From Nitrosopumilaceae archaeon (lineage in GTDB: Archaea; Thermoproteota; Nitrososphaeria; Nitrososphaerales; Nitrosopumilaceae): a stretch of DNA of 64,000 nucleotides. The position numbers and the translations under genes are program-made. Below the pieces are notes generated by a model. The model worked only from the letters and a program-made list of their open reading frames with translations, did not search any database and had not been told where the DNA came from. The stretch is taken from assembly GCA_028279545.1 (NCBI GenBank), contig JANQNN010000011.1:62001-126000 (forward strand), read 5' to 3'. This document shows, in pieces, positions 1 through 64,000 of this stretch (position 1 is its first letter; every line of letters starts with the position of its first letter).

Positions 1-168
1 ATCTCTTAATTTAATTCCAATTTGGCTTGGGGTTAAACCGTCTTTGGCATACTTTATGACTAGTTCTTCAATTTCTTTTGGCCCTAGTGATACCCAAGAA
101 GGAGCACGTAAGGTTGCAGGTCGAATTGAATGAGATTTTCCATGTCTATGAGTATGCATTCTTCCCAT
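1..168 (-). CDS. rps15: Small ribosomal subunit protein uS15, 5' part
   Basis: The reverse strand from 168 encodes 56 codons that begin MGRMHTHRHGKSHS and continue with a serine/proline-rich stretch and a helical segment (KEIEELVIKYAKDG). This is the typical amino end of archaeal ribosomal protein S15, which binds the central domain of 16S rRNA. The gene runs off the left edge of the window, so about two thirds is missing. It is divergent from the small membrane protein gene at 294. Recognition is by memory of the family start, which is very conserved. Confidence 0.9.
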   Translation of the reverse strand, partial: MGRMHTHRHGKSHSIRPATLRAPSWVSLGPKEIEELVIKYAKDGLTPSQIGIKLRD

Positions 169-293
169 GACGCGCCTAAATTTAAAACAAAATTAAACGT
201 TACTTATTCGGAATTCGTACATATTTTCCAAAATTTGAAGTTCAGAAAAAAAGTTAAATAAGTACAGTGGTTTCAAAACGACAGGTAAGCGGT

Positions 294-626
294 ATGAACA
301 ATAAAGCATTATTAGCAGCATCCTTAATTGCTGTATTTGTCGTAGGCTACTATGGCGCAAGCTCAGTAGCATTTGCACAATACATGGGTAATGTCGGTCA
401 AAGTGGAGAAACCGGAAAATATACCTTAGAAGAGGCATTAGAGCTTCAACAAAGAAGAATTGAAGTTGCCAACGCAAACCCAGCCTCTGGATCAGGAACA
501 CCTTATCTTGATGCAAGTGGTGTAGGCGGAGCAGCTGTAATTTCTGCAGCAGTCTTTGGTGGTATAGCAGCAGCATTCTTCATTAGAGGACGAAGCGGCA
601 AATACGCAGCAATGGGCAGAGGATAA
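294..626 (+). CDS. Small membrane protein of the amo locus, candidate AmoY/AmoZ subunit
   Basis: This 110-aa protein has an N-terminal hydrophobic segment (about residues 4-25, ending VAFAQ, like a signal peptide), a polar middle with a helical EEALELQQRRIEVANAN stretch, and a second hydrophobic, Ala/Gly-rich segment near residues 75-100 followed by a basic tail. The ATG at 294 is chosen because a TATA-like TTAAATAA lies just upstream; an in-frame GTG at 267 would add nine residues. It lies 110 bp before another small membrane protein on the same strand, and both sit next to amoBCXA. Published work reports AmoY and AmoZ as extra AMO subunits whose genes are linked to amo genes in streamlined ammonia-oxidising archaea. 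Which of the two this is cannot be decided from the sequence alone. Confidence 0.6.
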   Translation: MNNKALLAASLIAVFVVGYYGASSVAFAQYMGNVGQSGETGKYTLEEALELQQRRIEVANANPASGSGTPYLDASGVGGAAVISAAVFGGIAAAFFIRGRSGKYAAMGRG

Positions 627-737
627 AAAATACCTTATCTTTCTCTTATTTTATTAGACTAGTCTAGGTAAAACTGATCTCGGCATTTTTGATAATAACA
701 GAAATCTATATATCGTAGAAATTCAGCCAAAATATAC

Positions 738-1007
738 ATGACTCCTATCGTAGGAATTTTCCTTAACATTCTGTCAACAGTAACAGGACAGTTAGGACCA
801 AACTATGATCCATTGTTCTACGATGTAATGATTTACATCTTTGGAACCATGATGTTCACGGTCTTCCTTTTAGGAATTATCTCTTTCTGGTTACGTGTAC
901 ACGGATGGAGCTATAAGGACAACCGTGAGAGATGGATTGATGAATTAGACAGACACTTTGAAAGAGAAGGTATCGGTCTTATTCCAGATAACGGAAAATA
1001 CTGGTAG
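738..1007 (+). CDS. Small membrane protein of the amo locus, candidate AmoY/AmoZ subunit
   Basis: This 89-aa protein has a hydrophobic start, a strong transmembrane segment at about residues 31-52 (IYIFGTMMFTVFLLGIISFW) and a charged, well-ordered C-terminus ending in GKYW. A TATA-like sequence (TATATCG) lies about 28 nt upstream of the ATG, as in the amo genes. It follows the small protein at 294 and precedes two reverse-strand genes and amoB. It is likely a lineage-specific AMO subunit, by position and by the reported linkage of AmoY/AmoZ to amo genes. The alternative is an unrelated small membrane protein that merely neighbours the locus. Confidence 0.6.
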   Translation: MTPIVGIFLNILSTVTGQLGPNYDPLFYDVMIYIFGTMMFTVFLLGIISFWLRVHGWSYKDNRERWIDELDRHFEREGIGLIPDNGKYW

Positions 1008-1090
1008 AAAAACTACCTTTATTCTTTTCATTATTTTCAATTTTTCAAGAAAATTATTTTCTAATATTTTGAATTTTTTCAAAGTCGAAT

Positions 1091-1609
1091 TTATTTTTCT
1101 GGTAGGAAGTCTTGGTCTTTTGATGAATCATAATCCTTTGTAATAAATTCCCCTCGATAATGGAATCCATCTTGCAAGGGATGATTTATGAATAGTTCTG
1201 ATTCTTTTCCATTTACCAAAATTTTGGATTCTGATTGTTCCATATCCCTTAAAGGAAATTCAAAAATCCATAAGAAGTGACCTATCTCAAAATTAGGATT
1301 TTCTGACCATTCAGCATAAACTGTTCCATCATCGGTAAGTGTGTAGATGGCCCTTTGACAATCTCCTTGAAATCCAACCTTGGCTGGAATATCTGCTTTT
1401 TCCTTGTCAACTATTACTTCAACTGTAAAGGATATTTTCCAATTTCTTTCAACATCGTTTATGCATGCACTATGAGGTTGCTGCCCCAAGAGGGGGTTTA
1501 CAACCATGGTTGTTAATAAAACTGCAATGGCCCCAATTGCTGCGGACAATAAAAGAAATTTAATGGTTTTTTTCCTTTTGTAGGGATCCCCCATCCCAGG
1601 CCAAATCAT
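1091..1609 (-). CDS. Membrane-anchored extracytoplasmic protein, unknown function
   Basis: The 172-aa protein starts with a short basic segment (DPYKRKKTIK) and a single membrane anchor at about residues 17-38. The rest is a hydrophilic domain that should face outside. Two cysteines (in HSACIND and GDCQRA) could form a disulfide. I do not recognise the family. It is convergent with the small amo-linked gene at 738-1007 and is followed upstream by another reverse-strand hypothetical gene. Its place between the candidate AmoY/Z genes and amoB makes it worth checking for co-expression, but the sequence does not show a link to ammonia oxidation. Confidence 0.7.
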   Translation of the reverse strand: MIWPGMGDPYKRKKTIKFLLLSAAIGAIAVLLTTMVVNPLLGQQPHSACINDVERNWKISFTVEVIVDKEKADIPAKVGFQGDCQRAIYTLTDDGTVYAEWSENPNFEIGHFLWIFEFPLRDMEQSESKILVNGKESELFINHPLQDGFHYRGEFITKDYDSSKDQDFLPEK

Positions 1610-1646
1610 GTAATTTCATTTCAAATATTACTTAAAGTCGTTTCCC

Positions 1647-1973
1647 TTACTCATCAACTATCTCTATAGTGTCTAGTTGGTCTTGATGGTCAGCAAGGTA
1701 ATATGTTATGATATCTGAATCAATTTCTACCCATTCAGATTGCCCACAAAAAGGCAATAAATCCTCCACAAAAAGATCCCCCTGCCCTGAGAATCTGACT
1801 ATGTAATGGTTTTTTTTAGTGCCTATTTCAAAAGGCAATTTGAGGACTTTGCCTCTTTTTTGATTTTGAATATTTATTTTGTATTTATCATTTCGAAATT
1901 CAACATCTCCAAAAAAATAACTTTGAGAAATATCTAGTTTTTGGATTTTAAAACTAATCACAAATACCTTCAT
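1647..1973 (-). CDS. Hypothetical protein, 108 aa
   Basis: This is a soluble, beta-rich looking protein with an acidic C-terminus (DHQDQLDTIEIVDE). No motif, signal peptide or membrane segment is visible, and I do not recognise the family. It lies between the membrane-anchored protein at 1091-1609 and amoB, all on the reverse strand, with a 79-bp gap to the amoB stop and a 37-bp gap to the next gene. That arrangement would allow read-through from amoB. Confidence 0.6.
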   Translation of the reverse strand: MKVFVISFKIQKLDISQSYFFGDVEFRNDKYKINIQNQKRGKVLKLPFEIGTKKNHYIVRFSGQGDLFVEDLLPFCGQSEWVEIDSDIITYYLADHQDQLDTIEIVDE

Positions 1974-2052
1974 TTTTTCTAATTGATAAAACTTAGTTCA
2001 AATTTTTACGCTAATCGTAAGTGTTTTAAAATTAAAAGGAAAAAGGTGGATT

Positions 2053-2622
2053 TTAGATTACTTGCCAGGGTCTTGTTGCAAATGTGATTACATAACCAAC
2101 ACCAATAATTATTGATTGATATGCGATGTTAGTATATGGAATCTCTTTGAGAATTGGATCCCCTTCGACAACTACTGTTTGACCTGGACCGAGTCCTGGA
2201 CCTACACTTGCTACATTGAGTTGGGTATGTACATGGTATACACCTGCCTCAAGTGCTTTTGCAGAAAGTGAATATTCAACCACAGAGTTTCCTGCAATGT
2301 CAAAGACATTACCTGGTGGGTCTCTGGCTAACATTTCCCATCTGTTTCCTGCATTAGTAGATTCTGAGAAAATGGATATCCATCCTCTAAGGTCTCTTTC
2401 TACAAGACTAACTAGTGTGCCTTGAAGTGTTAAAGTCTCACCTGTTTGTAGAGATTGTCTGTTGAATGTTTCATCCTCAATTCTGATGAAACGACTTTGG
2501 AGTTGTGCTTGGACACCGTGTGCTTCGGCTGAGGGTAAAATTGCTTCAACCCAATTGAAACCAAGGGTTCCTAGTGCTAGTACAACAGCAAGCCCTAATA
2601 CGAAAATCTTTTTTTCGACCAT
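2053..2622 (-). CDS. amoB: Ammonia monooxygenase subunit B
   Basis: AmoB is the periplasmic-facing, copper-binding subunit of archaeal ammonia monooxygenase, which oxidises ammonia to hydroxylamine. The 189-aa protein has an N-terminal signal/membrane segment (residues 5-29), then AEAHGVQ with His35, the position of the N-terminal copper-ligand histidine in the family. A YHVHTQLN motif follows near residue 130, giving the paired histidines of the copper site. A second hydrophobic segment lies at the C-terminus. The length is normal for the short archaeal AmoB, which lacks the second cupredoxin domain of the bacterial protein. It is divergent from amoC across about 250 bp of very AT-rich DNA. 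Confidence 0.97.
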   Translation of the reverse strand: MVEKKIFVLGLAVVLALGTLGFNWVEAILPSAEAHGVQAQLQSRFIRIEDETFNRQSLQTGETLTLQGTLVSLVERDLRGWISIFSESTNAGNRWEMLARDPPGNVFDIAGNSVVEYSLSAKALEAGVYHVHTQLNVASVGPGLGPGQTVVVEGDPILKEIPYTNIAYQSIIIGVGYVITFATRPWQVI

Positions 2623-2876
2623 AGTTATCCCTAATAGATTGAAAAATAATATACATCGTTATATGTTTTACCTTAATGATTGGGATCGGCTTTTAATCTA
2701 TGATTAGCATTAATGTTTAACATTAAAATTGATTAAAAAAAAATAAAAATAATATAATAAACTAACAAAATTTAGGAATTATTTTTAAAAAAATGATTTT
2801 AATTCAATAAAAATTTTACAAAAAATTCTATATTTGAATGTGTTAGTTTATATTCTAAATCAACATGTTTAGAATT
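2623..2876. promoter_or_regulatory. Divergent amoB/amoC promoter region
   Basis: This AT-rich stretch separates the amoB start (2622, reverse) from the amoC start (2877, forward). A TATA-like GTTTATATTC at about 2845-2854 sits 26 nt upstream of the ATG at 2877. That supports leaderless transcription of amoC from this ATG rather than from the ATG at 2865. On the amoB side, AT-rich hexamers at 2640-2665 are suitable TATA candidates. No clear operator palindrome is visible. Confidence 0.6.
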
Positions 2877-3440
2877 ATGGCACAGATGCCCGCATTAATA
2901 CCAAAAGAAGTTGAGATCCAGAGACTAAAGAAAATCTGGCTCATGGTAATAGCTTTGGGATCTATTGCTGCCTCAGTAGAAGTCGACAACTTCGTTGACG
3001 GCTCTTTACATCAAACATCTATCAGAGATAGTGCATTTACACCAGCACACTGGTGGCTCTACTCTCACTTTGTAGCATTACCACTCGGATGGGCGGCATG
3101 CGCAATGTACGATAGAAAAATTCCTATTCTCAGAGGTCCAAATAATTCCATAAACACTGGATTAAAGATGACAATTCTAGGTTATCTTGCAACCATGTTT
3201 ACAATTGGAGTCAATGAGATGTGGCATTTCTGGTTTGTAGAGGAAATCTTTGCTGTACCAAATCACTGGATGTTCAACATGGGTGTTGTAGTAGCATTCA
3301 TGGGAGCCTTGGCATATGTAGTTAGAGTATATGCTAGACTCGTTGAACTAGGAGCAGAAACTCCAGGTGAGAATCCATACATAGCAGAGATGTACAAGAT
3401 GGCCTTAGAAGGCAAATTGTACAGCAGATCAATTCCATAG
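2877..3440 (+). CDS. amoC: Ammonia monooxygenase subunit C
   Basis: AmoC is an integral membrane subunit of ammonia monooxygenase and carries a copper site in the membrane. The protein begins MAQMPALIPKEVEIQRLKK, the familiar archaeal AmoC start. It contains the conserved VEVDNFVDGSLHQTSIRDSA segment and the metal-binding region FTPAHWWLYSHF, with further helices including EMWHFWFVEE. An in-frame ATG at 2865 would add four residues, but the TATA box supports 2877. It leads the forward cluster amoC-amoX-amoA, each gene with its own short spacer and TATA-like box. Confidence 0.97.
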   Translation: MAQMPALIPKEVEIQRLKKIWLMVIALGSIAASVEVDNFVDGSLHQTSIRDSAFTPAHWWLYSHFVALPLGWAACAMYDRKIPILRGPNNSINTGLKMTILGYLATMFTIGVNEMWHFWFVEEIFAVPNHWMFNMGVVVAFMGALAYVVRVYARLVELGAETPGENPYIAEMYKMALEGKLYSRSIP

Positions 3441-3552
3441 ACACAAAGTGCAAATTGCACACTTTTTTCTCTTTTATTTTTAAAGACGGTGATCGTACCT
3501 GACCATTACTTGAGGAAAGACTTAAAAGGATTCTGAATATTATAAATCCTGA

Positions 3553-3915
3553 ATGACTCTTCCTAAAGGATTCGGTTCAGGCGGTGGCGGTGGATCATCT
3601 AGCGCTGACGTTGAACGAATGATAGGTAAACGTGTTGAAAACATGACTGGGTTGATTACAGCATCATACCTTGCAGCATGGGCCGCAACATTTGGAGGAA
3701 CTGCAGCAGGATATTTCTATTATCCATGGGCATACCCAACAAACAGTGGTCACTACGCGTTCATAGTTTTGACAATTATTGAGGCAATCGGATACATATT
3801 TTGCGTTAAAGTAATGCAAGAAGGTTCCAATAAGAATAGTAATGGTGTGGTAGCAGCGGCAATCGGTGGTACGGCAATAGGTACGTTCTTCATCTCAATG
3901 TATGTCGGATTCTAG
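3553..3915 (+). CDS. amoX: Ammonia monooxygenase-associated subunit X
   Basis: This 120-aa protein has a Gly/Ser-rich N-terminus (GSGGGGGSSSADVERM) and three hydrophobic segments near residues 33-52, 68-84 and 98-118. It sits between amoC and amoA, where the archaeal-specific amoX always occurs. AmoX has been reported as a structural component of the archaeal AMO complex. The spacers to amoC (112 bp) and amoA (100 bp) are long enough for separate promoters; an ACTTAAAAGG box lies about 27 nt upstream of the start. Confidence 0.93.
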   Translation: MTLPKGFGSGGGGGSSSADVERMIGKRVENMTGLITASYLAAWAATFGGTAAGYFYYPWAYPTNSGHYAFIVLTIIEAIGYIFCVKVMQEGSNKNSNGVVAAAIGGTAIGTFFISMYVGF

Positions 3916-4015
3916 AAGGTAAACCCTTCAGATATCTTCTTTTTAATTTAGATTCAAAACAACGATCTTTATTACACTCTAAAATTTTATATAGTGACTC
4001 TTTATTCAAATTCTT

Positions 4016-4666
4016 ATGGTCTGGTTAAGACGATGTACTCACTACTTATTCATAGTAGTGGTCGCAGTTAACTCAACACTGTTAACAATTAATGCAGGAG
4101 ACTACATTTTCTATACTGACTGGGCTTGGACATCGTTTACGGTATTTTCAATATCTCAAACGTTAATGCTTGTAGTTGGTGCAGTTTACTACCTAACGTT
4201 TACAGGCGTTCCAGGAACAGCAACGTACTACGGCCTCATCATGACAGTTTACACATGGGTAGCAAAAGGTGCTTGGTTTGCACTTGGATATCCATATGAC
4301 TTCATTGTCACACCAATATGGTTACCATCAGCAATGTTGCTTGATTTGGCGTATTGGGCGACGAAGAAGAACAAACACTCGCTGATACTGTTTGGAGGGG
4401 TACTTGTAGGAATGTCGTTACCATTGTTTAACATGGTAAACCTGATTACAGTGGCAGACCCACTAGAAACGGCCTTCAAATATCCGAGACCAACTCTACC
4501 ACCATACATGACGCCGATAGAACCGCAGGTAGGTAAGTTCTATAACAGTCCTGTAGCTTTGGGTGCTGGTGCTGGTTCAGTATTGGGAGTTACGTTTACA
4601 GCACTTGGTTGTAAACTGAACACCTGGACGTACAGGTGGATGGCCGCATGGTCAAAGTGGGACTAA
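4016..4666 (+). CDS. amoA: Ammonia monooxygenase subunit A
   Basis: AmoA is the membrane subunit used as the marker gene of archaeal ammonia oxidisers. The 216-aa protein starts MVWLRRCTHYLF and contains the typical NAGDYIFYTDWAWTSF, YYLTFTGVPGTATYYG and YWATKKNKHSL segments. The length equals the usual archaeal AmoA. A TATA-like TTTTATATAG lies 25-30 nt before the ATG, so the transcript is probably leaderless. It closes the amoC-amoX-amoA row and is followed by a Dam-type methylase gene. Confidence 0.98.
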   Translation: MVWLRRCTHYLFIVVVAVNSTLLTINAGDYIFYTDWAWTSFTVFSISQTLMLVVGAVYYLTFTGVPGTATYYGLIMTVYTWVAKGAWFALGYPYDFIVTPIWLPSAMLLDLAYWATKKNKHSLILFGGVLVGMSLPLFNMVNLITVADPLETAFKYPRPTLPPYMTPIEPQVGKFYNSPVALGAGAGSVLGVTFTALGCKLNTWTYRWMAAWSKWD

Positions 4667-4803
4667 AAACCCAACCTTTCCTTTTCATTTTATTAAACAT
4701 AGTTAGAGTCTTCTTTTTACCTAAAATTTGCTAAAAAATTATTGCACATATTGTGATCTTTTGTTGTCTATTTTGACGATATGCAATGGCGGGATGATTA
4801 ACA

Positions 4804-5664
4804 ATGAGGCAGGAAGTAGATCAAGTTTTTTGTTCTCCAAAACCTTTTGTAAAATGGGCTGGAGGAAAACGACAATTAATTCCAATTTTAAATTCAAATC
4901 TGCCAAAAACAATGGGCACCTACTATGAGCCATTTTTAGGAGGTGGAGCTTTACTATTTCATATAGTAAAGGAACGTGAAGGACAAAAATGCAAAGTCTC
5001 TGACCTAAATTCGGATCTTGTTTTATCATACACTACAATTCGAGATCAAACCGATTCATTAATTGAGTCCTTAAAGAATCATGCCCGAAACTATCAAAAA
5101 TCCTCAAAGTCATATTATTACACTATCAGGGAAAACAATCCTAAAGATGCAGTAGAAAAAACATCTCGACTAATTTTTTTGAATAGGACTTGTTTTAATG
5201 GCCTTTACCGAGTAAATAGTAAAGGCAAATTCAATGTGCCCCTTGGAAAGTACACAAATCCAAATATTGTAAATGAAGAAAATATTCGATCTGTTAGTAA
5301 GGCATTACAATCACGAAAAATTTCAATAAAGTGTCGAGATTTCGAGGCAGTTTTAGACGACGTAAAGAAAAATGATTTAGTATATTTTGACCCACCATAT
5401 CAACCCGTAAGCAGTACAGCTAATTTTACCAGCTATACTAACAAATCCTTCACAAATGAGGATTTGAAAAGACTAGCAAAATTGTGTTTGGAACTAGATT
5501 CAAAGGATTGTAAGGTGATGCTTTCTAATTCTAATTCAGATGAAATAAAAAATATGTTTAAAGAAAAACAATGGCGAATAGAAAAAATTGAGGCAAATCG
5601 ATCAATTAATTCAAATTCAAAAAGAAGAACTGGACACTCAGAACTTTTAATAAAAAATTATTAA
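4804..5664 (+). CDS. Dam-type N6-adenine DNA methyltransferase
   Basis: The 286-aa protein is a class D12 (Dam/DpnII-like) adenine methylase that transfers a methyl group from SAM to adenine in DNA. The SAM-binding start FVKWAGGKRQL is at residues 15-25, the YYEPFLGGGALLF segment follows near residue 40, and the catalytic DPPY is at residues 196-199, followed by the FTSYT segment of this class. The usual target of the family is GATC, though relatives use other sites, so the target is not settled. No restriction endonuclease gene is adjacent, so it looks like an orphan methylase. Confidence 0.92.
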   Translation: MRQEVDQVFCSPKPFVKWAGGKRQLIPILNSNLPKTMGTYYEPFLGGGALLFHIVKEREGQKCKVSDLNSDLVLSYTTIRDQTDSLIESLKNHARNYQKSSKSYYYTIRENNPKDAVEKTSRLIFLNRTCFNGLYRVNSKGKFNVPLGKYTNPNIVNEENIRSVSKALQSRKISIKCRDFEAVLDDVKKNDLVYFDPPYQPVSSTANFTSYTNKSFTNEDLKRLAKLCLELDSKDCKVMLSNSNSDEIKNMFKEKQWRIEKIEANRSINSNSKRRTGHSELLIKNY

Positions 5665-5738
5665 AGCTTCGAACGGGATCTGAACCCGCGACCTTTACAT
5701 TACCAATGTAACGCTCTACCAGACTGAGCTATCGAAGC
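5665..5738 (-). tRNA. tRNA-Thr (GGT)
   Basis: The reverse strand folds into a complete cloverleaf: acceptor GCTTCGA/TCGAAGC, D-stem GCTC/GAGC, anticodon stem TTACA/TGTAA with loop TTGGTAA, and T-arm with TTCAGAT. The anticodon is GGT. There is no intron, and CCA is not encoded. It starts directly after the methylase stop codon. Confidence 0.95.
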
Positions 5739-5829
5739 ATAATTAGACGGTTTTCAAAATACTTATAATTCTTCATCCTTTTGAGCGATTCTCTAAACCG
5801 TTAAATTTCCCAGATCTTTTTACCATCAT

Positions 5830-5951
5830 GGAGGAGTAATCAAGCCTGGCCAAAGAAGGCATTTTATGCTTTTGGACATGCAGGACTTAAGATCAAAATA
5901 TGGGTGATCCTGTCTCTCAGGAGTTCGTGGGTTCAAATCCCACCTCCTCCA
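5830..5951 (+). tRNA. tRNA-Leu (TAA) with an intron at 37/38 and a D-arm insertion
   Basis: The acceptor stem GGAGGAG pairs with CTCCTCC, the T-arm is GTGGG/CCCAC with loop TTCAAAT, and the variable arm is long, as in leucine tRNAs. The anticodon stem CAGGA/TCCTG with loop CTTAAGA becomes complete only if 15 nt at 5892-5906 are removed after position 37. The anticodon is TAA. The segment between D-loop and anticodon stem is about 22 nt longer than normal and contains an AAGGCAT/ATGCTTT hairpin (about 5856-5873), so a second, non-canonical intron in the D-arm is likely. Its exact borders cannot be fixed by eye. Confidence 0.88.
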
Positions 5952-5956
5952 CCTTT

Positions 5957-6343
5957 CTATTTAGGATGTTTAATTCCTCTGGCATTTAGAACTTCATAAA
6001 CATCTGGTAGGGAGAAAACAAAACCAATATGGACACAATCCTTTTCCTCACAAAGTTGACAGAACAATTCTCCTTTTTGGACTGCAACTTCTGCAATTCG
6101 ATTTTTAATATTGTCTTTTAGTACTACTCTATCATCATCTACAGAAATTTTTTCAATTTTAGGGGCATATCGTGCAAAGGTCTTGTCCTTTTGCATCATC
6201 TCTTCAAGCATGTAAGTTACATAACCTGAAAAACTATTGATACCTTTCATGGTTAAGTCGGTCTTATTTTTTTGATAAACTTCTTGGAACTTGTCGTAAA
6301 CAGTTTCTGAAACAGTTATTGATTTGAATCCGGCTTTTGGCAA
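5957..6343 (-). CDS. Hypothetical protein with RHH-like start and Cys/His cluster
   Basis: The 128-aa protein starts at a TTG with FKSITVSETVYDKFQ, which has the feel of a ribbon-helix-helix strand plus helix. It ends with a metal-ligand-like cluster, FCQLCEEKDCVHIGF (CxxC, then CxH). A TATATA box lies about 35 nt upstream on the reverse strand. A sequence-specific regulator is a reasonable guess, but neither domain is certain. It is transcribed away from the proteasome-like gene at 6518. Confidence 0.65.
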   Translation of the reverse strand: MPKAGFKSITVSETVYDKFQEVYQKNKTDLTMKGINSFSGYVTYMLEEMMQKDKTFARYAPKIEKISVDDDRVVLKDNIKNRIAEVAVQKGELFCQLCEEKDCVHIGFVFSLPDVYEVLNARGIKHPK

Positions 6344-6517
6344 TTTACTTTTCCTTACCGTACAATAAAGTACTCAACTATATATGGTTTTATTTTAAAG
6401 GTTCTGTTTCGTTGATGGGACATTTTATTCGTGTTTTCCATCGGGACATGCTTCTGAGGCACTCAGAAATAGAACTTTTTGCGGTAATGGAGGTAGTACT
6501 CAGAGCTTAGTTTATGG

Positions 6518-7447
6518 GTGAATTTCGAAGAAAGTAAGAAAAAAATTCCTCTGTTTTCGTCAGAAAGAAGGTATTTTACATCACACCTGAATTTTAATAG
6601 AAAGGATTTGTGGAACAAATCTGAGGATAAAACAAACAACTTGACCCTAATAATTGGAATTAAATGTAAAGATGGTATTGTGATTCAATCTGATACACAG
6701 TTTTCTTCTGAAATCTATAAAACAGTTGAATCAAAGATTTTTACTATTTTTAAATCAGAAGATATTTTCATACAACTTGCCTTAGCACATTGTGAAGATT
6801 GGTTTGAAAAAACAAAGAAAGAATTTATACAAAAATTTTCAATTTTAAAACTTGAGAATGAAATATCATTGGAAACAATAGAACGTCTCATCAAAGATTG
6901 TAGAAATTCTCAGAGAAAAATATTGTATAAGGATTCTAAAGATAGTGATGCCCCTCTAGACAAAATTCCTGTCCCTGTTTATGGAATAGTTACAGGACAT
7001 TTTACCAAAGATGGTGCCAAAGAATTTTTCCTTTACAATTATTCTGTAAATTCGGAACCATTTCAACAAAATGTTAAAATTTTGGGTGCTGATCAAGAGG
7101 CAAATCTTATTCTAGATAAAGCCGTAAAATACTTCTTCAATAAAACAGGTTTGACATGGGAAGAATTACCTTGTAAATTCGTCGCACAGATTATCTATAT
7201 TACAATAAATCTAGTAGCGAGAAACAATAAGGATGTAGGAGGTAGGATTCATTCGTATATCATTGATAGTAAAAATGGCAGACCATATTGGGTAAAAGAC
7301 TTTTTCCCTAAACATCATGAAGGTCAAATGGATGTAATGGAGGAGCTTTTATCTACTGGAATTGATGTCATATCTAAGAGGAAAATTTTACTTGCTTTTG
7401 GTAAGCCATTTTTTAAAATTTTGAGAAAACGATTTTTTAGGATTTAA
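6518..7447 (+). CDS. Stand-alone proteasome-like Ntn hydrolase
   Basis: Residues 43-75 match the start of a 20S proteasome beta subunit: Thr43 followed by LIIGIKCKDGIVIQSD places an Asp at mature position 17 and a Lys at about position 31-33 (VESKIF). These are the three catalytic positions of N-terminal-nucleophile threonine hydrolases. The 42-residue leader could be a propeptide removed by self-cleavage. The protein is 309 aa, longer than a normal beta subunit because of a C-terminal extension of about 60 residues. The start is GTG. No alpha subunit or ATPase lies nearby. It may be a self-compartmentalising peptidase or a divergent beta-like enzyme. Confidence 0.72.
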   Translation: MNFEESKKKIPLFSSERRYFTSHLNFNRKDLWNKSEDKTNNLTLIIGIKCKDGIVIQSDTQFSSEIYKTVESKIFTIFKSEDIFIQLALAHCEDWFEKTKKEFIQKFSILKLENEISLETIERLIKDCRNSQRKILYKDSKDSDAPLDKIPVPVYGIVTGHFTKDGAKEFFLYNYSVNSEPFQQNVKILGADQEANLILDKAVKYFFNKTGLTWEELPCKFVAQIIYITINLVARNNKDVGGRIHSYIIDSKNGRPYWVKDFFPKHHEGQMDVMEELLSTGIDVISKRKILLAFGKPFFKILRKRFFRI

Positions 7448-7614
7448 TCGCTTGATTCTACTTCGATTTTCCCTTTTTTAATAACAAATTTAATTTTTTC
7501 AGGATTTCCCATTTGTCCTAACAATGGTTTAGGTATTCTAATTTGAGTTCCTTTTTCATCACTATAATGAACATTAACTTCAAACTCTTTGGCATTCTTT
7601 TTCCACTTGGGCAT
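7444..7614 (-). CDS. AbrB-like small DNA-binding protein
   Basis: This 56-aa protein (start CAT at 7612-7614 on the forward strand) has the layout of a SpoVT/AbrB swapped-hairpin domain: a strand, the RIPKPLLGQM segment, then IKFVIKKGKIEVESS. Such proteins bind DNA as dimers and are often antitoxins or repressors. The stop overlaps the end of the convergent gene at 6518-7447 by 4 bp. It is divergent from the transposase at 7716, and the palindromes at 7642-7712 lie in the shared intergenic region, so it may be the protein that binds them. Confidence 0.65.
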   Translation of the reverse strand: MPKWKKNAKEFEVNVHYSDEKGTQIRIPKPLLGQMGNPEKIKFVIKKGKIEVESSD

Positions 7615-7641
7615 AATTAGATTGGATGCTCGTAGAATTTA

Positions 7642-7712
7642 AACCGTACGGATAATAATATAATATATCCGTACGGATACACAATCTTTAAATAAAGTAT
7701 ATCCGTACGGAT
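7642..7712. promoter_or_regulatory. Three operator-like palindromes around a TATA box
   Basis: The 12-bp perfect palindrome ATCCGTACGGAT occurs at 7667-7678 and 7701-7712, and a 10/12 version at 7642-7653. Centre spacings are 25 and 34 bp. A TATA-like CTTTAAATA at 7686-7694 lies between the second and third copies, about 26 nt before the transposase ATG at 7716; the third copy ends 3 nt before that ATG. The layout fits repression of a leaderless transposase transcript by a dimeric protein. Confidence 0.75.
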
Positions 7713-7715
7713 AAT

Positions 7716-8840
7716 ATGGCAAAAGAATATCTTACAAGAGAAGAAAGAGCAAGAAACCTTCTAGCTAATCCTCATACCCACATTCTAAGAATTAATGATC
7801 ATCATTACCAAATGAAATCTTTAGCAACTAATCGAATCTATGATATTCACTCAACTGAAACAGGATGGATTTGTAACTGTCCTGATTCAAAATTTAGAAA
7901 AGTAATTTGCAAACACGCTCACGCAATTTCAATCAGTATCAAACTAAGACAGGAAGCAAGGGAGAGAAACAGGGTTGTAATTGAGGAAGTCAGCTGTAAC
8001 AAATGCCCTAGATGCCAATCAAGCAAAATTGTAAAGCATGGAATTAGGCATAACAAAAATTACGACCTTCAAAGATTTTCTTGTAAGGACTGTAAAAACA
8101 GATTTTCATTCAATTTAGGATTTGAGAAAATGTCTGTCAATCCAAAAATAATCACTTCTGCAATGCAATTGTATTTCACAGGAGAATCCCTTAGAAATGT
8201 TCAGAAATTCATCAAACTACAAGGGGTCAATGTTGCCCATTCTACTGTTTACAAGTGGATCAAAAAATACACCGAACTAATGAAAACCCATCTAGATAGT
8301 ATTGTTCCTCAGGTAGGTGATACTTGGAGGGCTGACGAGGTTTACGTCAAGGTCAAGGGTGACAAGAAATACCTCTTTGCCCTAATGGACGACGAGACAA
8401 GGTTTTGGATTGCCCAAGAGGTAGCTGATTCAAAATTCAAACATGATGCAAGAAACCTCTTGAGAATGGCAAAAGAGTCGATGCAGACAAAACCCAAGGT
8501 GTTTGTTACAGATGGTTTGCAGGCTTACCGTGATGCCTTCAAAAAGGAATACGGAGGAGTCAAGAAAGGTTCTCCAATTCACATCAGACACATCTCGCTA
8601 GAAGGTGACAAAAACAACAACAAGATGGAACGTCTTAATGGAGAGTTTCGAGATAGGGAGAAGGTAATGAGAGGAGTCAAGAAAAAAGACTCTGTAATTT
8701 TTGACGGTTCTCAGATTTATCATAATTATGTAAGACCTCATATGGGATTGGATGGAAAGACACCAGCTGAAAAATGTGGGATTGAGATTAAAGGGAAAGA
8801 CAAATGGATTACATTGATTCAGAACGCAAGAAAAAAATAG
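7716..8840 (+). CDS. DDE transposase with SWIM and zinc-ribbon N-terminus
   Basis: The 374-aa protein has three parts. A SWIM-type zinc finger holds Cys53, Cys55, Cys65 and His67. A zinc ribbon holds Cys97, Cys100, Cys123 and Cys126. The rest is a DDE integrase core of IS6/IS240 type with Asp207 (WRADEVYVKV), Asp266 (VTDGLQAY) and Glu305 (NNKMERLNGE). It should cut and join DNA ends of its own insertion sequence. The frame is intact. No terminal inverted repeats could be paired with confidence, so the limits of the insertion sequence are not given; the palindromes just upstream look like operators rather than ends. Confidence 0.9.
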   Translation: MAKEYLTREERARNLLANPHTHILRINDHHYQMKSLATNRIYDIHSTETGWICNCPDSKFRKVICKHAHAISISIKLRQEARERNRVVIEEVSCNKCPRCQSSKIVKHGIRHNKNYDLQRFSCKDCKNRFSFNLGFEKMSVNPKIITSAMQLYFTGESLRNVQKFIKLQGVNVAHSTVYKWIKKYTELMKTHLDSIVPQVGDTWRADEVYVKVKGDKKYLFALMDDETRFWIAQEVADSKFKHDARNLLRMAKESMQTKPKVFVTDGLQAYRDAFKKEYGGVKKGSPIHIRHISLEGDKNNNKMERLNGEFRDREKVMRGVKKKDSVIFDGSQIYHNYVRPHMGLDGKTPAEKCGIEIKGKDKWITLIQNARKK

Positions 8841-8857
8841 AATTTAAAGAAAATTAA

Positions 8858-8965
8858 TTATTCTTCATCTTTGTCAGAACCAGCGTATTCATCATTGTTT
8901 GAGTTTAACTGGTTTGCGTGGTTGTCTAGGTCGGCTTTATCGCCTGTTCCTGAATACTTTCCCAT
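8858..8965 (-). CDS. Very small conserved-type protein, 35 aa
   Basis: The reverse strand encodes a polar 35-residue protein starting MGKYSGTGDKADLDNHANQL and ending in an acidic tail. From memory it resembles a short protein with a G-K/Q-YSGT-DK-A-LDNHANQ-NPNN pattern seen in many microbes and viruses, with unknown role. It is convergent with the transposase and very close to its stop. A longer forward reading frame over the same bases (8871-9098) has no such support. Confidence 0.65.
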   Translation of the reverse strand: MGKYSGTGDKADLDNHANQLNSNNDEYAGSDKDEE

Positions 8966-9115
8966 AATGAAAATATTTTATCATATCTTAAAACAATTTC
9001 TAACAAAAGACACGTATCAAAAATCAATCAAGGGCAACAGGTCAAAAATCAACAGACAAATGGTAGAGTCATATTATGCTATAGGTTTTAAATGCTAGTT
9101 AGTGGAAATAAAGTC

Positions 9116-9541
9116 ATGGAATTCGATACTGAAATCGAGCGAGCAGTACAGCAATTAAGAAACGAGAAGCAAATAGCGAGCAAAGAATTTCTTAATCTAA
9201 TAGGAAATACTACAAATGATACATCTGTCTGGTTTCCTGACAGTTATCAACGTGGATACCAAGATGCGTTAACCTCAATCAATGAACGACCAAAAATGTT
9301 ATGGAATTTACTTGGGTTAGTGGGTTATTTTTCAGACGGTCATTTTAACTATCTTCCAACTTACAATCAAGGTTTCCATTATGCAGAAGAACTAAAGACC
9401 AATGTAATAGCACACCAAACAATGAAATTAACCGAAAAAAGCACTAAACAGGAAAATGAGATAAAGAATCTTAATGCTACTGTAGATAGGCTTACAAGAG
9501 AAGTAGATGAATTAAAAAAAGAAAAAAAATCTGAAAGTTAG
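9116..9541 (+). CDS. Hypothetical protein with C-terminal coiled coil
   Basis: The 141-aa protein from the ATG at 9116 has a soluble N-terminal part with aromatic residues (VWFPDSYQRGYQDAL). Its last 40 residues form a heptad-like coiled coil (NEIKNLNATVDRLTREVDEL). The start is chosen over 9092 because TTTTAAAT at 9086-9093 lies about 26 nt upstream. Function unknown. It lies between the transposase region and a regulator gene. Confidence 0.6.
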   Translation: MEFDTEIERAVQQLRNEKQIASKEFLNLIGNTTNDTSVWFPDSYQRGYQDALTSINERPKMLWNLLGLVGYFSDGHFNYLPTYNQGFHYAEELKTNVIAHQTMKLTEKSTKQENEIKNLNATVDRLTREVDELKKEKKSES

Positions 9542-9665
9542 TTTTACGTCCCACCTGAAAACAGGTTAAATAATGTCCCACTAAGGCTACAGGACCATTT
9601 TAAAAAAAACTAGGCCCCGATTAAAGCAAATTAGGTTTTATACAATAACATTGTCCAACAACAAC

Positions 9666-10559
9666 ATGGGTAGAGCATATCAAAATGACGAATTAAAACA
9701 AAAACTTTCTGAGATTCTTCAAGAATCAAAGTTGGGATTATCAGGAATTGAAATTTCTCAAAAACTGAAAATTAATAGAATTACCATAATGAAATATCTT
9801 AAAATTTTTGCTGCTGAAGGTTTTCTAAAGCAACAAAATATTGGAAACACCACTCTTTGGCTTTTAGAATCTGAACAGGAGATATTTAGATTCCCTGATG
9901 ATTACTTTAAGGTTGAATCTCAGTATCTAGAATATTTGCTAAAAAGATCCGAGAGTCAAGTATATTCACTAATAAAAAATTGTATTCGCTCTGAGGCGAC
10001 AGTTTACAATTTAGTAATTGAGGTAATAATACCTGCAGTTAATCATGTCCAATCCCTTTATGATGAAGGAAAAATTGGAAATTCGGAGGAAAAATTTCTA
10101 ATGAATATTATTTCTAAATCCCTCCAAATTTTAAATCAAATTCCGTTGGATTCAAATCCAAAAAAGAATATAGTCATTCTTTCAGGAGATCCTGAAAACA
10201 CGTTATTATCTGAAGCTGCATCCACCGTTTTTTATTCCCATCAATGGTCTGTTTTTCATTTAGGGGATATGTCCTCGGCTATCAATGTTTTATTTGACCT
10301 TGATTTTCAAAAACTCGTAAGTAAAATCTGGAAGAGAAAATCTGGAATTCTGATAGTTGTTGTTTTTTCTAATTCAAAAGAGCGTCTAAATTTCTTTGCT
10401 GATTCAATAAATCCAATAAAACAAAAAATTGGTAAAAAAATGCATTTGGTTTTATGTGGAAAATTAGGTAAAAAGAGTAAATTAGATTGTGATTTACAGG
10501 TTGAAAAATTAGAGAATATCAAACAATGGGCCGAGACCATTTTTGATAATTCAAATTAA
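9666..10559 (+). CDS. Winged-helix regulator with degenerate B12-binding-like domain
   Basis: Residues 5-70 look like a winged helix-turn-helix (KLGLSGIEISQKLKINRITI, then FLKQQNIGNTTLWLL). Residues 110-165 form helices like the four-helix cap of cobalamin-binding modules (IIPAVNHVQSLYDEGKIGN). The rest is Rossmann-like (NIVILSGDPENTLLSEAAS, WSVFHLGD). The cap-plus-Rossmann order is that of CarH/methionine-synthase B12 domains, but the DxHxxG cobalt-ligand motif is not there (GDPENTLLS stands in its place). It may sense another ligand or none. The ATG at 9666 is preferred over a TTG at 9651 because TTTTATAC lies about 26 nt upstream. Confidence 0.65.
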   Translation: MGRAYQNDELKQKLSEILQESKLGLSGIEISQKLKINRITIMKYLKIFAAEGFLKQQNIGNTTLWLLESEQEIFRFPDDYFKVESQYLEYLLKRSESQVYSLIKNCIRSEATVYNLVIEVIIPAVNHVQSLYDEGKIGNSEEKFLMNIISKSLQILNQIPLDSNPKKNIVILSGDPENTLLSEAASTVFYSHQWSVFHLGDMSSAINVLFDLDFQKLVSKIWKRKSGILIVVVFSNSKERLNFFADSINPIKQKIGKKMHLVLCGKLGKKSKLDCDLQVEKLENIKQWAETIFDNSN

Positions 10560-10562
10560 AAG

Positions 10563-10649
10563 TGGGCCCGGTGTGATTCGAACACACGACCTTTCGATTT
10601 CTGAATGGTTTATCAGTCGAACGCTCCAGCCAAGCTGAGCTACGAGCCC
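10563..10649 (-). tRNA. tRNA-Ile (GAT) with intron
   Basis: The acceptor stem GGGCTCG/CGGGCCC, D-stem GCTC/GAGC and T-arm GTGTG/CACAC with TTCGAAT are intact. The anticodon stem TTCGA/TCGAA with loop CTGATAA is obtained when 12 nt (10599-10610) are removed at the canonical 37/38 position. The anticodon GAT reads isoleucine. The mature length is 75 nt, and CCA is not encoded. Confidence 0.93.
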
Positions 10650-10682
10650 GCATTCAAACCTCTAGGTCTGAGTCATTTAAGT

Positions 10683-11237
10683 TTAATTTTCTTTCCACTT
10701 GATTGAACATCCAATGGATGGATCAAATTCTTTTTCAATTTTTTCGTCAGAGAGCATTTTCTCAATATTAACTATCATTGTTTTCTCAGTAGCAGAATCT
10801 CCCGGCTTCATGGCATTATCTATTCTTCCATGAAAAACTAGTTTCCCATCCTTATTGAACAAAAAAGGATCAGGGGTACACATAGCCCCATATTTTTTTG
10901 CAATATCTTGTGTGTCATCAACAAGATAGTCAAATTTTATTCCTTTTTCTTCGGAAGTTTTCTTCATATTTTCAAAACTGTCTTCTGGATAATCAGTCGA
11001 ATCATTACTGTTGATTCCTATAATGGCGATATTTTGGCCAAACTTCTCATAGAGTTCATTGAAAGCCTCAAACTTGGCTTTAACATAAGGACAATGATTA
11101 CACATGAAAATTATTAGCATTCCCTGATATTGTTTATAGTCACTCAATGTGTGTCTGTTATCATCTACTCCTAAAAGATCAAAATCCGGAGCAACATCTC
11201 CAGCTTTTAATTTTACTTGGGATTCTAGTAATACCAT
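10683..11237 (-). CDS. Thioredoxin-fold redoxin (peroxiredoxin/TlpA-like)
   Basis: The 184-aa protein has the redoxin pattern: KAGDVAPDFDLLGVDD at the start, then IIFMCNHCPYVKAKFEAF with a CxxC pair, and a later GAMCTPDPFLF (the cis-Pro region of the thioredoxin fold). It likely reduces disulfides or peroxides in the cytoplasm. The ATG at 11237 is chosen because upstream codons in the same frame run into the tRNA-Ala gene. It lies between the tRNA-Ile and tRNA-Ala genes. Confidence 0.88.
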   Translation of the reverse strand: MVLLESQVKLKAGDVAPDFDLLGVDDNRHTLSDYKQYQGMLIIFMCNHCPYVKAKFEAFNELYEKFGQNIAIIGINSNDSTDYPEDSFENMKKTSEEKGIKFDYLVDDTQDIAKKYGAMCTPDPFLFNKDGKLVFHGRIDNAMKPGDSATEKTMIVNIEKMLSDEKIEKEFDPSIGCSIKWKEN

Positions 11238-11318
11238 AAAAGGAATACTTTTTTTTTCAAATAAAATTCTTGCCAAGAAGACAACAATTAAAATCCTGAC
11301 ACCTTTCCTTCTTCTTGT

Positions 11319-11392
11319 GGGCTGGTAGTATAGCCTGGTAGTATACCCGCCTTGCACGCGGGGGGTCATGGGTTCAAATCCCGTCCAGTCCA
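11319..11392 (+). tRNA. tRNA-Ala (TGC)
   Basis: The forward strand gives acceptor GGGCTGG/CCAGTCC, D-stem GTAT/GTAT (weak), anticodon stem CCCGC/GCGGG with loop CTTGCAC, and T-arm ATGGG/CCCGT with TTCAAAT. The anticodon is TGC. No intron and no encoded CCA. Confidence 0.94.
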
Positions 11393-11465
11393 CTTTATTA
11401 ATCGATCAAATCAAATCTTTAAAATCCTGGATGGATTTAAATAGGATAAGTTTTTGCCTTATTCT

Positions 11466-11567
11466 ATGGCAACTGCAGCAGACGCATGGCCCGTTTGGAT
11501 TCCACTAATTGTAGGTTTAGTACCTGGATTCATTTACTGGCTCGCAATTACCGCAAAAAAAAGTTAG
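11466..11567 (+). CDS. Tiny single-span membrane protein, 33 aa
   Basis: The frame starts MATAADAWPVWIPL, has one hydrophobic span (about residues 9-28) and ends in TAKKS. A good TATA-like ATTTAAATAG at about 11434-11443 lies 26 nt upstream, so the gene is probably expressed without a leader. It is too short for most gene callers. Such peptides are often small subunits of respiratory complexes, but nothing here proves that. Confidence 0.6.
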   Translation: MATAADAWPVWIPLIVGLVPGFIYWLAITAKKS

Positions 11568-11694
11568 TAAAATTCACTAATTTTTAATCTATTTTTATTA
11601 TATTGTCTTTAAGCTTAGGTTAAAGCTTGTTACCTTTCTTGTTGACTAATGATATACCGTACAAATTAATCTTCAATATTTCTTCAAATTAAAT

Positions 11695-12750
11695 ATGTAC
11701 AAAGTTTTACTTGTTCTCTTTTTAGTAGTGATACTGTTTCCAATCTTTCCGGGCCATTCTCAAAAGTCCGATACCCCCTCTACACTTTCTGTGGTTTTAA
11801 CTAGTGAATCTCCTTATTTTTACAAAGATAATGAAGGCTATACTATAGTTGTTGGAAATGTAATGAATAACAATGACTTAACACCCGTAACTGATATTCA
11901 ATTGAAGGTTTCTTTTTTTGATGAAACTGGAAATCAACCTTTAGAAACCGCTAGAGGCGGTACTATCCTTGAAGTTATACCCGAATCCTCAACATCCCCA
12001 TATATGATAAAATCAAATTCTCCAAATCCCAACATTACCCACGTGTCAGTGATTTTGGAGGGATTTTCTCCTTCAACCCCAAAGTCTCCTCAATTAGTGG
12101 TGGAATCTACTAACTTTGTCATGGAAGAAAATCTAAAATTATCTGGTGTTTTAACAAATGGTGCTTCTCCAATAACTGACACAGTTGTTTATCTTGGATT
12201 TTATGATGCTTTTATTCCGCCCAGATTGGTAGGTGTGTCTTCGGTACCTATTGGAGATTTGGCTGCAAGCGAAAAAGTAGAATTTTATTTCGATGAGGAG
12301 ATTAACCCAAGGGCTTCAAGTATCCAAATATTTGCGCAATCCAATGTTTTCAATTCTAACTTTCTAAATGAAAAAATTCCCCAACCCCTTACAAAACTAG
12401 TCACAATTTCTAATGTCAATCTTAAAGATTCTCAAGGAAACAAACTCTCTGAAATTGCCGTGGGATCCTTTGTAAATATCCAAAGTAACGTATTGGTTGA
12501 ATTCACTGCAGATCAAAAGTCCAATGAGACTCCTTATACTTACTATGCACAAGTGAAAAACTCCAGTTTTCCTACAGTAGAATTTTTAGGAAAATCTGAT
12601 GGTCGTTTTATAGGAACAGGATCTCAATCAATTTCAATTGATTGGATTCCAGAAAATAGCGGAATATTTTTTATTGAAACTTTTGTTTGGGATCGAAATA
12701 GTGTGCCAATTGCAAATAAGGGACCAACTGTAGTCTTGATAGTAAACTAG
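11695..12750 (+). CDS. Secreted beta-sandwich protein, unknown function
   Basis: The 351-aa protein has a signal peptide (residues 1-22, ending FPGHSQ). It is then built of beta-rich segments, including a region with the look of an FxLYD-type domain (GYTIVVGNVMNNNDLTPVTDIQLKVSFFD). The C-terminus (ENSGIFFIETFVWDRNSVPI) is a style I associate with ammonia-oxidising archaeal surface proteins. No catalytic motif. It is probably an exported envelope protein, upstream of coaD with 32 bp between them. Confidence 0.72.
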   Translation: MYKVLLVLFLVVILFPIFPGHSQKSDTPSTLSVVLTSESPYFYKDNEGYTIVVGNVMNNNDLTPVTDIQLKVSFFDETGNQPLETARGGTILEVIPESSTSPYMIKSNSPNPNITHVSVILEGFSPSTPKSPQLVVESTNFVMEENLKLSGVLTNGASPITDTVVYLGFYDAFIPPRLVGVSSVPIGDLAASEKVEFYFDEEINPRASSIQIFAQSNVFNSNFLNEKIPQPLTKLVTISNVNLKDSQGNKLSEIAVGSFVNIQSNVLVEFTADQKSNETPYTYYAQVKNSSFPTVEFLGKSDGRFIGTGSQSISIDWIPENSGIFFIETFVWDRNSVPIANKGPTVVLIVN

Positions 12751-12782
12751 TAGATTTATTTTCGATTAATCTTACTTAAGGT

Positions 12783-13256
12783 ATGCAAAAATTTGATTTG
12801 GTAGCAATGGGTGGAACATTTGATTTTATTCACAAAGGTCATATGAAATTATTATCTGAGGCGTTTTCAATCTCATCTAAAGTAATTATCGGGTTGACCA
12901 GTGACGATATGGCTGAAAGAAAAGGAAAAAACCTTTTGAATAGTTACAACAAGAGACTTGAAAAACTAGTAGAAACAATAGAAAATAATTTTCCAAATAA
13001 GGAATTTAAAATTAGTAAACTAGAAAATGACTTTGGGCCTGCAGTTCTAGAAAAAGAAGTTCAAGCCTTGGTGGTAAGCAGTGAGACGGCAAACCAGGGA
13101 GATATTCTAAACCAAATTCGAAAACAAAAAAAATTACCCTTAGCAGAAATTGTTGTAGTTCCAATGGTATTGGCTCAGGACGGAAATAGGATTTCGACAA
13201 CTAGAATAAAAAATCTAGAAATTGATGCAAATGGAAACTTGCCATCAGTTGACTAG
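12783..13256 (+). CDS. coaD: Phosphopantetheine adenylyltransferase, archaeal type
   Basis: The 157-aa enzyme makes dephospho-CoA from 4'-phosphopantetheine and ATP. It has the nucleotidyltransferase start VAMGGTFDFIHKGHMKLL with the HxGH-type motif, and the C-terminal NRISTTRIKN motif matching ISSTxIR. The length is normal for the archaeal/eukaryotic family. It is a housekeeping gene of CoA synthesis, followed by a small hypothetical gene on the same strand. Confidence 0.93.
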   Translation: MQKFDLVAMGGTFDFIHKGHMKLLSEAFSISSKVIIGLTSDDMAERKGKNLLNSYNKRLEKLVETIENNFPNKEFKISKLENDFGPAVLEKEVQALVVSSETANQGDILNQIRKQKKLPLAEIVVVPMVLAQDGNRISTTRIKNLEIDANGNLPSVD

Positions 13257-13311
13257 AAGATTGTCTATGTTTGAGTTATTGTAATAAAACAAAATCTTTC
13301 AATTTTCAGTC

Positions 13312-13641
13312 ATGCCTATCATTAATAACATGATGAAAAAATTTGATAACGATGTATCCAATTTACAACAAGGTCTACATCCTGAAAATCTCTCGTTTTG
13401 GTATAATAAAATAATTACAGAGACCATAGAATCAGCACCGCCTTGGCTTCAAGACAAAATAAAAGTTGAGCAGGACAATATACTGCCTATGAAATTTAAT
13501 CTCAATATTTCAAAACGGGCAGTTAGATATTTTATGATATCAGTAGATGAAAATCTAGAAAAAATGCCTTATTCAACAAGACTTTATTTTTTAAAAGTAC
13601 AAGAGATATTGAGCACCGAAATGGACAAATCGTTGGTATAA
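13312..13641 (+). CDS. Hypothetical protein, 109 aa
   Basis: A soluble helical protein with no visible motif, signal or membrane segment. The frame is intact with an ATG start 55 bp after coaD. I do not recognise the family. The even composition and the position between coaD and a zinc/HNH protein suggest a real lineage-specific gene. Confidence 0.65.
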   Translation: MPIINNMMKKFDNDVSNLQQGLHPENLSFWYNKIITETIESAPPWLQDKIKVEQDNILPMKFNLNISKRAVRYFMISVDENLEKMPYSTRLYFLKVQEILSTEMDKSLV

Positions 13642-13696
13642 AATTTCAGGCATAAAATAAAGCTCTAACTATCTATATCCGTAAATTATTAAGATA

Positions 13697-14407
13697 TTGA
13701 TAACGTTGGAGTTACACAAAGTAAAAACTGGAAAAAATACATTTGGCAAAAATAAAACCAAAAGGAAAAAAATCTCAAAATCCTTTCGGAATTCTAGATA
13801 TGAAAACAATTCAAAATTTTCTAGAAATAATAAGAGAATGGTTTCTTCAAATGTAATATGTTCTGATTGTGGAACTGAATTTCAAGTCCCCTTTATTCCT
13901 CGAGGTGATAGACCACTTTACTGTAGTGAATGTTTTAGGAAATACAAATCACAAGATTTTGTTGATGAAAAACCAGGCTTACAGGAAAGGGATCATGAAT
14001 ATTCTAATAATCGAAATATTCGGTTAGGGGGAAATTTTAAATCTAAATCAAAAACAAAAAACTTTTTGAAAAAACAAGAATCATTTTATTCTGGGGGCTC
14101 TGAAAAATTCTATAATACATTAAAAGAAAAATTATTTGAAATTTTAGGTGGTAAAACTTGTTACAATTGCGGTTTTAATGATGAAAGGGCATTGGGATTT
14201 GGGCATGTGAGCGATGAAAAAATATTTGATGATATTCGTAGAGGTGGTTCTGCTTCTTCTTGGGGAAAATACATCTCCAACCCTAAACTAGCAAGAGAAG
14301 AGTTGAAGATTCTTTGCTTGAATTGCAATGAGCTAAAAAAACACCAAACAATACCCAAGGAGAAAAATATTTCTTTCAAGAAAAAATCAAATCGTTTTCC
14401 ACGATAG
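13697..14407 (+). CDS. Zinc-ribbon protein with HNH-like C-terminus
   Basis: Two zinc modules are visible in 236 aa. The first, CSDCGTEFQVPF...LYCSECF (CxxC/CxxC near residues 57-80), is the short zinc ribbon common in archaea. The second, CYNCG...RALGFGHV...LCLNCNELKKH, has the order of an HNH nuclease-type zinc site. The first 50 residues are very basic, which fits nucleic-acid binding. The start is a TTG; 13697 and 13706 are both possible. Whether the HNH-like part still cuts DNA is unclear, since the central histidine sits in GFGHV rather than DHI. Confidence 0.7.
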   Translation: MITLELHKVKTGKNTFGKNKTKRKKISKSFRNSRYENNSKFSRNNKRMVSSNVICSDCGTEFQVPFIPRGDRPLYCSECFRKYKSQDFVDEKPGLQERDHEYSNNRNIRLGGNFKSKSKTKNFLKKQESFYSGGSEKFYNTLKEKLFEILGGKTCYNCGFNDERALGFGHVSDEKIFDDIRRGGSASSWGKYISNPKLAREELKILCLNCNELKKHQTIPKEKNISFKKKSNRFPR

Positions 14408-14467
14408 AGATAAAATCAGATCTGATAATTTATTAACACTTTAATTGTAATAAATCTAATAAACATC

Positions 14468-14554
14468 ATGAGCGGCGATTTTAAAGCACTAGGATTGAGT
14501 CTAATAGCCATGGTTGGACTAATTTCTCTTTATCTGGCCTTTGGACTTAATTAA
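14468..14554 (+). CDS. Tiny single-span membrane protein, 28 aa
   Basis: The frame MSGDFKALGLSLIAMVGLIS continues into LYLAFGLN and is almost wholly one transmembrane helix. A TATA-like ACTTTAATTG lies about 28 nt upstream of the ATG. It stands alone between convergent neighbours. Function unknown; a small subunit of a membrane complex is one possibility. Confidence 0.5.
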   Translation: MSGDFKALGLSLIAMVGLISLYLAFGLN

Positions 14555-14581
14555 TTTAAAAAATTTAATTATTATTTTCTA

Positions 14582-14863
14582 TTAGGATTTTACAATTTCT
14601 ACATCTTGATCTAATATTTCAGTCGAAATTATCTCATGCTCCTTTTCCATCACCGATTGAAGAAAATCAGTAAATTTTTCTCCTTGAATTTTATCTTTAA
14701 AAAGAACACTATGAGCAGATTTATCTTTCAATTCAATAATCACCTCGTTCTCAATAACATTAAGAATTTTAGAAATATAGGTTTCCTTGGAATCTTTGAT
14801 AAAGATAAGACTTGCTAGTTTTTGAGATTCGTATTTGTCTTCACAACGGATTCTAACTTTCAT
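14582..14863 (-). CDS. Hypothetical protein translationally coupled to trpS
   Basis: The 93-aa protein starts inside the last codons of trpS (4-bp overlap), so the two are probably translated together. It alternates strands and helices (MKVRIRCEDKYESQKLASLIF, VIIELKDKSAHSVLFKD) and somewhat recalls small KEOPS Pcc1-like proteins in size and order, but the match is too weak to name. No metal or catalytic motif. Confidence 0.7.
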   Translation of the reverse strand: MKVRIRCEDKYESQKLASLIFIKDSKETYISKILNVIENEVIIELKDKSAHSVLFKDKIQGEKFTDFLQSVMEKEHEIISTEILDQDVEIVKS

Positions 14864-15972
14864 TTATTCTCATACAGGAAACTACCTATCTGATCTTTTG
14901 CCTTTTCCCTTTTTTCTTGATGTACTTTTAAAAATTCATTAATTTTTTCAATCAGAATTCCTTTTAGTTCGCCTGTGAGCATTTTTCCTGACCTATAATC
15001 ATCATGAATAGATTTTAGTTTTTCATCATTTGGTTCAAAAAATATTCTTAGGTATTGATACGAAACGTCAATGTCGGGGTTTCCACCTATTTTTCTGTGC
15101 TGTTCAATATCAGGTTGCCCTCCAGAAAACGCATACTTGTTAATTTTCTTTTTTACTTCATTAGGCGAATCAGTAGTGTAAATAGTCCCATTTTCTTTTG
15201 ATGCTGACATTTTTCCTCCTGGTCCTTCCAATCCTGGAATCATAATATTATGAATTAATGCTGGTTTTATTTTCCCAATTTTTGGCGCAACATCTCTTGT
15301 AATCCTAAAATGGGGATCTTGATCCACGCCTAAAGGAATAAGCACTGGTTTATCTTCGATAAAACATGGGGCCGATTGTAAAGATGTGTAAAAAATCATC
15401 CCAATGTTTGTTTCATTTGTAAAACCAAATACTCCCTTGGTATTTGAAAAATTAACTCGTTTTGCAATTTGAGCTGCCACAGGATAAAGAGTTTGAATAT
15501 TTTTTGTATTAATTATGATTTTTGTCTTTTCAGGCTTAAATCCTAATGCGATAAAATCCAAGGCATTCTCATATGCAAATTTTTTTGTATCCTCTAATGT
15601 CAAATTTGGTTTTGTGTAAAATTTTTCGTCGTCTGTTAGCTGAAAATACATATTTACATTAAATTTTTCTTGGAGCCATTTTGCAAAAACCCAAGGAACT
15701 AAATGTCCAATATGAGTATGTCCTGAAGGACCTCGGCCTGTATATAGAAAGAACTCCTTACCTTTTTCATAATCGTCTAAAATTCTATTCATTTCCCTAT
15801 GTGAGAAAAAAATCCCTCTTCTGAGCATAAAGTGATCTTCGCCTGTATTTTTTTTTATTCGATTAAGAAGGCCTTGAGAAATTTTTTCAGTTCCAAATTT
15901 TTTGATTAATTTATCATAATCAATATCACCTTCAACATGCCATGGAGTTACAATAAAGTCCTCAGTTGACAT
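14860..15972 (-). CDS. trpS: Tryptophan--tRNA ligase
   Basis: The 370-aa class I synthetase has the archaeal/eukaryotic layout: an N-terminal extension, YTGRGPSGHTHIGH (the HIGH motif) near residue 80, and KMSAS near residue 254 in the GGKMSASKENGTIYTTD stretch. It charges tRNA-Trp, whose gene is at 50057-50207 in this window. The ATG at 15972 gives the usual length. Confidence 0.96.
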   Translation of the reverse strand: MSTEDFIVTPWHVEGDIDYDKLIKKFGTEKISQGLLNRIKKNTGEDHFMLRRGIFFSHREMNRILDDYEKGKEFFLYTGRGPSGHTHIGHLVPWVFAKWLQEKFNVNMYFQLTDDEKFYTKPNLTLEDTKKFAYENALDFIALGFKPEKTKIIINTKNIQTLYPVAAQIAKRVNFSNTKGVFGFTNETNIGMIFYTSLQSAPCFIEDKPVLIPLGVDQDPHFRITRDVAPKIGKIKPALIHNIMIPGLEGPGGKMSASKENGTIYTTDSPNEVKKKINKYAFSGGQPDIEQHRKIGGNPDIDVSYQYLRIFFEPNDEKLKSIHDDYRSGKMLTGELKGILIEKINEFLKVHQEKREKAKDQIGSFLYENK

Positions 15973-16023
15973 TCATTTTCACTTAGGTTAAGGTTTAAAA
16001 AGTCTTTTTCGAACTTTCTGCTA

Positions 16024-17415
16024 TTGTCACAAGTTTTTCATGAAATCGAAAAAAAAATTATCTCTACTTTGAAAATTGAACCAAAATTAACTCCTGAAAA
16101 ACTTCAGGATAAGACTCAGCTTTCTCCTGATCAGATTAGACGCGGTATAGAGTGGCTTAAACTAAAAGGATTAGCTAACGTAACTGAATCAAAAATTATT
16201 GAATACTCCCTTGGAAAAAACGGACTTGAATCATTTCGCAAGGGCTTACCAGAACGCCGGCTGTTAGATTCTCTCAAAAAAGGATCAATGAATTCTTCAG
16301 ATTTACAAAAAGAACTTGGACCCGTTTTTGGCCCAGCTATTGGTCTTGCAAAAAAGAATGATTGGATTACTTTTGTGGACAACAAAATTTCCCTAAAAAA
16401 TCCCCCCTCAAATATTCCAGGAGAAAAAACTCTAGAGCAAATTGGAGATGGTCAAATTTTAAGTGAAAAAATTGACCAAATTGATTTGAAAAGTCTGTTG
16501 ATCCGACCAGATTTTCTAATTGAAAAAATAAATAAAACAAAGGAAATCACATTAGCAAAAACTGCACAAACTTTAGATTTTTCTAGCCCCGACCTTGGAG
16601 CAATAGATGTTGAAGCAAAAGTACCTGATGTTTATGTAACAAGAACCCATCCTTTGAAAAATACAATTGATGAAATTCGTGAAATTTTTGTAACTTTGGG
16701 ATTTACTGAAATTTTGGGAACAATGACACAACCTAGCTTTTGGAATTTTGATGCTCTATTTACCCCACAAGATCATCCAGCAAGGGAACTGCAAGACACC
16801 TTCTTTTTGGATGGAATTTCCAAGAAAAAAATTGGCACTTCTGAGCAGATTAAGAGAGTTTCAGAATCTCACAAAAAACATTGGAGATATCATTGGGATA
16901 TTTCTGAAGCGCGTAAAATGGTTTTACGAACTCACACCACTTGTGTCACAATAAAACATTTGTCGGAACAAAAACCTGACGAAGCAAGACTTTTTTCATT
17001 AGGGCGTGTTTTTAGAAATGAAAAGGTAAGTTACAAACATCTTGTAGAATTTAATCAAATTGAAGGAGTTGTTATTGGAAAAGACACTTCATTAAGGGAC
17101 TTGATGGGAATACAAAGAGAATTCTATAAGCGAATTGGAATTACAAAAATAAAATTTTGGCCAACCTTTTTTCCATACACTGAACCGTCACTACAGACAA
17201 TGGTATACAATGAAAAATTAGGTAAATGGATTGAATTATTTGGAATGGGAATCTTTAGACCTGAAGTTACTAAACCACTTGGAATTTCTAAACCTGTTCT
17301 TGCATGGGGAGGTGGTATTGAAAGAATTGCAATGCTAAAGTATGGAATAGATGATGTAAGGGAGTTTTATAATAACCACCTTAGTTGGTTAAGGAGTGCT
17401 ACAAAATGCCAGTAG
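16024..17415 (+). CDS. pheS: Phenylalanine--tRNA ligase alpha subunit
   Basis: The 463-aa protein has N-terminal winged-helix repeats that bind tRNA, as in archaeal and eukaryotic PheRS. The class II catalytic core follows: motif 2 region RLFSLGRVFRNEKVSYKHLVEF and the motif 3 stretch VLAWGGGIERIAM. The start is a TTG. It overlaps pheT by 10 bp, so alpha and beta subunits are translated from one message and join as a heterotetramer. Confidence 0.96.
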   Translation: MSQVFHEIEKKIISTLKIEPKLTPEKLQDKTQLSPDQIRRGIEWLKLKGLANVTESKIIEYSLGKNGLESFRKGLPERRLLDSLKKGSMNSSDLQKELGPVFGPAIGLAKKNDWITFVDNKISLKNPPSNIPGEKTLEQIGDGQILSEKIDQIDLKSLLIRPDFLIEKINKTKEITLAKTAQTLDFSSPDLGAIDVEAKVPDVYVTRTHPLKNTIDEIREIFVTLGFTEILGTMTQPSFWNFDALFTPQDHPARELQDTFFLDGISKKKIGTSEQIKRVSESHKKHWRYHWDISEARKMVLRTHTTCVTIKHLSEQKPDEARLFSLGRVFRNEKVSYKHLVEFNQIEGVVIGKDTSLRDLMGIQREFYKRIGITKIKFWPTFFPYTEPSLQTMVYNEKLGKWIELFGMGIFRPEVTKPLGISKPVLAWGGGIERIAMLKYGIDDVREFYNNHLSWLRSATKCQ

Positions 17416-19043
17416 TAACACTGAATTATTCAAGCTTACAAAAATTAATTGGTAAAGTTTCAAAAAAACAAATTTCTGAACTTTTACCATTTTTGGGCTT
17501 AGATATTGAATCAGAAGAAAACAATCAAGTGAGAGTTGAATATAGTCCAAATAGACCTGACTATTCTACAGATATTGGAATTGCCTTAGGCTTACAAGGA
17601 CTTTTAGGAATTAAAACGGGAGCAGTGAAGCTCAAGGTAAAAAAATCTAAAGACTATTCAATTAAGGTAAATTCTGATGTTTCAAAAATTAGACCGTATG
17701 TAACAGCAATAGTTGCAAAAAACGGGAAGATTGATTCAAAAATTCTTGAGCAATTTATTCAAATGCAAGAGGATCTTCATATGGGAATAGGTAGAAAACG
17801 AAAAAAATCTTCAATTGGAATACATGACCTTGATAAAATTTCATTTCCTCTTACCTATACAGCTACCAATAGAAGTACAAAATTTATTCCATTAAAATCC
17901 CAAAATGAAAATTCGGTATCTCAAATTATAGAAAATACTGATGTAGGTAGAGATTATGGACATATTTTGGGAAATTCTTCGAAGGTTCCAATGATTTTTG
18001 ACGCAAAAGGAGAAACGGTTTCTTTACCTCCCATTATTAATGCAGCAATAACCACCATTACCACTAAAACAAAAAACCTCTTTGTTGAAGTAACTGGAAT
18101 TAATAAGGAGGATGCAGAAGATATGCTTTCTGTAGTAGCAACTATTTTACAAAGTGCTGGGTTTTCTTTAGAATCTGTTAATATTTCTGGCTCAAAAAAT
18201 TCGTCACCTAAGTTTGAACCTAGAAAAATTACTATCAGTTCTAAATTGGTAAATCAAACACTTGGTTTGAATTTGAGTAATTCGAAAATAGTTTCCTCAT
18301 TAAAAAAATCTCGACTTGATGCTACTGTTAAAGGAACAAAAATTGTTTGTACAATTCCACCTTATAGATTTGACATTTTTGGACCTATGGATTTGGTAGA
18401 AGAAACTGCCCTAGGATACGGAATACAAAACCTAGAACCAATCCTGTCACCTTCTCAAACTATTGGTCAAATGAATCCAATTTCTCTTCAGCTCAAATCT
18501 CTTAATCAAATCATGATTGGCCTAGGGTATCTGGAAGCTTTGAATTCTAGTTTAACTAGTAAAAAAGTTCTTTATGAAATGACAAATAGGATTGCCTCAA
18601 AAACAATTTCTGTACTTGATTCTAAAAGTCAAGAGCATACAATTCTACGAGATTCTATTCTCCCTGGATTATTAGAAAATCTTTCAAGGAATATTCATGA
18701 ATCATATCCACAAAAATTATTTGAAACAGGAACAATTTTTCTACCAAATAATCCAATAGATGAAAAAATTAGTTTTGCTGCAATTTCTGCACACAAAGAA
18801 GCAAATTTCTCTGAAATAAAATCAATCTTACAATCTTTACTAAAAATTGGTTTTAATTTAAAAATAGAAACCAAGACATTTGATCATGAAACTTTTCAGA
18901 AAGGCAAGACTGCATCAATCCTTATTCAGGGAAAACAAGTTGGAATAATTGGGGAAATTAGTTCCAAAACAATTGAAAATTATAAAATTCGAGTTCCAGT
19001 TGTAGGTTTTGAAATTAATTTATCTGGATTAATATTTGACTAA
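17406..19043 (+). CDS. pheT: Phenylalanine--tRNA ligase beta subunit
   Basis: The 545-aa protein is the short archaeal-type beta subunit, beginning MPVVTLNYSSLQKL. It carries the B5 domain (EPRKITISSKLVNQTLGLNL, PPYRFDIFGPMDLVEE) and the catalytic-like module at the end. The ATG at 17406 is chosen over a TTG at 17385 because it matches the known start. Directly after its stop lies the structured RNA at 19060-19222. Confidence 0.95.
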   Translation: MPVVTLNYSSLQKLIGKVSKKQISELLPFLGLDIESEENNQVRVEYSPNRPDYSTDIGIALGLQGLLGIKTGAVKLKVKKSKDYSIKVNSDVSKIRPYVTAIVAKNGKIDSKILEQFIQMQEDLHMGIGRKRKKSSIGIHDLDKISFPLTYTATNRSTKFIPLKSQNENSVSQIIENTDVGRDYGHILGNSSKVPMIFDAKGETVSLPPIINAAITTITTKTKNLFVEVTGINKEDAEDMLSVVATILQSAGFSLESVNISGSKNSSPKFEPRKITISSKLVNQTLGLNLSNSKIVSSLKKSRLDATVKGTKIVCTIPPYRFDIFGPMDLVEETALGYGIQNLEPILSPSQTIGQMNPISLQLKSLNQIMIGLGYLEALNSSLTSKKVLYEMTNRIASKTISVLDSKSQEHTILRDSILPGLLENLSRNIHESYPQKLFETGTIFLPNNPIDEKISFAAISAHKEANFSEIKSILQSLLKIGFNLKIETKTFDHETFQKGKTASILIQGKQVGIIGEISSKTIENYKIRVPVVGFEINLSGLIFD

Positions 19044-19059
19044 ATCTATTCTTAAACGC

Positions 19060-19222
19060 CCAAGAGCAGGCATACAGACGGATTAGGAGGATGCGATCGT
19101 ATTGATACCAATGATTTCTAATTCACCCAGGTATGCTACATTAGGGCTACCCCGGTTTCAGAACCCAAGGAGGTTTTGGCTAAATACCAATGATCTTGTG
19201 CGAGTCAGAACCGGGGGACATT
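19060..19222 (+). ncRNA. Double-hairpin structured RNA, H/ACA-guide-like
   Basis: Two hairpins follow each other, each closed by a stem with ACA just after it. Hairpin 1 has GCATAC (19070-19075) pairing with GTATGC (19131-19136), then T and ACA at 19138-19140. Hairpin 2 has CCCCGGTT (19150-19157) pairing with AACCGGGG (19209-19216), then G and ACA at 19218-19220. Inside, both hairpins contain AGGAGG on one side and ATACCAATGAT on the other, which pair as GG/CC and leave GA opposite TGA, a kink-turn-like L7Ae site. In hairpin 1 an inner ATTAG/CTAAT stem ends 15 nt before ACA, the spacing expected for a pseudouridylation pocket. A TATA-like AATATTT lies at about 19031. Confidence 0.7.
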
Positions 19223-19260
19223 GAATAATAAAAGAAATAAAAACATCTGATAAAGAGAAA

Positions 19261-19686
19261 ATGAAGTTGGTAAATTATTGGTTGGCAAAACAAGAACCAA
19301 GTGGTCCAAGAGGATATAATTTTGAAACACTAAAAGAAGAAAAAACAACAGTTTGGGATGGCGTTCACAATAATCTTGCATTAAAACATATGAGAGAAAT
19401 GAAAAAAGGGGATCTTGCTTTATTTTATCATACAGGATCAGAAAGACAAGCAGTTGGAATTATGGAAATTATTTCAAAACCCTATCCAAATCCAAAAGAG
19501 GAGAATGAACGATTTATTGTAGTTGATGTAAAATACAAAAAACCCCTTAAACGATCGGTCACTCTAGAAGAAATGAAAAAACAAAAAAAGTTCAAAGATT
19601 GGGAATTACTTCGAATATCTAGATTATCGGTTATGCCCGTACCAAAAGATATTTGGGAAAGCATTCTTAAAATTTCTCAAAATTAA
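19261..19686 (+). CDS. EVE-domain protein (PUA-like, modified-base reader)
   Basis: The 141-aa protein starts VNYWLAKQEPSGPRGYNFETL and contains VWDGVHNNLALKHMREMKKGDLALFYHTG, the typical EVE fold sequence. It ends with LSVMPVPKDIWESI. EVE domains belong to the PUA/YTH group and are thought to bind modified nucleotides in RNA or DNA. The length is that of a single-domain protein. It follows the structured RNA at 19060-19222. Confidence 0.9.
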   Translation: MKLVNYWLAKQEPSGPRGYNFETLKEEKTTVWDGVHNNLALKHMREMKKGDLALFYHTGSERQAVGIMEIISKPYPNPKEENERFIVVDVKYKKPLKRSVTLEEMKKQKKFKDWELLRISRLSVMPVPKDIWESILKISQN

Positions 19687-19733
19687 CCCATCAAATCGCT
19701 TTGTTGATATAGTCGATTTATCTAATCTGAAAT

Positions 19734-19973
19734 ATGGCAACAGCTTATGTTTTAATAAACTGTGAACTAGGTTCTGAAGAAGCTATAATCCAGCAATTGA
19801 AGGGTCTAGAAGGTGTAAAGGAAGTTCATGGCACTTTTGGTGCCTATGATATATTGGCCAAGATTGAATCCGACACTGTAGAGAAGCTACGTGAAACAAT
19901 AACTTGGAAAATTAGAAAAATTGAAAAGATTCGATCAACACTAACCCTTATGGGAATAGAAGGTCAGACATAA
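19734..19973 (+). CDS. Stand-alone Lrp/AsnC ligand-binding (RAM) domain
   Basis: The 79-aa protein is a single alpha-beta RAM domain: TAYVLINCELGSEEAIIQQL, VKEVHGTFGAYDILAKIES, then IRKIEKIRSTLTLMGIE. It lacks the helix-turn-helix of full Lrp regulators. Such domains bind amino acids and may modulate Lrp partners. Single-domain copies are common in archaea. Confidence 0.92.
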   Translation: MATAYVLINCELGSEEAIIQQLKGLEGVKEVHGTFGAYDILAKIESDTVEKLRETITWKIRKIEKIRSTLTLMGIEGQT

Positions 19974-19990
19974 CACCCTTTTTTCTTATT

Positions 19991-20563
19991 ATGATTTTAC
20001 ATTTTATTTTTGTTGTAAAAGAAGAAGATCAAGAAAAACGAAATCTAGAATATGAATACGTAAAACAAATGAGTCAATTTTTTAAGGTTTGGATAAAGGA
20101 AAAATTTGGAATAGATTATGAAATCAACTGTGACAAATTAATTACAAAACCAAGAAGCATTCTGCAAAAACTAGACATTCCAACCTTAATTCGTGACCAC
20201 GAACAACGAGGAAAAGAAATTTATCATTTTTACCTTTGCCACTTTAGGCCTCTCTGGACTGATTGTACTTGTGAAGGTTATCATTCTGAAAATTTTGGAA
20301 TGATTTGGTGGCAGTCTCCCAAAGATCCAAATGATACATTATTTATGGCTGAAAAAAACTGTACTTCAGTATCTCATGAAATCGCTCATGAGCTTTTAAG
20401 ACAATCTAATTCCAAAAAATTTATTGAAAGCGTTCATGATGTTTGGACAAAACATCTTTTCTCTGACTTGTATTTCGAACAATATGATGCAGATTTTAAA
20501 AAAACGGAGGGAAAACCTCAGTTTCTTGCAATTGACACATCAAATTTATTTGTTGAAAAATAA
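19991..20563 (+). CDS. Putative zinc metallopeptidase-like protein
   Basis: The 190-aa protein holds SVSHEIAHELLRQ, an HExxH motif with a third possible ligand in the following helix, near residue 134. No signal peptide is seen, so it should be cytoplasmic. A cluster CTCEGYHSE near residue 90 may bind metal too. The family is not recognised. It starts 18 bp after the RAM-domain gene. Confidence 0.65.
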   Translation: MILHFIFVVKEEDQEKRNLEYEYVKQMSQFFKVWIKEKFGIDYEINCDKLITKPRSILQKLDIPTLIRDHEQRGKEIYHFYLCHFRPLWTDCTCEGYHSENFGMIWWQSPKDPNDTLFMAEKNCTSVSHEIAHELLRQSNSKKFIESVHDVWTKHLFSDLYFEQYDADFKKTEGKPQFLAIDTSNLFVEK

Positions 20564-20615
20564 TTAAAAATATATTCTTGTCAATCAAATAAAGAAAGAT
20601 AAAAAAACTAAATTT

Positions 20616-21245
20616 TTAGCACTTGGTTACAGAGTAAATATTGTTTTCAAAATTTGCAGTTTTAAAATCAAGTTTATTTTCAGGGTCATTTGATCTTGAT
20701 TTATTTAAATTACTTAACTCAACCAAAGCATCTCCCCTAAAACCCACAGAAGATCCGTAGATTGCATCGGTTAACATTGTTCCATGATCACCTTTCTTAA
20801 TATCATCGACCATTTCATAAAATCGAGTTGTTTCTTTTTTGTTTACTGGATTTCCTGTAGCCTTGTTATATGCTACTGCAATATACATTCCATTATTTTT
20901 TACCGCAACTGGAATTTTGTGGTTTTTTCCACTCAGCCCAGGAATTGTTTCATTTACAATAACCTCACATTTGTGATACATACTGGATACATATGCAAAA
21001 AATCTATACATTGCATATTTTCCGGCAGGGTCTTCTTCGCAATCAACAAAAACTCGATGTAATAACATTAAAGCATCATCATTCATACTTTGCAATCTAT
21101 CGTCTATTCTTCCTCTCTCAAGAAGATCCGATTTACATTCCTTTGCCACAATTACTAAAATAAAATCAGGTAAATTGTAATTTTTTAGGGCAGCTACAAA
21201 AGCTCCTGCTTGTGACATTCCAAACTTTGGAAAACCCTTAACCAA
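20616..21245 (-). CDS. Hypothetical soluble protein, 209 aa
   Basis: An intact frame from a TTG start (MVKGFPKFGMSQAGAFVAAL). It is soluble and mainly helical, with scattered cysteines (VAKECKSD, FVDCEED, YHKCEV, SVTKC) and no known motif. I do not recognise it. It is convergent with the peptidase-like gene and divergent from aconitase. Confidence 0.65.
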   Translation of the reverse strand: MVKGFPKFGMSQAGAFVAALKNYNLPDFILVIVAKECKSDLLERGRIDDRLQSMNDDALMLLHRVFVDCEEDPAGKYAMYRFFAYVSSMYHKCEVIVNETIPGLSGKNHKIPVAVKNNGMYIAVAYNKATGNPVNKKETTRFYEMVDDIKKGDHGTMLTDAIYGSSVGFRGDALVELSNLNKSRSNDPENKLDFKTANFENNIYSVTKC

Positions 21246-21393
21246 TTAAGCACCTCATTTTAACTTCCTAAACTCCAATATTCAATAATAGAATTGTTTT
21301 TGGCTTATAATTGTTAAGAAAAAACCGTGCCTATTTGGTTAATTTTTAAAGGATTTAATTAAAATTAAATCCAAGACATTTTCAACATTTTTT

Positions 21394-23658
21394 GTGGAAA
21401 TAGATAGTACCCCTGAATTAGTTTCTAAAGTCTATAAAAAATTAGAAGAAAATATTGAAAAATACAGAAAAACTACTGGAAGACCCTTGACCCTTACCGA
21501 AAAAATACTTTCAGGTCATCTCCATGAAACTCCAAATGAAATTCTAGATAAAGAAAAAAATTATGTTTTTCTTCGACCTGATAGAGTTGCATTACAAGAT
21601 GTAACAGGCCAAATGGTAATGTTACAATTTATGCAGGCTGGCCTTGAACAAACAAGTTTACCCACTACCGTTCATTGTGATCATTTGATTAGAGCTAAAG
21701 TTGAGGGTGATGCCGATATGCTAATAGCTCTTGATGAAAACAATGAAGTTTTCAAATTTTTGCAATCTGCTGCAGCAAAATATGGTTGTGGTTTTTGGAA
21801 ACCTGGAGCAGGCATTATTCATCAAGTGGTCCTTGAAAATTATGCGTTTCCCGGGGGATTGATGATTGGAACAGATTCCCATACTCCAAACGCTGGAGGA
21901 TTAGGTATGATTGCAATTGGAGTTGGTGGATTAGATGCTGCTGAAACCATGGCAGGTTTGCCTTGGGAATTACTTTACCCAAAACGCATAGGTGTTAAAC
22001 TCACAGGGGAATTAAATGGTTGGACTGCTCCAAAAGATATTATTTTAAAAGTTGCAGAGGAGTTAACAGTTTCTGGAGGAACAAATTCTATTATAGAATA
22101 TTTTGGTCCTGGAACTTCATCTATTAGCTGTACTGGAAAAGCTACTATAGCCAATATGGGAGCAGAAGTTGGTGCAACTTGTTCTATATTTCCATATGAT
22201 GAAAGAATGGAGACTTATCTGAAATATACAAACCGAGAAAAGATTGCAGAACTTGCAAATAAAAATAAAGAATTATTGGTAGCAGATCCAGAGATTGAAA
22301 ATAATCCTGAAAAATTTTTCAACAGGGTAATAGAAATTAATCTTTCGACATTAGAACCTCATATTGTTGGTCCTCATACTCCTGATTTAGCTAGGAAAAT
22401 TTCTGAATTATCTGAAGATGTAAAAACTAATGATTACATTGATCCCATTTCTGTAGCTTTGATTGGAAGTTGTACAAATTCGTCATATGAAGACATGTCA
22501 AGAGCTGCAAGTTTAGCTGAGCAAGCAAAATCAAAAGGAATTAAATCCAAAATTCCCTTACTCGTTACACCAGGTTCTGAGCAAATAAGAGGTACAATTG
22601 AAAGAGATGGACAAATGGACTCTCTAAAAGAAATTGGTGCAACTGTTTTAGCAAATGCATGTGGACCTTGCATTGGACAATGGTCACGACCAGAATTAGA
22701 TAATGATGAAAAAAATACAATTGTAACTACCTTCAACCGAAATTTCCCTGGAAGAAATGATGGTCACCGAAGCACTCTTAATTTTATCGGAAGTCCAGAA
22801 ATGATTATTGCTCTTGCTCTAGGAGGGAGATTATCCTTTAACCCTCTTGAAGATGAATTAACGGCTGCAGATGGAACCAAATTTAAACTTGAACCACCAA
22901 AACCTGCTCCTGAAGTTCCCAAAGAAGGATTTATGAGACCTGAAGGAATTTTCATTTTCCCACCTGAAAATTCAAAAGATCTGGAAGTAATTTTTGATCC
23001 TGACAGCAAGAGGTTACAACGCTTAGAACCATTTGACAAATGGGATGGAAATGACTTTGAAGAACTTCCCATTATGGTAAAAGCAAAGGGAAAATGTACA
23101 ACAGATCACATTTCTCCTGCAGGGGCTTGGCTTTCACTTCGAGGCCATCTGGATAATCTAAGTGACAACATGCTTTTGGGTGCAGTAAATGCGTATAATG
23201 ATGAGGTTGGAAAGGGAAAGAATTTTCTTACAAATCAAATTGAACTCTTCTCAAAAATAGCAAGACAGTACAAAGAGAAAGGAATGCGATGGGTGATAAT
23301 TGGAGATAACAACTATGGAGAAGGAAGTAGTAGAGAACATGCTGCTATGAGTCCTAGATTCTTAGGTTGTGCTGCTGTAATCACAAAAAGTTTTGCGAGA
23401 ATTCATGAAACAAATTTGAAAAAACAAGGAATCTTAGCACTAACTTTTAGCAATGCTGATGATTATGAAAAAATTCAAGAAGATGACAAAGTTAGTCTTG
23501 TAGGACTTGACACCTTGGAGCCACAAAAACCCGTCATTTGCAAACTAACTCACAACGATGGAACAAGTGAAGAAATTACTCTTAATCATTCATACAACAA
23601 ATCTCAAATAGAGTGGTTCAAAGCAGGTTCAGCTCTTAATGTTTTGAGAAGTAAATAA
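21394..23658 (+). CDS. acn: Aconitate hydratase
   Basis: Aconitase converts citrate to isocitrate. The 754-aa protein has the three iron-sulfur cysteines in GSCTNSSYEDM (near residue 357) and ANACGPCIGQW (near residues 423-426). The C-terminal swivel domain has GDNNYGEGSSREHAA. The start is a GTG. It is the mitochondrial-like form. Its stop lies 10 bp before the orphan tRNA tail that marks the left end of the integrated element. Confidence 0.97.
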   Translation: MEIDSTPELVSKVYKKLEENIEKYRKTTGRPLTLTEKILSGHLHETPNEILDKEKNYVFLRPDRVALQDVTGQMVMLQFMQAGLEQTSLPTTVHCDHLIRAKVEGDADMLIALDENNEVFKFLQSAAAKYGCGFWKPGAGIIHQVVLENYAFPGGLMIGTDSHTPNAGGLGMIAIGVGGLDAAETMAGLPWELLYPKRIGVKLTGELNGWTAPKDIILKVAEELTVSGGTNSIIEYFGPGTSSISCTGKATIANMGAEVGATCSIFPYDERMETYLKYTNREKIAELANKNKELLVADPEIENNPEKFFNRVIEINLSTLEPHIVGPHTPDLARKISELSEDVKTNDYIDPISVALIGSCTNSSYEDMSRAASLAEQAKSKGIKSKIPLLVTPGSEQIRGTIERDGQMDSLKEIGATVLANACGPCIGQWSRPELDNDEKNTIVTTFNRNFPGRNDGHRSTLNFIGSPEMIIALALGGRLSFNPLEDELTAADGTKFKLEPPKPAPEVPKEGFMRPEGIFIFPPENSKDLEVIFDPDSKRLQRLEPFDKWDGNDFEELPIMVKAKGKCTTDHISPAGAWLSLRGHLDNLSDNMLLGAVNAYNDEVGKGKNFLTNQIELFSKIARQYKEKGMRWVIIGDNNYGEGSSREHAAMSPRFLGCAAVITKSFARIHETNLKKQGILALTFSNADDYEKIQEDDKVSLVGLDTLEPQKPVICKLTHNDGTSEEITLNHSYNKSQIEWFKAGSALNVLRSK

Positions 23659-23668
23659 ATTAGATTTT

Positions 23669-23692
23669 AACGTGGGGCCGACCGGAATCGAA
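23669..23692. repeat. attL: orphan tRNA-Trp 3' end
   Basis: These 24 bases are identical to 50053-50076 and read, on the reverse strand, as the T-loop, the 3' T-stem and acceptor halves of tRNA-Trp plus 4 nt beyond it. No other tRNA parts are present here. The bases before and after the 24 nt differ between the two sites. Confidence 0.9.
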
Positions 23693-23850
23693 TTGTTTGT
23701 CTAGTCATGTTCGCCTAGTTTTTTTTCGCTAAAAACCCATAAATTTTATCTGAAATCCGTACAAAATTATAGAAATTTTTTATTCAATCTTCAGAAAGAA
23801 ATTTCACTTTAAACAAGAAATTAGCTAAATGAATTCCTCCTTAAAGAGTA
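23690..23850 (+). repeat. Composite interspersed repeat, copy A (long + short units)
   Basis: The long unit (about 23690-23757) shares the pattern GAATTGTTTGTCTAG...TTCGCTAAAAACC...AAATTTTATCTGA with 28114 and 32203. The short unit (about 23809-23846) shares AAACAAGAAATTAGCTAAA and TCCTCCTTAAAGAG with five other sites. Copy A starts right at the end of attL. Between here and the gene at 24090 only one tiny frame (23962-24060) is visible. Confidence 0.75.
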
Positions 23851-23961
23851 GGATTTTCAAACTATGTTGATGGAACCCAGAGACTATTTTTATGATTTCA
23901 GATATCGAAGGTGGGTTTTGGGAAATAAGGTTATACTTACTCATTTTGTTCAAAAAGAAAA

Positions 23962-24060
23962 TTAATTTTTCCCCTTTGGAATAACACTAATTTCTTCTCG
24001 ATCTACTTTTGATTTTAAGTCGTATGGACCGTCAAAATCCATATTGATCGCAATTTTCAT
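23962..24060 (-). CDS. Possible tiny protein, 32 aa
   Basis: The reverse frame MKIAINMDFDGPYDLKSKV continues to a TAA at 23962. It looks protein-like (strand, acidic turn, strand) and is divergent from the gene at 24090 with 29 bp between them. No family recognised. It may equally be the start of a larger gene lost in the element. Confidence 0.35.
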   Translation of the reverse strand: MKIAINMDFDGPYDLKSKVDREEISVIPKGKN

Positions 24061-24089
24061 AAAAACTTAATTACTTGCTTTATGATTGT

Positions 24090-25181
24090 ATGATAATGGG
24101 TTCACTATGGGGAACAACTAAAAGTTATTCTGGGTATTTGAAAGAGATTGTTCAGGGTGGTGCTACCGCTGGAGGCGGTACTACTGCAGTAACAACAGTG
24201 ACTACAACCACTACTACCGCCACAGGACTGGGAGGAGCCGCAGTAACTACAACTACAGCTGCAACAGTTGGACAGGGAGCAGCTGCTGGAGCTTTAGCTG
24301 CTGGTGCTGGTACCTTAATAGGGCAAGGTATTGTTTACATTGAAACTTTTTTCTGGAACCCACATGCACCGTTAACAACTAGTTCTAGTAAATTCTTTAC
24401 TTTTGGTAATAATGAGATTGATGAACTTATTAGATCATTATTAACTCATCTGGAGTTTTGGCCCTTGAATTCTTTTCTTGATGAGTTTGACAATTCTTTT
24501 CCTTGGTGGCCTCCACATCCAGCATATCCACAACCTCCACCAGTACCTAAACCATATCGGCCCTCACAACCCAATCCAATTCAACCATTATATCCCCAGC
24601 AAAATAATGTGATTTCCAAACTTCTTTTACTTAACCAAACCACACCAGGGTTAGGTACAATTACTGTCACTTTAATTCGTAGTGGTATACGAACATTAAT
24701 TGATTTAGCTCAAGGAGCTGCATTAGCAAATGCAGGTAAAACAGATGAATTGAAAATTGCCGCAGATTCTGCTTTAAAAAATCATAAAGAATTTACCTAT
24801 GCTCAAAAAGCACTTGCTAAAGTCATTGAAAGCAATAGATCATTAGCAATTACTTTACCTACTTATTCCCTAAAACAATATTCTGAATTTACTGAGCAGG
24901 TAAAAAGAGAAGGCCCTTCTGCCATTCCAGAAATAGAATTTGTACTATTTGACAAAATTTTTGAACTTGCACACGTTCAAACTCCAAATGATCATAGACA
25001 AAACCTTGCGGATTGGGTTGCTGAAGGTCCTACTGAAAACGAAATTAATAGTTTTAAAAAGTCGGCAAATGAATCTCTAACCTTACCTCAAATTTTTTAT
25101 GATACAATAAACTTCTATTGGTCAAAAGTCAATCTGTGGGATTCGCCTTTATTTAAAAAGAAAACCAATCATTCTCACTGA
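24090..25181 (+). CDS. Thr/Ala/Gly-rich protein with membrane-inserting region, unknown
   Basis: Residues 20-85 of this 363-aa protein are almost only Thr, Ala, Gly and Val, ending in a hydrophobic stretch (GTLIGQGIVYIETFF). A proline-rich linker follows (WWPPHPAYPQPPPVPKPYR, near residues 150-175), then a helical C-terminal domain. The low-complexity region could form a glycine-zipper membrane insert. No family recognised. The ATG at 24090 is preferred over TTG 24075, since AACTTAATTA lies about 26 nt upstream. It is the first gene inside the left end of the element. Confidence 0.65.
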   Translation: MIMGSLWGTTKSYSGYLKEIVQGGATAGGGTTAVTTVTTTTTTATGLGGAAVTTTTAATVGQGAAAGALAAGAGTLIGQGIVYIETFFWNPHAPLTTSSSKFFTFGNNEIDELIRSLLTHLEFWPLNSFLDEFDNSFPWWPPHPAYPQPPPVPKPYRPSQPNPIQPLYPQQNNVISKLLLLNQTTPGLGTITVTLIRSGIRTLIDLAQGAALANAGKTDELKIAADSALKNHKEFTYAQKALAKVIESNRSLAITLPTYSLKQYSEFTEQVKREGPSAIPEIEFVLFDKIFELAHVQTPNDHRQNLADWVAEGPTENEINSFKKSANESLTLPQIFYDTINFYWSKVNLWDSPLFKKKTNHSH

Positions 25182-25379
25182 GATTGGCAATATCAAGAAT
25201 TGAAATTTTTTAATCTATTCCACATCTAAAGTAAAGAGATTTTTGTATAAAACGCATTTGTAAAATAAGAGTTTTAGAGATCAAGCAAATATGTCGATGC
25301 TAGGGATCTGGTTTTAAATAAACAATAGAAGGAAAAAGGATAAGGACTTTGATTTTGTTTTAAGAATTAATGTATTAAA

Positions 25380-26240
25380 CTAAAAACCAGATGATACTAA
25401 ACCTGTGTCTTCTAACTCACTTTTGTCCCCTGCCCAATCAGCTAGTGATTGTGAGGCCCTTGGCATAAGAATCCATGTGTCAAGGACTATTTTTGAATCA
25501 TTTGCACCTGGCCAAAGAGATTGTACCTGGACTGCTTGATGTCGAATTGGACCATACCAGGTTGCGACAAGATCAAATACAAAACATTTGGTTTTAACCT
25601 TAACCCACGTTCGTGTCGTGGTGGTATCAAACCATGATGCACCAGCAACAGTTCCCGTAGAAAACTGAGAGTTTGGAATAGAACTAAGAGATATTATTAG
25701 ATCCAATGAAGATGCAATACAACCTTGAATGGGATTGTTTTCTCTTTTCTCAGTAAGAATGTCTTGAATCGCTTTGACTTCACTTAATTTTGTATCATTA
25801 TCGCAATCAGGACAGCTAGTAAACGACAAAAGGGATTTCTCTAGTGGAGATAATGAGGTACTACCAATCCACGTTTGAAGTAAATAAGACCAATCAGAAT
25901 GAAGAAAATGGGAAATGGGTTGAACTGGCTGTTCCCAATCAACAAAAATCTCAATTGGTTCTTCAAATATTGGTAAAAATGCTATCATGCCAGAACTAGT
26001 TTTTTGAAATTTAATTTTGAAAGAACTTAGATTAAATGGAATTTTTTCATGTTCTTTAAAGGCTATGCCTATTGCATATCTGTTTTTTTGATCGTTAGCT
26101 AGTTGGATTTGAGGTTTTTTTTCATTTTTTATATTGATTTTTGGAAGGGATGTAGCAGGTTTACCTTTTCTACCAAACTGTTCCTCTAAGGTCATTTTTA
26201 TCGTAACAAAAATTCGTGTTTTTGTCTTTTTTTCTACCAA
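25380..26240 (-). CDS. Hypothetical protein, 286 aa
   Basis: A soluble beta-rich protein with a CPDCDND cluster near residue 146 and a later TTTTRTWVKVKTKCFVFDLVATWYGP segment. There is no signal peptide. An internal ATG (MTLEEQFGRKG, residue 16) could be the true start. Not recognised. It is convergent with the gene at 24090 and lies within the mobile element. Confidence 0.6.
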   Translation of the reverse strand: MVEKKTKTRIFVTIKMTLEEQFGRKGKPATSLPKINIKNEKKPQIQLANDQKNRYAIGIAFKEHEKIPFNLSSFKIKFQKTSSGMIAFLPIFEEPIEIFVDWEQPVQPISHFLHSDWSYLLQTWIGSTSLSPLEKSLLSFTSCPDCDNDTKLSEVKAIQDILTEKRENNPIQGCIASSLDLIISLSSIPNSQFSTGTVAGASWFDTTTTRTWVKVKTKCFVFDLVATWYGPIRHQAVQVQSLWPGANDSKIVLDTWILMPRASQSLADWAGDKSELEDTGLVSSGF

Positions 26241-26305
26241 TTATTATCTAATAAATTTGGTACTTAATATGAATATAACATGATAAGTATATAATATTAG
26301 TTGGA

Positions 26306-26881
26306 ATGAGAGTATTCATGAAATCTTCTCTTTTTATTTTTTCATTTTTTATTAGTTTGATTTTAATTTGGCCTCTTACATCCGCATTTGGTCAACCTGC
26401 TGGTGACTCAGATTTAGATTTCATAATTGATGAATTTGATGAATGTCCCAATGAACCTGAAACATACAACGATTATCAGGATGAAGACGGATGTCCAGAT
26501 ACCAAACCAAACGAAGGTGGTTGTCTTATTGCAACTGCAACATTTGGTTCTGAGCTTGCACCGCAAGTACAACTTTTACGTGAAATCAGAGACAACTCAC
26601 TCCTACAAACAAAATCAGGAACTTTTTTCATTAATTCATTTAATAATTTCTACTATTCATTTAGTCCGTACATAGCGGATTATGAGCGTGAAAATCCTGT
26701 ATTCAAAGAAATGGTAAAGATTGCAATTACTCCACTGATTTCTTCACTTTCAATTCTAAATTATATTGATATGGATTCAGAAAGTAAAGTGTTAGGATAT
26801 GGAATTAGTTTGATTCTTTTGAATTTCGTAATTTATTTTGGAGTACCAATGGGTATAATTTTTGGAGTAAGAAGAAGATGA
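26306..26881 (+). CDS. Secreted protein with calcium-type repeat and CFI-box-like motif
   Basis: The 191-aa protein has a signal peptide (to about residue 29, AFGQPAG). A thrombospondin type 3-like calcium repeat follows (DSDLDFIIDEFDECPNEP, then DEDGCPD). Next comes GGCLIATATFGSELAPQV, the Cys-box known from archaeal and bacterial surface proteins with a CFI-type C-terminal module. It ends with two hydrophobic segments and a basic tail (GVRRR), so it is probably anchored in the membrane and exposed outside. Confidence 0.78.
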   Translation: MRVFMKSSLFIFSFFISLILIWPLTSAFGQPAGDSDLDFIIDEFDECPNEPETYNDYQDEDGCPDTKPNEGGCLIATATFGSELAPQVQLLREIRDNSLLQTKSGTFFINSFNNFYYSFSPYIADYERENPVFKEMVKIAITPLISSLSILNYIDMDSESKVLGYGISLILLNFVIYFGVPMGIIFGVRRR

Positions 26882-27046
26882 CTAATCCTTTTAAAATCTG
26901 TAAAAAAGAATTTAGGTAAAAAAATCTTCCTTATCAATTTCTCTTAAGAAATGAGTGTTTAGATAAACAATACTTTCAATCCTTTTAATTTCGTGTTCCT
27001 AAAAGGATCAAATTTAAATAGCTAATTCATATAGTATGAGGTTAAG

Positions 27047-28084
27047 ATGCTTAACGATTCCGAGGGCCAGCACTATTGTTCTGTTCCCATTACTCCTGAG
27101 CGAGAATTTGCCCCAGGAGTTTCAAGTAACAGAGCCAGATTAATCAGAACTGCAGAAAAAAAGTGGGTCAATGGAACTCCATTGCATTATTGTTTCTTAG
27201 ACGAACCACATTTGAGAGCTGATGATTCTCAAAAAGAAGTTGTAAAGCAAGCCTTTGAGGTATGGACAAATGTAGGCATTGGGATTAGATTTATCCCGGT
27301 TTCCTCTCCTGATGATGCAGAAATCAAAATTGGTTTTAATCATGATGATGGGTCGTGGTCATATGTTGGCCGAGATATCTTAAGAAAGGAACACACGATG
27401 AATTTTGGATGGGATTTAACCCGACCTGGAGAAATTGATACTGCAATTCATGAAATCGGGCACACACTTGGTTTTCCACATGAACATCAAAACCCCAATG
27501 CTGGAATTGTTTGGAATGAAGAGGCTGTATACTCTGAACTTGCAGGCCACCCAAATTTTTGGTCCCGGGATGAAACCTATTACAACATAATTAGAAAAAT
27601 TTCTCCAGATACGGTAGAGGGAACGACTTGGGATCCAAATTCCATTATGCACTATCCCTTTAAGGCTGGATTAATTATAGAACCAGAAAGATTCCAAAAC
27701 GGTCTTACTCCAAACCCAGGCCTCTCTGAGAAAGACATCTCTCAAGTAAAATTATTTTATCCTGAACTTGAAACAACCTTTCCAGAACTAAAATTACTAG
27801 AATCACAACTCCTTTCAATAATCCCTGGACAGCAAAAAAACTTTGTAGTGTACCCTGATTCATCAAGGGATTACAATTTCAGAACGTTTGGAAATTCAGA
27901 TACTGTCATGGTCCTTTTTGAGCAAGATGGGGATGACCTTCATTATTTGGAAGGAGATGATGATAGTGGAACTGACCGAAATGCACATTTCACTGTACGA
28001 CTTTTAAAAGATAGAAAATATCTTTTAAAAATTAGACTTTATTATAATTTTTCAAGCGGCAATACTGCAGTAATGATGTGGTAA
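27047..28084 (+). CDS. Astacin-like zinc metallopeptidase
   Basis: The zinc motif is HEIGHTLGFPHEH at residues 135-147 (His135, Glu136, His139, His145), the HExxHxxGxxHE pattern of the astacin (M12A) group. SIMHY near residue 203 provides the Met-turn and tyrosine. The last 90 residues look like a bacterial pre-peptidase C-terminal beta domain (FVVYPDSSRDYNFRTFGNSD). No signal peptide is visible at the ATG, which is odd for a secreted-type protease. The gene is followed by repeat copy B. Confidence 0.85.
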   Translation: MLNDSEGQHYCSVPITPEREFAPGVSSNRARLIRTAEKKWVNGTPLHYCFLDEPHLRADDSQKEVVKQAFEVWTNVGIGIRFIPVSSPDDAEIKIGFNHDDGSWSYVGRDILRKEHTMNFGWDLTRPGEIDTAIHEIGHTLGFPHEHQNPNAGIVWNEEAVYSELAGHPNFWSRDETYYNIIRKISPDTVEGTTWDPNSIMHYPFKAGLIIEPERFQNGLTPNPGLSEKDISQVKLFYPELETTFPELKLLESQLLSIIPGQQKNFVVYPDSSRDYNFRTFGNSDTVMVLFEQDGDDLHYLEGDDDSGTDRNAHFTVRLLKDRKYLLKIRLYYNFSSGNTAVMMW

Positions 28085-28113
28085 CCTTACAACTTGACTG
28101 TTCGTAATAATTT

Positions 28114-28280
28114 GAATTGTTTATCTAGCCATGTTCACCTGGTTTTAATCCGCTAAAAACCAATAAATTTTGTCTGAAATTAGAACAAAATTATAGGATT
28201 TTTTATTCTCAATTCAAAAAGATCTTTCTCCTTAAACAAGAACTTAGCTAAAAAAATCCTCCTTATAGAGTGGTCTTATA
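28114..28280 (+). repeat. Composite interspersed repeat, copy B
   Basis: This copy has the same order as copy A: the long unit at about 28114-28180 (GAATTGTTTATCTAG, CCGCTAAAAACC, TTTTGTCTGAAAT) and the short unit at about 28231-28272 (AAACAAGAACTTAGCTAAAA, TCCTCCTTATAGAG). It begins 30 bp after the metallopeptidase stop codon. Confidence 0.75.
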
Positions 28281-28338
28281 ACAAAACAACGTTTCCAAAA
28301 ATAGGAATTTTAAATAAATAATAATATTTGATTAGGAT

Positions 28339-29199
28339 ATGAAAATTCAAATTTTAGCATTAACAATTTCTTCAATAGTTTTAGGGTCTTTTTTCTTTTC
28401 TCAACCATCCTATTCAGAATCTGAAGATGAGATTTACAAAGCACCATTACGTCAAATACGTGATGATGGTATACATCCCAGTAATGTAATTTGTAATGAA
28501 GGGAAGGTATTGTTTTTTAAAATATCAAATAAAATGCCTATATGCATATTTGAAAAATCCATAGATCGTTTCACCAATAATTGGATTGGGTGGTATGGGA
28601 CACATAATGAAACTTTTCTGAATTATTATGATCATGAATATCTTCAAGAGAAAAATTCCATGCTTGATCGAAATACCATAGTTTCGTATGCATTAAATCC
28701 TGTAGAAAATATCGTAGTCTCCAAAGTTAAAGAGGTAATATCGAATATTGATAATAATTCAGTAATTTATGATCCGTTGTATCGTGAAGGAGCATATGAA
28801 ATTGTGGATGAAAATAGTAATGATCCTATAGATTGGAAAGATCCAAGAACATCTATACAGTATAATCGTTCGGCGTGGTTGGCATCTGGAAAAATTCATG
28901 ATCTTGTTTGTGATGAAGAATTAGTAGACATAGATGTCTCTTTATCCAAGGAATCATCTTTCAAAATTTTGAAAAATTTCACTGGCTCTATTTTTCTAAA
29001 TTATAATGACAAAATTTTGATTCAAGAAAACAAGGAAGGAAAGGAAGTGTTTAGTCATTCGTTTATATCTCAAGGAATAACAAATTTTGAATTTGACGAT
29101 AATCTATCTTTGGGCAATTGGTCTGAAAAAGTATGCTCTACAAATCTTTTGCCTAAGGTTTATCTCTACGAAATAACCATTGATAAAATAGGACTTTAA
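28339..29199 (+). CDS. Secreted protein, unknown function
   Basis: The 286-aa protein has a signal peptide (residues 1-26, ending SYSESED), then YKAPLRQIRDDGIHPSNVIC, a segment I associate with surface proteins of ammonia-oxidising archaea. It has cysteines in pairs (VICNEG/MPICIFE, LVCDEE/KVCSTN). No transmembrane anchor after the signal. It is the single gene between repeat copies B and C, like a cassette. Confidence 0.7.
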   Translation: MKIQILALTISSIVLGSFFFSQPSYSESEDEIYKAPLRQIRDDGIHPSNVICNEGKVLFFKISNKMPICIFEKSIDRFTNNWIGWYGTHNETFLNYYDHEYLQEKNSMLDRNTIVSYALNPVENIVVSKVKEVISNIDNNSVIYDPLYREGAYEIVDENSNDPIDWKDPRTSIQYNRSAWLASGKIHDLVCDEELVDIDVSLSKESSFKILKNFTGSIFLNYNDKILIQENKEGKEVFSHSFISQGITNFEFDDNLSLGNWSEKVCSTNLLPKVYLYEITIDKIGL

Positions 29200-29207
29200 T
29201 CAATTTC

Positions 29208-29254
29208 AAATTAAAAGAGAACTTAGCTAAAAAAAATCCTCCTTCTAGAAGTGC
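29208..29254 (+). repeat. Short interspersed repeat, copy C
   Basis: The short unit only: AATTAAAAGAGAACTTAGCT followed by an A-run and TCCTCCTTCTAGAAG. It starts 9 bp after the stop of the secreted protein at 28339-29199. The next 300 bp hold only the zinc-protein remnant at 29348-29490. Confidence 0.7.
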
Positions 29255-29347
29255 TAATGTAACGGAGGCGAGTTTTGTTTAATTGGTTTGATACCCACCT
29301 ATCATGATCTTTGGTTTGTTCGTTTTCCAAATATTCTGAAAAAATGC

Positions 29348-29490
29348 TCAAAACCAATAATTGTTGTCATTCCATTCTTCAAGAGGAGTTCTGCTTACCG
29401 ATTCTGAATTTTCAATACTGGTTAAAAGGCACTCATTTGAACAGTGAGTAATTTGTAAATTCTCTAGTTTCTTGCCACAATTTTCACATT
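29348..29490 (-). pseudogene. Remnant of a small zinc protein
   Basis: The reverse strand reads KCENCGKKLENLQITHCSNE and continues to EEWNDNNYWF before a TGA. The CxxC start resembles the tiny zinc proteins at 33169, 33530 and 35250, but a TGA stop lies just upstream in the same frame and no start codon is available. It looks like a broken gene rather than a working one. Confidence 0.4.
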
Positions 29491-29578
29491 TTCAGCCATC
29501 AAAAATTTCCGGGTAAAATTTAATTTAAAAAATATCCTAAATTTCCTAATGGGATTTGAAGGAAGATGAAGAAGAAAA

Positions 29579-30160
29579 ATGGAAAAAAATTCTGAGGAAT
29601 ATGACTCATTTGATAGCACCTATGATGAAAAGCCAGATTTTTTTGGCCATCCATACATAGAATTACAGGAGTATTTTCAAAACTGTCCAATTCGAGGGAA
29701 CCTTCTTGATCTTGGTTGTGGCCAAGGGCGAGATTCATTGTTTTTAGCATCAATTGGATACAATGTTACGGCTGTAGATATTTCAAAAGTTGGAATTGGT
29801 CAAATGATAAAAAAAGCTCAATCCAGAGGACTTTGCATTGAGGGTATTGTTGGGGATGTAAACAATCTAAACCTAGGGCAAAAATTTAATGTGATTTTAA
29901 TTGACATGTTACTCCACGGCTTGGAAGATTCTGTTCAACTGAATTTGCTCAAAAAATGTACGGGATTCCTCAAACAAAATGGGCTTTTGTGCATTGTTTA
30001 TCCTGATGATTTTACCTCCGATCATTTCATGAAAATGCTCAAAGAATTACCTGGTGAGTGGAAGCTGTTAGATGAGATAACAATCAACGATATTCCAAAA
30101 ATAGGCAATGAAACAATTGATTTTAAATTCAAAATGATGGTGTCTCAAATTACCAAGTAA
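29579..30160 (+). CDS. Class I SAM-dependent methyltransferase
   Basis: The 193-aa protein has the SAM motif I LLDLGCGQGRDSLFLASIGY (near residues 41-60), acidic motif VTAVDIS, and post-motif segments VGDVNNLNL and FNVILIDMLLHGLED. This order is like TehB/ubiE-type small-molecule methylases. The substrate cannot be told. It is a single cytoplasmic domain without fusion. It lies inside the element and is convergent with the EEP nuclease gene. Confidence 0.88.
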   Translation: MEKNSEEYDSFDSTYDEKPDFFGHPYIELQEYFQNCPIRGNLLDLGCGQGRDSLFLASIGYNVTAVDISKVGIGQMIKKAQSRGLCIEGIVGDVNNLNLGQKFNVILIDMLLHGLEDSVQLNLLKKCTGFLKQNGLLCIVYPDDFTSDHFMKMLKELPGEWKLLDEITINDIPKIGNETIDFKFKMMVSQITK

Positions 30161-30263
30161 GCATCTTGCTCTGGTATTATCTGTACAAAAGAAAAAACAT
30201 AATTCAAAATATTGAGAGACTGTATAGGATAGTTTAGAAAAACAACTAACAGATGACAAGAAA

Positions 30264-31217
30264 TTATTCTTCACGAACTAATTGATCAATTTGAAAATCA
30301 TCAGACCAAACGTCTAACTGAACCCATAGGGGAAGATGATCTGATATTTGATATGTAAATTTACTTTTTGTCATTTCCGGATAAAGAGGTTCAGGATAGA
30401 TTGACCGCCAATCCCCTTGGTAAAAATCAAGTACGCCGCCTTTGTCGTTGAAGATTTGGATTGGATGTCTGTAGTAAAGAATTTGATCATATCTTTTGTC
30501 CTTTGCCAAATTAGTTCCATGTTTGCCCCTAAGACTCTCAGGCATTTGCAATCCATGTTTTGTAATTGCGTGATAAAGGTCATCATCTTCTTTTGGGATG
30601 TTAAAATCACCCATTACGATGAGGTCTTTATCTACAACATGTTCTGATTTTCTCCTTTTTTCAATCCAATCAGCAAGGGTTTCTAAAGATCTTTTTCGTT
30701 CCTTCTCACTTTTCCCCCACCTTATGTGGGCAGTTAGTAGAACAAAATCAAATTTTCCAGCTCGAAAGGAGGCTAAATATGGACTCCTCCACCAAGTTAT
30801 AGTTGGAACATATTCGCCATCCTCATTTTTCGTGCGAATTGGGTCTGCCTCAGCTGCTAACCCAGTAAATGTCAAAACTCGTTTGTCATAAAGATATGCG
30901 ATTCTTTCTTTGTTTCCTCCCCGGTCCATTGCAATATCAGAAAATATTGCCTTCCAATATGGGCCCAAAATATCCATTACTTTGTTGAAATCATCTAAAT
31001 TTTCCCGTAGTTCGACTATTGCAATTAAATCAAAGTTTGATAAAATTTCTGCAATGTAATGAATAGAACTTTTTTCTCTAGGCTTTTTCCCAAACTCACG
31101 AATGTTCCATGTGGCAATGTTTATGGTTTTATCTAACACGGAGGAATCTACGTTTATTCTCTGTCGCAGAGTTTTGATTCCTCTTGCAATTTCTGGAGAA
31201 ATATTGCCATGAAACAT
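30264..31217 (-). CDS. Endonuclease/exonuclease/phosphatase (EEP) family hydrolase
   Basis: The 317-aa protein has the DNase I-like fold motifs in order: INIATWNIREFG, IAIVELREN (catalytic Glu), LLTAHIRWG, MGDFNIP (Asp/Asn) and YQISDHLPLWVQL (Asp-His). The first 25 residues (FHGNISPEIARGIKTLRQR) are an extra N-terminal segment. It may cut DNA or RNA or act on phosphoesters. No signal peptide is present. Confidence 0.88.
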   Translation of the reverse strand: MFHGNISPEIARGIKTLRQRINVDSSVLDKTINIATWNIREFGKKPREKSSIHYIAEILSNFDLIAIVELRENLDDFNKVMDILGPYWKAIFSDIAMDRGGNKERIAYLYDKRVLTFTGLAAEADPIRTKNEDGEYVPTITWWRSPYLASFRAGKFDFVLLTAHIRWGKSEKERKRSLETLADWIEKRRKSEHVVDKDLIVMGDFNIPKEDDDLYHAITKHGLQMPESLRGKHGTNLAKDKRYDQILYYRHPIQIFNDKGGVLDFYQGDWRSIYPEPLYPEMTKSKFTYQISDHLPLWVQLDVWSDDFQIDQLVREE

Positions 31218-31383
31218 AAATTTGTTTTAATGTACGAATACAAAAGCTTTCCAGCAATGTGGTCTCTATAGAACAACATAAAACAAGATAAAATTGCAAC
31301 GGAAAATATGAATTCCAATACATTGGACGGTCTTCCAAAAAATTTTTTATAAATAAAAACATATTATAATTCAAGGAAAAATC

Positions 31384-32124
31384 ATGGGCTTTAATTTTAA
31401 AAAATTAAAACTTAGAAAAGAAGAAAGCGATTTTGTTCTTCCAAAATATGATGTATACTTTTCATCAAGGCTTGCAAAATTTTACAGCCCCACAGTTTAT
31501 TCCTTTGTGGGTAACAGTAAAGACCCTGAGGGGCTATACTATAGAATAATTGCACGAAAAAAACTACAAGAAGTGTGCATACAATATTTTTTTTATTGGG
31601 AATACCAGGACTGCGGTCCTACGTCTCACAAGTATGACTATGAACCAATTTTCGTGTATCTTAAACAGAATTTGATTCGACCCGACATGGTTGTAAATGG
31701 GGGACTAGGAGGCCCTAGCTGTCTTTTTCATAAAAACGAGGTCAGGCCAAGAAAAGGAAGAAGAAGCGTATCTACTAGAAGGTTTTCCTCAACTCTAAGC
31801 CCCAGACCATATTATCCTTTTGGAAGAAACGGCAAATTAAAAATTCACGGATGCTACAAAAATTATCCATTAAAGGGAAACAAGGATCTTAAATTTCAAG
31901 GGCAGCATTCAAAGTTTGGAATAATATCCTGTTCTAATGTCTTTAGCGGAGCAAAAGAGACTCTGAAAGGCAAACTTCTAAAACCTCCACTAAAAGAACT
32001 AGACGATAATATTCTCAATAAATGGTATTTCAAGCACAATAAACGCAGAAATGACATGCCATTTGGGCACGATATTGCAAATCCATTTAATTTTCCTTAC
32101 ATAAAATACCGTTCAACAAAATAA
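31384..32124 (+). CDS. Hypothetical protein, 246 aa
   Basis: A basic protein with many aromatic residues. The stretch YFFYWEYQDCGPTSHKYDYE near residues 62-81 has the look of a compact beta domain with possible metal ligands. The middle is rich in Arg/Ser (RPRKGRRSVSTRRFSS). No signal peptide and no family recognised. It lies between the EEP nuclease and the element's TFB gene. Confidence 0.6.
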   Translation: MGFNFKKLKLRKEESDFVLPKYDVYFSSRLAKFYSPTVYSFVGNSKDPEGLYYRIIARKKLQEVCIQYFFYWEYQDCGPTSHKYDYEPIFVYLKQNLIRPDMVVNGGLGGPSCLFHKNEVRPRKGRRSVSTRRFSSTLSPRPYYPFGRNGKLKIHGCYKNYPLKGNKDLKFQGQHSKFGIISCSNVFSGAKETLKGKLLKPPLKELDDNILNKWYFKHNKRRNDMPFGHDIANPFNFPYIKYRSTK

Positions 32125-32202
32125 ACTGATTAAAAATTACCCTACAAGACGATTATTAAAAAATGAAAATCCAAAATCCAATTTTCCTGTTATTATCAAA
32201 TT

Positions 32203-32275
32203 GAATCGTTTGTCTAGTAATGTTCGTGTAGCTTTTATTCGCTAAAAACCATTAAATTTTTTCTGAGATTCTAAA
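32203..32275 (+). repeat. Long interspersed repeat unit, third copy
   Basis: GAATCGTTTGTCTAGTAATG, then TTCGCTAAAAACCATTAAAT and TTTTCTGAGAT match the long units of copies A and B over about 67 nt. The short unit is not attached here. The copy runs into the last codon of the TFB gene on the other strand. Confidence 0.7.
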
Positions 32276-33167
32276 TCAGTTTTATATATTTTTTAAATTC
32301 TTTGAATCTGTTGCGTATGGTAATTGAAGTAATTCCAGACACTTTGGATATTTTGTTTTGAGATATGTTTTCGTTATTTCTAATACATGCCATGTATATC
32401 ACCGTAGCTGATACTGCATCTGGTTTTTTTCCTGAAACTAATTGTTTTTCTTTTAGAGTGTCTAAAATTAATATTGCATCTCTTTTTATTTGCTCAGATA
32501 ACCCCAAATTATTTGAAAATCTAACTATGCTGTTGGTTGAATCAGGCACCGATATTTGCAGATTCAACCGTCGAAATAACATCCTATAACTTTGAGCGAT
32601 GGGTTTTCTTTTCTCATCCATGTTTTTGGAGATCTCAATTATGGTTCGGTTCGTTTCGAAATCTCTGCAGGCAGCATAAATACATGCCCCAACTATTGTC
32701 TTGACTGATCTACCTCTAACTAATTTCTTTTCGGAGGCTTTTCTGTAGAGGTATGCTGCCCGCTCAACTATCCCATCAGAAAGTGCCATCTTTTCTTTTA
32801 GTTTGGCTATCTCCAAAAGAGCAAGCATAAGGTTTCTTTGAGAGGAGGTTTTAACCTTGCTTCTTGAATCCCATATTCTCATTCTATTAAGAGAAGTTTT
32901 CATAGGGCCAGAAACTGGCTTGTGACTTGAATCAAAATTTGATTTCCCAATAACTGTGGATAAACCGCCATCATGACTGGTTATTGATATTTTAGGTCCT
33001 GTTCTTGCATTTTGAAAATCTTCTGAAAACTTTTCAGACGAATAATTGACCATGTTTTTGACAAGTACCTGTCCACAATCCTTGCAAATTCGTTCACCTG
33101 TGTTTTCGTCATCTAATTGGGCAAGGTGGCCACAAAAATTTTGGTCTTGTTTATATTTTAATTTCAA
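32271..33167 (-). CDS. tfb: Transcription initiation factor B carried by the element
   Basis: The 298-aa protein is a TFB: an N-terminal zinc ribbon (FCGHLAQLDD...ERICKDCGQVL, with a CxH instead of the usual CxxC for the first pair), a B-reader/linker, and two cyclin repeats (ALLEIAKLKEKMALSDGIVE, RGRSVKTIVGACIYAACRD; KRDAILILDTLKEKQLVSGK). The recognition helix lies at the end. TFB recruits RNA polymerase to TATA promoters. The gene begins 1 bp after the stop of a tiny zinc protein, so the two form an operon. An element-borne TFB could redirect transcription to element promoters. Confidence 0.93.
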   Translation of the reverse strand: MKLKYKQDQNFCGHLAQLDDENTGERICKDCGQVLVKNMVNYSSEKFSEDFQNARTGPKISITSHDGGLSTVIGKSNFDSSHKPVSGPMKTSLNRMRIWDSRSKVKTSSQRNLMLALLEIAKLKEKMALSDGIVERAAYLYRKASEKKLVRGRSVKTIVGACIYAACRDFETNRTIIEISKNMDEKRKPIAQSYRMLFRRLNLQISVPDSTNSIVRFSNNLGLSEQIKRDAILILDTLKEKQLVSGKKPDAVSATVIYMACIRNNENISQNKISKVSGITSITIRNRFKEFKKYIKLI

Positions 33168-33168
33168 T

Positions 33169-33357
33169 TTACTTTTTATGCTCTTGTACTTGTAACAAAG
33201 CGTGATGCATGTTTTTTTTCATGCATTGGAAATGAATTTGTTTTTCCGTAAGGTTACCGCATTTATGACAAAAAAACTGGTTTACAATATTACAAATTTC
33301 ACATTTTTTATTTATCTCTAATTCCGTTCCACATTTTCTGCATGATTCAATTCTCAT
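33169..33357 (-). CDS. Tiny multi-zinc protein, operon partner of TFB
   Basis: This 62-aa protein has SCRKCGTELEINKKCEICN, then FFCHKCGNLTEKQIHFQC: three CxxC pairs plus a HxxC pair, enough for two zinc ions. It shares this layout with 33530-33712 and 35250-35417, so the three are paralogues. It sits 1 bp upstream of tfb in the same direction. A role as a partner or modulator of transcription is inferred from this position only. Confidence 0.75.
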   Translation of the reverse strand: MRIESCRKCGTELEINKKCEICNIVNQFFCHKCGNLTEKQIHFQCMKKNMHHALLQVQEHKK

Positions 33358-33409
33358 GAGTACCGATTCGTTGTTTTTCCTTTTAAACGATATTAAAATT
33401 AGAGGATCC

Positions 33410-33492
33410 TAATTAGAATCAGCTAATTATTTTATTGTCTTATTCTATAAACCTAGAATTAATAGTGCAGACTAATTAGCTGTTTCTAATTT
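33410..33492. promoter_or_regulatory. Divergent operator: 20-bp inverted repeat
   Basis: TAATTAGAATCAGCTAATTA at 33410-33429 is repeated in inverted form at 33473-33492 with two mismatches. The arms are 43 bp apart and lie between the zinc/TFB operon (start 33357, reverse) and the zinc gene at 33530 (forward). A TATA-like TTTTTAAATT follows at 33501-33510. The layout suggests common control of both transcripts. Confidence 0.7.
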
Positions 33493-33529
33493 TAGAATTA
33501 TTTTTAAATTGTTTCTTTATAAAGACTGC

Positions 33530-33712
33530 ATGCAAAACAAATCTTGCAAAATTTGTGATTCAAAATTGGAAGTTGAACACAGATGTAAATTCTGCAAAGA
33601 ACCAACAAGATTATTCTGCCATACTTGTGGAATCGCAACTGAAAAAATAATGCATCCTGCATGCATGATAATAGATGTTAATTCAATGTTGGTAAAAGTG
33701 TCTCAACACTAA
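33530..33712 (+). CDS. Tiny multi-zinc protein, second paralogue
   Basis: The 60-aa protein has SCKICDSKLEVEHRCKFCKE, then LFCHTCGIATEKIMHPAC: the same spaced CxxC, CxxC, CxxC and HxxC ligands as its divergent neighbour. The ATG at 33530 is chosen over a TTG at 33509, as the TATA-like box lies 26 nt upstream. A function in transcription control or metal handling is possible. Confidence 0.75.
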   Translation: MQNKSCKICDSKLEVEHRCKFCKEPTRLFCHTCGIATEKIMHPACMIIDVNSMLVKVSQH

Positions 33713-33872
33713 ATCATTTTTTTATTTTTTGATTTTCAAACCTAGTGTAAGAAGCTGAGAGCCCTTGATATTGTTTGCTAATGAGCCTCTTCCAGATCAA
33801 TTACAATAAGGATCAAACAGGATGAAGCAACAAAGGAAAATCCAGTCTTTTTTCCCTCTAAAAAATATGTGT

Positions 33873-34832
33873 TTACGAAAAGTCGATTTTTTGTTTTAAA
33901 ATCAACCTGGTAAACAAAACACCAATACTTGTTGAAAACCAAATTGTAACCAGCCTGGTAAATATTACCAAGGAAGAGGACAAAGAAATAGCAAGTCCAT
34001 TTTTTACTAGTAGGTATTCAGCAACTCCTTCAGTGACACCTAAACCCCCAGGAACTAGAGAGAGAATTCCATAACCTATTGAAGTAAAATAAATTTGGGA
34101 TGTCAAAATATATCCCAAATCAACATTAAAGGCCAAAAAGCCTAGATAAACTGCAAGAGCATCCAAACCCCACCCTGCAATGCTTATCAGCCAGTTTTTT
34201 GCCATTGGTTTTGGCCTAGTCAAAAGGAAAAAGGATCCATTGGGGCTAATCTCAGACAATTTTTCTGAGATGAGTTTGACTTTTGACAATCTCTTTTCGA
34301 CCATAGAAAAAAATTTCTGGTTACAGATCAAAAAATACACTCCAAAAAACAGAATGGATGAAATTATCACTAACGAAGCCGAAAGCCAACTGAAGTATAT
34401 GGTTAGGCCCACAAAGATAATGGTGGTTACTGCAAGTAGATCATGTAGCCTCTCCATAAAAATTACTGGTAGGGATTTGTGATTTTCAATATTGAACTTT
34501 TGTTTTAAAAAATGGGCCTTGATGAATAATCCAATTCCTCCTGGAGTGAATACTAAAACCAGGCCTGCAAGGTAAACAATGAAATTCTTTTTTAATGAAA
34601 TTTTTTCCTTAACTATTTGCAATAATTCTTTTTGCCGAATTATTCTAATTGTGTGAGACAATAATCCGATGGCAAATACTAGAACCACATATTCAATTTT
34701 GATTTGAAGAAATTGCTCGGAAATCTTACTAACATCAGACCAGAGAATCAATCCGGCATAAAGCACGATACCGAATATGACAATCCAGAGTAAACCTCCT
34801 TTCATGATTTTCAGTACATCTAATTTGTACAT
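33873..34832 (-). CDS. UPF0104/LPG-synthase-like membrane protein
   Basis: The 319-aa protein has about eight membrane spans. Typical segments of the flippase-like family are HTIRIIRQKELLQI, GLVLVFTPGGIGLFIKAHFL, and YGILSLVPGGLGVTEGVAEY. Relatives include the membrane half of lysylphosphatidylglycerol synthase and AglD-like proteins. It may move or modify lipids. It sits next to the Roadblock-like gene at 34861 and could be the last gene of that reverse-strand run. Confidence 0.85.
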   Translation of the reverse strand: MYKLDVLKIMKGGLLWIVIFGIVLYAGLILWSDVSKISEQFLQIKIEYVVLVFAIGLLSHTIRIIRQKELLQIVKEKISLKKNFIVYLAGLVLVFTPGGIGLFIKAHFLKQKFNIENHKSLPVIFMERLHDLLAVTTIIFVGLTIYFSWLSASLVIISSILFFGVYFLICNQKFFSMVEKRLSKVKLISEKLSEISPNGSFFLLTRPKPMAKNWLISIAGWGLDALAVYLGFLAFNVDLGYILTSQIYFTSIGYGILSLVPGGLGVTEGVAEYLLVKNGLAISLSSSLVIFTRLVTIWFSTSIGVLFTRLILKQKIDFS

Positions 34833-34860
34833 TGTTCAAGATCTACGCGGGTAAATTTTT

Positions 34861-35253
34861 TTAAAGCAAGATAGGTTCAAAAACTGGTATTATTTTGTTG
34901 ATTTTTTCATCCTCAAAATTTATCTCAGTTATTAGCAAAACCATATAATTTCCAATTGGGATTGAAATTTTTTCTGCATCCCTTCTTTTTGATGAAACAT
35001 ATCGCACTGGACCAAACAAGTCATCATACTCGTTTCTCATGTTAAGGTCTAGCTTTAACTGCATGTACATCATTTTGCGTTTATCAATAGTGCCAACTGG
35101 TTCAATCTCCTTCCTAAATCCCCCAGCAATTAAATTCCCAAGTGCATTTATCACACCGATAAATTTAACCCCCTTTTGTTCTAAAATCCCATTACAGCAA
35201 TTTTCCAAAACTTCTAATTTGGATTTTGTTAAAATTGTTTGTTGCATTTTCAC
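34861..35253 (-). CDS. Roadblock/LC7-like small protein
   Basis: The 130-aa protein has the strand-helix pattern of a Roadblock/profilin-like domain: KFIGVINALGNLIAGGFRK (near residues 29-47), then YMQLKLDLNMRNEYDDLFG and YMVLLITE. Such domains form dimers in regulatory complexes. The assignment is moderate. Its start overlaps the stop of the zinc protein at 35250-35417 by 4 bp, so they are co-translated. Confidence 0.65.
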   Translation of the reverse strand: MKMQQTILTKSKLEVLENCCNGILEQKGVKFIGVINALGNLIAGGFRKEIEPVGTIDKRKMMYMQLKLDLNMRNEYDDLFGPVRYVSSKRRDAEKISIPIGNYMVLLITEINFEDEKINKIIPVFEPILL

Positions 35254-35417
35254 TTCACCGTTAACTCAATTAGGCATGGATTACATTGCAAATGTAATCT
35301 CTCCTCAGTCAGATTATTGCAGTTTTTACAACGTAGAGTGGTTGGCTCCCTACAGGAAGCACATTTTTTTTCTGTTTGTAGTTCTGTACCACATTTTCTG
35401 CATGAATCCCATCTCAT
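35250..35417 (-). CDS. Tiny multi-zinc protein, third paralogue
   Basis: From the ATG at 35417 the 55-aa protein reads SCRKCGTELQTEKKCASCRE, then LRCKNCNNLTEERLHLQC. Ligand spacing is the same as in the proteins at 33169 and 33530. It is co-translated with the Roadblock-like protein. An upstream ATG at 35462 is unlikely, because the added residues do not match the paralogues. Confidence 0.72.
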   Translation of the reverse strand: MRWDSCRKCGTELQTEKKCASCREPTTLRCKNCNNLTEERLHLQCNPCLIELTVK

Positions 35418-35451
35418 TGAAACTACTAGGGCTTTTTTTAATATAAACAGG

Positions 35452-35472
35452 TAGCAATACAATGTAATACAA
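35452..35472. promoter_or_regulatory. Shared 21-bp dyad motif, site 1
   Basis: GCAATACAATGTAATACAA here matches 16 of 21 positions of the better palindrome at 38711-38731. It lies 35 bp upstream of the zinc-protein start at 35417, in the divergent gap before the gene at 35582. Confidence 0.5.
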
Positions 35473-35581
35473 CTTTAATTTTTTAAAAAAATTTGGAAAC
35501 ACCATTCGGAATTCCTATACAGAAATAACTAATTACCAAATTCCTTATAGCCTGACACCTTGTTAAAATATGAGAGGTAAA

Positions 35582-36115
35582 ATGGCTGAGGAGAAGAAAA
35601 AAACCAAAACTGTCTCCTTTAGGCTCGATTCTGACCTTGTTGAAGAGATAAAAAATGATGCCGAACTAGAAAAAATCAATGTAAATGCATTAGTTTCCAA
35701 AATCCTTTCCAATCATGTATTGTGGGAAAGGTATGAGAGAAAGCTAGGTCTACTTCCTATGACAAAGCCTTTTGTCCAACATTCCATAAATAAAATGAAA
35801 AATGATGAGATTATACATTTGGCTGAAGAAGTGGAAAAAGACACATTTTCTGACATTTTAAATTTTATGAGAGGTGAGTACACTGTAGAGGATTTTATTG
35901 AAATTTTAAGATCCTGGATTTATGTTGCATGGATGCAACATGACATTACTAAAACAAAAAATGGGTATACCTTTAGAATCAACCATGATTTGGGAGAGAA
36001 ATGGTCTCTTTATGTTAGAACTTTGGTAACTGAGCTTTTTCACGATGTGGTACAGAAAAGTTTGAAAGTTAAATCTACTAAAAATACCATTACAATCTCT
36101 TTTCCAAGCGAGTAA
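35582..36115 (+). CDS. Ribbon-helix-helix-type regulator with unknown C-terminal domain
   Basis: The N-terminus (KTVSFRLDSDLVEEIKNDAE, residues 9-28) is a typical ribbon-helix-helix start, followed by KINVNALVSKILSNH. The remaining 120 residues form a domain I do not recognise (FSDILNFMRGEYTVEDFIEI, HDLGEKWSLYVRTLVTELFH). It likely binds DNA as a dimer through the strand. ATG 35582 has a GAGGT just upstream; ATG 35570 would add four residues. Confidence 0.72.
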   Translation: MAEEKKKTKTVSFRLDSDLVEEIKNDAELEKINVNALVSKILSNHVLWERYERKLGLLPMTKPFVQHSINKMKNDEIIHLAEEVEKDTFSDILNFMRGEYTVEDFIEILRSWIYVAWMQHDITKTKNGYTFRINHDLGEKWSLYVRTLVTELFHDVVQKSLKVKSTKNTITISFPSE

Positions 36116-36141
36116 AATTATTTGTATTCAAAAAAACACAA

Positions 36142-36231
36142 CTATTTTTTGTGTTGTAACAAATTTCTGTGTGATGAAAATGTGTCTCCACAATCACATT
36201 TGAAACAAAGAAAGATTGAAGATTTTTCCAT
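36142..36231 (-). CDS. Possible tiny zinc-finger protein, 29 aa
   Basis: The reverse frame ends FLCFKCDCGDTFSSHRNLLQ then HKK. The spacing of Cys, Phe, Leu and His recalls a C2H2 finger, but the last histidine is missing and the frame is very short. It lies in the gap between the RHH gene and the USP operon. Confidence 0.3.
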   Translation of the reverse strand: MEKSSIFLCFKCDCGDTFSSHRNLLQHKK

Positions 36232-36273
36232 GCCAATCATGTATTGCCATAGTATATTATAATTTAGAATATT

Positions 36274-36294
36274 TTGTAATACATTGTGTTGCTA
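36274..36294. promoter_or_regulatory. Shared 21-bp dyad motif, site 2
   Basis: This site equals the palindrome at 38711-38731 in 19 of 21 positions (core AATACATTGTGTTGC). It lies 124 bp upstream of the first small gene of the stress-protein/transporter operon. Confidence 0.55.
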
Positions 36295-36365
36295 CCAGTA
36301 TATCTATTACATTGAACATATTATTTCATGAAACCAATTTCCGAGGTGACCACCAAATAAAAGCA

Positions 36366-36403
36366 ACATAGCATAACACCGTAATTTCTCCATTATGCTA
36401 TGT
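36366..36403. promoter_or_regulatory. Perfect 11-bp inverted repeat before the USP/transporter operon
   Basis: ACATAGCATAA at 36366-36376 pairs exactly with TTATGCTATGT at 36393-36403, followed by a T-run. It ends 14 bp before the ATG at 36418. A TATA-like CAAATAAAAG at about 36353 would start transcription within the dyad. It may be an operator or a leader hairpin; a terminator is the other reading. Confidence 0.6.
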
Positions 36404-36417
36404 GTTTTTTTATTATC

Positions 36418-36540
36418 ATGAATCAAAACACCATGACAACTTTGAAAGGCAAAAGCCATGATGGTTTTTCTTTAATTGCACTATTTGCTACAGTGTTTTC
36501 AGTCAAAACAATCTTGCTTCTTTCCTTTTTTGGAGATTGA
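36418..36540 (+). CDS. Tiny single-span membrane protein, 40 aa
   Basis: The frame MNQNTMTTLKGKSHDGFSLI continues as one transmembrane span (ALFATVFSVKTILLLSFF) and ends FGD. It is the first frame after the dyad and lies 1 bp ahead of another small frame, both in line with the USP gene. No family recognised. Confidence 0.5.
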   Translation: MNQNTMTTLKGKSHDGFSLIALFATVFSVKTILLLSFFGD

Positions 36541-36541
36541 T

Positions 36542-36628
36542 ATGTTTCAAGAAAACTTTACCTTTGCTGGGCCAATTAAGACAAATGGTACAGGAAGCAG
36601 CTTCGTTTTGAGGGAGAATTTGAAATAG
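36542..36628 (+). CDS. Possible tiny protein, 28 aa
   Basis: The frame MFQENFTFAGPIKTNGTGSS ends LRENLK, and its stop lies 6 bp before the USP start. It is polar and without motif. Its only support is the tight spacing with the genes on both sides. Confidence 0.4.
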   Translation: MFQENFTFAGPIKTNGTGSSFVLRENLK

Positions 36629-36634
36629 AAAAAA

Positions 36635-37102
36635 ATGTACAAAAATATTCTTGTCCCCCATGCAGGAACAAAAGCAGGAAATAGGGCCCTAGAACACGCT
36701 CACCAAATAGCAAAATTAAACAATTCAAAAATAACCTTATTGCATATAGTTGAGGAGATTCCTACTCCCCCTTTGGTTACATTAACCCAGGAAAGAAAGA
36801 ATTTTGCAAAGCAACTTAACATTGCCAGGAGGGAAATGAAGATTGAGATGCACAAGAGAATGGATAAATTGGTACAAGAAATAAGATCAGAGAAAATTCC
36901 TACCAGTGTAAAAATTCTTCATGGGTATCCAGATGAGGAAATTTCAAGAATAGCAAACAGTGGAAGCTATGATCTGATAATAATGGCCAAGAGAAAGAAA
37001 TTACCTGGCATAAAAGGAATTTTGAAGCTTGGCAGCATATCACGAAAAGTACTTGAACAAATCTCCTGCCCAATTATGCTAATTGATGGTGAAAGAAAGT
37101 GA
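36635..37102 (+). CDS. Universal stress protein (UspA family)
   Basis: The 155-aa protein has the UspA fold: YKNILVPHAGTKAGNRALEH at the start and GIKGILKLGSISRKVLEQIS near the end, close to the G-2x-G-9x-G-S/T ATP-binding pattern. It ends CPIMLID, as is usual. It overlaps the next gene by 4 bp and is linked to a membrane transporter, a common arrangement where the USP senses nucleotides or gates the transporter. Confidence 0.92.
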   Translation: MYKNILVPHAGTKAGNRALEHAHQIAKLNNSKITLLHIVEEIPTPPLVTLTQERKNFAKQLNIARREMKIEMHKRMDKLVQEIRSEKIPTSVKILHGYPDEEISRIANSGSYDLIIMAKRKKLPGIKGILKLGSISRKVLEQISCPIMLIDGERK

Positions 37103-37302
37103 TCTCCATTAAACTAAAGGAGGTCATAAAGGACACCGGAAAAATTGATGAACAATATGGCGGGTTTGAAATACTGGTTTTGGATGAAGAAAAATTTCCA
37201 TGGGCCGATGTTTTTCAGTTGCTAATTGAATCTGGGTTTCAAATCTGGGTTAAGAAGAAAAATTCCAACCTTGAGATTAATTCAAAACCCGAGGTTGGAT
37301 GA
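37099..37302 (+). CDS. Small soluble protein between USP and transporter genes, 67 aa
   Basis: Starts at a GTG overlapping the USP stop and ends overlapping the transporter start by 4 bp, so the three are translationally coupled. The sequence (GGFEILVLDEEKFPWADVFQ, GFQIWVKKKN) is compact and acidic. No family recognised. It probably works with the transporter. Confidence 0.7.
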   Translation: MISIKLKEVIKDTGKIDEQYGGFEILVLDEEKFPWADVFQLLIESGFQIWVKKKNSNLEINSKPEVG

Positions 37303-38696
37303 TGATTAAAAAACAGTACCTGTATCCTGTAATTTTAGCCGCAATTGCTTTTACTGTTAGCTTTGCTGGACTCAATGCTGCTCAGGTAGCCTCTGTTACG
37401 ATTTTTGCATCTTTAATTGTTGGAACCCTTTTGTTTTGGAGATTCAGGCTGGCCTTTGCACTGGTTGGAATTGCAGCAATGTTGGGCTTGGGACTGCTAG
37501 ATACAAAAACCATGATAGAATTTGCAGGATTTGACATGATACTGTTTTTGGTGGGAATGATGATAGTTGTGGGATTCTTAGAAGAAAAGAAGTTTTTTGA
37601 GCACCTTTTGGCAAAAATTATGAGAGGGGTTGGAAACAATCCCGTAAAACTAGTGATAGTGCTGATGCTAATGTCCGCATTATTTGCAGCACTAGTTGAT
37701 GAGGTAACCTCGATTCTTTTTATGACTGCAACCGTATTGCATCTTACAGGCAAGCTCAGGATCAGTGCAATTCCACTAGTAATGATGACCGTATTTGCCA
37801 CAAACATTGGAAGTAGTGCAACAGTAGTTGGCAATCCTGTGGGGGTGCTCATCGCCATGAGGGCAGAGTTAACTTTTATGGAATTTTTAAGATGGGCCAC
37901 ACCTATTGCAATAGCAGGATTGGGTGTTGCAATTCCCTTGTGTCTATTGTACTTTAGAAAATATATTCGAAGCATGGGAGAAGCACTGGTGGGACAAAAG
38001 GGAGACATAGTCTTAGTAGAAGAATCCTCTGACCAAGTTTCAGTAAAAAAACAAAGCTTCAGGATTCCGTGGGTTATCTTTATTGGAACAATTGCAGCCC
38101 TTGTTGCCCACAGTCCTCTGGAAGAAGCATTAGGACTTGGCAAGAACGTTTTGCTTCCAGGAGTGGCATTTGCCGCAGCAGGAATTGTTTTGTTTTTGAA
38201 TCACAGTAATGCAAGAGAGATGGTTGAGAGAAGAGTAGACTGGTGGACCCTGGCATTTTTTATCTTCTTGTTTGCTTCTGTTGGAACAATGAAGATGTTA
38301 GGAGTGACCACTGTACTTGCAGAAGGGCTAGTAGATCTAAGTGGTGGAGATGAAACAAACCTATTTTTCATATTTGTTCCGATTACCAGCATACTTAGCG
38401 CATTAATGGACAATGTGCTTGCAGTTGCTACCTTCATCCCTGTAGTGCATGAATTTGGAGCTATGGGGATAGACAACTACCCGTTTTGGTGGGGAATGCT
38501 GTTTAGTGGAACATTTTTTGGAAATCTAACCTTGATTGGCAGTACTGCAAACATTGTTGCAATAGGTATGCTGGAGAGAAGAAAGCGTGGCCATATTACG
38601 CTAAAAGAATGGATCAAACCAGGAGCGGTAATTTCGGTTCCCACAATGGCTCTTGCTGCAATACTGGTGTTCTTGCAAATGCCAATGATGCCCTAA
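37299..38696 (+). CDS. NhaD/ArsB-type ion transporter
   Basis: The 465-aa protein has about eleven to twelve membrane spans. Its two repeated halves carry the SLC13/ArsB-NhaD signature segments: VDEVTSILFMTATVLHLTG, FATNIGSSATVVGNPVGVLI and later MDNVLAVATFIPVVHEF, LIGSTANIVAIG. The repeated NxGSSxTxxGN/IGSTAN motifs are the ion-binding loops. Substrate is likely sodium/protons or an oxyanion, not decidable here. It is the last gene of the USP operon. Confidence 0.88.
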   Translation: MMIKKQYLYPVILAAIAFTVSFAGLNAAQVASVTIFASLIVGTLLFWRFRLAFALVGIAAMLGLGLLDTKTMIEFAGFDMILFLVGMMIVVGFLEEKKFFEHLLAKIMRGVGNNPVKLVIVLMLMSALFAALVDEVTSILFMTATVLHLTGKLRISAIPLVMMTVFATNIGSSATVVGNPVGVLIAMRAELTFMEFLRWATPIAIAGLGVAIPLCLLYFRKYIRSMGEALVGQKGDIVLVEESSDQVSVKKQSFRIPWVIFIGTIAALVAHSPLEEALGLGKNVLLPGVAFAAAGIVLFLNHSNAREMVERRVDWWTLAFFIFLFASVGTMKMLGVTTVLAEGLVDLSGGDETNLFFIFVPITSILSALMDNVLAVATFIPVVHEFGAMGIDNYPFWWGMLFSGTFFGNLTLIGSTANIVAIGMLERRKRGHITLKEWIKPGAVISVPTMALAAILVFLQMPMMP

Positions 38697-38710
38697 CATG
38701 TTAATTGAAT

Positions 38711-38731
38711 TTGCAATACATTGTGTTGCAA
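38711..38731. promoter_or_regulatory. Shared 21-bp dyad motif, site 3 (best copy)
   Basis: TTGCAA arms frame a 9-nt centre (TACATTGTG), giving an almost perfect palindrome. Related sites lie at 36274-36294 and 35452-35472. This one is 37 bp before the small zinc-ribbon gene at 38768, at the place expected for an operator. Confidence 0.6.
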
Positions 38732-38767
38732 CTATCTTAAATCAAAAAAACTTCTATAAACAATCAA

Positions 38768-38890
38768 ATGAAATTAAAAAAGAGCAATACCAAATGCCCA
38801 ACATGTGAAAAAAATATTATTTTGATAAATGATTCAGGAACTAAAATTTTTTGCAAATTTTGTGGTTCTGAAAGGGGTATTAACGATTAG
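38768..38890 (+). CDS. Tiny zinc-ribbon protein, 40 aa
   Basis: The frame MKLKKSNTKCPTCEKNIILI continues to TKIFCKFCGSERGIND, with two CxxC pairs, the ligands of a classical zinc ribbon. It follows the transporter gene by 71 bp and has its own dyad upstream. It differs in ligand spacing from the three-pair family at 33-35 kb. About 275 bp after it hold no gene. Confidence 0.6.
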   Translation: MKLKKSNTKCPTCEKNIILINDSGTKIFCKFCGSERGIND

Positions 38891-39166
38891 TTGAATTTTT
38901 CAATGGGTACACCTTTCAAGCAGGATTCCGTAAATGTGCCGTTCAATTTTATTGCCCACTAAAAATGAAAAATTTTTTTCTGTAAATTAAGATTTGAATA
39001 ATTGGCTTATACGTATACCGTCCTCATTTGGTTCAATCATAAAATACCCAAAAAATTTTTTGAAGCCCTTTTTAAAGGCTATCTATTTAATACATGCATT
39101 AAAAATTTAGGCACTAGGAAATAATGCAAACACCCTTCATATACAAATTAAAATTATTATCTTTGT

Positions 39167-39658
39167 TTGGATGAAAATAAATTAAAAATTTCAGATATTC
39201 GGAATTTTGTATTGGATAATTTCTCCCCTGTAAAATCAAAACCAAGTATGAACAAATTGGTTCGGTTCCATACATTCCACAAGTACCTGTTTATGGCTTT
39301 TGATCCAAACGAACTAAACAACCTTGGAAGCATTGTTGCAAATCATGAAAACTTAATCCTAAAAGAAGTAATTTGTAAATATTCCGAAAATTTAAAAATT
39401 ATTCTTGGAAAACTCCCAACAAGAAAAAAACATGCAAATGTTTTACGCAGAATGTATGGAAGAATGTATAAAAAATTGCCAAGATATAAACAAGAAATAA
39501 TTGAAACTCAAATCTCAAATTATCAAAGCGGCAAGATCAAGTTAAATGACGTGCTTGAAAATCTAAGGGTCTTAACTATTGAAATAGACAATCTATATGT
39601 TGCCAAGCAATCATATTTCCTTTTGTTTTCTGAAAAAAAGGTTACTCGTTTTCTGTGA
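39167..39658 (+). CDS. DUF1722 (YbgA-like) protein
   Basis: The 163-aa protein shows the family pattern: VRFHTFHKYLFMAFDPNELN, then LPTRKKHANVLRRMYGRMYK and a final VAKQSYFLLF. DUF1722 domains often sit beside or are fused to DUF523 and occur near photolyase genes in bacteria; their role is unknown. Here the domain stands alone. The start is a TTG. No photolyase is nearby. Confidence 0.8.
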   Translation: MDENKLKISDIRNFVLDNFSPVKSKPSMNKLVRFHTFHKYLFMAFDPNELNNLGSIVANHENLILKEVICKYSENLKIILGKLPTRKKHANVLRRMYGRMYKKLPRYKQEIIETQISNYQSGKIKLNDVLENLRVLTIEIDNLYVAKQSYFLLFSEKKVTRFL

Positions 39659-39909
39659 AGAATTTAAATAAAATTTGTTTTTCATCAACAGATTGTCTGG
39701 GATACTTTTACATTCCAAGATATCTTTTTGCCAATTTATCTACGGGCACTGTTATCCATTACGTTGAAGCCATGCCCCTTTGTTTGACTTTGTGCTCTAG
39801 ATTGTCAGTATACCAGTTTAATAACCTCAAAGAATTTGTCTAAAATGAATGCAACCCCATAGGCTTCTTAGGAATTTGATGCAGTTATAGAGGCAAAAGA
39901 GAAAGGAAA

Positions 39910-41244
39910 ATGAGCGATGAATTATTTGCAAGGGAAAAACCATCCAGAGTTTTTACCAAGTTTGCCATTCCTTCAATTTTTACAAGCCTATTAATGATTA
40001 GCACTTTTTTGGTAGATGGGATCTTAATTGGTAGGTTTCTTGGCTCTGAAGGATTAGCTGCCTTCAACCTGGTTTTTCCTGTGTTTAGTTTTCTTGTGGC
40101 CTTTGGAATTGTCATAGCATCTGGCGGTTCGGCAATTGTTGGAAAATTCCTAGGTGAAAAGAAAATCAAAGAAGCCAAACAAATTTTTAATCTAGCAATT
40201 ATATTAACAGTAATTTCTTCATTAGGTCTTTCTGCAGTTACAATAATTTTTTCTGACGGAATTACAGTCTTACTTGGTGCAACTGATTTGCTTTTTGAAT
40301 CTACCAAGAATTATTTTTCCACGTTGGCTTTGTTTTTTATTTTGTTTTTAGTGGGTTTGATTTTACAATATTTTATCAGAAACGAGGGCAATTCCATCTA
40401 TCCCATAAAAACAACAATGGTGTCAGTAGCTATCAACATTCCACTAACCTACCTGTTCTTAGGTGTGTTCAATATGGGGTTGGGTGCAGCTGCTTTAGCA
40501 ACTGGCCTTTCAATAATCCCAAGCACTGGCCTGCTGGTTTTCTATTTTTTGAGAAAAAATGCGATTCTTTCTTATGGCAAGCCAGTCTTTGATTTTTCCT
40601 TAATAAAAAAAATCCTTTACAATGGGTCATCTGAAGGACTATCCGAATTCTCTGTAGGGATAGTTGTCCTAGTATTCAATTTAACTTTGATACAATTTTT
40701 GGGAGAAATTGGCATAGCTGCTTTTGCAATAATCTCGCTCACCTCTTTGATTGTCTTGATGATAAATTTTGGGTTGTCAATGGCTTTGCAACCAATGGTA
40801 AGCTACTATTTTGGTACCAAGTCCTCAAAGAACGTAAAAAACACACTAAAAATTGCAATAAAGTTTACCGTAATGGTTGGAATTGCATCTTATCTTATGG
40901 TGTTTTTCTTTGGAGAATATTTTATTGGATTGTTTTCTGAAGGTGATCAACAATTGACAGCATTGGCCTATGAGGCAATCCGGATTTATGGGATATCATA
41001 TTTTTTCATTGGGGTAAACCTGCTTTCTTCGGCTTACCTGACTGCACTCCAAAAACCCAAGCTCTCATTATTGGTTTCAATGTCTTATAACTTCCTTTTT
41101 GTGATCATTGGTCTGCTTTCATATCCTCAAATTTTTGGAGCGCCGGGAATCTGGTGGGCAGTGCCAATCGCAAATATCATGGCCATCTTTGTTTCAATGT
41201 ATTTTGTAAAACGCCAGAACCAAGAGCTGAATTTTCTGAAGTAA
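39910..41244 (+). CDS. MATE-family multidrug/toxin exporter
   Basis: The 444-aa protein has about twelve membrane spans in two halves. MATE-type segments are FAIPSIFTSLLMISTFLVDG with ILIGRFLGSEGLAAFNLVFP near the start, GGSAIVGKFLGEKK, and in the second half LIVLMINFGLSMALQPMVSY. MATE proteins export cationic compounds in exchange for sodium or protons. An AGAAAGGAAA stretch precedes the ATG. Repeat copy D begins 21 bp after its stop. Confidence 0.93.
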   Translation: MSDELFAREKPSRVFTKFAIPSIFTSLLMISTFLVDGILIGRFLGSEGLAAFNLVFPVFSFLVAFGIVIASGGSAIVGKFLGEKKIKEAKQIFNLAIILTVISSLGLSAVTIIFSDGITVLLGATDLLFESTKNYFSTLALFFILFLVGLILQYFIRNEGNSIYPIKTTMVSVAINIPLTYLFLGVFNMGLGAAALATGLSIIPSTGLLVFYFLRKNAILSYGKPVFDFSLIKKILYNGSSEGLSEFSVGIVVLVFNLTLIQFLGEIGIAAFAIISLTSLIVLMINFGLSMALQPMVSYYFGTKSSKNVKNTLKIAIKFTVMVGIASYLMVFFFGEYFIGLFSEGDQQLTALAYEAIRIYGISYFFIGVNLLSSAYLTALQKPKLSLLVSMSYNFLFVIIGLLSYPQIFGAPGIWWAVPIANIMAIFVSMYFVKRQNQELNFLK

Positions 41245-41264
41245 AGCAAAGACCTTTTCAATTT

Positions 41265-41308
41265 GAATTAAACAAGAAATTAGCTAAAAAAAATCCTCCT
41301 TATAGAAT
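41265..41308 (+). repeat. Short interspersed repeat, copy D
   Basis: AATTAAACAAGAAATTAGCT, an A-run and TCCTCCTTATAGAATGAG match the short units of the other copies. It lies just after the MATE stop and about 165 bp before the adhesin gene. Confidence 0.75.
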
Positions 41309-41470
41309 GAGAATTTCCAAACGAGATTTTGGATTTTATTCAAAAAAGAACATAAAATACCGCTGAGAAAATTAAAGAACAATAACCAAAATAAAAAATT
41401 TTTTGAGGCTATTTTTGTAGCTTTATTTTATTACTTGAGATTATACTTAATACCATAATATTCTAAAATT

Positions 41471-44400
41471 TTGTTCTTGGGTATCGGGCAAAAAAGAATT
41501 CTTATAGCTACGCTTTGTGCGGCGGTTTTCGGTGTAATGTTTTCACTAATTGACTTACCAGAAAGTTTTGCAGGAGAAGCATTTCCAGTTTCTGAGCACT
41601 TTTTGAGCTATCAAATCAAAGAAACAAAGAACACACCAAAGTTTGAAAAATTCTATGTTGGGTTATCTGACCAGTTTAGTTCAGGAGAATTTAAAGTCAA
41701 ACAAATCTATAGACTGTTAAATCCAATTGATAAAAATGATGAAGGAATTAACAATACTATAACTCATCTAGTTGGCTATAAGATACAAGTACAAGACAAC
41801 AGGAACAAAGTAAAAGAGACAGTCCTTGTGGAAAATCAGTTTGGAGAACTTTCTTTGGATATTAAAAAAGCAAAGTTATTGCTTGTTCCATCTACAAAAG
41901 ATCTCAACACTCAATCAAAAAAAATTCCATTAATAACATCTGATCACTTCAAGTGTTATGATGTCAAAGTTACAAAGAATACACCAAACTTTAAAAAACT
42001 AAAAGCAGATGTATATGATCCAAACTTTGGCGAAGACCGAACCCTTGATGTTAAAAAACCACGACTATTTTGCACTCCAGTAGAAAAGAATCATAATAAT
42101 CAAGTTAGCCCAATTGTAAACTCTCAAAACCATTTGGTCTGCTATGATGCAAAAAAATCCAAAGGTGAGTCAAACCACCAGAGACTGACTGTTTTTACAA
42201 GCAATCAATTTGGTCCTGAATCCCTAGACACTAAAAAAGAAAGAGAATTGTGTGTTCCATCAACTGTGAATTATCCTGATAATGATTTGGATGGATTTAA
42301 TGCCCTCTCAGATCCTGACGATAATGATCCATGTAACCCAAACTCTCAAAATTCTTTATGTCTTGCAATTGAAAATATTAGTCCTGAACACTTTTTAGCA
42401 TACCAAATCAAAGAGACAAAAAACACACCAAAATTTGAAAAGATTAACGTTGGATTATCTGATCAGTTTACAACAGGCGATGTCAAAGTCAGAAAAATTG
42501 ACCGACTATTGAACCCTATTGATAAAAATGATGAAGGAATCTCAAATGAAATCACTCATTTGGTAGGATACCAGATAAAGGCACAAGACAAGAAAAAAGG
42601 AGCTGAAAAAATACTTGTGGCAAATCAGTTTGGTCTGATTAATCTAGATGTAAAGCGAGAAAAACTACTCCTATTGCCTTCTACTAAAAGTCATGATTTT
42701 TCACCTGCTGCACCACAATTCAATAATGATGATCATTTCAAGTGTTATGACGTCAAAGTAACCAAAAATACTCCCCAGTTTAAGAAGCTAAAAGCTGACG
42801 TTTACGACCCAAACTTTGATGAAGACCGCACATTTGATGTTAAAAAGCCTAAAATGTTTTGTGCCCCAGTAGTGAAAACTCATCATAACTATATTGGCCA
42901 AATTCAAAATCCTGGAGATAATTTGTTGTGTTATGATGTAAAAAAATCAAAAAGTGAGCCAAACCATAAGAAACTAACTGTTTATACAAATAATCAATTT
43001 GGGCCTGAGGCATTAGACACTAAAAAAGAACGAGAGCTTTGTGTTCCTTCAATCATTGTAGTTGATGAGCCTGCAGTTTGTGGGGATGGTATTGTGACTC
43101 CACCAGAGCAATGTGATGATGGAAATACTGATGGTGGAGATGGATGTAGTGCTATTTGTGAAATCGAAGATCAAACAGGTCCCGTTTGTGGAGATAGTAT
43201 CATAACTCCACCTGAGATTTGTGATGATGGTGGTACTAATGGTACAATTCCGGGAGGCTGTAATGATACGTGTACAGGGTTTGTGCCAACAGGTCCCATC
43301 AACCTTCCACCAATGATTACAAGTGATGGTGGAGGAGATACTGCCTCAAAAAGTATAGCAGAGAATACTACACTAGTTACAGATATGCAAACAAGTGATG
43401 ACTTGGATTCAGAAGGTTCTGGATTAACATACAGTTTTACAACTGTAGGAGGTGGCGGTGAAGATAATGCACAATTCTTCATAACCTCAACTACAGGAGT
43501 GTTATCATTTAGTGGTTGCTGCATACCTGACTTTGAGAATCCAGCTGATTTTGATGGTAACAATATGTATGAGGTTCAAGTAACTGTTACTGATTCAGGT
43601 CCAGGAGGTTCTCTTACTGATACTCAAGACATTACAGTGACTGTGACTGATGTTGCAGAAGGCCCCATCAACCTTCCACCAATGATTACAAGTGATGGTG
43701 GAGGAGCAATTGTGGCAATAAATGTGGATGAGAATACTTTTGCAATCACCGATATTCAGGCAACTGATGACTCAGATTCTGAAGGATCTGGACTAACATA
43801 CAGTTTTACAACTGGGAGTGGCGAAGATAATATTTTTGCTGATTTAGATCCAATAGGCGGAATACTAACATTTACTGCTAGACCTGACTTTGAAACGATG
43901 GTAGATAATAATGGCGATGGTGTTTATGATTTAGCAGTTAAAGTCACTGATTCGGGAGGATTATCTGATACTCAAAATCTTTTGGTTACTGTAGATAATG
44001 TACTAATTGAAGCATTTTACATTCTGTCCCTAAACCTTCTTTCCATCCATGGAGATGCAGGTGACGACACTATAACAGTCTCTAAGACCCCTGCTGGAGA
44101 TGAATACCAAGTAAATGGCAGTACCATTCCAATACATGACGGACCAGCAACTGTGGCAGATACTCTAGGAATTGAAATATCTGGATTAGAAGGAAATGAT
44201 ATAATTTGTGCCGACGAGACAAATGGGACAATTCTACCACGACAAGCTCTTTTTGGGGATGGAGGAGAGGATTTACTTTGCGGTAGCGATGGCGAAGATG
44301 AGCTTCTCGGAGGATTAGGAAACGACACATTACGGGGAAGAAATGGTCATGACCTTTTAGTAGGTGGTTCTGGCGATGATGATCTTTTTGGAAATAACGG

Positions 44401-44593
44401 TGAGGATCGTTTAGTAGGAGAGGTAGGAAATGATGAACTATTTGGTGGGGGCGATAATGATCTGCTCTTCGGAAACGAGGATGATGATATTTTACGAGGA
44501 GATGGAGGAGATGATTTACTTGACGGAGGACTTGACACAGATGATTGTGACGGAGGAACAGGATTAGATACCGAAATTGATTGTGAATTTTAG
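41471..44593 (+). CDS. Giant secreted adhesin with RTX calcium repeats
   Basis: The 1040-aa protein has a signal segment (residues 1-35) and two homologous blocks of about 250 residues, each opening with HFL[SA]YQIKETKNTPKFEK (near residues 44 and 307). Next come two cysteine-rich CGDGIVTPPEQCDDG-type repeats of the DUF4215/Myxococcus kind (near residues 536-600) and two cadherin-like domains that start PINLPPMITSDGG. A C-terminal series of GGxGxD RTX nonapeptides follows (near residues 935-1030). RTX repeats fold on calcium outside the cell. The start is a TTG. It lies alone between repeat copies D and E, like a cassette. No type I secretion genes are nearby. Confidence 0.88.
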   Translation: MFLGIGQKRILIATLCAAVFGVMFSLIDLPESFAGEAFPVSEHFLSYQIKETKNTPKFEKFYVGLSDQFSSGEFKVKQIYRLLNPIDKNDEGINNTITHLVGYKIQVQDNRNKVKETVLVENQFGELSLDIKKAKLLLVPSTKDLNTQSKKIPLITSDHFKCYDVKVTKNTPNFKKLKADVYDPNFGEDRTLDVKKPRLFCTPVEKNHNNQVSPIVNSQNHLVCYDAKKSKGESNHQRLTVFTSNQFGPESLDTKKERELCVPSTVNYPDNDLDGFNALSDPDDNDPCNPNSQNSLCLAIENISPEHFLAYQIKETKNTPKFEKINVGLSDQFTTGDVKVRKIDRLLNPIDKNDEGISNEITHLVGYQIKAQDKKKGAEKILVANQFGLINLDVKREKLLLLPSTKSHDFSPAAPQFNNDDHFKCYDVKVTKNTPQFKKLKADVYDPNFDEDRTFDVKKPKMFCAPVVKTHHNYIGQIQNPGDNLLCYDVKKSKSEPNHKKLTVYTNNQFGPEALDTKKERELCVPSIIVVDEPAVCGDGIVTPPEQCDDGNTDGGDGCSAICEIEDQTGPVCGDSIITPPEICDDGGTNGTIPGGCNDTCTGFVPTGPINLPPMITSDGGGDTASKSIAENTTLVTDMQTSDDLDSEGSGLTYSFTTVGGGGEDNAQFFITSTTGVLSFSGCCIPDFENPADFDGNNMYEVQVTVTDSGPGGSLTDTQDITVTVTDVAEGPINLPPMITSDGGGAIVAINVDENTFAITDIQATDDSDSEGSGLTYSFTTGSGEDNIFADLDPIGGILTFTARPDFETMVDNNGDGVYDLAVKVTDSGGLSDTQNLLVTVDNVLIEAFYILSLNLLSIHGDAGDDTITVSKTPAGDEYQVNGSTIPIHDGPATVADTLGIEISGLEGNDIICADETNGTILPRQALFGDGGEDLLCGSDGEDELLGGLGNDTLRGRNGHDLLVGGSGDDDLFGNNGEDRLVGEVGNDELFGGGDNDLLFGNEDDDILRGDGGDDLLDGGLDTDDCDGGTGLDTEIDCEF

Positions 44594-44770
44594 TAATTCT
44601 AAATTTAAAAAATTTTAATTCCTACCTACAATCAGAAAGGATATGATTGCTTGTTTTTCTAATTAGAATCACTTCTACTCCTTTCTCTTGTAAAAAAACT
44701 TTCAAAACCCAATTGCGGCATAGAATAATTAGTTTGATGCCCCTACAAAATCAGGAAAAAACATGAATTT

Positions 44771-44815
44771 ACATTAAAAGAGAAAATAGCTAAAAGAAAT
44801 CCTCCTTAAAGAGAA
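44771..44815 (+). repeat. Short interspersed repeat, copy E
   Basis: ACATTAAAAGAGAAAATAGC, then TAAAAGAAA and TCCTCCTTAAAGAG match the short unit. It lies 178 bp after the adhesin stop, in a 330-bp gap that otherwise holds no visible gene. Confidence 0.75.
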
Positions 44816-44926
44816 GTAATTTAAAAATTGATTTATGACTAATTCCATATGCTAAATTGTAAAAAGGAGATAATTCTGATGGTTGAAAATTTATTTTTTT
44901 CAGTGGTCTGAAGAATCACAATATCC

Positions 44927-45208
44927 TTAACCAAACATTTGTGATAATGTTCTAACGGCATAACATCTGTCATCGAGGTCAGGGTATTTTTCACAGGCCT
45001 CTTCTATATTCTCCAATAGTTTAAGATAGCAACCTGAAACTGCAAGAGAAGAGGCACCATACCGTTCCATTTGTTCACATTCATGAGTACCATTATTCAT
45101 TCTCTTTATTGCCTGTTGTTTCTCCACTTCCAAAAATCCAAGAGGGCCACCAATAGCACCAGCCGCAGCAATCCCAACAATGAATCCAACCGATATGACT
45201 TTATTCAC
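44927..45208 (-). CDS. Small exported Cys-containing protein, 93 aa
   Basis: A signal-like segment (residues 3-22, ISVGFIVGIAAAGAIGGPLG) is followed by a hydrophilic helical domain with four cysteines (HECEQ, SGCYLK, EACEKYPDLDDRCY) that could form two disulfides. No family recognised. It faces away from the TolB-like gene. The 367 bp up to 45576 hold only the flanking repeat at 45412-45467. Confidence 0.65.
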   Translation of the reverse strand: MNKVISVGFIVGIAAAGAIGGPLGFLEVEKQQAIKRMNNGTHECEQMERYGASSLAVSGCYLKLLENIEEACEKYPDLDDRCYAVRTLSQMFG

Positions 45209-45411
45209 ACTAAATCTTTGAATATGAGCGTAATAAAATTACATGGTAAAAATCGGGGAGTTAGTTTTGTCATAATTCCTTTTTTAGAAAACATATTAAA
45301 TTACTAGGCTTAAATGAATCAACTGTGGTCTGTAAAATACTCGGGAGCCCTTTGGCTTCAATAATCCATGACAAATAGAAAATTGGCCCAATCGGGTTCA
45401 TGAAATTTGAA

Positions 45412-45467
45412 ATTAGTTTACCCACAAAACATATCTCTAAAAATTACAGTTTAGGAAAATTTGAAAT
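45412..45467 (+). repeat. Repeat flanking the TolB-like gene, upstream copy
   Basis: TTTACCCACAAAACATATCT and the next 27 nt match the segment at 47478-47524 in about three quarters of positions. This copy ends 109 bp before the start codon at 45576. Confidence 0.55.
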
Positions 45468-45575
45468 CAATTTAGAATAGAAAAATTGTTAATATTTTTT
45501 GCCAATGAAAACGAATATTGTTGTGAATAAATTTCTAACAGCCGTGCTTAATTTAATTAAAAAATACAAATTTTT

Positions 45576-47438
45576 GTGAATAATTTTCAATTGATAATTA
45601 TTTCAGTCAGTTTTTTGGTTTTAGGTTCACTGGTTTCATCTCAAGAAGCATTTTCAACCACATTTCCTGGAGAAAATGGAAAGATTGTTTTTAGATCGAC
45701 ACAAGATGGAAATCCTGAATTATATATTATGGACTCAGATGGCTCCAACCAAACACGCCTTACATACAGTTCAGACTTTGATGACCGACCTCGTATTTCT
45801 TCTGATGGACAAAAAATTGTATGGGAAATTTCACTTCATAAAATCAATACTATGAACATTGATGGGACTGGTCAAGAGGAAATAGTTGATAGTGAAGATT
45901 TTGTAGTTAGACCAACTTGGTCAACTGATGGCACAAAAATTTCTTTTCGAAATAATGATGAAATTGTTACCATGAATCCTGACGGTAGTAATATTTCAGA
46001 AATAACTAATGGCTATGTTGGACAAGGAAGACATAGCTGGTCACCTGATGGCTCAAAGATTGTTTTTGATGGATCTATGGGTGGTTCTGGAACACAAATC
46101 TATGTTATGAATTCTGATGGAAGTAACATTCAAGCACTAACAAATGTTCCTGCATTTAATGGGAGACCTAGCTGGTCTCCTGATGGATTAAAAATTATTT
46201 TTGATAGCAGTAGATTTGGGAAACATGATATTTTTGTAATGAATTCAGATGGTTCGAACCAAACTAGATTGACTTTTGATCCAGAGCATGACACTTCCGC
46301 AAAATTTTCCCCTGATGGAACTAAAATTGTTTTTATCAGCCAAAGAGATGGAGGTAGCAATGTTTTTTTGATGGATTCAGATGGTTCTAATGTTCAAAAT
46401 TTAAGGAATCTGCCTAGCTCTATAGATGGTCATCCAGATTGGCAACCCCTAAATTCCAACTCTTTTACTGGAAAAAATTCCAAAAGCGGGGAAAGTGATC
46501 AGCACCTAACAAGGCCAACATTTGGAGTAAACCATGAAACATTTGAAATGCTAGTAGATAATGGGTTTAGATTCAATACCCAAAAATTCCAGATCACTGA
46601 TAATCATCATACTGATTTTACAGAGAAGCAAATAACTATCGGAGAAGAAAACACATTTTCAGCTACAGTATATGCTGATAAAGGATTAAAGGTTCAAGAA
46701 TTTCTTTTTGGCATCCCAGAAGCAGGTCAAGCACACTTGGCAGAACTTGGAATAGAGATCTGGTATGATAAAAATGGTAAAATTAAGCAGGTAAAGACTG
46801 TTCAACAGTCAAATGTAGTTGATGTAGATTCTGTTACTGCTACTCATGAAAAATCAAAATGCCAATCCAAAGAAATTGGAAAAAATTGTGATACCACAAA
46901 TGTTTCAATGGTATTTCTAGAACCATTAAAAGACAAAGTATTGGCAATAAAGGCAATTGATAACAAAAATCGATACCAAATAACGTATCTAAACGAAGGA
47001 GTGGATGTAATTGGAGAATCACTAAATCCTATGAACACAAAGATGATTCCATCAACAATAAAAAATGAAGGATTGCTACAGATCACTCAGGTTGAAAAAT
47101 ACAGTCCATTTTGGGTGACTGAAGATGGAAGAACTTTTGAGATGAACAGTTTTGGTTCATTCAAGCAGGTTGATCCAGAGTTTGAACGATTTGATGATTC
47201 TGGAACTGCATATACAAGGATGCATTCAGATTTTGACAAAATTGTCTTATATGAACAAAAAAGAGCACAAGATGTTTTTGACTATACTAACCTAATCTCA
47301 GAGTTATCTGATAGTTTTGAGCATCATTTTGAAAATACAGAACGGATGAATGAGGAAATAAAAAAAGAAATGTCCATTCAAGAAGACATTGCAAATGATA
47401 TCTTAGATAGAATGGATAAACAAACTAGGTATTACTAA
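45576..47438 (+). CDS. Secreted TolB-like beta-propeller protein
   Basis: A signal segment (to about residue 28) precedes six or so TolB/PD40 repeats of the type [20 protein letters not shown] and [17 protein letters not shown] (residues 30-290). The C-terminal 330 residues are a second domain with [20 protein letters not shown] and [18 protein letters not shown], which I associate with surface proteins of ammonia-oxidising archaea. It ends in a helical tail. The start is GTG. It probably binds partners at the cell surface. Confidence 0.82.
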
Positions 47439-47473
47439 AATTATTGTTTAATTTTGAAAATTTCAAGGAATTG

Positions 47474-47526
47474 ATTCATTTTACCCACAAAAGATATATC
47501 GAAACAATTTAGCTTAGCACAATTTT
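47474..47526 (+). repeat. Repeat flanking the TolB-like gene, downstream copy
   Basis: The TTTTACCCACAAAAGATATA stretch and what follows match 45417-45463. The two copies frame the gene at 45576 as direct repeats, the second starting about 36 bp after its stop. Confidence 0.55.
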
Positions 47527-47665
47527 CCCGTTGATATTCAATAGAATCCGCGTGCTAATCGTGTTCATGTATTGTTAACCTAGCCTTCTTTACTGCGAAT
47601 CTTTCAAGACATGAAAAATAACAAAATCATTCTTAACAAAGATTAATCCAATAACTATCAAGATG

Positions 47666-48715
47666 TTAGATTTTATTTTTTTTTCTCCCAATTGCAAAAA
47701 TGATTCCTGCAACAATGCCTCCAATGATTGCAATTGTAAGCAAAACTATCACATAGATAAAGCCGTAATCATAATCACGTTCAGGTTTCAAATTTGGAGG
47801 AGGCTCTTTTTCATTAAATGTGTCTTCCCATTTGGCATCAGTTACAGAATCCTCATTACCTGAACTCACTAAACAGATACCATCTTGCAGTGTTGTACCT
47901 GGCCCGCAATTCTCAAGGATAAGGCTGTCTTGTTCGGGTTCTGACTCTGGTTCAGGGGAAGGGCCATCATGAGTCCATCTTGCAGGGGCTTCCTCATACA
48001 ATAGAACAAATGGTACATCGCCTATCAGTCCTTGGACTTTGTTTCCAATAGTCAAATCTGGCGTCCATAAAACCAGAATGCCTCTTTCATAGTCTATTGC
48101 AATTGATGCAATCGGCAATTCAGTATGATCTAATCCATGGCTAAACAAGCTATCCATGATATCATCTAGTTCCCTATCAGTTAGTTTTGGGGATTTGGCA
48201 GGCAATAAAAAAGAGCCGCCAGATAGTGCATCCAGGTAAGACTCTCTTTCGTTTGCATCTTGGTATTGTTGTAAGGGTTCCTCGTTTTCATTTGAAAAAT
48301 AGTTACCATCCTCAGGCCCTGGCTCCCATATGTAATCAGCAGGAGGGGCAGTGATCTTTGTAGTGCATTGGTTTGTTTCACCGTTTGTTACGTATACTTT
48401 GTAGGTTGTCCCAATTTTGTAATCTACATTGGTTGATGACCTCGTTATTGTGTCGTTTTGGAGAAACATCATTCCGGTGTTTTGGAAAATGAATTTTGGA
48501 GTATTGACTTTCCCTTTTATAACATCATGAATAAGGAAAGTAACTTTTTGCGGCCCATCATAATTATCAAGACGTGTGACCGTTCCCGTGAATGCTAGTT
48601 CAGATTCTTTTAAAACAGAATCATAGTTTACATCCTCAATACACGAAGCTGAGACATTAGGAATTGCCAGAGGAGCAAATGCGAATAACGCCATTATCAA
48701 AAATCCAGTTTTCAT
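47666..48715 (-). CDS. Membrane-anchored extracellular protein, NTR/TIMP-like start
   Basis: The 349-aa protein has a signal peptide (to residue 23, NVSASC). Directly after it comes CIEDVNYDSVLKESELAFTG followed by TVTRLDN, the beginning typical of NTR/TIMP-like domains (Cys at the mature start, then E-[AL]-F-x-G-x-V). A long acidic and proline-rich middle and a single membrane span with a KKNK tail end it (about residues 320-343). The outer domain is thus tethered to the membrane. Partner unknown. Confidence 0.72.
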   Translation of the reverse strand: MKTGFLIMALFAFAPLAIPNVSASCIEDVNYDSVLKESELAFTGTVTRLDNYDGPQKVTFLIHDVIKGKVNTPKFIFQNTGMMFLQNDTITRSSTNVDYKIGTTYKVYVTNGETNQCTTKITAPPADYIWEPGPEDGNYFSNENEEPLQQYQDANERESYLDALSGGSFLLPAKSPKLTDRELDDIMDSLFSHGLDHTELPIASIAIDYERGILVLWTPDLTIGNKVQGLIGDVPFVLLYEEAPARWTHDGPSPEPESEPEQDSLILENCGPGTTLQDGICLVSSGNEDSVTDAKWEDTFNEKEPPPNLKPERDYDYGFIYVIVLLTIAIIGGIVAGIIFAIGRKKNKI

Positions 48716-48912
48716 GTAATCAAGCTAAAATCATGATGCTCATAAGGTCTTCGTATCCTTTAGCCCTGAAGCGAAAAATAATTTCAAATTTTTATGGCAC
48801 ATATTACCAGGTTCAAGTATGGCAATCCTGACCTCAAATAAAGTCCATGATCACTCTTGGTGTCAAAGATTAGAAGAATTTATGAGCACGTCCTTATTCC
48901 TTTAATTCTAGA

Positions 48913-49179
48913 TTGGAGATTTTTTTTAAACCTGTTCCTCATAAAATAGCTGGAGACCGTTTTACGGAATATCGCGTTATCAAACAGAGGACTTGGTGGT
49001 GTTGTAAGAGCCTAAAAGATCATGATTCCAACTATGCTTTATGGAACATAAAATGGGGAAAGTTTTACTTTAAAGACATTAGTCCAAACGGAAGCATGGC
49101 CTTCTTTCCAATGCATTTCTGTCCATATTGTGGAGAAAAAATAGAGTATAAGGAATTCAAAAATGAAGAAACCAAATAA
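48913..49179 (+). CDS. Small zinc-binding-like protein, 88 aa
   Basis: From a TTG start the protein reads MEIFFKPVPHKIAGDRFTEY, then RTWWCCKSLKDHD and FCPYCGEKIEY. The paired cysteines WWCC and CPYC could hold one zinc. No family recognised. It is the last forward gene before repeat copy F and the integrase. Confidence 0.6.
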   Translation: MEIFFKPVPHKIAGDRFTEYRVIKQRTWWCCKSLKDHDSNYALWNIKWGKFYFKDISPNGSMAFFPMHFCPYCGEKIEYKEFKNEETK

Positions 49180-49296
49180 ATGATTTTTTCAATCTTCATC
49201 TTTTTAACAGAATTTGTCTTTACGTATTAAATCAAATCTTATTGAAAATCGTGTCCAACTCATGCAAATCAATAAACAAAAAATCAGGTCACAATA

Positions 49297-49340
49297 TGCA
49301 AGAAATTAGCTAAAAAAATCCTCCTTATGGAGACAGGAAT
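49297..49340 (+). repeat. Short interspersed repeat, copy F
   Basis: GCAAGAAATTAGCTAAAAAA followed by TCCTCCTTATGGAGACAGG matches the short unit. It is the copy nearest the right end of the element, 121 bp from the broken end of the integrase gene. Confidence 0.75.
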
Positions 49341-49460
49341 TAGCACCAATGTTACAGGCTATCTATAAAAAATAATGCCATCTTTTTATGCCTGAAAATT
49401 ATACAAAACTTACGTTTTGACTTTAGTTAAGTTGTCTGAGAATCGTTAAAGTAGTAACGT

Positions 49461-50009
49461 CTAATGTTTTTCAAGTCGAGTCTCTGTATCTGGTCTAAAT
49501 TTGTTCCAAAATAGGCCCAAGATTGCCTTGTCACGAATGTTGTCGCAATATTTTACAACCAAAAGCAACTCTTCGTTCTCCCATACATCGTTTGGAGTAT
49601 AGCTACAGTCTCGTTTGTTCTTCTTCTTTTTTATGCTGGCAAAGGGTTCAGGTGTGTTCCAGTCTTCCCTATCCAATGTAATTTCATGGTTGTATAGCCA
49701 TCTGTAAAACCCAGTTAATCTTGCCAAGTAATCATTCCAAGTCCTAACCCATTTCTTCTCAGGATCTTCTTCAATTGATTTTCTGCGTTTGTTTAGAAAT
49801 TCTAGCACATCATCTCTTGTAACATCTTTGAAATCTTTGTTTCCAATATCACGTGAATACAATTTTAACACCCGCAAATAGTTTGAAGCATTTGTCAACG
49901 TGCTGTCTTCCTCATCAACCAAAAAGTCTTTGAATTGCAACAACACTTTCTTGTGAGCCTCTGACAAGTTTGTAATTTGTCTAATTATTGTTTCGGGTTT
50001 CGTTGTCAT
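49461..50009 (-). pseudogene. int: Tyrosine recombinase (integrase), truncated
   Basis: The frame encodes 182 residues: a SAM-like core-binding domain (LLQFKDFLVDEEDSTLTNAS, LNKRRKSIEE, WNDYLARLTGFYRWLYNHE) and the first part of the catalytic domain (DNIRDKAILGLFWNKFRP). It then stops at KH. Reading the next bases in another frame gives LKNIRRYYFN, which fits the expected continuation, so a frameshift is likely; after 15 more codons that frame also stops. The catalytic Arg-His-x-x-Arg and Tyr segments are absent. The gene starts 47 bp from the tRNA-Trp end, the usual place for the integrase of such an element. Confidence 0.85.
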
Positions 50010-50052
50010 TTTCCCATTTTATTACGAATTACAGCTATATGAACCCGATAGG

Positions 50053-50076
50053 AACGTGGGGCCGACCGGAATCGAA
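50053..50076. repeat. attR: within the intact tRNA-Trp 3' end
   Basis: The 24 bases are identical to 23669-23692. They cover the 3' half of the T-arm, the 3' acceptor strand and 4 nt beyond the tRNA, exactly the segment often used as attachment core by tyrosine integrases. Confidence 0.9.
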
Positions 50077-50207
50077 CCGGCGACCTACGGGTCACTACAG
50101 CTCCAAACTTACATCATCCGTGAGTCAGTTTAGCTTAGTTTACCTCTGGAGCCCTTAGCGGTGATCTTTGTAGATACTGTCGCCCTACCAGGCTAGGCTA
50201 CGACCCC
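50057..50207 (-). tRNA. tRNA-Trp (CCA) with two introns
   Basis: The acceptor GGGGTCG/CGGCCCC, D-arm GCCT/GGGC and T-arm GCCGG/CCGGT with TTCGATT are intact. The anticodon stem ACGGG/CCCGT forms only if 24 nt (50155-50178) are removed between positions 28 and 29 and 53 nt (50093-50145) at the canonical 37/38 site. The loop then reads CTCCAGA, anticodon CCA. The mature length is 74 nt. The large intron has a box C-like ATGATGT, a CTGA box and a TTTGGAGC stretch complementary to the anticodon region, as in tRNA-Trp introns that guide methylation in other archaea. Confidence 0.9.
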
Positions 50208-50297
50208 ACAAAAATGAATGAAACAGACTTGAATTTTAAGTTACTTTCACCAAGATTTATTTGCAATAAAAATGAATTTAGAATTGTAAAAAAAATC

Positions 50298-50831
50298 ATG
50301 GTTAGACCAAAAATGTTAGCATTTGGAGCAATTCCCGTAATTGTTGCACTTTTAATTTCGATTCCTTTAATTACAAAACCTGACATTCCATTTTCTGCTG
50401 CAAACCCAAATGATACAATTGAAATTGAATATACCAAACATCAATTAAAAAAAGTATCCTATGGCGTAACCGAAAGAGAAGGAGCTAAAAAAACCGAAGT
50501 TCTTTTGATAAAAAATAATGGAGAAACAAAATATACCGTTACCAAAGAAGGATATTCTCAACCTGAAAAAAGAACAGAACTAAGCGAAGAAAAAATTCGA
50601 AAATTAACGGCTTTAATAAAAGAGACTGGTTTTATTGCAATTCCTTCTGAATCGTTTCCAGTAATGAATAATGTTACCGATTATCAAAAATCAAATGTAA
50701 AAGTCACCTTAAATGGTCAAGTAAAACAAATTCATTGGCCAGAACAAAATGCCACTGAAAAATTTATTCCCCCCATCATCACTATGATAGAATCTCAACT
50801 AGATCAAATCGTAGTCCAAATAAGTGAATAG
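50298..50831 (+). CDS. Membrane-anchored extracytoplasmic protein, 177 aa
   Basis: From ATG 50298 the protein starts MVRPKMLAFGAIPVIVALLI, one membrane anchor, then a hydrophilic domain with alternating strands (EIEYTKHQLKKVSYGVTERE, VKVTLNGQVKQIHWPEQN). No motif. It is the first chromosomal gene right of the element and is in line with pdxS, 30 bp ahead of it. The ATG at 50214 would add 28 residues that touch the tRNA. Confidence 0.7.
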   Translation: MVRPKMLAFGAIPVIVALLISIPLITKPDIPFSAANPNDTIEIEYTKHQLKKVSYGVTEREGAKKTEVLLIKNNGETKYTVTKEGYSQPEKRTELSEEKIRKLTALIKETGFIAIPSESFPVMNNVTDYQKSNVKVTLNGQVKQIHWPEQNATEKFIPPIITMIESQLDQIVVQISE

Positions 50832-50861
50832 GTACAAATAGCCTCAAATGAATCTCTGAAT

Positions 50862-51830
50862 ATGCTTCCACTTGCTGGAGAAAGAAAAGATGCTAAAGGT
50901 ATAATTTTTGAAAAATCTGAATCATCAGAAATTTCTCGGGGAACTTCAACACTGAAACGTGGATTTGCCCACATGCTAAAAAATGGTGTGGTAATGGATG
51001 TAACGACCGTAGAGCAGGCTCAAATTGCTGAGGAAGCTGGGGCAGTATCAGTAATGGTTTTAGATAAACTTCCTTCTGATGTTCGAAAAGCAGGAGGTGT
51101 TGCACGGACTGCAAGCATTAGAATTATCCAAGACATTATGGACTCAGTTACAATTCCTGTAATGGCAAAGTGTAGAATTGGTCATGTATATGAAGCAAAA
51201 GTTTTGCAAGAATCAGATGTTGATATGATTGATGAGTCTGAAGTACTAACACCAGCAGATGAACATCATCATATTTGGAAATGGGACTTTACTACTCCTT
51301 TCGTGAATGGTGCAAGATCTTTGGCTGAAGCCTTGAGGCGAATAGAGGAAGGCGCTGCTATGATTAGAACAAAGGGAGAGCCAGGTACTGGAAATGTTGC
51401 TGAAGCTGTCACACATATTAAAAAAGTAAATGATGAATTACGTGCAATAAAATCAATTTATGATTCTGGGGATTATCAGGATTTAGTTCGAATGGCAAGA
51501 GAGTTTAAGGTATCATATGAAGTAGTAGAAGAAACTGCAAGACTAGGTAGATTACCTGTAGTAAATTTTGCAGCAGGAGGAATCGCAACACCTGCTGATG
51601 CTGCATATTTGATGTCACTTGGATGTGATGGAATTTTTGTTGGTTCTGGAATCTTTAATGCCAATGATGCACAAGAACGAGCACGAGCAATTGTTTTGGC
51701 AACTACTTTCTGGGAAGAACCAGAAAAAGTAAAGGAAGCTCAAAAAATGATTGATGAACGACAATCAATGTTAGGCTTAGATGTTAATACCTTAGAACTA
51801 AGAATGCAAGAACGAGGTGGTTCAGCTTGA
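50862..51830 (+). CDS. pdxS: Pyridoxal 5'-phosphate synthase lyase subunit
   Basis: PdxS builds pyridoxal phosphate from ribose 5-phosphate, glyceraldehyde 3-phosphate and ammonia delivered by PdxT. The 322-aa barrel shows [20 protein letters not shown], the catalytic lysine in [11 protein letters not shown] (Lys103) and the second in [14 protein letters not shown]. The first 30 residues extend beyond the core. It overlaps pdxT by 4 bp, so the two subunits are made together. Confidence 0.97.
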
Positions 51831-52444
51831 GTATCAATATTGGTGTTTTGGCAATTCAAGGAGATGTTCAAGAAAATATCATTTCTACCCAAAAAGCACT
51901 AGATGATTTAGGTATAGATGGTTCAGTAACTAATGTAAAAACAGCTGACGATATTTCAAAACTTGATGGATTGATTATACCGGGAGGAGAAAGTACCACG
52001 ATTGGACAACTATCACTTGTTAATAGTTCCCTAAAGGTAATGAAAGAAAAAATTGAACAAGGAATGCCTGTTTTTGGAATTTGTGCGGGAATGATTATGC
52101 TTGCAAAAATTGCAGATGATCGTATAATGGGAAAAATTAATCAACCTCTTTTAAATTTGTTAGATATTAAACTTGAAAGAAATTCTTTTGGACGCCAAAA
52201 AGATTCTTTTGAGGCTGAAATCTCAATGGACTCTATTAAAATTCCAAAATTTAGAGGTGTTTTTATTCGCGCACCATCAATTTCAGAAGCAAATTCTGAT
52301 ATTGAAGTTTTAGCTAAATTTAATGAAAAGATTGTTGCTATAAAAAAAGGGAACATTATTGGAACTTCATTTCATCCTGAATTAACAAAAGACGTTTCTT
52401 TACACAAATATTTTCTAAATCTTGTAAAAAGCTTTGCAAATTAA
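51827..52444 (+). CDS. pdxT: Pyridoxal 5'-phosphate synthase glutaminase subunit
   Basis: The 205-aa class I glutaminase has [14 protein letters not shown] at the start, [12 protein letters not shown] for the oxyanion loop, the catalytic cysteine in [12 protein letters not shown], and the His-Glu pair in SFHPEL. It releases ammonia from glutamine for PdxS. It starts at a TTG overlapping the pdxS stop. Confidence 0.96.
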
Positions 52445-52448
52445 ATTT

Positions 52449-54764
52449 CTAAATTAAATTATGCATTGACTCTAAATCTTTTTTGAAAGGCTCTAAACTT
52501 TTTGGAACTGGATATGAGAAAGAGTCTTTAAGTGATAATCCTTTGGTCTTCTTTTCATTCCACACTTTGGAATTAAATTCTGATATTTCTTCTGTTAATT
52601 TATTTTCTGATTGCTCATCTTCTGGTTCTACTTGTTGCTCGATGTGAATACTTGATTGGGAATACAAAGTTTTCCATAGGTGATCCGTGATGAATGGAGT
52701 AATAGGAGCCAATAATTTCAAAATTGTTGATAGTGTTTTGTGTAAAGTAAAAATTGCCGCGTCTCTTTCGTCATCTGAAAATCCTATCCCATAGGCTCTT
52801 GCCTTTACCATTTCAATGTAATGTGCAGCAAAAACATTCCATGTAAATTCCCTAACTGCAATAGCAGGTACAAAAAAGTTGTATTCATCATAACCTTTTT
52901 TACATTCTTTTACTAGGTTGTTTAATTCTGATAAAATCCACTTGTCTGTTGGGTTAGGCTTTCCAGAATTTATTACTGGGAAACTTGACAAGAATCTTGA
53001 AACATTCCATAACTTACTTAGGAATTTTTTTGTTGATTCTATTTTTTGCTCGTTACATCTAAAATCATAACCATGGTTTATTTCACTAGCACTCCAAAAT
53101 CGGAATGTGTCTGCACCCAATTTTTCAATAACTGGCAATGGATCGATAGCATTTCCTTTACTCTTACTCATCTTGAGACCTTTTTCATCAAGCCCATATC
53201 CCATTATCCAGGCCTGAGACCATGGTTTATTTCCCGTAAGCTGATCACATCTTAGAAGCGTATAGTAAAGCCATGTTCGGACAATATCTTTTGCCTGAGG
53301 ACGAATGGTAGTGGGATATACCTTTTTGAAAAATTCTGAATCCTTGTTAAATTTGGAAACAAAAAGAGGTGAGACACTAGAATCCATCCATGTATCAAAA
53401 GTTCTTTCTTCTCCAACAAATTCTGTAGCACCACATTTAGTACAGTTACTGATTGGACATTTATCAGACCAGGGTTTGTAGTATTTTCCTGGTTCTGGAA
53501 TATTGGGTTCAGAACAACTTTTACAATACCAAATTGGAATCTCTGTTCCATAATACCTTCTCCTTGATATTGGCCAATCAATGTTAATTGATTCTAACCA
53601 ATTCATGAGAATTTGCTTGTGCATTGATGGGTAAAATGTAATTTCTTGCCCTAATTTTTTTATTTTTTCTACAGAATCTTTTTGTTTTAAATAATATTCT
53701 TCCATTGGAATAATCTCGATTGGAATTTTACTTCGTTCAGAAACTGGTGTTCTATGAACAATATCTTCTATCTTTTCAACAAAGCCATTTGTTTCTAAAT
53801 CTTCAATTATCTTTGTTCTAGCTTGTTTTGGTTTTAAGCCTGCATATTCACCTGCTGCTTCCGTCATTTTTCCATCAAGTCCAATTGCAACTACTTCTTC
53901 AAGTTCTAACTCTCTAAATAGGGCAACATCGTTTTGATCACCATAACTACAAACCATTACCGCTCCTGAACCAAATTCTTGCTGGGCTGAGTGATGGGTT
54001 CTAAGCTCTACTTCCGCATTGGTAATGGGCACAATAATTTTTTTTCCAATAAATGGAGCATATCTTTGATCATCAGGATTTACAATAATTGTTTTACAAG
54101 CACACAAGAGTTCAGGTCTGGTACTTGCGATAATTATTTCCTTTTCAGTATCCTTTATTTTGAATTTCATGTAAACTAACTTGGTGGGCAAGTCTTGATA
54201 GATAATTTCTGCATCGGCAATTGTAGTGCCTGATACCCAATCATAGTTGTTAGGTCTATTGGCAAGGTAAATTTGGCCCTTCTTCCATAAATCTATGAAC
54301 GTGGATTGAGTCAATGACCTATACTCTTCAGAATCTGTTCTGTAATAGTTTGCAAATTCACCACTTATTCCTAAATTTTTCATTATCAGGAGCATTTCAG
54401 CCTCTAAATCATCAAGTGCCACTCTACACAAGTTTAGAAATTCTCCTCGTTCAGTTTCACGCATTCTAATATTGTGCTTTTTTTCCGTATAGAGTTCAAC
54501 TGGAAGACCATTTCGATCAATTCCTATTGGAAAGTAGACGTTTTCCCCCGACATCCTTGCAGTTCTTGCAATCATGTCAATTTGTGAATAATGAGCTGCT
54601 GCTCCAATATGCCATGGCCTACCTGATGGATATGGAGGAGGAGTATCTATTGTAAAGTTATTTTCAGTGGGAGTAAATTCATAAATTTTTTCTTCGTCCC
54701 AATCCTTGAGAATTTTTTTTTCAAGCTCTGGGTTCCAAGCCTTTTCCTTAATTTTGGGTTCCAT
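52449..54764 (-). CDS. valS: Valine--tRNA ligase
   Basis: The 771-aa class I synthetase has the valine-type start PPPYPSGRPWHIGAAAHYSQ with a HIG motif, the editing domain (STRPELLCACKTIIVNPDDQ), the RRYYGTEIPIWYC zinc segment, TFDTWMDSSVSPL and the KMSKSKGN loop near residue 552. The TWMDSS segment marks ValRS rather than LeuRS or IleRS. The C-terminal anticodon-binding part is short, as in archaea. It lies 7 bp from the PTPS fusion gene, probably one operon. Confidence 0.95.
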   Translation of the reverse strand: MEPKIKEKAWNPELEKKILKDWDEEKIYEFTPTENNFTIDTPPPYPSGRPWHIGAAAHYSQIDMIARTARMSGENVYFPIGIDRNGLPVELYTEKKHNIRMRETERGEFLNLCRVALDDLEAEMLLIMKNLGISGEFANYYRTDSEEYRSLTQSTFIDLWKKGQIYLANRPNNYDWVSGTTIADAEIIYQDLPTKLVYMKFKIKDTEKEIIIASTRPELLCACKTIIVNPDDQRYAPFIGKKIIVPITNAEVELRTHHSAQQEFGSGAVMVCSYGDQNDVALFRELELEEVVAIGLDGKMTEAAGEYAGLKPKQARTKIIEDLETNGFVEKIEDIVHRTPVSERSKIPIEIIPMEEYYLKQKDSVEKIKKLGQEITFYPSMHKQILMNWLESINIDWPISRRRYYGTEIPIWYCKSCSEPNIPEPGKYYKPWSDKCPISNCTKCGATEFVGEERTFDTWMDSSVSPLFVSKFNKDSEFFKKVYPTTIRPQAKDIVRTWLYYTLLRCDQLTGNKPWSQAWIMGYGLDEKGLKMSKSKGNAIDPLPVIEKLGADTFRFWSASEINHGYDFRCNEQKIESTKKFLSKLWNVSRFLSSFPVINSGKPNPTDKWILSELNNLVKECKKGYDEYNFFVPAIAVREFTWNVFAAHYIEMVKARAYGIGFSDDERDAAIFTLHKTLSTILKLLAPITPFITDHLWKTLYSQSSIHIEQQVEPEDEQSENKLTEEISEFNSKVWNEKKTKGLSLKDSFSYPVPKSLEPFKKDLESMHNLI

Positions 54765-54771
54765 TTTTTAA

Positions 54772-55584
54772 TTATTTTGACACTTTGGAAATAATATGAG
54801 ACCCTTTGTTATATCCTTCATAAATATAAACTCCAACTGCTTCAACATTGGATGGCATTTTAGGTGCAAGTAGTTTTATAATTTCTGATGACAAATTCTC
54901 AACTGTAGCTTCTCCTTGCAAAAGATAGGTAGTGTTTTTTGGAACTTGCAGATCAAACATTCCTTTGGGTCCTTCAAACTGAATTTGATAATGTGATTCA
55001 TCTTCACTTTTTAGATATTTTTCATTAATGAAAAATTTATGATCAAATATATCTACAACTTCTTTGATAATTTTTTTTGCCACTCCAAAATCTACGAGTA
55101 AATTATTTTTCATTTGTCCAACAAGTTCTACCATAACTGATGATGTATGCCCATGAAGAATTGAGCATTTTTCAACTAATGGTAAGATATGTGCATAATC
55201 AAATGAAAAAGAGGGATCTTCTAAAAATATCGATCCAGTTTGGGGTGTTTTATCATAAAAGACAATATCTTCTAATTCTTTAATTTGTGAGGAATATTTT
55301 GGATGCCCAACAGCCATTATTTTTTGATCTAAGTCGTCTTTGATCTCTTTGTATTTTGCAATGTCTTGTTCACTATCAATCACTTCTATGAGACCTTTCT
55401 TAGTTGTAAAATCGATTTTTACAGTTTTTCCATTTTTTAGTATTAATTTTTGGTCATATTGATAATCTTCATCCAAAAAGGAAAGCATTTGGGCAATAGT
55501 AAGCTCTGTTCTAGTTCTCAAAAGATTTCCTTTTTTGTCAATGTACCTAAAATCTGAATCCAAAATTGTGGGACTTGTAGCCAT
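54772..55584 (-). CDS. Nuclease-fold-like domain fused to 6-pyruvoyl-tetrahydropterin synthase
   Basis: The C-terminal 150 residues are a PTPS/QueD domain: FDYAHIL with zinc ligand His132, catalytic-type Cys140, then LHGHTS with His144 and His146, LVDFGVAKKIIKEVVDIFDH and GEATVENLSSEIIKLL. PTPS acts on dihydroneopterin triphosphate. Residues 20-75 (RTRTELTIAQMLSFLDEDYQ, KTVKIDFTTKKGLIEVIDS) look like a PD-(D/E)XK restriction fold core with Asp58 and Glu67 but no obvious lysine. This fusion is unusual. A pterin dehydratase gene lies 79 bp upstream. Confidence 0.82.
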   Translation of the reverse strand: MATSPTILDSDFRYIDKKGNLLRTRTELTIAQMLSFLDEDYQYDQKLILKNGKTVKIDFTTKKGLIEVIDSEQDIAKYKEIKDDLDQKIMAVGHPKYSSQIKELEDIVFYDKTPQTGSIFLEDPSFSFDYAHILPLVEKCSILHGHTSSVMVELVGQMKNNLLVDFGVAKKIIKEVVDIFDHKFFINEKYLKSEDESHYQIQFEGPKGMFDLQVPKNTTYLLQGEATVENLSSEIIKLLAPKMPSNVEAVGVYIYEGYNKGSHIISKVSK

Positions 55585-55663
55585 GTGAAGTCATCTGCTT
55601 TAGGTTCTGTATATAAATTCTGTAAAAAAACACAAAAAATCCATTAATTTAGCCACAAAAATC

Positions 55664-55942
55664 TTAGGCAAGTGAATTTAGAATTTTTGCCAACTGGATG
55701 TCATTTTTGGTTATCCCTCCAGCATCGTGAGTCATTAAATCTACTGAAATTTTGTTATAAACATTAAACCACTCCGGATGATGATTCATTTTTTCAATTT
55801 CCATTGATGCTCTAGTCATGAAACCAAAGGCCTCATTGAAGCTTTCAAACTCAAAATCTTTGTGAAGCTTTTCGTCCTTAATTGACCATCCATCTAAGTT
55901 TTTTAGTTGATCTGAAATTTCTTCTACTGAAAGTTTCATCAT
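55664..55942 (-). CDS. Pterin-4a-carbinolamine dehydratase
   Basis: The 92-aa protein has the family pattern: LKNLDGWSIKDEKLHKDFEF, FGFMTRASMEIEKMNHHPEW and ISVDLMTHDAGGITKNDIQL. The HHPEW histidines and the THDAGG region form the active site that dehydrates 4a-hydroxy-tetrahydropterin. It recycles tetrahydropterin and fits the neighbouring PTPS gene. An aromatic amino acid hydroxylase is not seen in the window. Confidence 0.95.
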   Translation of the reverse strand: MMKLSVEEISDQLKNLDGWSIKDEKLHKDFEFESFNEAFGFMTRASMEIEKMNHHPEWFNVYNKISVDLMTHDAGGITKNDIQLAKILNSLA

Positions 55943-56029
55943 TACTTCATTATGATGCCATTACATTAAAAGTTAAAGAATAATACAAGAGGATCTTAAA
56001 TTTAAATAGTAACAAATTTTGTGAATAAA

Positions 56030-56776
56030 ATGAATTCTGAACTTTTAAAAAATATCCAAGAGGCAATTAAACATACTATACCCAAAAAAAAAATTGGTAT
56101 AGCATTTTCAGGAGGAGTTGATAGCACCTTGATTTCAAAGATCCTTGTTGATTTAGAATACGATGTAATTTTACTTACTATTGGATTTTCAGAATCACAT
56201 GACATTTTGTTTTCAATTAAAGTTAATGAACAATTAAAACTATCACATAAGATTTTAGAAATTGAATCAGACTCTTTTGAGAAAATTGCAGGTAATGTAA
56301 ATAAAAAAATTCAGAAAGATAATTTATCGTGGAATGAAAATTGTATTGCCTTTTACTATGTTTCAAAACTTGCACAGAGCTTAGGAATTGATACTGTAGT
56401 TACTGCAAATGGAATTGATGAGTTGTTCTGCGGATATGATGCATATCGAGATGTAATTTCTCAAGGGGATTCTGTGGTAAATGAATTGATGGATCAAAAA
56501 CTAGAAAATGAAATTAAAATGATGAAGGCAGTAAACATGATTTCTTCTGAATTTGGAGTACAGATTTTACAACCTTTACTATCACCAAAATTTATTGCAT
56601 TTGCAAAAACTATTCCTTTATCTGAAAAAATTCAAGATTCTGAAGATCTAATTAGAAAACATGCTATTCGTAAACTTGCCCAAGATGTTGGGGTACCTGA
56701 AATCTCTTACACAAAAAGAAAAAAAGCTTTACAGTATGGAACAAAAATTCATAGAAAATTACTAAAAACTAGATAG
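56030..56776 (+). CDS. Asparagine synthetase-like PP-loop ATPase without glutaminase domain
   Basis: The 248-aa protein has the PP-loop IGIAFSGGVDSTLISKILVD near residue 23, then VVTANGIDELFCGYDAYRDV, the typical AsnB C-terminal motif, and late VGVPEISYTKRKKALQYGTK. It lacks the N-terminal glutaminase of normal asparagine synthetase, so ammonia or a partner must supply nitrogen. It may be an amide ligase of other specificity. The ATG at 56030 is preferred over a GTG at 56021, since ATTTAAATAG lies about 28 nt upstream. It overlaps the convergent purB by 8 bp. Confidence 0.82.
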   Translation: MNSELLKNIQEAIKHTIPKKKIGIAFSGGVDSTLISKILVDLEYDVILLTIGFSESHDILFSIKVNEQLKLSHKILEIESDSFEKIAGNVNKKIQKDNLSWNENCIAFYYVSKLAQSLGIDTVVTANGIDELFCGYDAYRDVISQGDSVVNELMDQKLENEIKMMKAVNMISSEFGVQILQPLLSPKFIAFAKTIPLSEKIQDSEDLIRKHAIRKLAQDVGVPEISYTKRKKALQYGTKIHRKLLKTR

Positions 56777-58127
56777 ATTGGCAGGTTTTTGCAACTGACT
56801 TTTTTACATTGTTTATGATTATTGCAGAAGCTCCAAGGTGTTTCTCAGGGGAAAATATTGCCTCAATTTCTTTTTCTGATAAAATAGATGAAAAAGCCTT
56901 ATCTCCTTTAATTGCATCTTTATACTCCATCTCTTTGTCTTTTGCTTCAAATGCTACTCGTTGTACGTCTCTGTAAGCCACAAATCTAGGAACCCCTTTT
57001 TTGATTAAAGCTTCTAACACAAATTCTGCAAAGATTTGACCCTTTGTAATTTTTAGATTCTCAATAATTCTTTTCTCATTTACAACTAAATTAGATACAA
57101 TTCTAATCATAGTTTCAAGCATTTCATCAACTAATATGGATGAAGTTGGCAAGACAAATCTTTCATTTGCAGAGTTTGACAAATCCCTTTCATGCCATAA
57201 TGGAATATTTTCAAATGAAACTCCCACTTGACTGCGTAATAATTTTGATAATGATGAAATTCGTTCACTTTTAATTGGGTTTCGTTTTACAGGAACTGCA
57301 CTACTGCCCATCTGACCTTTTCTGAAATGCTCTGCGACCTCCCCTATTTCTGTCCTTTGAAGATTTCTAATCTCAATTGCAATTTTTTCAAGTGTTGATC
57401 CAATTAATGCCAATTCAAAAACGTATTCCGCATAACGTTCTCGTGGAATTACTTGTGTCGTGACCTCGGCTGGAAATAGTTTTAGTCGTTTTGCCACTCG
57501 TTTTTGTACCTCCACTGATTTAGCACCCATTAATGAACCAGTACCAACAACTCCTAAGGTTTTACAAATCAAAATTCTTTTCTTTAATTCATTTATTCTT
57601 TCAATATGTTTTGACATTTCGGCTGCCCAATTTGCAAATTTTAATCCAAATGAAATGATACTTGCATGTTGACCATGTGTTCTACCGACTGCTGGAGTTT
57701 TTGCATGTTTTATTGCCTTTTTAGATAATAATAGGGCCAGTTTTGCAACTTTGGGTTCAATTATTATCAATGCATCCCTCATTTGCATAGAATTACTCGT
57801 ATCAACTAGATCATTGCTAGTCAGTCCATAGTGAATCCAAGGTCTTACTTCTTTAGGGCATTTTTCACTAAGAGATTCTACAAGTGCAGCAGTATCGTGA
57901 TCACTTTTTGCCTCTAGTTGTTTAATCCTTTTTGCAGTAATTTTTCCAGAGTTAGCAGCTGAAAAAATTTTTTTTCCCGCTGCTTTTGGAATAAGTCCTA
58001 TTTCACTTTGTGAAATAGCTGCTGCCCCCTCAATTTCCAGCTGATAATCAATTTTTTTTTGTTCTGAAAAAATTTTCATCATCTCAGGGGTCCCGTATCG
58101 ACCCGTGTCTATGGGTAAAATAGCCAA
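56769..58127 (-). CDS. purB: Adenylosuccinate lyase
   Basis: The 452-aa enzyme splits adenylosuccinate and SAICAR in purine synthesis. It shows RYGTPEMMKIFSEQKKIDYQ at the start, VGRTHGQHASIISFGLKFAN in the middle, and the lyase signature GSSAVPVKRNPIKSE near residue 278. The TTG at 58127 gives normal length. Upstream lies a small palindromic hairpin at 58173-58192. Confidence 0.96.
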   Translation of the reverse strand: MAILPIDTGRYGTPEMMKIFSEQKKIDYQLEIEGAAAISQSEIGLIPKAAGKKIFSAANSGKITAKRIKQLEAKSDHDTAALVESLSEKCPKEVRPWIHYGLTSNDLVDTSNSMQMRDALIIIEPKVAKLALLLSKKAIKHAKTPAVGRTHGQHASIISFGLKFANWAAEMSKHIERINELKKRILICKTLGVVGTGSLMGAKSVEVQKRVAKRLKLFPAEVTTQVIPRERYAEYVFELALIGSTLEKIAIEIRNLQRTEIGEVAEHFRKGQMGSSAVPVKRNPIKSERISSLSKLLRSQVGVSFENIPLWHERDLSNSANERFVLPTSSILVDEMLETMIRIVSNLVVNEKRIIENLKITKGQIFAEFVLEALIKKGVPRFVAYRDVQRVAFEAKDKEMEYKDAIKGDKAFSSILSEKEIEAIFSPEKHLGASAIIINNVKKSVAKTCQSI

Positions 58128-58172
58128 CTATTCTTCTTTTTTTGCACCGAAAATAAATCTACTTCTTTGCCT

Positions 58173-58192
58173 GCATTATGCGAACATAATGC
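58173..58192. promoter_or_regulatory. Short perfect hairpin upstream of purB
   Basis: GCATTATG-cgaa-CATAATGC forms an 8-bp stem with a CGAA loop, 46 bp before the purB start. It may be an operator or a 5' leader hairpin. The rest of the 330-bp gap to 58460 holds no gene I can support. Confidence 0.45.
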
Positions 58193-58459
58193 GGTCATTA
58201 GGTCATGGATCTCATTATTTTATTTCAATACTTAGTTATTGTGTGATATTCGTGCCCAAATTATCTAAATTTGGCTACACTCTAACAGCTGAAAATCGTT
58301 TGAATCTCCTAATATCCACTACAGATCAAATGAAAATGTAGAATTGAAAAATATAGTTTATAACTGAAGGGCTGACTTCAATAGATTCCAATTTGCAGTC
58401 TTCATTAACCGCCAATCTATCGTAAAGTTTTTCATTTTACAAAATTAGTCTCAATATCG

Positions 58460-59197
58460 TTGATAAAAATTGAAAAAGAAAAAAATACTACATTTCTAAA
58501 TGCAGCAGTAACTGATTTTACAGATGCGATGGGATATTGTGAATACAAAATCCCACTTTCAATTCAAGGAATAAAGCCAAAACCTTCACAGTCTCTGATT
58601 TTAGGAACAAAAGCCCATCATGCAGAAGAAAAATATGAACAAGAGCATGTTGAATTAGAACCTGTTTTAATCGAAGAGATTGAAAATGAACAAAAAAACA
58701 TTGAATTTGCCCGTGAAAATGTTTACTCTACACTATCGATGCCTTTTGAATTCCCGTCGGAAAATGTTCTAGTTACACTTTCAGGGAGAATTGATAAAAT
58801 TAGCAGAGTTGATGGAACGCTAATAGTTCAAGATGATAAATTTGTTGGAAGACCTCAAACATATGACCAAAAAACACAACCATACCCTAGTCAACTATTA
58901 CAGGTTTTAGCATATCTAAATTCAGTTTATTCTGGAAAAAGAAAAAATGATCCTGAGGAGTGGTTTGAGATGCCACATAGTAGTAAGAAATGGGAATTAA
59001 GAATTTGCGATAGAAAAACTAGAGAACCATACAAAGTGTTTTCTGACTATCAAGATGCTTTTTCACTTCATTATTTGCATACATCACTTGAAAAATTTAC
59101 AACTATAGCACTTGATTTTATAGAACCTGAGCATCATAACAGTAAACCCAAATGTAATGCATGTAATTTGAAAAGTTTTTGTGAGTTTAGAATTTAA
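58460..59197 (+). CDS. Cas4/RecB-like PD-(D/E)XK nuclease with iron-sulfur cysteines
   Basis: The 245-aa protein has the order of Cas4/Dna2-type exonucleases: Cys27 in DAMGYCEYK, then LGTKAHHAEEKYEQ (motif with His), VTLSGRIDKISRV (catalytic Asp), LIVQDDKF (QxDxK-type) and SQLLQVLAYL. A terminal cluster Cys232, Cys235, Cys241 would complete a 4Fe-4S site with Cys27. It likely cuts single-stranded ends. No CRISPR array or other adaptation gene is in the window. The start is a TTG. Confidence 0.83.
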   Translation: MIKIEKEKNTTFLNAAVTDFTDAMGYCEYKIPLSIQGIKPKPSQSLILGTKAHHAEEKYEQEHVELEPVLIEEIENEQKNIEFARENVYSTLSMPFEFPSENVLVTLSGRIDKISRVDGTLIVQDDKFVGRPQTYDQKTQPYPSQLLQVLAYLNSVYSGKRKNDPEEWFEMPHSSKKWELRICDRKTREPYKVFSDYQDAFSLHYLHTSLEKFTTIALDFIEPEHHNSKPKCNACNLKSFCEFRI

Positions 59198-59239
59198 AAT
59201 TTCAATTATTTGTAAATATTTTATAGTTTATTTTTTGAA

Positions 59240-59752
59240 TCATGTTGCAATCAGCCATCCATAATACGTTACTATCAATCCAACAAAGGCCACAGTCATT
59301 AGTCTTCTTTGATTTTTGGATTTGCTCATAAACTTGGTCTGCATCTTCCAAATGGCATTTGTAATTACAGAATCCCTACCAGTCTTTTTCCATAGATACA
59401 TATCCAATTTACTTATTCCTCGTAAAACTAGTTTGTTTACAAGAAAATGTATGTGAATAAAAAATAAAATCATTTTATCCAAAATTGTTAACATGATAAT
59501 ACTTAGAAATATTGTAAATGAAAATGAAGATACTTGCCACAACATATCCATATACCAAGGTGGATATACCTGAGTATTTTGCCATGTATCAAATACAATC
59601 CAGATTCCAATTGATAACTGCCAAGACAAAAAGATTGAAACTAGTATTGAATCAAAAATAGGAATTACCCATACTGCATTATTTTTATCTCGTGCAACTT
59701 TTTTGGTTTCCTTTATTCTAGTATAGTAGTTTGAAAAATATTTTATAATCAT
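59240..59752 (-). CDS. Membrane protein, 170 aa
   Basis: Three to four hydrophobic segments (about residues 29-54, 76-105 and 150-168) are separated by a basic loop (VLRGISKLDMYLWKKTGRD). No family recognised. Its start overlaps the stop of the gene at 59752-59997, so they form an operon. Confidence 0.68.
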   Translation of the reverse strand: MIIKYFSNYYTRIKETKKVARDKNNAVWVIPIFDSILVSIFLSWQLSIGIWIVFDTWQNTQVYPPWYMDMLWQVSSFSFTIFLSIIMLTILDKMILFFIHIHFLVNKLVLRGISKLDMYLWKKTGRDSVITNAIWKMQTKFMSKSKNQRRLMTVAFVGLIVTYYGWLIAT

Positions 59753-59997
59753 TATTTCCTATTTCCCCAAATTCTCTCCATGTCGGTCTTGTCTTTTTTC
59801 CTCTGAGTTTTTCTTTGGTTTTTGGTCTCATCTGACCATATTTTGACTTCTGATGAGGATTTTTCCTTTTTCCCCCATATTTTCTCTAGATTTTTTTTAT
59901 CTTTGTAGGAATTTTCATTTTTGTTACCTAAACTCTCTTTTGTCAGTTTATCCATAGAATCCCCAAAATCCTGCATTGCCTTGGCAAAAATATCCAT
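59752..59997 (-). CDS. Small charged protein with repeated W-G motif
   Basis: From ATG 59997 the 81-aa protein reads MDIFAKAMQDFGDSMDKLTK, then a highly charged region in which KNLEKIWGKKEK and DMERIWGNRK repeat one motif. It lacks a membrane span and overlaps the membrane protein gene at 59240-59752, so it may be its cytoplasmic partner. The longer start at 60093 is less likely. Confidence 0.6.
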   Translation of the reverse strand: MDIFAKAMQDFGDSMDKLTKESLGNKNENSYKDKKNLEKIWGKKEKSSSEVKIWSDETKNQRKTQRKKDKTDMERIWGNRK

Positions 59998-60154
59998 GCC
60001 TGTGTTGATATTTCTCAGGTTGATTTTTTTAAGAAAACTTTGCAATATGAGATAAATTTCCAACAAGTAAATTTTACAAGCATTTGATTTCAACTTTAGG
60101 TCTGAAAAATTCTTACCTTGTAGGAAGAATTCTATTCACGAGGTTTAGTTAATA

Positions 60155-60418
60155 TTATTTTTCAATAATTACACCTCCATCATGACAATTCTTGCAAATC
60201 CAATTTGGATTTGTAGTGCTTCCCACAGTATTACTTTTTGAAGAAAATTTTGTAATTACATCCCAATTATTACTCAGTATGGTTTTTCCTGCTCTTATTT
60301 TCTCTTTCCATTCTCCGCGTAGTTTGCCCTGAAATCCATCTATAAAAAAAATTACAATTTGATCTGATTGACATTGGACACAGAGAATATTCAATCCTGG
60401 AAAATAACCCTCAATCAT
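60155..60418 (-). CDS. Small protein with two CxxC pairs, 87 aa
   Basis: LNILCVQCQSDQIVIFFI (residues 9-26) and WICKNCHDGGVIIEK at the end give the four cysteines of a split zinc site. The middle is basic. No family recognised. It is the second of a row of small reverse-strand genes. Confidence 0.6.
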   Translation of the reverse strand: MIEGYFPGLNILCVQCQSDQIVIFFIDGFQGKLRGEWKEKIRAGKTILSNNWDVITKFSSKSNTVGSTTNPNWICKNCHDGGVIIEK

Positions 60419-60448
60419 TTTATTTCATTGTATTTCATTCCAAGAATC

Positions 60449-60658
60449 TCATTGAAAGATTTCATTTCTTGTCTGGTAGATCTGATACGAATTTTGGTTC
60501 AAGCCCCGTACTAATTCAGATGTGCTCTCAAGATCAAGATAAAGGTGGAAGTTTGGCATCGCAATTATAATCCCTTTTACGGTAGTCCCATCTTCCACTT
60601 GAACATCATCTGACAGGTAGAGGGTTAGGCGTCTCCCTTCGTAGAATTTTTTTGTCAT
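60449..60658 (-). CDS. Hypothetical protein, 69 aa
   Basis: From ATG 60658 (MTKKFYEGRRLTLYLSDDVQ) the protein is beta-rich and soluble, with KGIIIAMPNFHLYLDLEST in the middle. The upstream in-frame ATG at 60700 would add 14 unlikely residues. Not recognised. The 330 bp beyond it hold no convincing gene. Confidence 0.5.
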   Translation of the reverse strand: MTKKFYEGRRLTLYLSDDVQVEDGTTVKGIIIAMPNFHLYLDLESTSELVRGLNQNSYQIYQTRNEIFQ

Positions 60659-60987
60659 ACTTTTTCTCCTAGAATATTGTACATTGCATTGTTTTTGCAA
60701 TGATACTTGTCATTAGACTTGCTTTGAAAATGAAAAAAATTTGTTTTGGATGGTGCAAATCTATTTGATTTTTTTCCATGTTGTGACATAGTGCATTAAT
60801 ACGGCACCAAGATATTTAGGGATTTAACTACACTTAATCTGGTGTATATTATTATTTAGTATTACTTAATTTTTAGGCGTAAATCAAAATAAAATTCGTG
60901 CTCTCATTAAATTTTGAGACCGCAGATCCTATAGAACTAATTGCAAATCAAAGAGGTATTGTAGGTAATTTGAACATTTTTTTAAGT

Positions 60988-61431
60988 TTAAAATTTAGCA
61001 TGAAAAACAACATCCAAATTTTTCAATTTACCTAAAACTCCTGAAATATCAAGTTCTAAAATTTGATTCGAAGTTATATTTATGAACACAAATTTGTATT
61101 GCTTACGAAGAGATTGCCCAAGAATTAACTCTCGCATTGTTATTCCAAACCAGTATTTAGAAAAGCTTTTGTCTAAATCTCTATTTGTGGCCTTAATTTC
61201 TATTAGGGTAATTTTATCAAGTTTTTTTCGAACGTCATCCTCATCAGAGAAGTTAATTTTAGAATCTGTATAAACCAAGTCAAAGGCTTTTTTATGAAGA
61301 GCTTTTCCTTTTTTTGCAAATGCAACCATTAGATTAGATTTTTGCACATTGGTTAAATCAAAATAGCCAGATTTTTTTAGTAGTATATTTTTGCCTTTTT
61401 CTGCAATACTCATATCATATTTCTCAATCAA
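60988..61431 (-). CDS. PD-(D/E)XK-like protein co-transcribed with CARF regulator
   Basis: The 147-aa protein has Asp51 in KAFDLVYTDS and the pair Glu78/Lys80 in TLIEIKATNRDLD, the E-x-K half of a PD-(D/E)XK nuclease core. A further FVFINITSNQILEL strand follows. The assignment is moderate, since the fold is diverse. Its start lies 9 bp after the CARF gene stop, so both are in one transcript. ATG 61413 is an alternative start. Confidence 0.6.
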   Translation of the reverse strand: MIEKYDMSIAEKGKNILLKKSGYFDLTNVQKSNLMVAFAKKGKALHKKAFDLVYTDSKINFSDEDDVRKKLDKITLIEIKATNRDLDKSFSKYWFGITMRELILGQSLRKQYKFVFINITSNQILELDISGVLGKLKNLDVVFHAKF

Positions 61432-61440
61432 TCATCCTTT

Positions 61441-62178
61441 TTAAATTAAAAATTCTGCAGCATTTTTACCATCTTGAGTAATATTTATCCAGCGGGTCCT
61501 TCCAATCTTTTCTACTTTAACAAATTTCCATTGATTCTCAAGTGATGAAATTATATTTTTATCAAGACTTGCAAAAGTTGCCTGGCTTTCATTTTCAGCA
61601 TTGACAATGATTAATTTCTCATCTATTGCATATTTTGCCATATCTTTTTTAGACATTTTTCCACCTTTTTCATGTAATATTCGTAAAGCATCAATGTGTT
61701 TTTGTTCTGGTCTTTTAATCTCATAAGTTGGTACATCTTGAATCTCTTTAATTCCAGTTGATATTGGTTTTCCTGAAAATCCAAGATAGTCTTTTGCCTC
61801 TACATAAAATGGATGAACATTTTTTGAATCATTAAACATCATACAAGCCATCATACATGCTATTGCTTGAATTTTTGAACCTGACGCTAAATTTACATAA
61901 ATGATATTTCTTTTTTGATTTTCAATTATTTCTTTAACTGATTTTATAATATTGAAAAGATCTGACCTGTTGTGATACTCTTTTGCCACATCAATGTTTA
62001 ATTTTTTTAATTTCTTTGAAATGTTGTCATAAAATGACACTGCTTTATCTTCACTGGGATTATCATGAACCAGTAAACAAACTTTGTCTGCTCTCATTTG
62101 TTTTGCTGGAAGGACTATTCTATCAATTTCATACCCTACTGGGGCGATATGTACTCGTAAATTTTCAATTTCAGGCAT
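61441..62178 (-). CDS. CARF-domain winged-helix regulator (HFX_2341-like)
   Basis: Residues 8-130 form a CARF-type Rossmann domain: VHIAPVGYEIDRIVLPAKQM at the start, then IIYVNLASGSKIQAIACMMA with the NxxSGSK loop at residues 96-102, which matches the N-[TS]-G-[TS]-K ligand loop of CARF proteins. Residues 165-245 are a winged helix (HIDALRILHEKGGKMSKKDM, KVEKIGRTRWINITQDGK). CARF domains bind cyclic oligoadenylate or related nucleotides in CRISPR systems, but no CRISPR array is seen here. ATG 62178 is chosen since it begins the domain cleanly. Confidence 0.82.
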   Translation of the reverse strand: MPEIENLRVHIAPVGYEIDRIVLPAKQMRADKVCLLVHDNPSEDKAVSFYDNISKKLKKLNIDVAKEYHNRSDLFNIIKSVKEIIENQKRNIIYVNLASGSKIQAIACMMACMMFNDSKNVHPFYVEAKDYLGFSGKPISTGIKEIQDVPTYEIKRPEQKHIDALRILHEKGGKMSKKDMAKYAIDEKLIIVNAENESQATFASLDKNIISSLENQWKFVKVEKIGRTRWINITQDGKNAAEFLI

Positions 62179-62188
62179 AATAGTATCT

Positions 62189-62204
62189 ATAGTATGCATA
62201 CTAT
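62189..62204. promoter_or_regulatory. Perfect 16-bp palindrome between CARF and PIN genes
   Basis: ATAGTATGCATACTAT is its own reverse complement. It lies 10 bp upstream of the CARF-regulator ATG and 39 bp upstream of the PIN ATG. A TATA-like GATATATAAT at 62211-62220 follows, about 26 nt before the PIN start. The site is well placed to control both divergent transcripts. Confidence 0.75.
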
Positions 62205-62243
62205 GGTCATGATATATAATAATTTCTAAAACCAAGTATTACT

Positions 62244-62669
62244 ATGAATCAGCAAACAATCCAAAAAGTAGCACTTGACTCTTGTGTTGTAATTGATTTA
62301 ATTGAAAAACCAACATTTACACGAAGAGTCAGAAAATCTCTTAAAGGAAAATCAATACAAATAGTACTTTGCGATGTTGTATTAAATGAAGTTCAAAAAG
62401 TTAGGGGTTATTCACAAGAAAAAATAATCTCAAAAATTTCTGAAGGACTCAAAAGAAAAATTGTTATTGTCCCAGTAAATGATGAAGAAAAAATCCAGGC
62501 AAAACAAATCTCTAGTCAATTTCAGATCTGTCACAATGGTGATAACAAGATATTGGCAATATGTCAAGTCAAAAACTTCATTCTAGTGACATTTGATAGA
62601 ATGCTACGAAAAGCAAGTGAGTTTGTAGGAATTGCTGTTTTTCATCCATTATGTGTGGCAGGTATTTGA
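62244..62669 (+). CDS. PIN-domain ribonuclease
   Basis: The 141-aa protein has the four acidic positions of a PIN nuclease: VALDSCVVIDLIEK, LCDVVLNEVQKV, HNGDNKILAICQVK and LVTFDRMLRKASEF. PIN enzymes cut RNA and are common toxins or RNA-decay factors. No antitoxin of the usual type lies directly ahead, but the divergent CARF regulator could play that role. It begins a row of overlapping or closely spaced small genes. Confidence 0.85.
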   Translation: MNQQTIQKVALDSCVVIDLIEKPTFTRRVRKSLKGKSIQIVLCDVVLNEVQKVRGYSQEKIISKISEGLKRKIVIVPVNDEEKIQAKQISSQFQICHNGDNKILAICQVKNFILVTFDRMLRKASEFVGIAVFHPLCVAGI

Positions 62670-62670
62670 A

Positions 62671-62748
62671 ATGACAAACTACTATCCAAAAATTATTAGA
62701 GAATTTGAAGACCATGATGACCCAATGATCTATGGAGATGAAGTATGA
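62671..62748 (+). CDS. Tiny acidic protein, 25 aa
   Basis: The frame MTNYYPKIIREFEDHDDPMI ends YGDEV. It starts 1 bp after the PIN stop and overlaps the next gene by 4 bp, so it sits inside the operon. Very short; no family recognised. Confidence 0.45.
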   Translation: MTNYYPKIIREFEDHDDPMIYGDEV

Positions 62749-62921
62749 AATTTACAAGAATACTTCCAAAACCACTTGCTATTGCATGGCAAAAATATGA
62801 TATCAACAAGCTAGAATCATACTATGAATATCATCAAATGATTGCAGATAATTGCAAGATTCGTTTGGATGAGGGTAGACGTGAACTTGAAAGATTACGA
62901 GGTAAAAATCATGCGGTGTAA
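62745..62921 (+). CDS. Small helical protein, 58 aa
   Basis: MKFTRILPKPLAIAWQKYDI continues to a charged helix (RLDEGRRELERLRGKNHAV). It overlaps both neighbours, which argues for a real gene. No motif. Confidence 0.55.
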   Translation: MKFTRILPKPLAIAWQKYDINKLESYYEYHQMIADNCKIRLDEGRRELERLRGKNHAV

Positions 62922-63057
62922 AATTTGCCAAGTGCCACACAAGAATACTAGTAGATACCAGTTATGGTCAGAACAAAGAATATGTAGATTGTGTGGAGAA
63001 ATTTGTGAATACTTTTCCTGGAATGGAAATTATCTTATGGAGTATTGGAAAAATTGA
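62911..63057 (+). CDS. Small zinc protein, 48 aa
   Basis: MRCKICQVPHKNTSRYQLWS continues to RICRLCGEICEYFSW, with two CxxC pairs suited to one zinc. It overlaps the gene before it by 11 bp and the next by 13 bp. Confidence 0.6.
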   Translation: MRCKICQVPHKNTSRYQLWSEQRICRLCGEICEYFSWNGNYLMEYWKN

Positions 63058-63245
63058 ATGAAAAAATTTGTCCTAAATGTGGAAGTTCAGATTACTCTTT
63101 AATTTATCAAGGGAATGTAAATTCTGATAAAGATCAATATCGGGAATGCGGTGATTGTTCATATCGTTGTAAACAAGAAGATGATAAAATTGATTCTTTT
63201 GATTTTGATCAAGGATATAATTTAGATGAGGTTTATGATCAATGA
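63045..63245 (+). CDS. Small zinc-ribbon protein, 66 aa
   Basis: ICPKCGSSDYSLIYQGN and YRECGDCSYRCKQ make a CxxC/CxxC zinc ribbon of the transcription-factor type. The C-terminus is acidic (DDKIDSFDFDQGYNLDEVYD). The start is a TTG that overlaps the preceding gene. Confidence 0.6.
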   Translation: MEKLNEKICPKCGSSDYSLIYQGNVNSDKDQYRECGDCSYRCKQEDDKIDSFDFDQGYNLDEVYDQ

Positions 63246-63466
63246 ACCTTTCATCAAAAATTCTATTTTGGATATTTACAATAGCACTTGGATTTGTTAG
63301 TCCAGTGATCAGTTTCGTAATGATTGTTTTGTATTATTTGCCTGGATTGATTCAAGATATTTCTAAAAACAACACAGAATCAGCATGTGCCTATCAACCT
63401 GATTCCTCTCAAAATCAATCTAAAATTAAAGAATTTTCTAAAGATGTTTTAGAGGAATTTAGATAA
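63242..63466 (+). CDS. Small membrane protein, 74 aa
   Basis: One long or two short hydrophobic segments (residues 4-34: SKILFWIFTIALGFVSPVIS then FVMIVLYYLPGL) are followed by a polar tail. It overlaps both neighbours by 1-4 bp. No family recognised. Confidence 0.6.
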   Translation: MNLSSKILFWIFTIALGFVSPVISFVMIVLYYLPGLIQDISKNNTESACAYQPDSSQNQSKIKEFSKDVLEEFR

Positions 63467-63801
63467 TGTCACAAGAGCCACTAGATTCTAGAAAAAAAAG
63501 CCTTTCCGAGGCCTTTGTGAACTCTTTTGGAGGATATCCAATAGGATATGGTATTGGAATAGTGATTTTACCACTATCTGTAGGCTGGATTCAAGAGGAC
63601 CCATTTACAGTAAATTTGCTAATTACTTTGATTTATGCCTCGGCTTCTTTTGCCAGAAGTTACTTTTTTAGAAGAATTTTTGAAAAATTTGGATGGGATG
63701 ATAATTTCATTAGATTAGGTATGAGATTAATAATTTATACAAATATTAGAATTTCCAAAATGATTTACCTTATTACCCAGAAGGAGAAAATTACAGAATG
63801 A
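63466..63801 (+). CDS. Small two-span membrane protein, 111 aa
   Basis: SLSEAFVNSFGGYPIGYGIG, then IVILPLSVGWIQ and LLITLIYASASFARSYFFRR form two spans. From memory this layout resembles short membrane proteins of tailed phages. It overlaps the next gene by 4 bp. Confidence 0.6.
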   Translation: MSQEPLDSRKKSLSEAFVNSFGGYPIGYGIGIVILPLSVGWIQEDPFTVNLLITLIYASASFARSYFFRRIFEKFGWDDNFIRLGMRLIIYTNIRISKMIYLITQKEKITE

Positions 63802-64000
63802 CCTCTTTGACATTTTATGGAGGGGTAAATGAGATTGGGGGAAACAAAATTCTACTTGAAGATAAAGACACCAAAGTATTCTTAGATTTTGGAAAATCCT
63901 TCTCTCGCAGAGCTACATATTTTGAAGAATATCTTAATCCTAGAACTTCCAATGGAATAGTTGATTTCCTCACAATGGGACTTGTTCCTGATATTTCAGG
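63798..64000 (+). CDS. Metallo-beta-lactamase/beta-CASP (RNase J-like) hydrolase, 5' part
   Basis: The first 67 codons read MTSLTFYGGVNEIGGNKILL, then KVFLDFGKSFSRRATYFEEY and LTMGLVPDIS. The GGVNEIGGN and FLDFG strands open the MBL fold as in RNase J-like exonucleases. The metal-ligand part lies beyond the window. It is the last visible gene of the PIN-led operon. Confidence 0.75.
   Translation, partial: MTSLTFYGGVNEIGGNKILLEDKDTKVFLDFGKSFSRRATYFEEYLNPRTSNGIVDFLTMGLVPDIS

Follow-up and report, generated by a model that had tools for sequence, protein, structure and literature searches.

A probable trapped genomic island with an unusual repeat architecture at the tRNA-Trp gene of a Nitrosopumilaceae archaeon

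Within the 64,000-nucleotide stretch of Nitrosopumilaceae DNA analysed here (the window), a block of 26.4 kb is very probably a cryptic integrated element (CIE; a genomic island) that entered the 3′ end of tRNA-Trp by tyrosine-recombinase integration and, because its integrase has decayed, is now trapped. CIEs are known as a kind; what is unusual, and was absent from the original prediction made for this DNA, is the repeat architecture, in which two sets of repeats (A and B) suggest modular assembly of the element by a putative mechanism.

Results

The element and its target gene

The element is bounded by an identical 24-nt att pair (Table 1), of which the window holds no third copy at up to 3 mismatches (mean in 100 shuffles, 0.00). 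The whole tRNA-Trp gene lies on the integrase side, and at the left copy the rest of the tRNA is absent. Unspliced, the gene at 50055-50208 is called neither by default ARAGORN nor by Rfam at the gathering score; with both introns (24 and 53 nt) removed, ARAGORN reports tRNA-Trp(cca). The original prediction had placed the same piece of tRNA-Trp at both limits, with a whole tRNA at the right one only, and both statements hold; nor does the match recur widely, an outcome that it had named as telling against an element, for in the 1.92-Mb genome the 23-nt core occurs, at up to 2 mismatches, only at the two element ends. Among the observations that count against the element reading, its borders are, by eye, not marked by GC or skew, and the right-arm motif CCTATCGGGTTCATAT is exact in 3 of 7 aligned copies, with 2-8 mismatches in the other four. 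When one mismatch is allowed this motif occurs at 8 places in 7 of 200 genomes, six of them directly at a tRNA end; it was defined from 3 of the 8 places, and three of the remaining five also have a tRNA end.

Table 1. Coordinates of the element's features, in window positions
Feature	Position	Strand	Basis
Left att core, tRNA-Trp 3′ fragment	23669-23692	+	24 nt, exact copy of 50053-50076; unique pair as 23-mer
Repeat B copy 1, element left end	23688-23789	+	profile, 96.9 bits; homologous to G063 element left end
Repeat A copy 1	23799-23861	+	profile, 62.8 bits
g1, 368 aa	24075-25181	+	no Pfam, PHROG, PADLOC or NCBIfam match
g2, 286 aa	25380-26240	-	no Pfam, PHROG or PADLOC match
g3, CFI-box-CTERM protein	26306-26881	+	NCBIfam NF041770, 1.6e-22
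Repeat A copy 2 (diverged)	26894-26950	+	profile, 41.2 bits
g4, astacin/M12-type metalloprotease-like protein	27047-28084	+	Pfam 1.1e-12
Repeat B copy 2, internal	28112-28213	+	profile, 94.5 bits
Repeat A copy 3	28224-28283	+	profile, 61.8 bits
g5, secreted-type protein, 286 aa	28339-29199	+	no Pfam match; signal read by eye
Repeat A copy 4	29202-29262	+	profile, 57.7 bits
g6, SAM methyltransferase (TehB-like)	29579-30160	+	Pfam
g7, endonuclease/exonuclease/phosphatase family	30264-31217	-	Pfam
g8, 246 aa	31384-32124	+	no Pfam, PHROG, PADLOC or NCBIfam match
Repeat B copy 3, internal, overlaps TFB gene 3′ end by 25 nt	32201-32295	+	84.2 bits
g9, TFB (transcription factor B)	32271-33167	-	Pfam TFIIB 2.8e-40
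Small zinc (CxxC) protein 1, 62 aa	33169-33357	-	CxxC; DNA repeat with protein 3
Small zinc (CxxC) protein 2, 67 aa	33509-33712	+	CxxC
g10, LPG-synthase-TM-type membrane protein	33873-34832	-	Pfam
g11, DUF6659	34861-35253	-	Pfam
Small zinc (CxxC) protein 3, 55 aa	35250-35417	-	CxxC; DNA repeat with protein 1
g12, CopG/Arc-type (ribbon-helix-helix) regulator	35570-36115	+	Pfam, PHROG
g13, universal stress protein	36635-37102	+	Pfam
g14, CitMHS-type transporter	37299-38696	+	Pfam
g15, DUF1722	39167-39658	+	Pfam
g16, MATE efflux transporter	39910-41244	+	Pfam, NCBIfam
Repeat A copy 5	41259-41320	+	profile, 58.2 bits
g17, surface-type protein: DUF7450, DUF4215, cadherin, RTX repeats	41471-44593	+	Pfam
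Repeat A copy 6	44765-44826	+	profile, 55.2 bits
g18, 93-aa ORF	44927-45208	-	ORF list
g19, PD40/TolB-type propeller protein	45576-47438	+	Pfam, NCBIfam
g20, 349 aa	47666-48715	-	no Pfam, PHROG or NCBIfam match
g21, 88-aa ORF with CxxC	48913-49179	+	weak matches only (PHROG, PADLOC)
Repeat A copy 7	49289-49342	+	profile, 51.1 bits
Broken tyrosine integrase, N-terminal domain only, 182 aa	49461-50009	-	Pfam, frame analysis, G392 comparison
Right-arm motif, between tRNA end and integrase	50037-50052	-	comparison of aligned copies
Right att core, whole tRNA-Trp gene's 3′ end	50053-50076	+	exact copy of left core; tRNA reconstruction
tRNA-Trp(CCA), two introns (50155-50178, 50092-50144)	50055-50208	-	ARAGORN on spliced form

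Occupied and empty sites in relatives

Among the 80 loci with aconitase that we compared (the best 80 of 144), the site is empty, with aconitase directly beside tRNA-Trp, in 56 (36 with a two-intron tRNA-Trp and 20 with an intronless tRNA-Trp(CCA)); at L092 and L118 the tRNA gene is cut off by the end of the contig, and L136, listed as a fragment and probably an intronless tRNA-Trp, was kept out of this count. In a separate set of 20 regions from relatives, 14 are empty. Thus the empty tRNA-Trp sites that the original prediction had proposed as its check are common, and there is no universal gene order. Three of the 80 loci carry a different insert, eight have no tRNA-Trp in the DNA at hand, and in seven tRNA-Trp lies 0.18-4.9 kb off with no fragment; because of these last two groups, we conclude that gain of other genes alters the site as well.

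A sister element of 2.3 kb (in genome G063) occupies the same site: its integrase remnant matches ours at 53% over 77 aa, its left end is homologous to repeat B (39.9 bits, 1.3e-10), and between the shared ends it carries genes other than the cargo of the 26.4-kb element. At a third occupied site (G163, L100), which has a related integrase remnant, no repeat B is recognisable at the left end. In G077 the site has gained 1.6 kb with one gene, which we take to be membrane-channel-like. The tRNA-Trp series runs from the 26-kb island through elements of 2.3 and 1.9 kb to a remnant some 30 codons long and, finally, the arm motif on its own. As judged from such comparisons of sequence, the 26.4-kb block is an integrated element at an integration hotspot; the genome that carries it is probably a near relative of Ca. 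Nitrosomaritimum.

A decayed integrase with intact relatives in another family

The integrase gene that had been predicted beside the tRNA does adjoin the right att, but only a remnant is left: in the 182 aa Pfam recognises a SAM-like domain at the N terminus but none that is catalytic, and past the stop codon the reading frames are broken. The relative in G392 is 75% identical up to about residue 168 and then continues in frame to residue 247, an extension that we read as the putative catalytic part. Assembly error could account for some of the base-level decay, yet seven other copies are likewise decayed. At E < 1e-15, none of 8 integrase copies in the host family (f1) has a frame of at least 300 aa, versus 63 of 93 rows in family f8 (Fisher p 2.4e-4), where rows are non-independent, scoring in some genomes covered 11 of up to 19 candidates, some frames are cut at contig ends and 2 of the 63 have a stop inside the match. 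Counting against decay, f1 also has weaker matches (E 1e-4 to 1e-8) whose frames, 307-458 aa long, are intact; we counted these matches as other integrase families.

At 10 of 16 f8 loci the open frame overlaps a same-strand tRNA or tRNA-like 3′ end or starts within about 90 nt of one (distances taken by hand), and the intact f8 integrases end in a CxxC-rich tail, a putative zinc-ribbon. Integrase remnants adjoin tRNA-Trp, -Pro, -Arg and -Val, and the spacing between remnant and tRNA end is near-constant in related loci. Relatives of the integrase were found in none of the viral contigs, plasmids and phages, and a first-pass genome-contig scan for it gave no confirmed match. With the integrase broken, an excised circle of the element is unlikely unless integrase is supplied in trans.

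Cargo

Capsid, conjugation and replication families are absent from the 20 proteins compared with Pfam and the 10 compared with PHROGs, the three small zinc proteins and g18 standing outside these domain scans and g21 outside that with Pfam. This agrees with the original prediction, which had seen no clear capsid, polymerase or helicase gene, and its TFB, transporters and large surface proteins are likewise present (g9, g14, g16 and g17). Its three related zinc proteins are borne out in part: the genes of proteins 1 and 3 have a 58-nt DNA repeat in common (79%), but protein 2 was likened to them by eye. Relatives of g4, partial only, occur in 3 of 199 other family genomes; g1, g2 and g8 have no viral-contig relatives; and a comparison of two cargo proteins across genomes brought up no other genome with this cargo.

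Repeats A and B

All seven element copies of repeat A are intergenic and in a single orientation. Its strict pattern has 5 matches in the organism's own genome, all inside the element, and none in 120 other family genomes. A profile search of the own genome (150 of 2102 first-look candidates scored) gave, outside the element, a clear copy (C37:49432, 34.7 bits) and a weak half copy (C37:48932, 16.2 bits) that flank a small gene, remaining matches being at most 15.5 bits; the glutamine-synthetase-type gene that neighbours this pair has in one relative a close orthologue (79%) that is followed by different genes. In 221 genomes of the order the profile gave five matches outside the own genome (21.6-23.5 bits), which we attribute to chance, as four overlap open frames of at least 362 aa and the fifth (L362) adjoins one; chance is also our reading of the pattern in viral contigs, which occurs once in each of 61 stretches. 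The seven copies fold no better than shuffles (z -0.68 to +1.18 as RNA, -0.44 to +1.57 as DNA). Five copies precede a plus-strand gene, at 56 to 317 nt from its start codon, and with the distance so inconstant we rejected a promoter role.

Repeat B forms the element's own left end, with two internal copies in the same orientation and unrelated genes after each. Fold z-scores against shuffles are 0.89, -1.77 and 0.13 (RNA) and 0.04, -1.44 and 1.18 (DNA) for the three copies.

Discussion

We propose that a tyrosine recombinase integrated the element into the 3′ end of tRNA-Trp, which would have duplicated the 24 nt. The original enzyme probably belonged to a kind of which another family of the order still has many intact members, and may have recognised the tRNA end together with an element-borne arm motif, acting while the element was free. 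Once the enzyme was lost, the cargo (surface proteins, protease, transporters, stress protein, TFB and zinc proteins) would have become a permanent set of accessory genes in the host. More tentatively, repeats A and B might be joints of cargo blocks that were assembled before the present integration.

That this is instead a variable stretch of chromosome whose tRNA-like 24-mer arose by chance seems to us very improbable. The site does gain other genes in some relatives, as with the 1.6 kb in G077, but the 24-nt match is exact, with none expected by chance; the distance from integrase remnant to tRNA end is near-constant in related loci; the same site holds a sister element whose left end is homologous; and the empty-site counts contradict such a reading. 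Other kinds of element were also considered. An SSV-type (suicidal) split integrase was rejected, as att lies upstream of the integrase start and not inside the gene, the break lies well away from att, and the left end holds no piece of the integrase; a provirus or integrative conjugative element was rejected because capsid/terminase, relaxase and VirB4-type genes are absent among the proteins scanned.

Three further readings concern what the repeats are. They could be regulatory or maintenance sites (operator, partition, replication) read by the TFB, zinc or CopG-type proteins, and not joints; this is possible though doubtful, for the element does encode a TFB, zinc proteins and a CopG/Arc-type protein, and all seven copies of repeat A are intergenic and point one way, but their distances to gene starts are unlike those of a promoter, neither RNA nor DNA folds exceed shuffles, and a clear copy and a half copy surround a small gene outside the element. 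Successive integration of at least three related elements at tRNA-Trp, with inner junctions since decayed and repeat B marking former left ends, we consider unlikely. Homology of repeat B to the left end of the sister element, and its two inner copies followed by unrelated genes, would fit such accretion, and elements of archaea and bacteria are described as integrating in tandem at a single site (PMC6563490); against it, no trace of core or right arm stands upstream of the inner copies (p 0.47-0.88), no integrase piece lies outside the integrase gene below E 0.03 (tblastn with pieces of the G392 integrase), and the copies are 73-79% identical versus 24/24 for the att cores, which by our own arithmetic has a chance of about 0.02-0.05 if att and repeat B are of one age, half of the repeat B divergence being assumed for an unconstrained core copy. 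Quite unlikely, in our view, is a cassette-built element in which repeat A, together with repeat B as the sequence of the element's end, serves for recombination or capture after gene ends; here an archaeal tRNA-targeting integrase would have joined blocks of unrelated, partly bacterial genes in one orientation, as an accretion system unrelated to integrons, and the small gene between the outside copy and half copy of repeat A would be a one-gene cassette beyond the island.

Returning to the trapped integrated element, its site offers fossils in graded stages at a single tRNA gene. It suggests that scars and trapped cargo are what is left, in one archaeal family, of a mobile integrase family that is still mostly intact in a related one, so that an island can persist after the machinery behind its insertion has gone. 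Element-tied repeats between cargo genes hint at how acquired blocks are put together and, if they are joints, would provide a testable explanation of how ammonia-oxidising archaea bring together surface and transport genes that differ in origin.

Comparison with known systems

The element shares with integrons and CALINs in Archaea (PMC9668308) one-orientation intergenic repeats beside a tyrosine recombinase gene. Unlike integrons, it has repeats whose folds, whether of RNA or of DNA, do not exceed those of shuffles (integron attC sites were rejected on this ground, the conserved single-strand fold being absent in the 7 repeat A copies by z-scores); its blocks comprise one to many genes in both orientations; and its recombinase is a broken remnant without the catalytic half, any kinship of which to IntI would be hypothetical. 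With the classical (pNOB8-type) archaeal tyrosine integrases (PMC8371274) it shares a gene that is unsplit and lies to one side of att; unlike them, it has lost the catalytic domain, and the intact f8 relatives have the CxxC-rich tail.

Thaumarchaeal CIEs, as described by Krupovic et al. 2019 (PMC6563490), have short att repeats (median 17 bp), sizes of 2.6-98 kb and cargo that includes UspA, transporters and S-layer proteins. Our element resembles them in its tRNA 3′-end target, short att repeats, integrase (here a remnant) at one end and size within their range, and also in its UspA, transporter and surface-protein cargo without virus or conjugation genes; because similar cargo is described there, the mix that the original prediction held to be non-standard is less unusual than it supposed. 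Of the features by which a CIE is recognised, att repeats with the whole target gene on one side and an empty site in relatives are seen here, virion, conjugation and casposase genes are absent from the 20 proteins (Pfam) and 10 (PHROGs) scanned, and the integrase gene is present as a broken N-terminal remnant only. The terms 'tRNA-Trp', 'TFB' and 'pseudogene' are absent from the main text of that paper. Unlike the CIEs described there, the present element has a decayed integrase, a left end that is repeated inside, and seven intergenic repeats tied to the element.

An empty target site in relatives

The expected empty tRNA-Trp site was found in two sets of loci that partly share genomes: a whole tRNA-Trp adjoins the aconitase end in 14 of 20 regions of relatives, and in 56 of 80 loci with aconitase (the best 80 of 144) there is, directly beside that gene, either a two-intron tRNA-Trp (36 loci) or an intronless tRNA-Trp(CCA) (20 loci). 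The remainder of the 20 regions comprise L055, which is occupied; L054, with 1.6 kb in between; L064 and L066, where just ~100-125 nt separate aconitase from the next gene and the core is absent at up to 3 mismatches; and L056 and L061, where aconitase is absent from the stretch taken. Among the same best 80 of 144, a whole tRNA without a fragment lies 0.18-4.9 kb off in 7, tRNA-Trp is absent from the stored DNA in 8, the DNA ends at once in 4, and three (L100, L109, L140) are occupied; L108, on a contig that is cut short, shows a fragment, and L136 is ambiguous.

The original prediction placed one 24-nt sequence at both limits of the element, with only the right copy in a whole tRNA, and both points hold. 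The repeat occurs exactly at two places in the window, a 23-nt version with up to 2 mismatches occurs at two places in the whole 1.92-Mb genome, and the right copy ends a minus-strand tRNA-Trp which, minus its introns (see table), is a 75-nt tRNA-Trp(cca) according to ARAGORN. Default tRNA searches did not find this gene because of its two introns. The two-intron type, judged by 3′ part and span, is that of the window and of 36 relatives, with an intronless gene in the same place in 20 others.

Two further loci deserve mention. In L056 (same genus) a urease-like cluster, whose gene names are our presumptive reading of the sequence, adjoins tRNA-Trp, and aconitase was not found in the 19.7-kb stretch. 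In L113 (JAGXRG010000032.1), whose title names a Chitinophagaceae bacterium MAG, an archaeal aconitase (85% identical) stands at the empty tRNA-Trp site; this is probably a misbinned contig.

Coordinates of the element, its parts and related loci (window positions where no prefix is given)
Feature	Position	Strand	Remark
Integrated element	23669-50076		26.4 kb
g4, metalloprotease-like	27047-28084		
Repeat B, inner copies	28112; 32201		same orientation as left-end copy
Integrase gene	49461-50009	-	
tRNA-Trp	50055-50208	-	introns 50155-50178 and 50092-50144
Repeat A outside element, clear copy	C37:49432		own genome, 34.7 bits
Repeat A outside element, half copy	C37:48932		16.2 bits
Outside repeat A pair with 105-aa gene	G000:C37:48932-49486 (L332:12933-13487)		direct orientation
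g17 DUF7450-half paralogues	G000:C56:164816-166282 (L166); G000:C26:42001-62000 (L167)		own genome
Urease-like cluster	L056:11037-17200		genome G083
Unrelated insert at tRNA-Trp	L140:10277-15393		5.1 kb
Arm motif at tRNA-Arg	G123:C1:951353 (L177/L203)		exact

A broken integrase and its relatives

The predicted integrase gene does lie beside the tRNA, but it stops at 182 aa and retains only the N-terminal SAM-like domain; the integrase of this element is dead. When 300 genomes across the class were searched with a small alignment, counting family copies at E < 1e-15, the host's family yielded 8 copies with open frames of 80-251 aa, the longest in G392, whereas in another family (presumably Nitrososphaeraceae, with genomes of 1.6-4.9 Mb) 63 of 93 rows had frames of at least 300 aa, with a stop inside the match in 2 of the 63 (Fisher p 2.4e-4 between the families, the rows not being independent and some frames being cut by contig ends). 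Weaker matches in the host's family with intact frames of 307-458 aa were taken as other integrase families. The long frames in 16 loci of the presumed Nitrososphaeraceae type (L182-L197) have in common, by eye, a CxxC tail and stretches resembling RHSAI and RYIKRRM, and in 10 of these loci the open frame starts within ~90 nt of, or overlaps, the 3′ end of a same-strand tRNA or tRNA-like sequence (distances by hand; anticodon unassigned in 2 of the 10).

Broken relatives also stand beside tRNA-Pro (G041, G163), tRNA-Arg (G041) and tRNA-Val (G182); at tRNA-Trp, read by eye, ~30 integrase codons are left in G151 and the arm motif alone in G145. The stretch from tRNA end to integrase is partly conserved: of 7 aligned copies of its motif CCTATCGGGTTCATAT, 3 agree exactly and the others differ by 2-8 mismatches. 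A search of 200 family genomes with one mismatch allowed places this motif in 7 of them, 8 times in all; 6 of these occurrences lie directly at a tRNA end, among them 3 of the 5 that played no part in its definition. An exact copy directly 3′ of tRNA-Arg in G123, where no integrase frame was seen by eye, may be a bare scar left at a different tRNA.

A tRNA-Trp hotspot and its related elements

In G063 (L055/L109) the insert at the same tRNA-Trp is 2.3 kb long and has a methyltransferase among other genes; that in G163 (L100/L034) measures 1.9 kb and has a 476-aa protein for which Pfam gave no match. Their left cores carry one and two mismatches respectively, and in both a remnant of the same integrase adjoins the tRNA (53% across 77 aa in G063, 69% across 74 aa in G163). 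In our element repeat B, of ~100 nt, starts from the left core's inner edge; a stricter-filter search of 100 other family genomes gave one clear relative, at 40 bits against 20 for the next best, namely the left end of the G063 element, so the integrase side and left end are common to these two elements and their cargo is different. No repeat B is seen at the left end of the insert in G163.

In G063 the left core lies 486 nt after the aconitase end and is preceded by AATAGGAACG, which closely resembles the right arm that precedes the right core of that element (GATAGGAACG); the remnant of a second element may stand there. In L140, from another Nitrosopumilus, an unrelated insert encoding a HinP1I-type restriction enzyme, a D12 methyltransferase and a DDE transposase separates a 30-nt fragment from the whole tRNA and is flanked by exact 30-nt repeats.

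Two dispersed repeat families

Repeat A (~60 nt, core consensus AAGAAATTAGCTAAAAAAAATCCTCCTTATAGAG) has 7 copies in the element, all on the plus strand and all intergenic; with a probability of 0.155 that a random 60-mer of the element is wholly intergenic, 7 of 7 comes by our own arithmetic to ~2 in a million. These copies score 41-63 bits versus 12.4 for the next match in the window. The rest of the genome has one clear copy, and none of the genus's nine other genomes gave a match above 18.1 bits. A half copy (23/23 consensus letters) lies 500 nt before the clear copy and 24 nt past a glutamine-synthetase-type gene; with a score near the genome background (the next match has 15.5 bits), it is paired with the clear copy on grounds of proximity (E 1.4e-4 within this stretch of 20 kb), and the two flank a single 105-aa gene. 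The gene preceding the pair is a third glutamine-synthetase-type gene, with high identity (79%) in just one other genome of the genus.

The three copies of repeat B are mutually 73-79% identical and the inner two bear no trace of the att core, which suggests that the inner copies predate this integration.

Cargo

Pfam searches of 20 proteins recovered the predicted TFB, transporters and large surface proteins: alongside the TFB were a universal stress protein, CitMHS and MATE transporters, an astacin-type protease, an endonuclease/exonuclease/phosphatase, a methyltransferase, LPG-synthase-TM, DUF6659, a CopG-type regulator, DUF1722, a 1040-aa DUF7450/DUF4215/cadherin/RTX protein, a PD40 propeller protein and the integrase remnant. 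The predicted lack of a clear capsid gene is also upheld, with virus and conjugation families absent among the matches to Pfam (20 proteins) and PHROGs (10 proteins). In PHROGs the TFB matched an unknown-function family, and the other matches were to Arc-like repressors plus a single weak one; PADLOC (10 proteins) likewise gave a single weak match.

The g4 protease has no full-length relative in 199 other family genomes, with partial matches in 3 (30-44% identity), yet it has relatives on bacterial plasmids (28.6-37.5% among the matches listed), and a bacterial origin is therefore likely. It also gives a near full-length match to NCBIfam beta-glucuronidase AbsR1 (394.6 bits, under the cut-off of 650), a family name that disagrees with the fold, in which Pfam sees astacin and matrixin. 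The DUF7450 half of surface-type protein g17 has paralogues outside the element (53-66% identical), three stretches of them ~34-41 kb upstream of it; no other genome was among the matches listed in a 400-genome search of the order with up to 2 candidates scored per genome.

A proposed history, and comparison with known elements

The locus is an integration product with empty sites in relatives, ends in common with one sister element, a broken integrase and element-tied repeats. We propose that a tRNA-targeting tyrosine recombinase would have integrated a free form, after which the enzyme would have decayed while the cargo stayed. The least certain part of this proposal is that the repeats may be joints between cargo blocks. 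Such a cassette model predicts a plus-strand gene before every repeat site, and the genes preceding the eight sites (aconitase, g3, g4, g5, g8, g16, g17 and g21) fit this, a pattern noticed after the fact where 14 of 22 counted genes are plus-strand anyway.

In the literature covered, mostly main texts of journals outside subscription and including PMC6563490, PMC8371274 and PMC9668308, we found no prior report of such repeats or of a cassette-like structure in these archaea. The class to which the element belongs, that of cryptic integrated elements, is already known from PMC6563490.

Follow-up and report, generated by a model that had tools for sequence, protein, structure and literature searches.

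A gene for a CARF-winged-helix regulator that faces a PIN-domain RNase gene and a conserved micropeptide across a shared operator recurs in ammonia-oxidising archaea, and this arrangement suggests a CRISPR-independent stress or antivirus switch. We consider it likely that the CARF protein is a stand-alone, ligand-sensing regulator that controls both its own gene and a PIN/micropeptide operon serving a stress or antiviral response.

In the window, i.e. the whole 64-kb stretch of DNA that was analysed, the CARF gene (61441-62178, minus strand, 245 aa, ATG start) and the PIN gene (62244-62669, plus strand, 141 aa, VapC-like, probably leaderless) face each other. The 65 bp between their start codons (ATG 62178 and ATG 62244) hold the palindrome ATAGTATGCATACTAT (62189-62204), which is perfect over 16 bp and unique within the window, and an AT-rich stretch, ATATATAATAATTT (62212-62225), whose sequence and geometry suggest a TATA element used in both directions. 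Relatives favour ATG 62178 as the CARF start, and the alternative TTG at 62235 would traverse the palindrome. An earlier note on this DNA had described the two genes, the palindrome and a PD-(D/E)XK-like gene (60988-61431, minus strand, 147 aa) 9 bp behind the CARF gene, and all of them lie where it placed them. It overlooked the micropeptide MTNYYPKIIREFEDHDDPMIYGDEV (62671-62748, plus strand, 25 aa), which is the more constant member of the module and a conserved partner of CARF. Five further plus-strand genes follow: a 58-aa helical protein (62745-62921) that overlaps the micropeptide stop (ATGA), two small zinc-ribbon-like proteins with cysteine pairs (62911-63057 and ~63054-63245), a 74-aa membrane protein (63242-63466) and a DUF7220 two-helix membrane protein (63466-63801), which is likely the end of the operon.

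The CARF-winged-helix identity proposed in the earlier note is borne out by two Pfam matches above cut-off: HFX_2341_N (PF19810; E=4e-37, 127.7 bits against a cut-off of 30) and the DUF6293_C winged helix (PF22665; E=4e-22, 79.2 bits against 27). PADLOC matches the protein to CARF3 (E=2e-75). Judged by its domains, it is a member of the HFX_2341/DUF6293 family, in which HFX_2341 acts as a CRISPR-independent global regulator (PMC11434293); it misses the cut-offs of the NCBIfam HFX_2341 equivalog (NF051475; 18.1 of 500 bits) and of Csa3 (TIGR01884; 33.6 of 60.2 bits). The best PDB match of its AlphaFold (AF2) model (pLDDT 90) is the Csa3-cA4 complex 6wxq (E=2e-8), with Csa3 2wte also among the best, and Csa3 binds cA4 (PMC8844856). 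In the loop N96-L-A-S-G100-S-K102, the N, G and K residues are invariant over 23 sequences; the N-x-x-x-G-S-K loop is kept, and binding of a cyclic oligoadenylate is putative.

Within our family sample (151 genomes, own genome included), CARF is present in 68 genomes and its distribution is patchy: nine further genomes of this genus lack it, and fragments of it occur in G061, G068 and G108. Some CARF genes in the loci that we read face unrelated genes, which speaks against the reading of a CARF-controlled PIN/micropeptide operon. A distant CARF clade has a changed winged helix and a different upstream palindrome, and it faces a ubiquitin-like/E2/E1-JAB operon. This is consistent with a joint change of protein and site, and with a role of the family in the control of defence-like operons. 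The distant CARF-winged-helix genes divergent to a ubiquitin-like/Prok-E2_E/JAB-E1 operon are those at L063, L064, L066 and L070. Haloarchaeal plasmids carry relatives that are 24-34% identical; the PIN arrangement is absent beside them in the three such plasmids that we read, and on a Natrinema zhouii plasmid (L176) ThiF and Mov34/MPN genes adjoin the CARF gene. The genome studied here also has a second CARF-winged-helix gene (L102, G000:C56:116183-116503) with an INITGGTK loop beside a type I restriction-modification locus; an operator of the 62180-62204 kind is absent there.

The earlier note had taken the palindrome as the shared site. The palindrome is indeed conserved, but the true conserved unit is a 25-bp operator (62180-62204) of three 7-bp half-sites (ATAGTAT, ATAGTAT and ATACTAT on the plus strand, spaced 9 bp), of which the palindrome comprises half-sites 1 and 2. 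Half-sites 1 and 3 form a further inverted pair, with 10-bp arms in two loci (L059 and L060). In relatives, the element reads ATAGTATGC-ATACTNTAN-ATACTAT and lies between the TATA box and the CARF start codon, and the AT-rich TATA element recurs at equal distance. A perfect 16-bp palindrome is unremarkable in 64 kb of AT-rich DNA, where about two are expected by our estimate, so it is the conservation of the element that exceeds chance: the element is present with 0-5 mismatches in 56 of the 58 promoters of close CARF relatives (the other two copies have 7), and shuffled promoters (n=2,900) never gave fewer than 6.

A scan of 40 genomes at up to 2 mismatches gave 32 sites in 22 genomes, with zero sites in the 8 CARF-negative genomes among the 40 and zero in a reversed-pattern control. 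At up to 3 mismatches, the own genome has no site besides 62180-62204. Where a site has no CARF gene on its CARF side, there is always a gene on the PIN side, in the same orientation and with 31-45 bp to its start codon. Such sites in trans include distal micropeptide copies with their own element (L097, L061, L184 and L185) and PIN-micropeptide operons 2-3 kb from CARF (L053, L263 and L265). The PIN genes that lie apart from CARF yet keep their own element are those of G118 and of two loci of Nitrosopumilus NIOZ-UU110.

The PIN protein matches Pfam PIN at E=4e-12, and its acids D12, E49, D100 and D118 are invariant among relatives. Its subfamily occurs in 8 of the 151 family genomes, and all 8 are CARF-positive, against a CARF base rate of 68/151. 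A GTDB scan with an alignment of close relatives yielded 16 PIN loci, which belong to Nitrosopumilus, Nitrosotalea, Cenarchaeum and unnamed Thaumarchaeota MAGs. With both searches merged, 13 of 16 full-length close PIN genes stand head to head with CARF, their start codons ~65-87 bp apart, and every copy apart from the two in Cenarchaeum carries the element (0-3 mismatches). The head-to-head pair is found in at least six genera. The proposal of a stand-alone CARF regulator and a PIN RNase with a shared operator is supported by their recurrence together in other genomes. Near a more distant PIN gene in G049 (31% identity), which lies where its contig stretch begins, neither CARF nor the element is visible. 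An apparent decayed PIN start is retained at L083; one MAG, Nitrosopumilus NIOZ-UU110, has at least five PIN copies (L261, L263, L265, L270 and L271), two of them with identical contig ends, which hints at recent duplication or mobility; and a single chromosome of the Cenarchaeum-like G023 holds two copies of the PIN-CARF locus (L056/L272), with a tandem GC-rich repeat separating PIN from micropeptide in one of them.

The micropeptide has the consensus [YF]PRIIREF-DD-DEPMIYG and sits right behind PIN in several other genera. In loci without PIN it takes the first position, and mostly 66 bp separate its start codon from that of CARF; this micropeptide-first arrangement holds for at least 36 of 58 CARF loci by script and ~42 on reading, the latter count including one genus with the shortened form VYPRVRSVFEN. 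A profile search found 27 strong copies in 25 genomes, all 25 of them CARF-positive, a co-occurrence with a chance probability of 1e-10 if the genomes were independent; their relatedness inflates this significance. Over 31 distinct cores the pN/pS is 0.09 and 77% of the differences fall at third codon positions, which indicates that the micropeptide is translated and conserved. By this measure of its coding sequence the micropeptide is under strong purifying selection, and it is apparently an undescribed conserved protein of ~25 residues.

These features bear on a toxin-antitoxin reading, in which a VapC-like PIN toxin is held in check by the micropeptide as antitoxin, and the CARF-winged-helix protein replaces the DNA-binding autoregulation of VapB. 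We regard this as possible but rather unlikely. In several genera the PIN and micropeptide genes abut or overlap and have one promoter in common, the CARF protein would bind DNA by its family, and there is no VapB-like gene beside PIN: Pfam found no VapB-type antitoxin with a DNA-binding domain next to it, only CARF upstream and the 25-aa peptide and small proteins downstream. However, the micropeptide is kept without PIN in most loci, as an antitoxin need not be, it has no DNA-binding domain, and the PIN protein misses the NCBIfam VapC equivalog cut-off (18.6 of 80 bits). From its domain and its neighbours, the PIN protein is VapC-like, but the unit fails as VapBC. The frequent survival of the micropeptide without PIN also counts against our preferred reading of a CARF-controlled stress or antiviral operon, because orphan micropeptides would need to work independently of PIN.

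The remainder of the operon recurs in part. Open reading frames similar to the 58-aa protein (TR-LPK-LA... / YLEYH...), which has no Pfam match, occur behind PIN or micropeptide in L259, L261 and L266; the second zinc-ribbon-like protein has relatives near CARF in 7 loci; the 74-aa membrane protein has relatives at the same operon position in L074, L075, L261, L262 and L264; and relatives of the last protein, which matches DUF7220 (Pfam E=3e-17), lie no more than 5 kb from CARF in 15 loci. We rejected the PD-(D/E)XK-like gene as a module member on its distribution: among the 151 genomes, homologues occur only in G024 and G069, and not beside CARF. The three-gene arrangement of the earlier note therefore stands for PIN and CARF, which recur together, but its nuclease-like partner falls outside the conserved set. 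For that protein, the Pfam NOV_C match (E=0.015) is below cut-off, D51, E78 and K80 are invariant in three sequences, and the highest-ranking fold matches in the PDB belong mostly to PD-(D/E)XK nucleases but do not reach significance (E>=0.035).

Scanning IMG/VR with the micropeptide revealed three contigs with TMFPRIIREFPDEKDEDPMIY or a near copy inside a protein of low complexity, amid repeated WExWLEK motifs; this protein is encoded immediately downstream of the terminase. The nearest relative of that terminase is the one of Halogranum tailed virus 1, so these contigs are probably archaeal tailed viruses. Six of 61 related contigs carry the motif or the variant TIPRTRSDFDDETHEDPYV, and a reversed-protein control on the 61 gave zero copies. 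By our estimate, a collection of this size could yield chance matches to the eight-residue core by itself, so it is the extended match between micropeptide and viral protein that counts. A WExWLEK-repeat protein lies directly downstream of the terminase large subunit in several IMG/VR tailed viruses (L275 5950-7155, L276 5257-6780, L279 and L280), and some copies contain the host micropeptide motif. A tentative idea, which we hold to be unlikely as a whole, is that the micropeptide is an antivirus peptide, i.e. a linear motif that copies the motif of the terminase-adjacent tailed-virus protein, competes for its partner and is released with the PIN RNase by a CRISPR-free CARF sensor, while elsewhere in the family the same regulator commands nurA-herA-mre11; on this idea it would act as an archaeal SOS-like regulator that senses nucleotides.

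The viral motif, the patchy distribution with absence from nine other same-genus genomes, and the relation of DUF7220 to the phage family phrog_4276 could also be read as marks of a viral or mobile-element cassette kept in a defence hot spot, with CARF as its repressor. This appears quite improbable: scans of IMG/VR with CARF and PIN and of a phage collection with CARF gave no match, and relatives of the 74-aa membrane protein were not found in viral contigs, these single-protein scans reaching close relatives only; an unsystematic look noticed no integrase or repeats flanking the module. A comparison with two same-genus genomes for the empty site of the insertion gave no clean junction.

Sensors with a CARF domain are commonly accounted for by type III CRISPR signalling, and gene switches of this kind mostly lie next to CRISPR. 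Cas10 is above cut-off in none of the 151 family genomes, own genome included, and Cas1, which is present in 44 of the 151, is absent from the own genome; the description of this locus as one without CRISPR is correct to the extent that no type III CRISPR was found in the own genome or family sample. An antiviral CARF role via type III CRISPR was rejected on the Cas10 result. An orphan Csa3, i.e. a CRISPR regulator that has outlived its CRISPR-Cas system and now lacks a coherent function, is very unlikely: CARF is modestly enriched with Cas1 (28 of 68 versus 16 of 83 genomes; Fisher p=0.004), but it is also present in 40 genomes without Cas1, no Cas10 exceeds the cut-off in the 151 genomes, and the loops are intact, the operator conserved and the non-cas targets conserved. 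This reading is largely refuted by the conservation of the targets. Other defence-related genes were seen in the same genome: a Cas4-like nuclease gene (phrog_1706 match; window 58460-59197), which adjoins the module in several genomes, with no Cas1 here; and, outside the window, helicase, PLD-like and DUF1998/DrmB-like genes that by eye look like a DISARM-type defence locus (G000 contig C26, 66053-72854 on the scale of the window; L103).

The element also precedes repair genes. In G069 and G074 it lies before a 27-30-aa leader open reading frame (SQIITLDKF...) followed by NurA-HerA-Mre11 (Pfam assignment made on G069), and in G124 before the leader and NurA, where the contig ends; in G085 it precedes an exonuclease and a UvrD-like helicase, and further sites precede small proteins. 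The loci with the operator before the leader and nurA-herA-mre11 are L223, L225, L226 and L229-L239. A strict genome-wide link between CARF and the nurA operator failed: the nurA element (1-3 mismatches) is present in six genomes without an HFX_2341-family protein (G104, G119, G061, G142, G037 and G035) and is missing in several CARF-positive genomes. Another factor may therefore read the site, or CARF was lost recently; the CARF fragments in three genomes suggest recent loss, and a second factor is possible. The persistence of the nurA element in these six genomes would fit a different, more widespread transcription factor that reads the element, with CARF, PIN, micropeptide and nurA operon all as targets and CARF not the regulator. 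We think this decidedly unlikely, since the 2-mismatch scan gave no site in its 8 CARF-negative genomes, micropeptide and PIN are always accompanied by CARF, another palindrome goes with the divergent CARF clade, and the fragments point to recent loss.

If CARF is the regulator, the mechanism that we infer comprises DNA binding, a ligand, a sign of regulation, an RNase activity and an antivirus role. The CARF-winged-helix protein would bind the three-half-site element at 62180-62204. Standard archaeal promoter spacing places the CARF transcription start inside this element, downstream of the TATA element, so binding would repress the CARF gene. Towards PIN, the element lies just upstream of BRE/TATA, and binding would set the expression of the PIN-micropeptide operon; archaeal activators bind the upstream side of BRE/TATA and a repressor could act there too, and activation seems slightly more probable than repression. 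Switching between the regulatory states would depend on a nucleotide-type ligand bound in the CARF pocket. The output would be the PIN RNase, optional across species, and the micropeptide, nearly always kept, in a stress or antivirus response.

In Sulfolobus, overexpression of Csa3b raises nurA-rad50-mre11-herA 2.4-3 fold (PMC7480081). The sites ahead of nurA-herA-mre11 would add a second archaeal phylum in which CARF regulators are linked to DNA repair. For the CARF protein described here the operator can be read, the regulon is narrow (one site in the genome) and the partner is fixed, with no type III system found, so that what CRISPR-less CARF regulators sense becomes directly testable.

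None of the papers in our literature search describes this arrangement; the principal paper on CARF classification lay outside that search, and a prior mention there is possible. Four known systems resemble it in part. VapBC type II toxin-antitoxin systems are likewise small autoregulated units whose PIN RNase has its catalytic acids intact; here, by contrast, there is no VapB, the regulator is a divergent CARF-winged-helix protein and the second gene encodes a 25-aa peptide that often survives without PIN. MM_0565 of Methanosarcina mazei is likewise a CARF-winged-helix protein acting on transcription, but it lies beside a type I-B CRISPR locus and has no described PIN or micropeptide partner (PMC7465815). 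Csa3a/Csa3b of Sulfolobus share the CARF and winged-helix domains and the link to nurA-herA-mre11-rad50 (PMC8844856, PMC7480081), but Csa3 lies in cas loci and responds to type III cA4, whereas no Cas10 was found in the genomes examined here. HFX_2341/Crr (DUF6293) of haloarchaea has the same Pfam families over its full length, lies away from CRISPR and is also present in CRISPR-less species, as here (PMC11434293). It is a vertically inherited global regulator with no described operator (PMC11434293), whereas the CARF protein of the ammonia-oxidising archaea appears as a local regulator of patchy occurrence that has a defined three-half-site operator and a fixed partner in divergent orientation.
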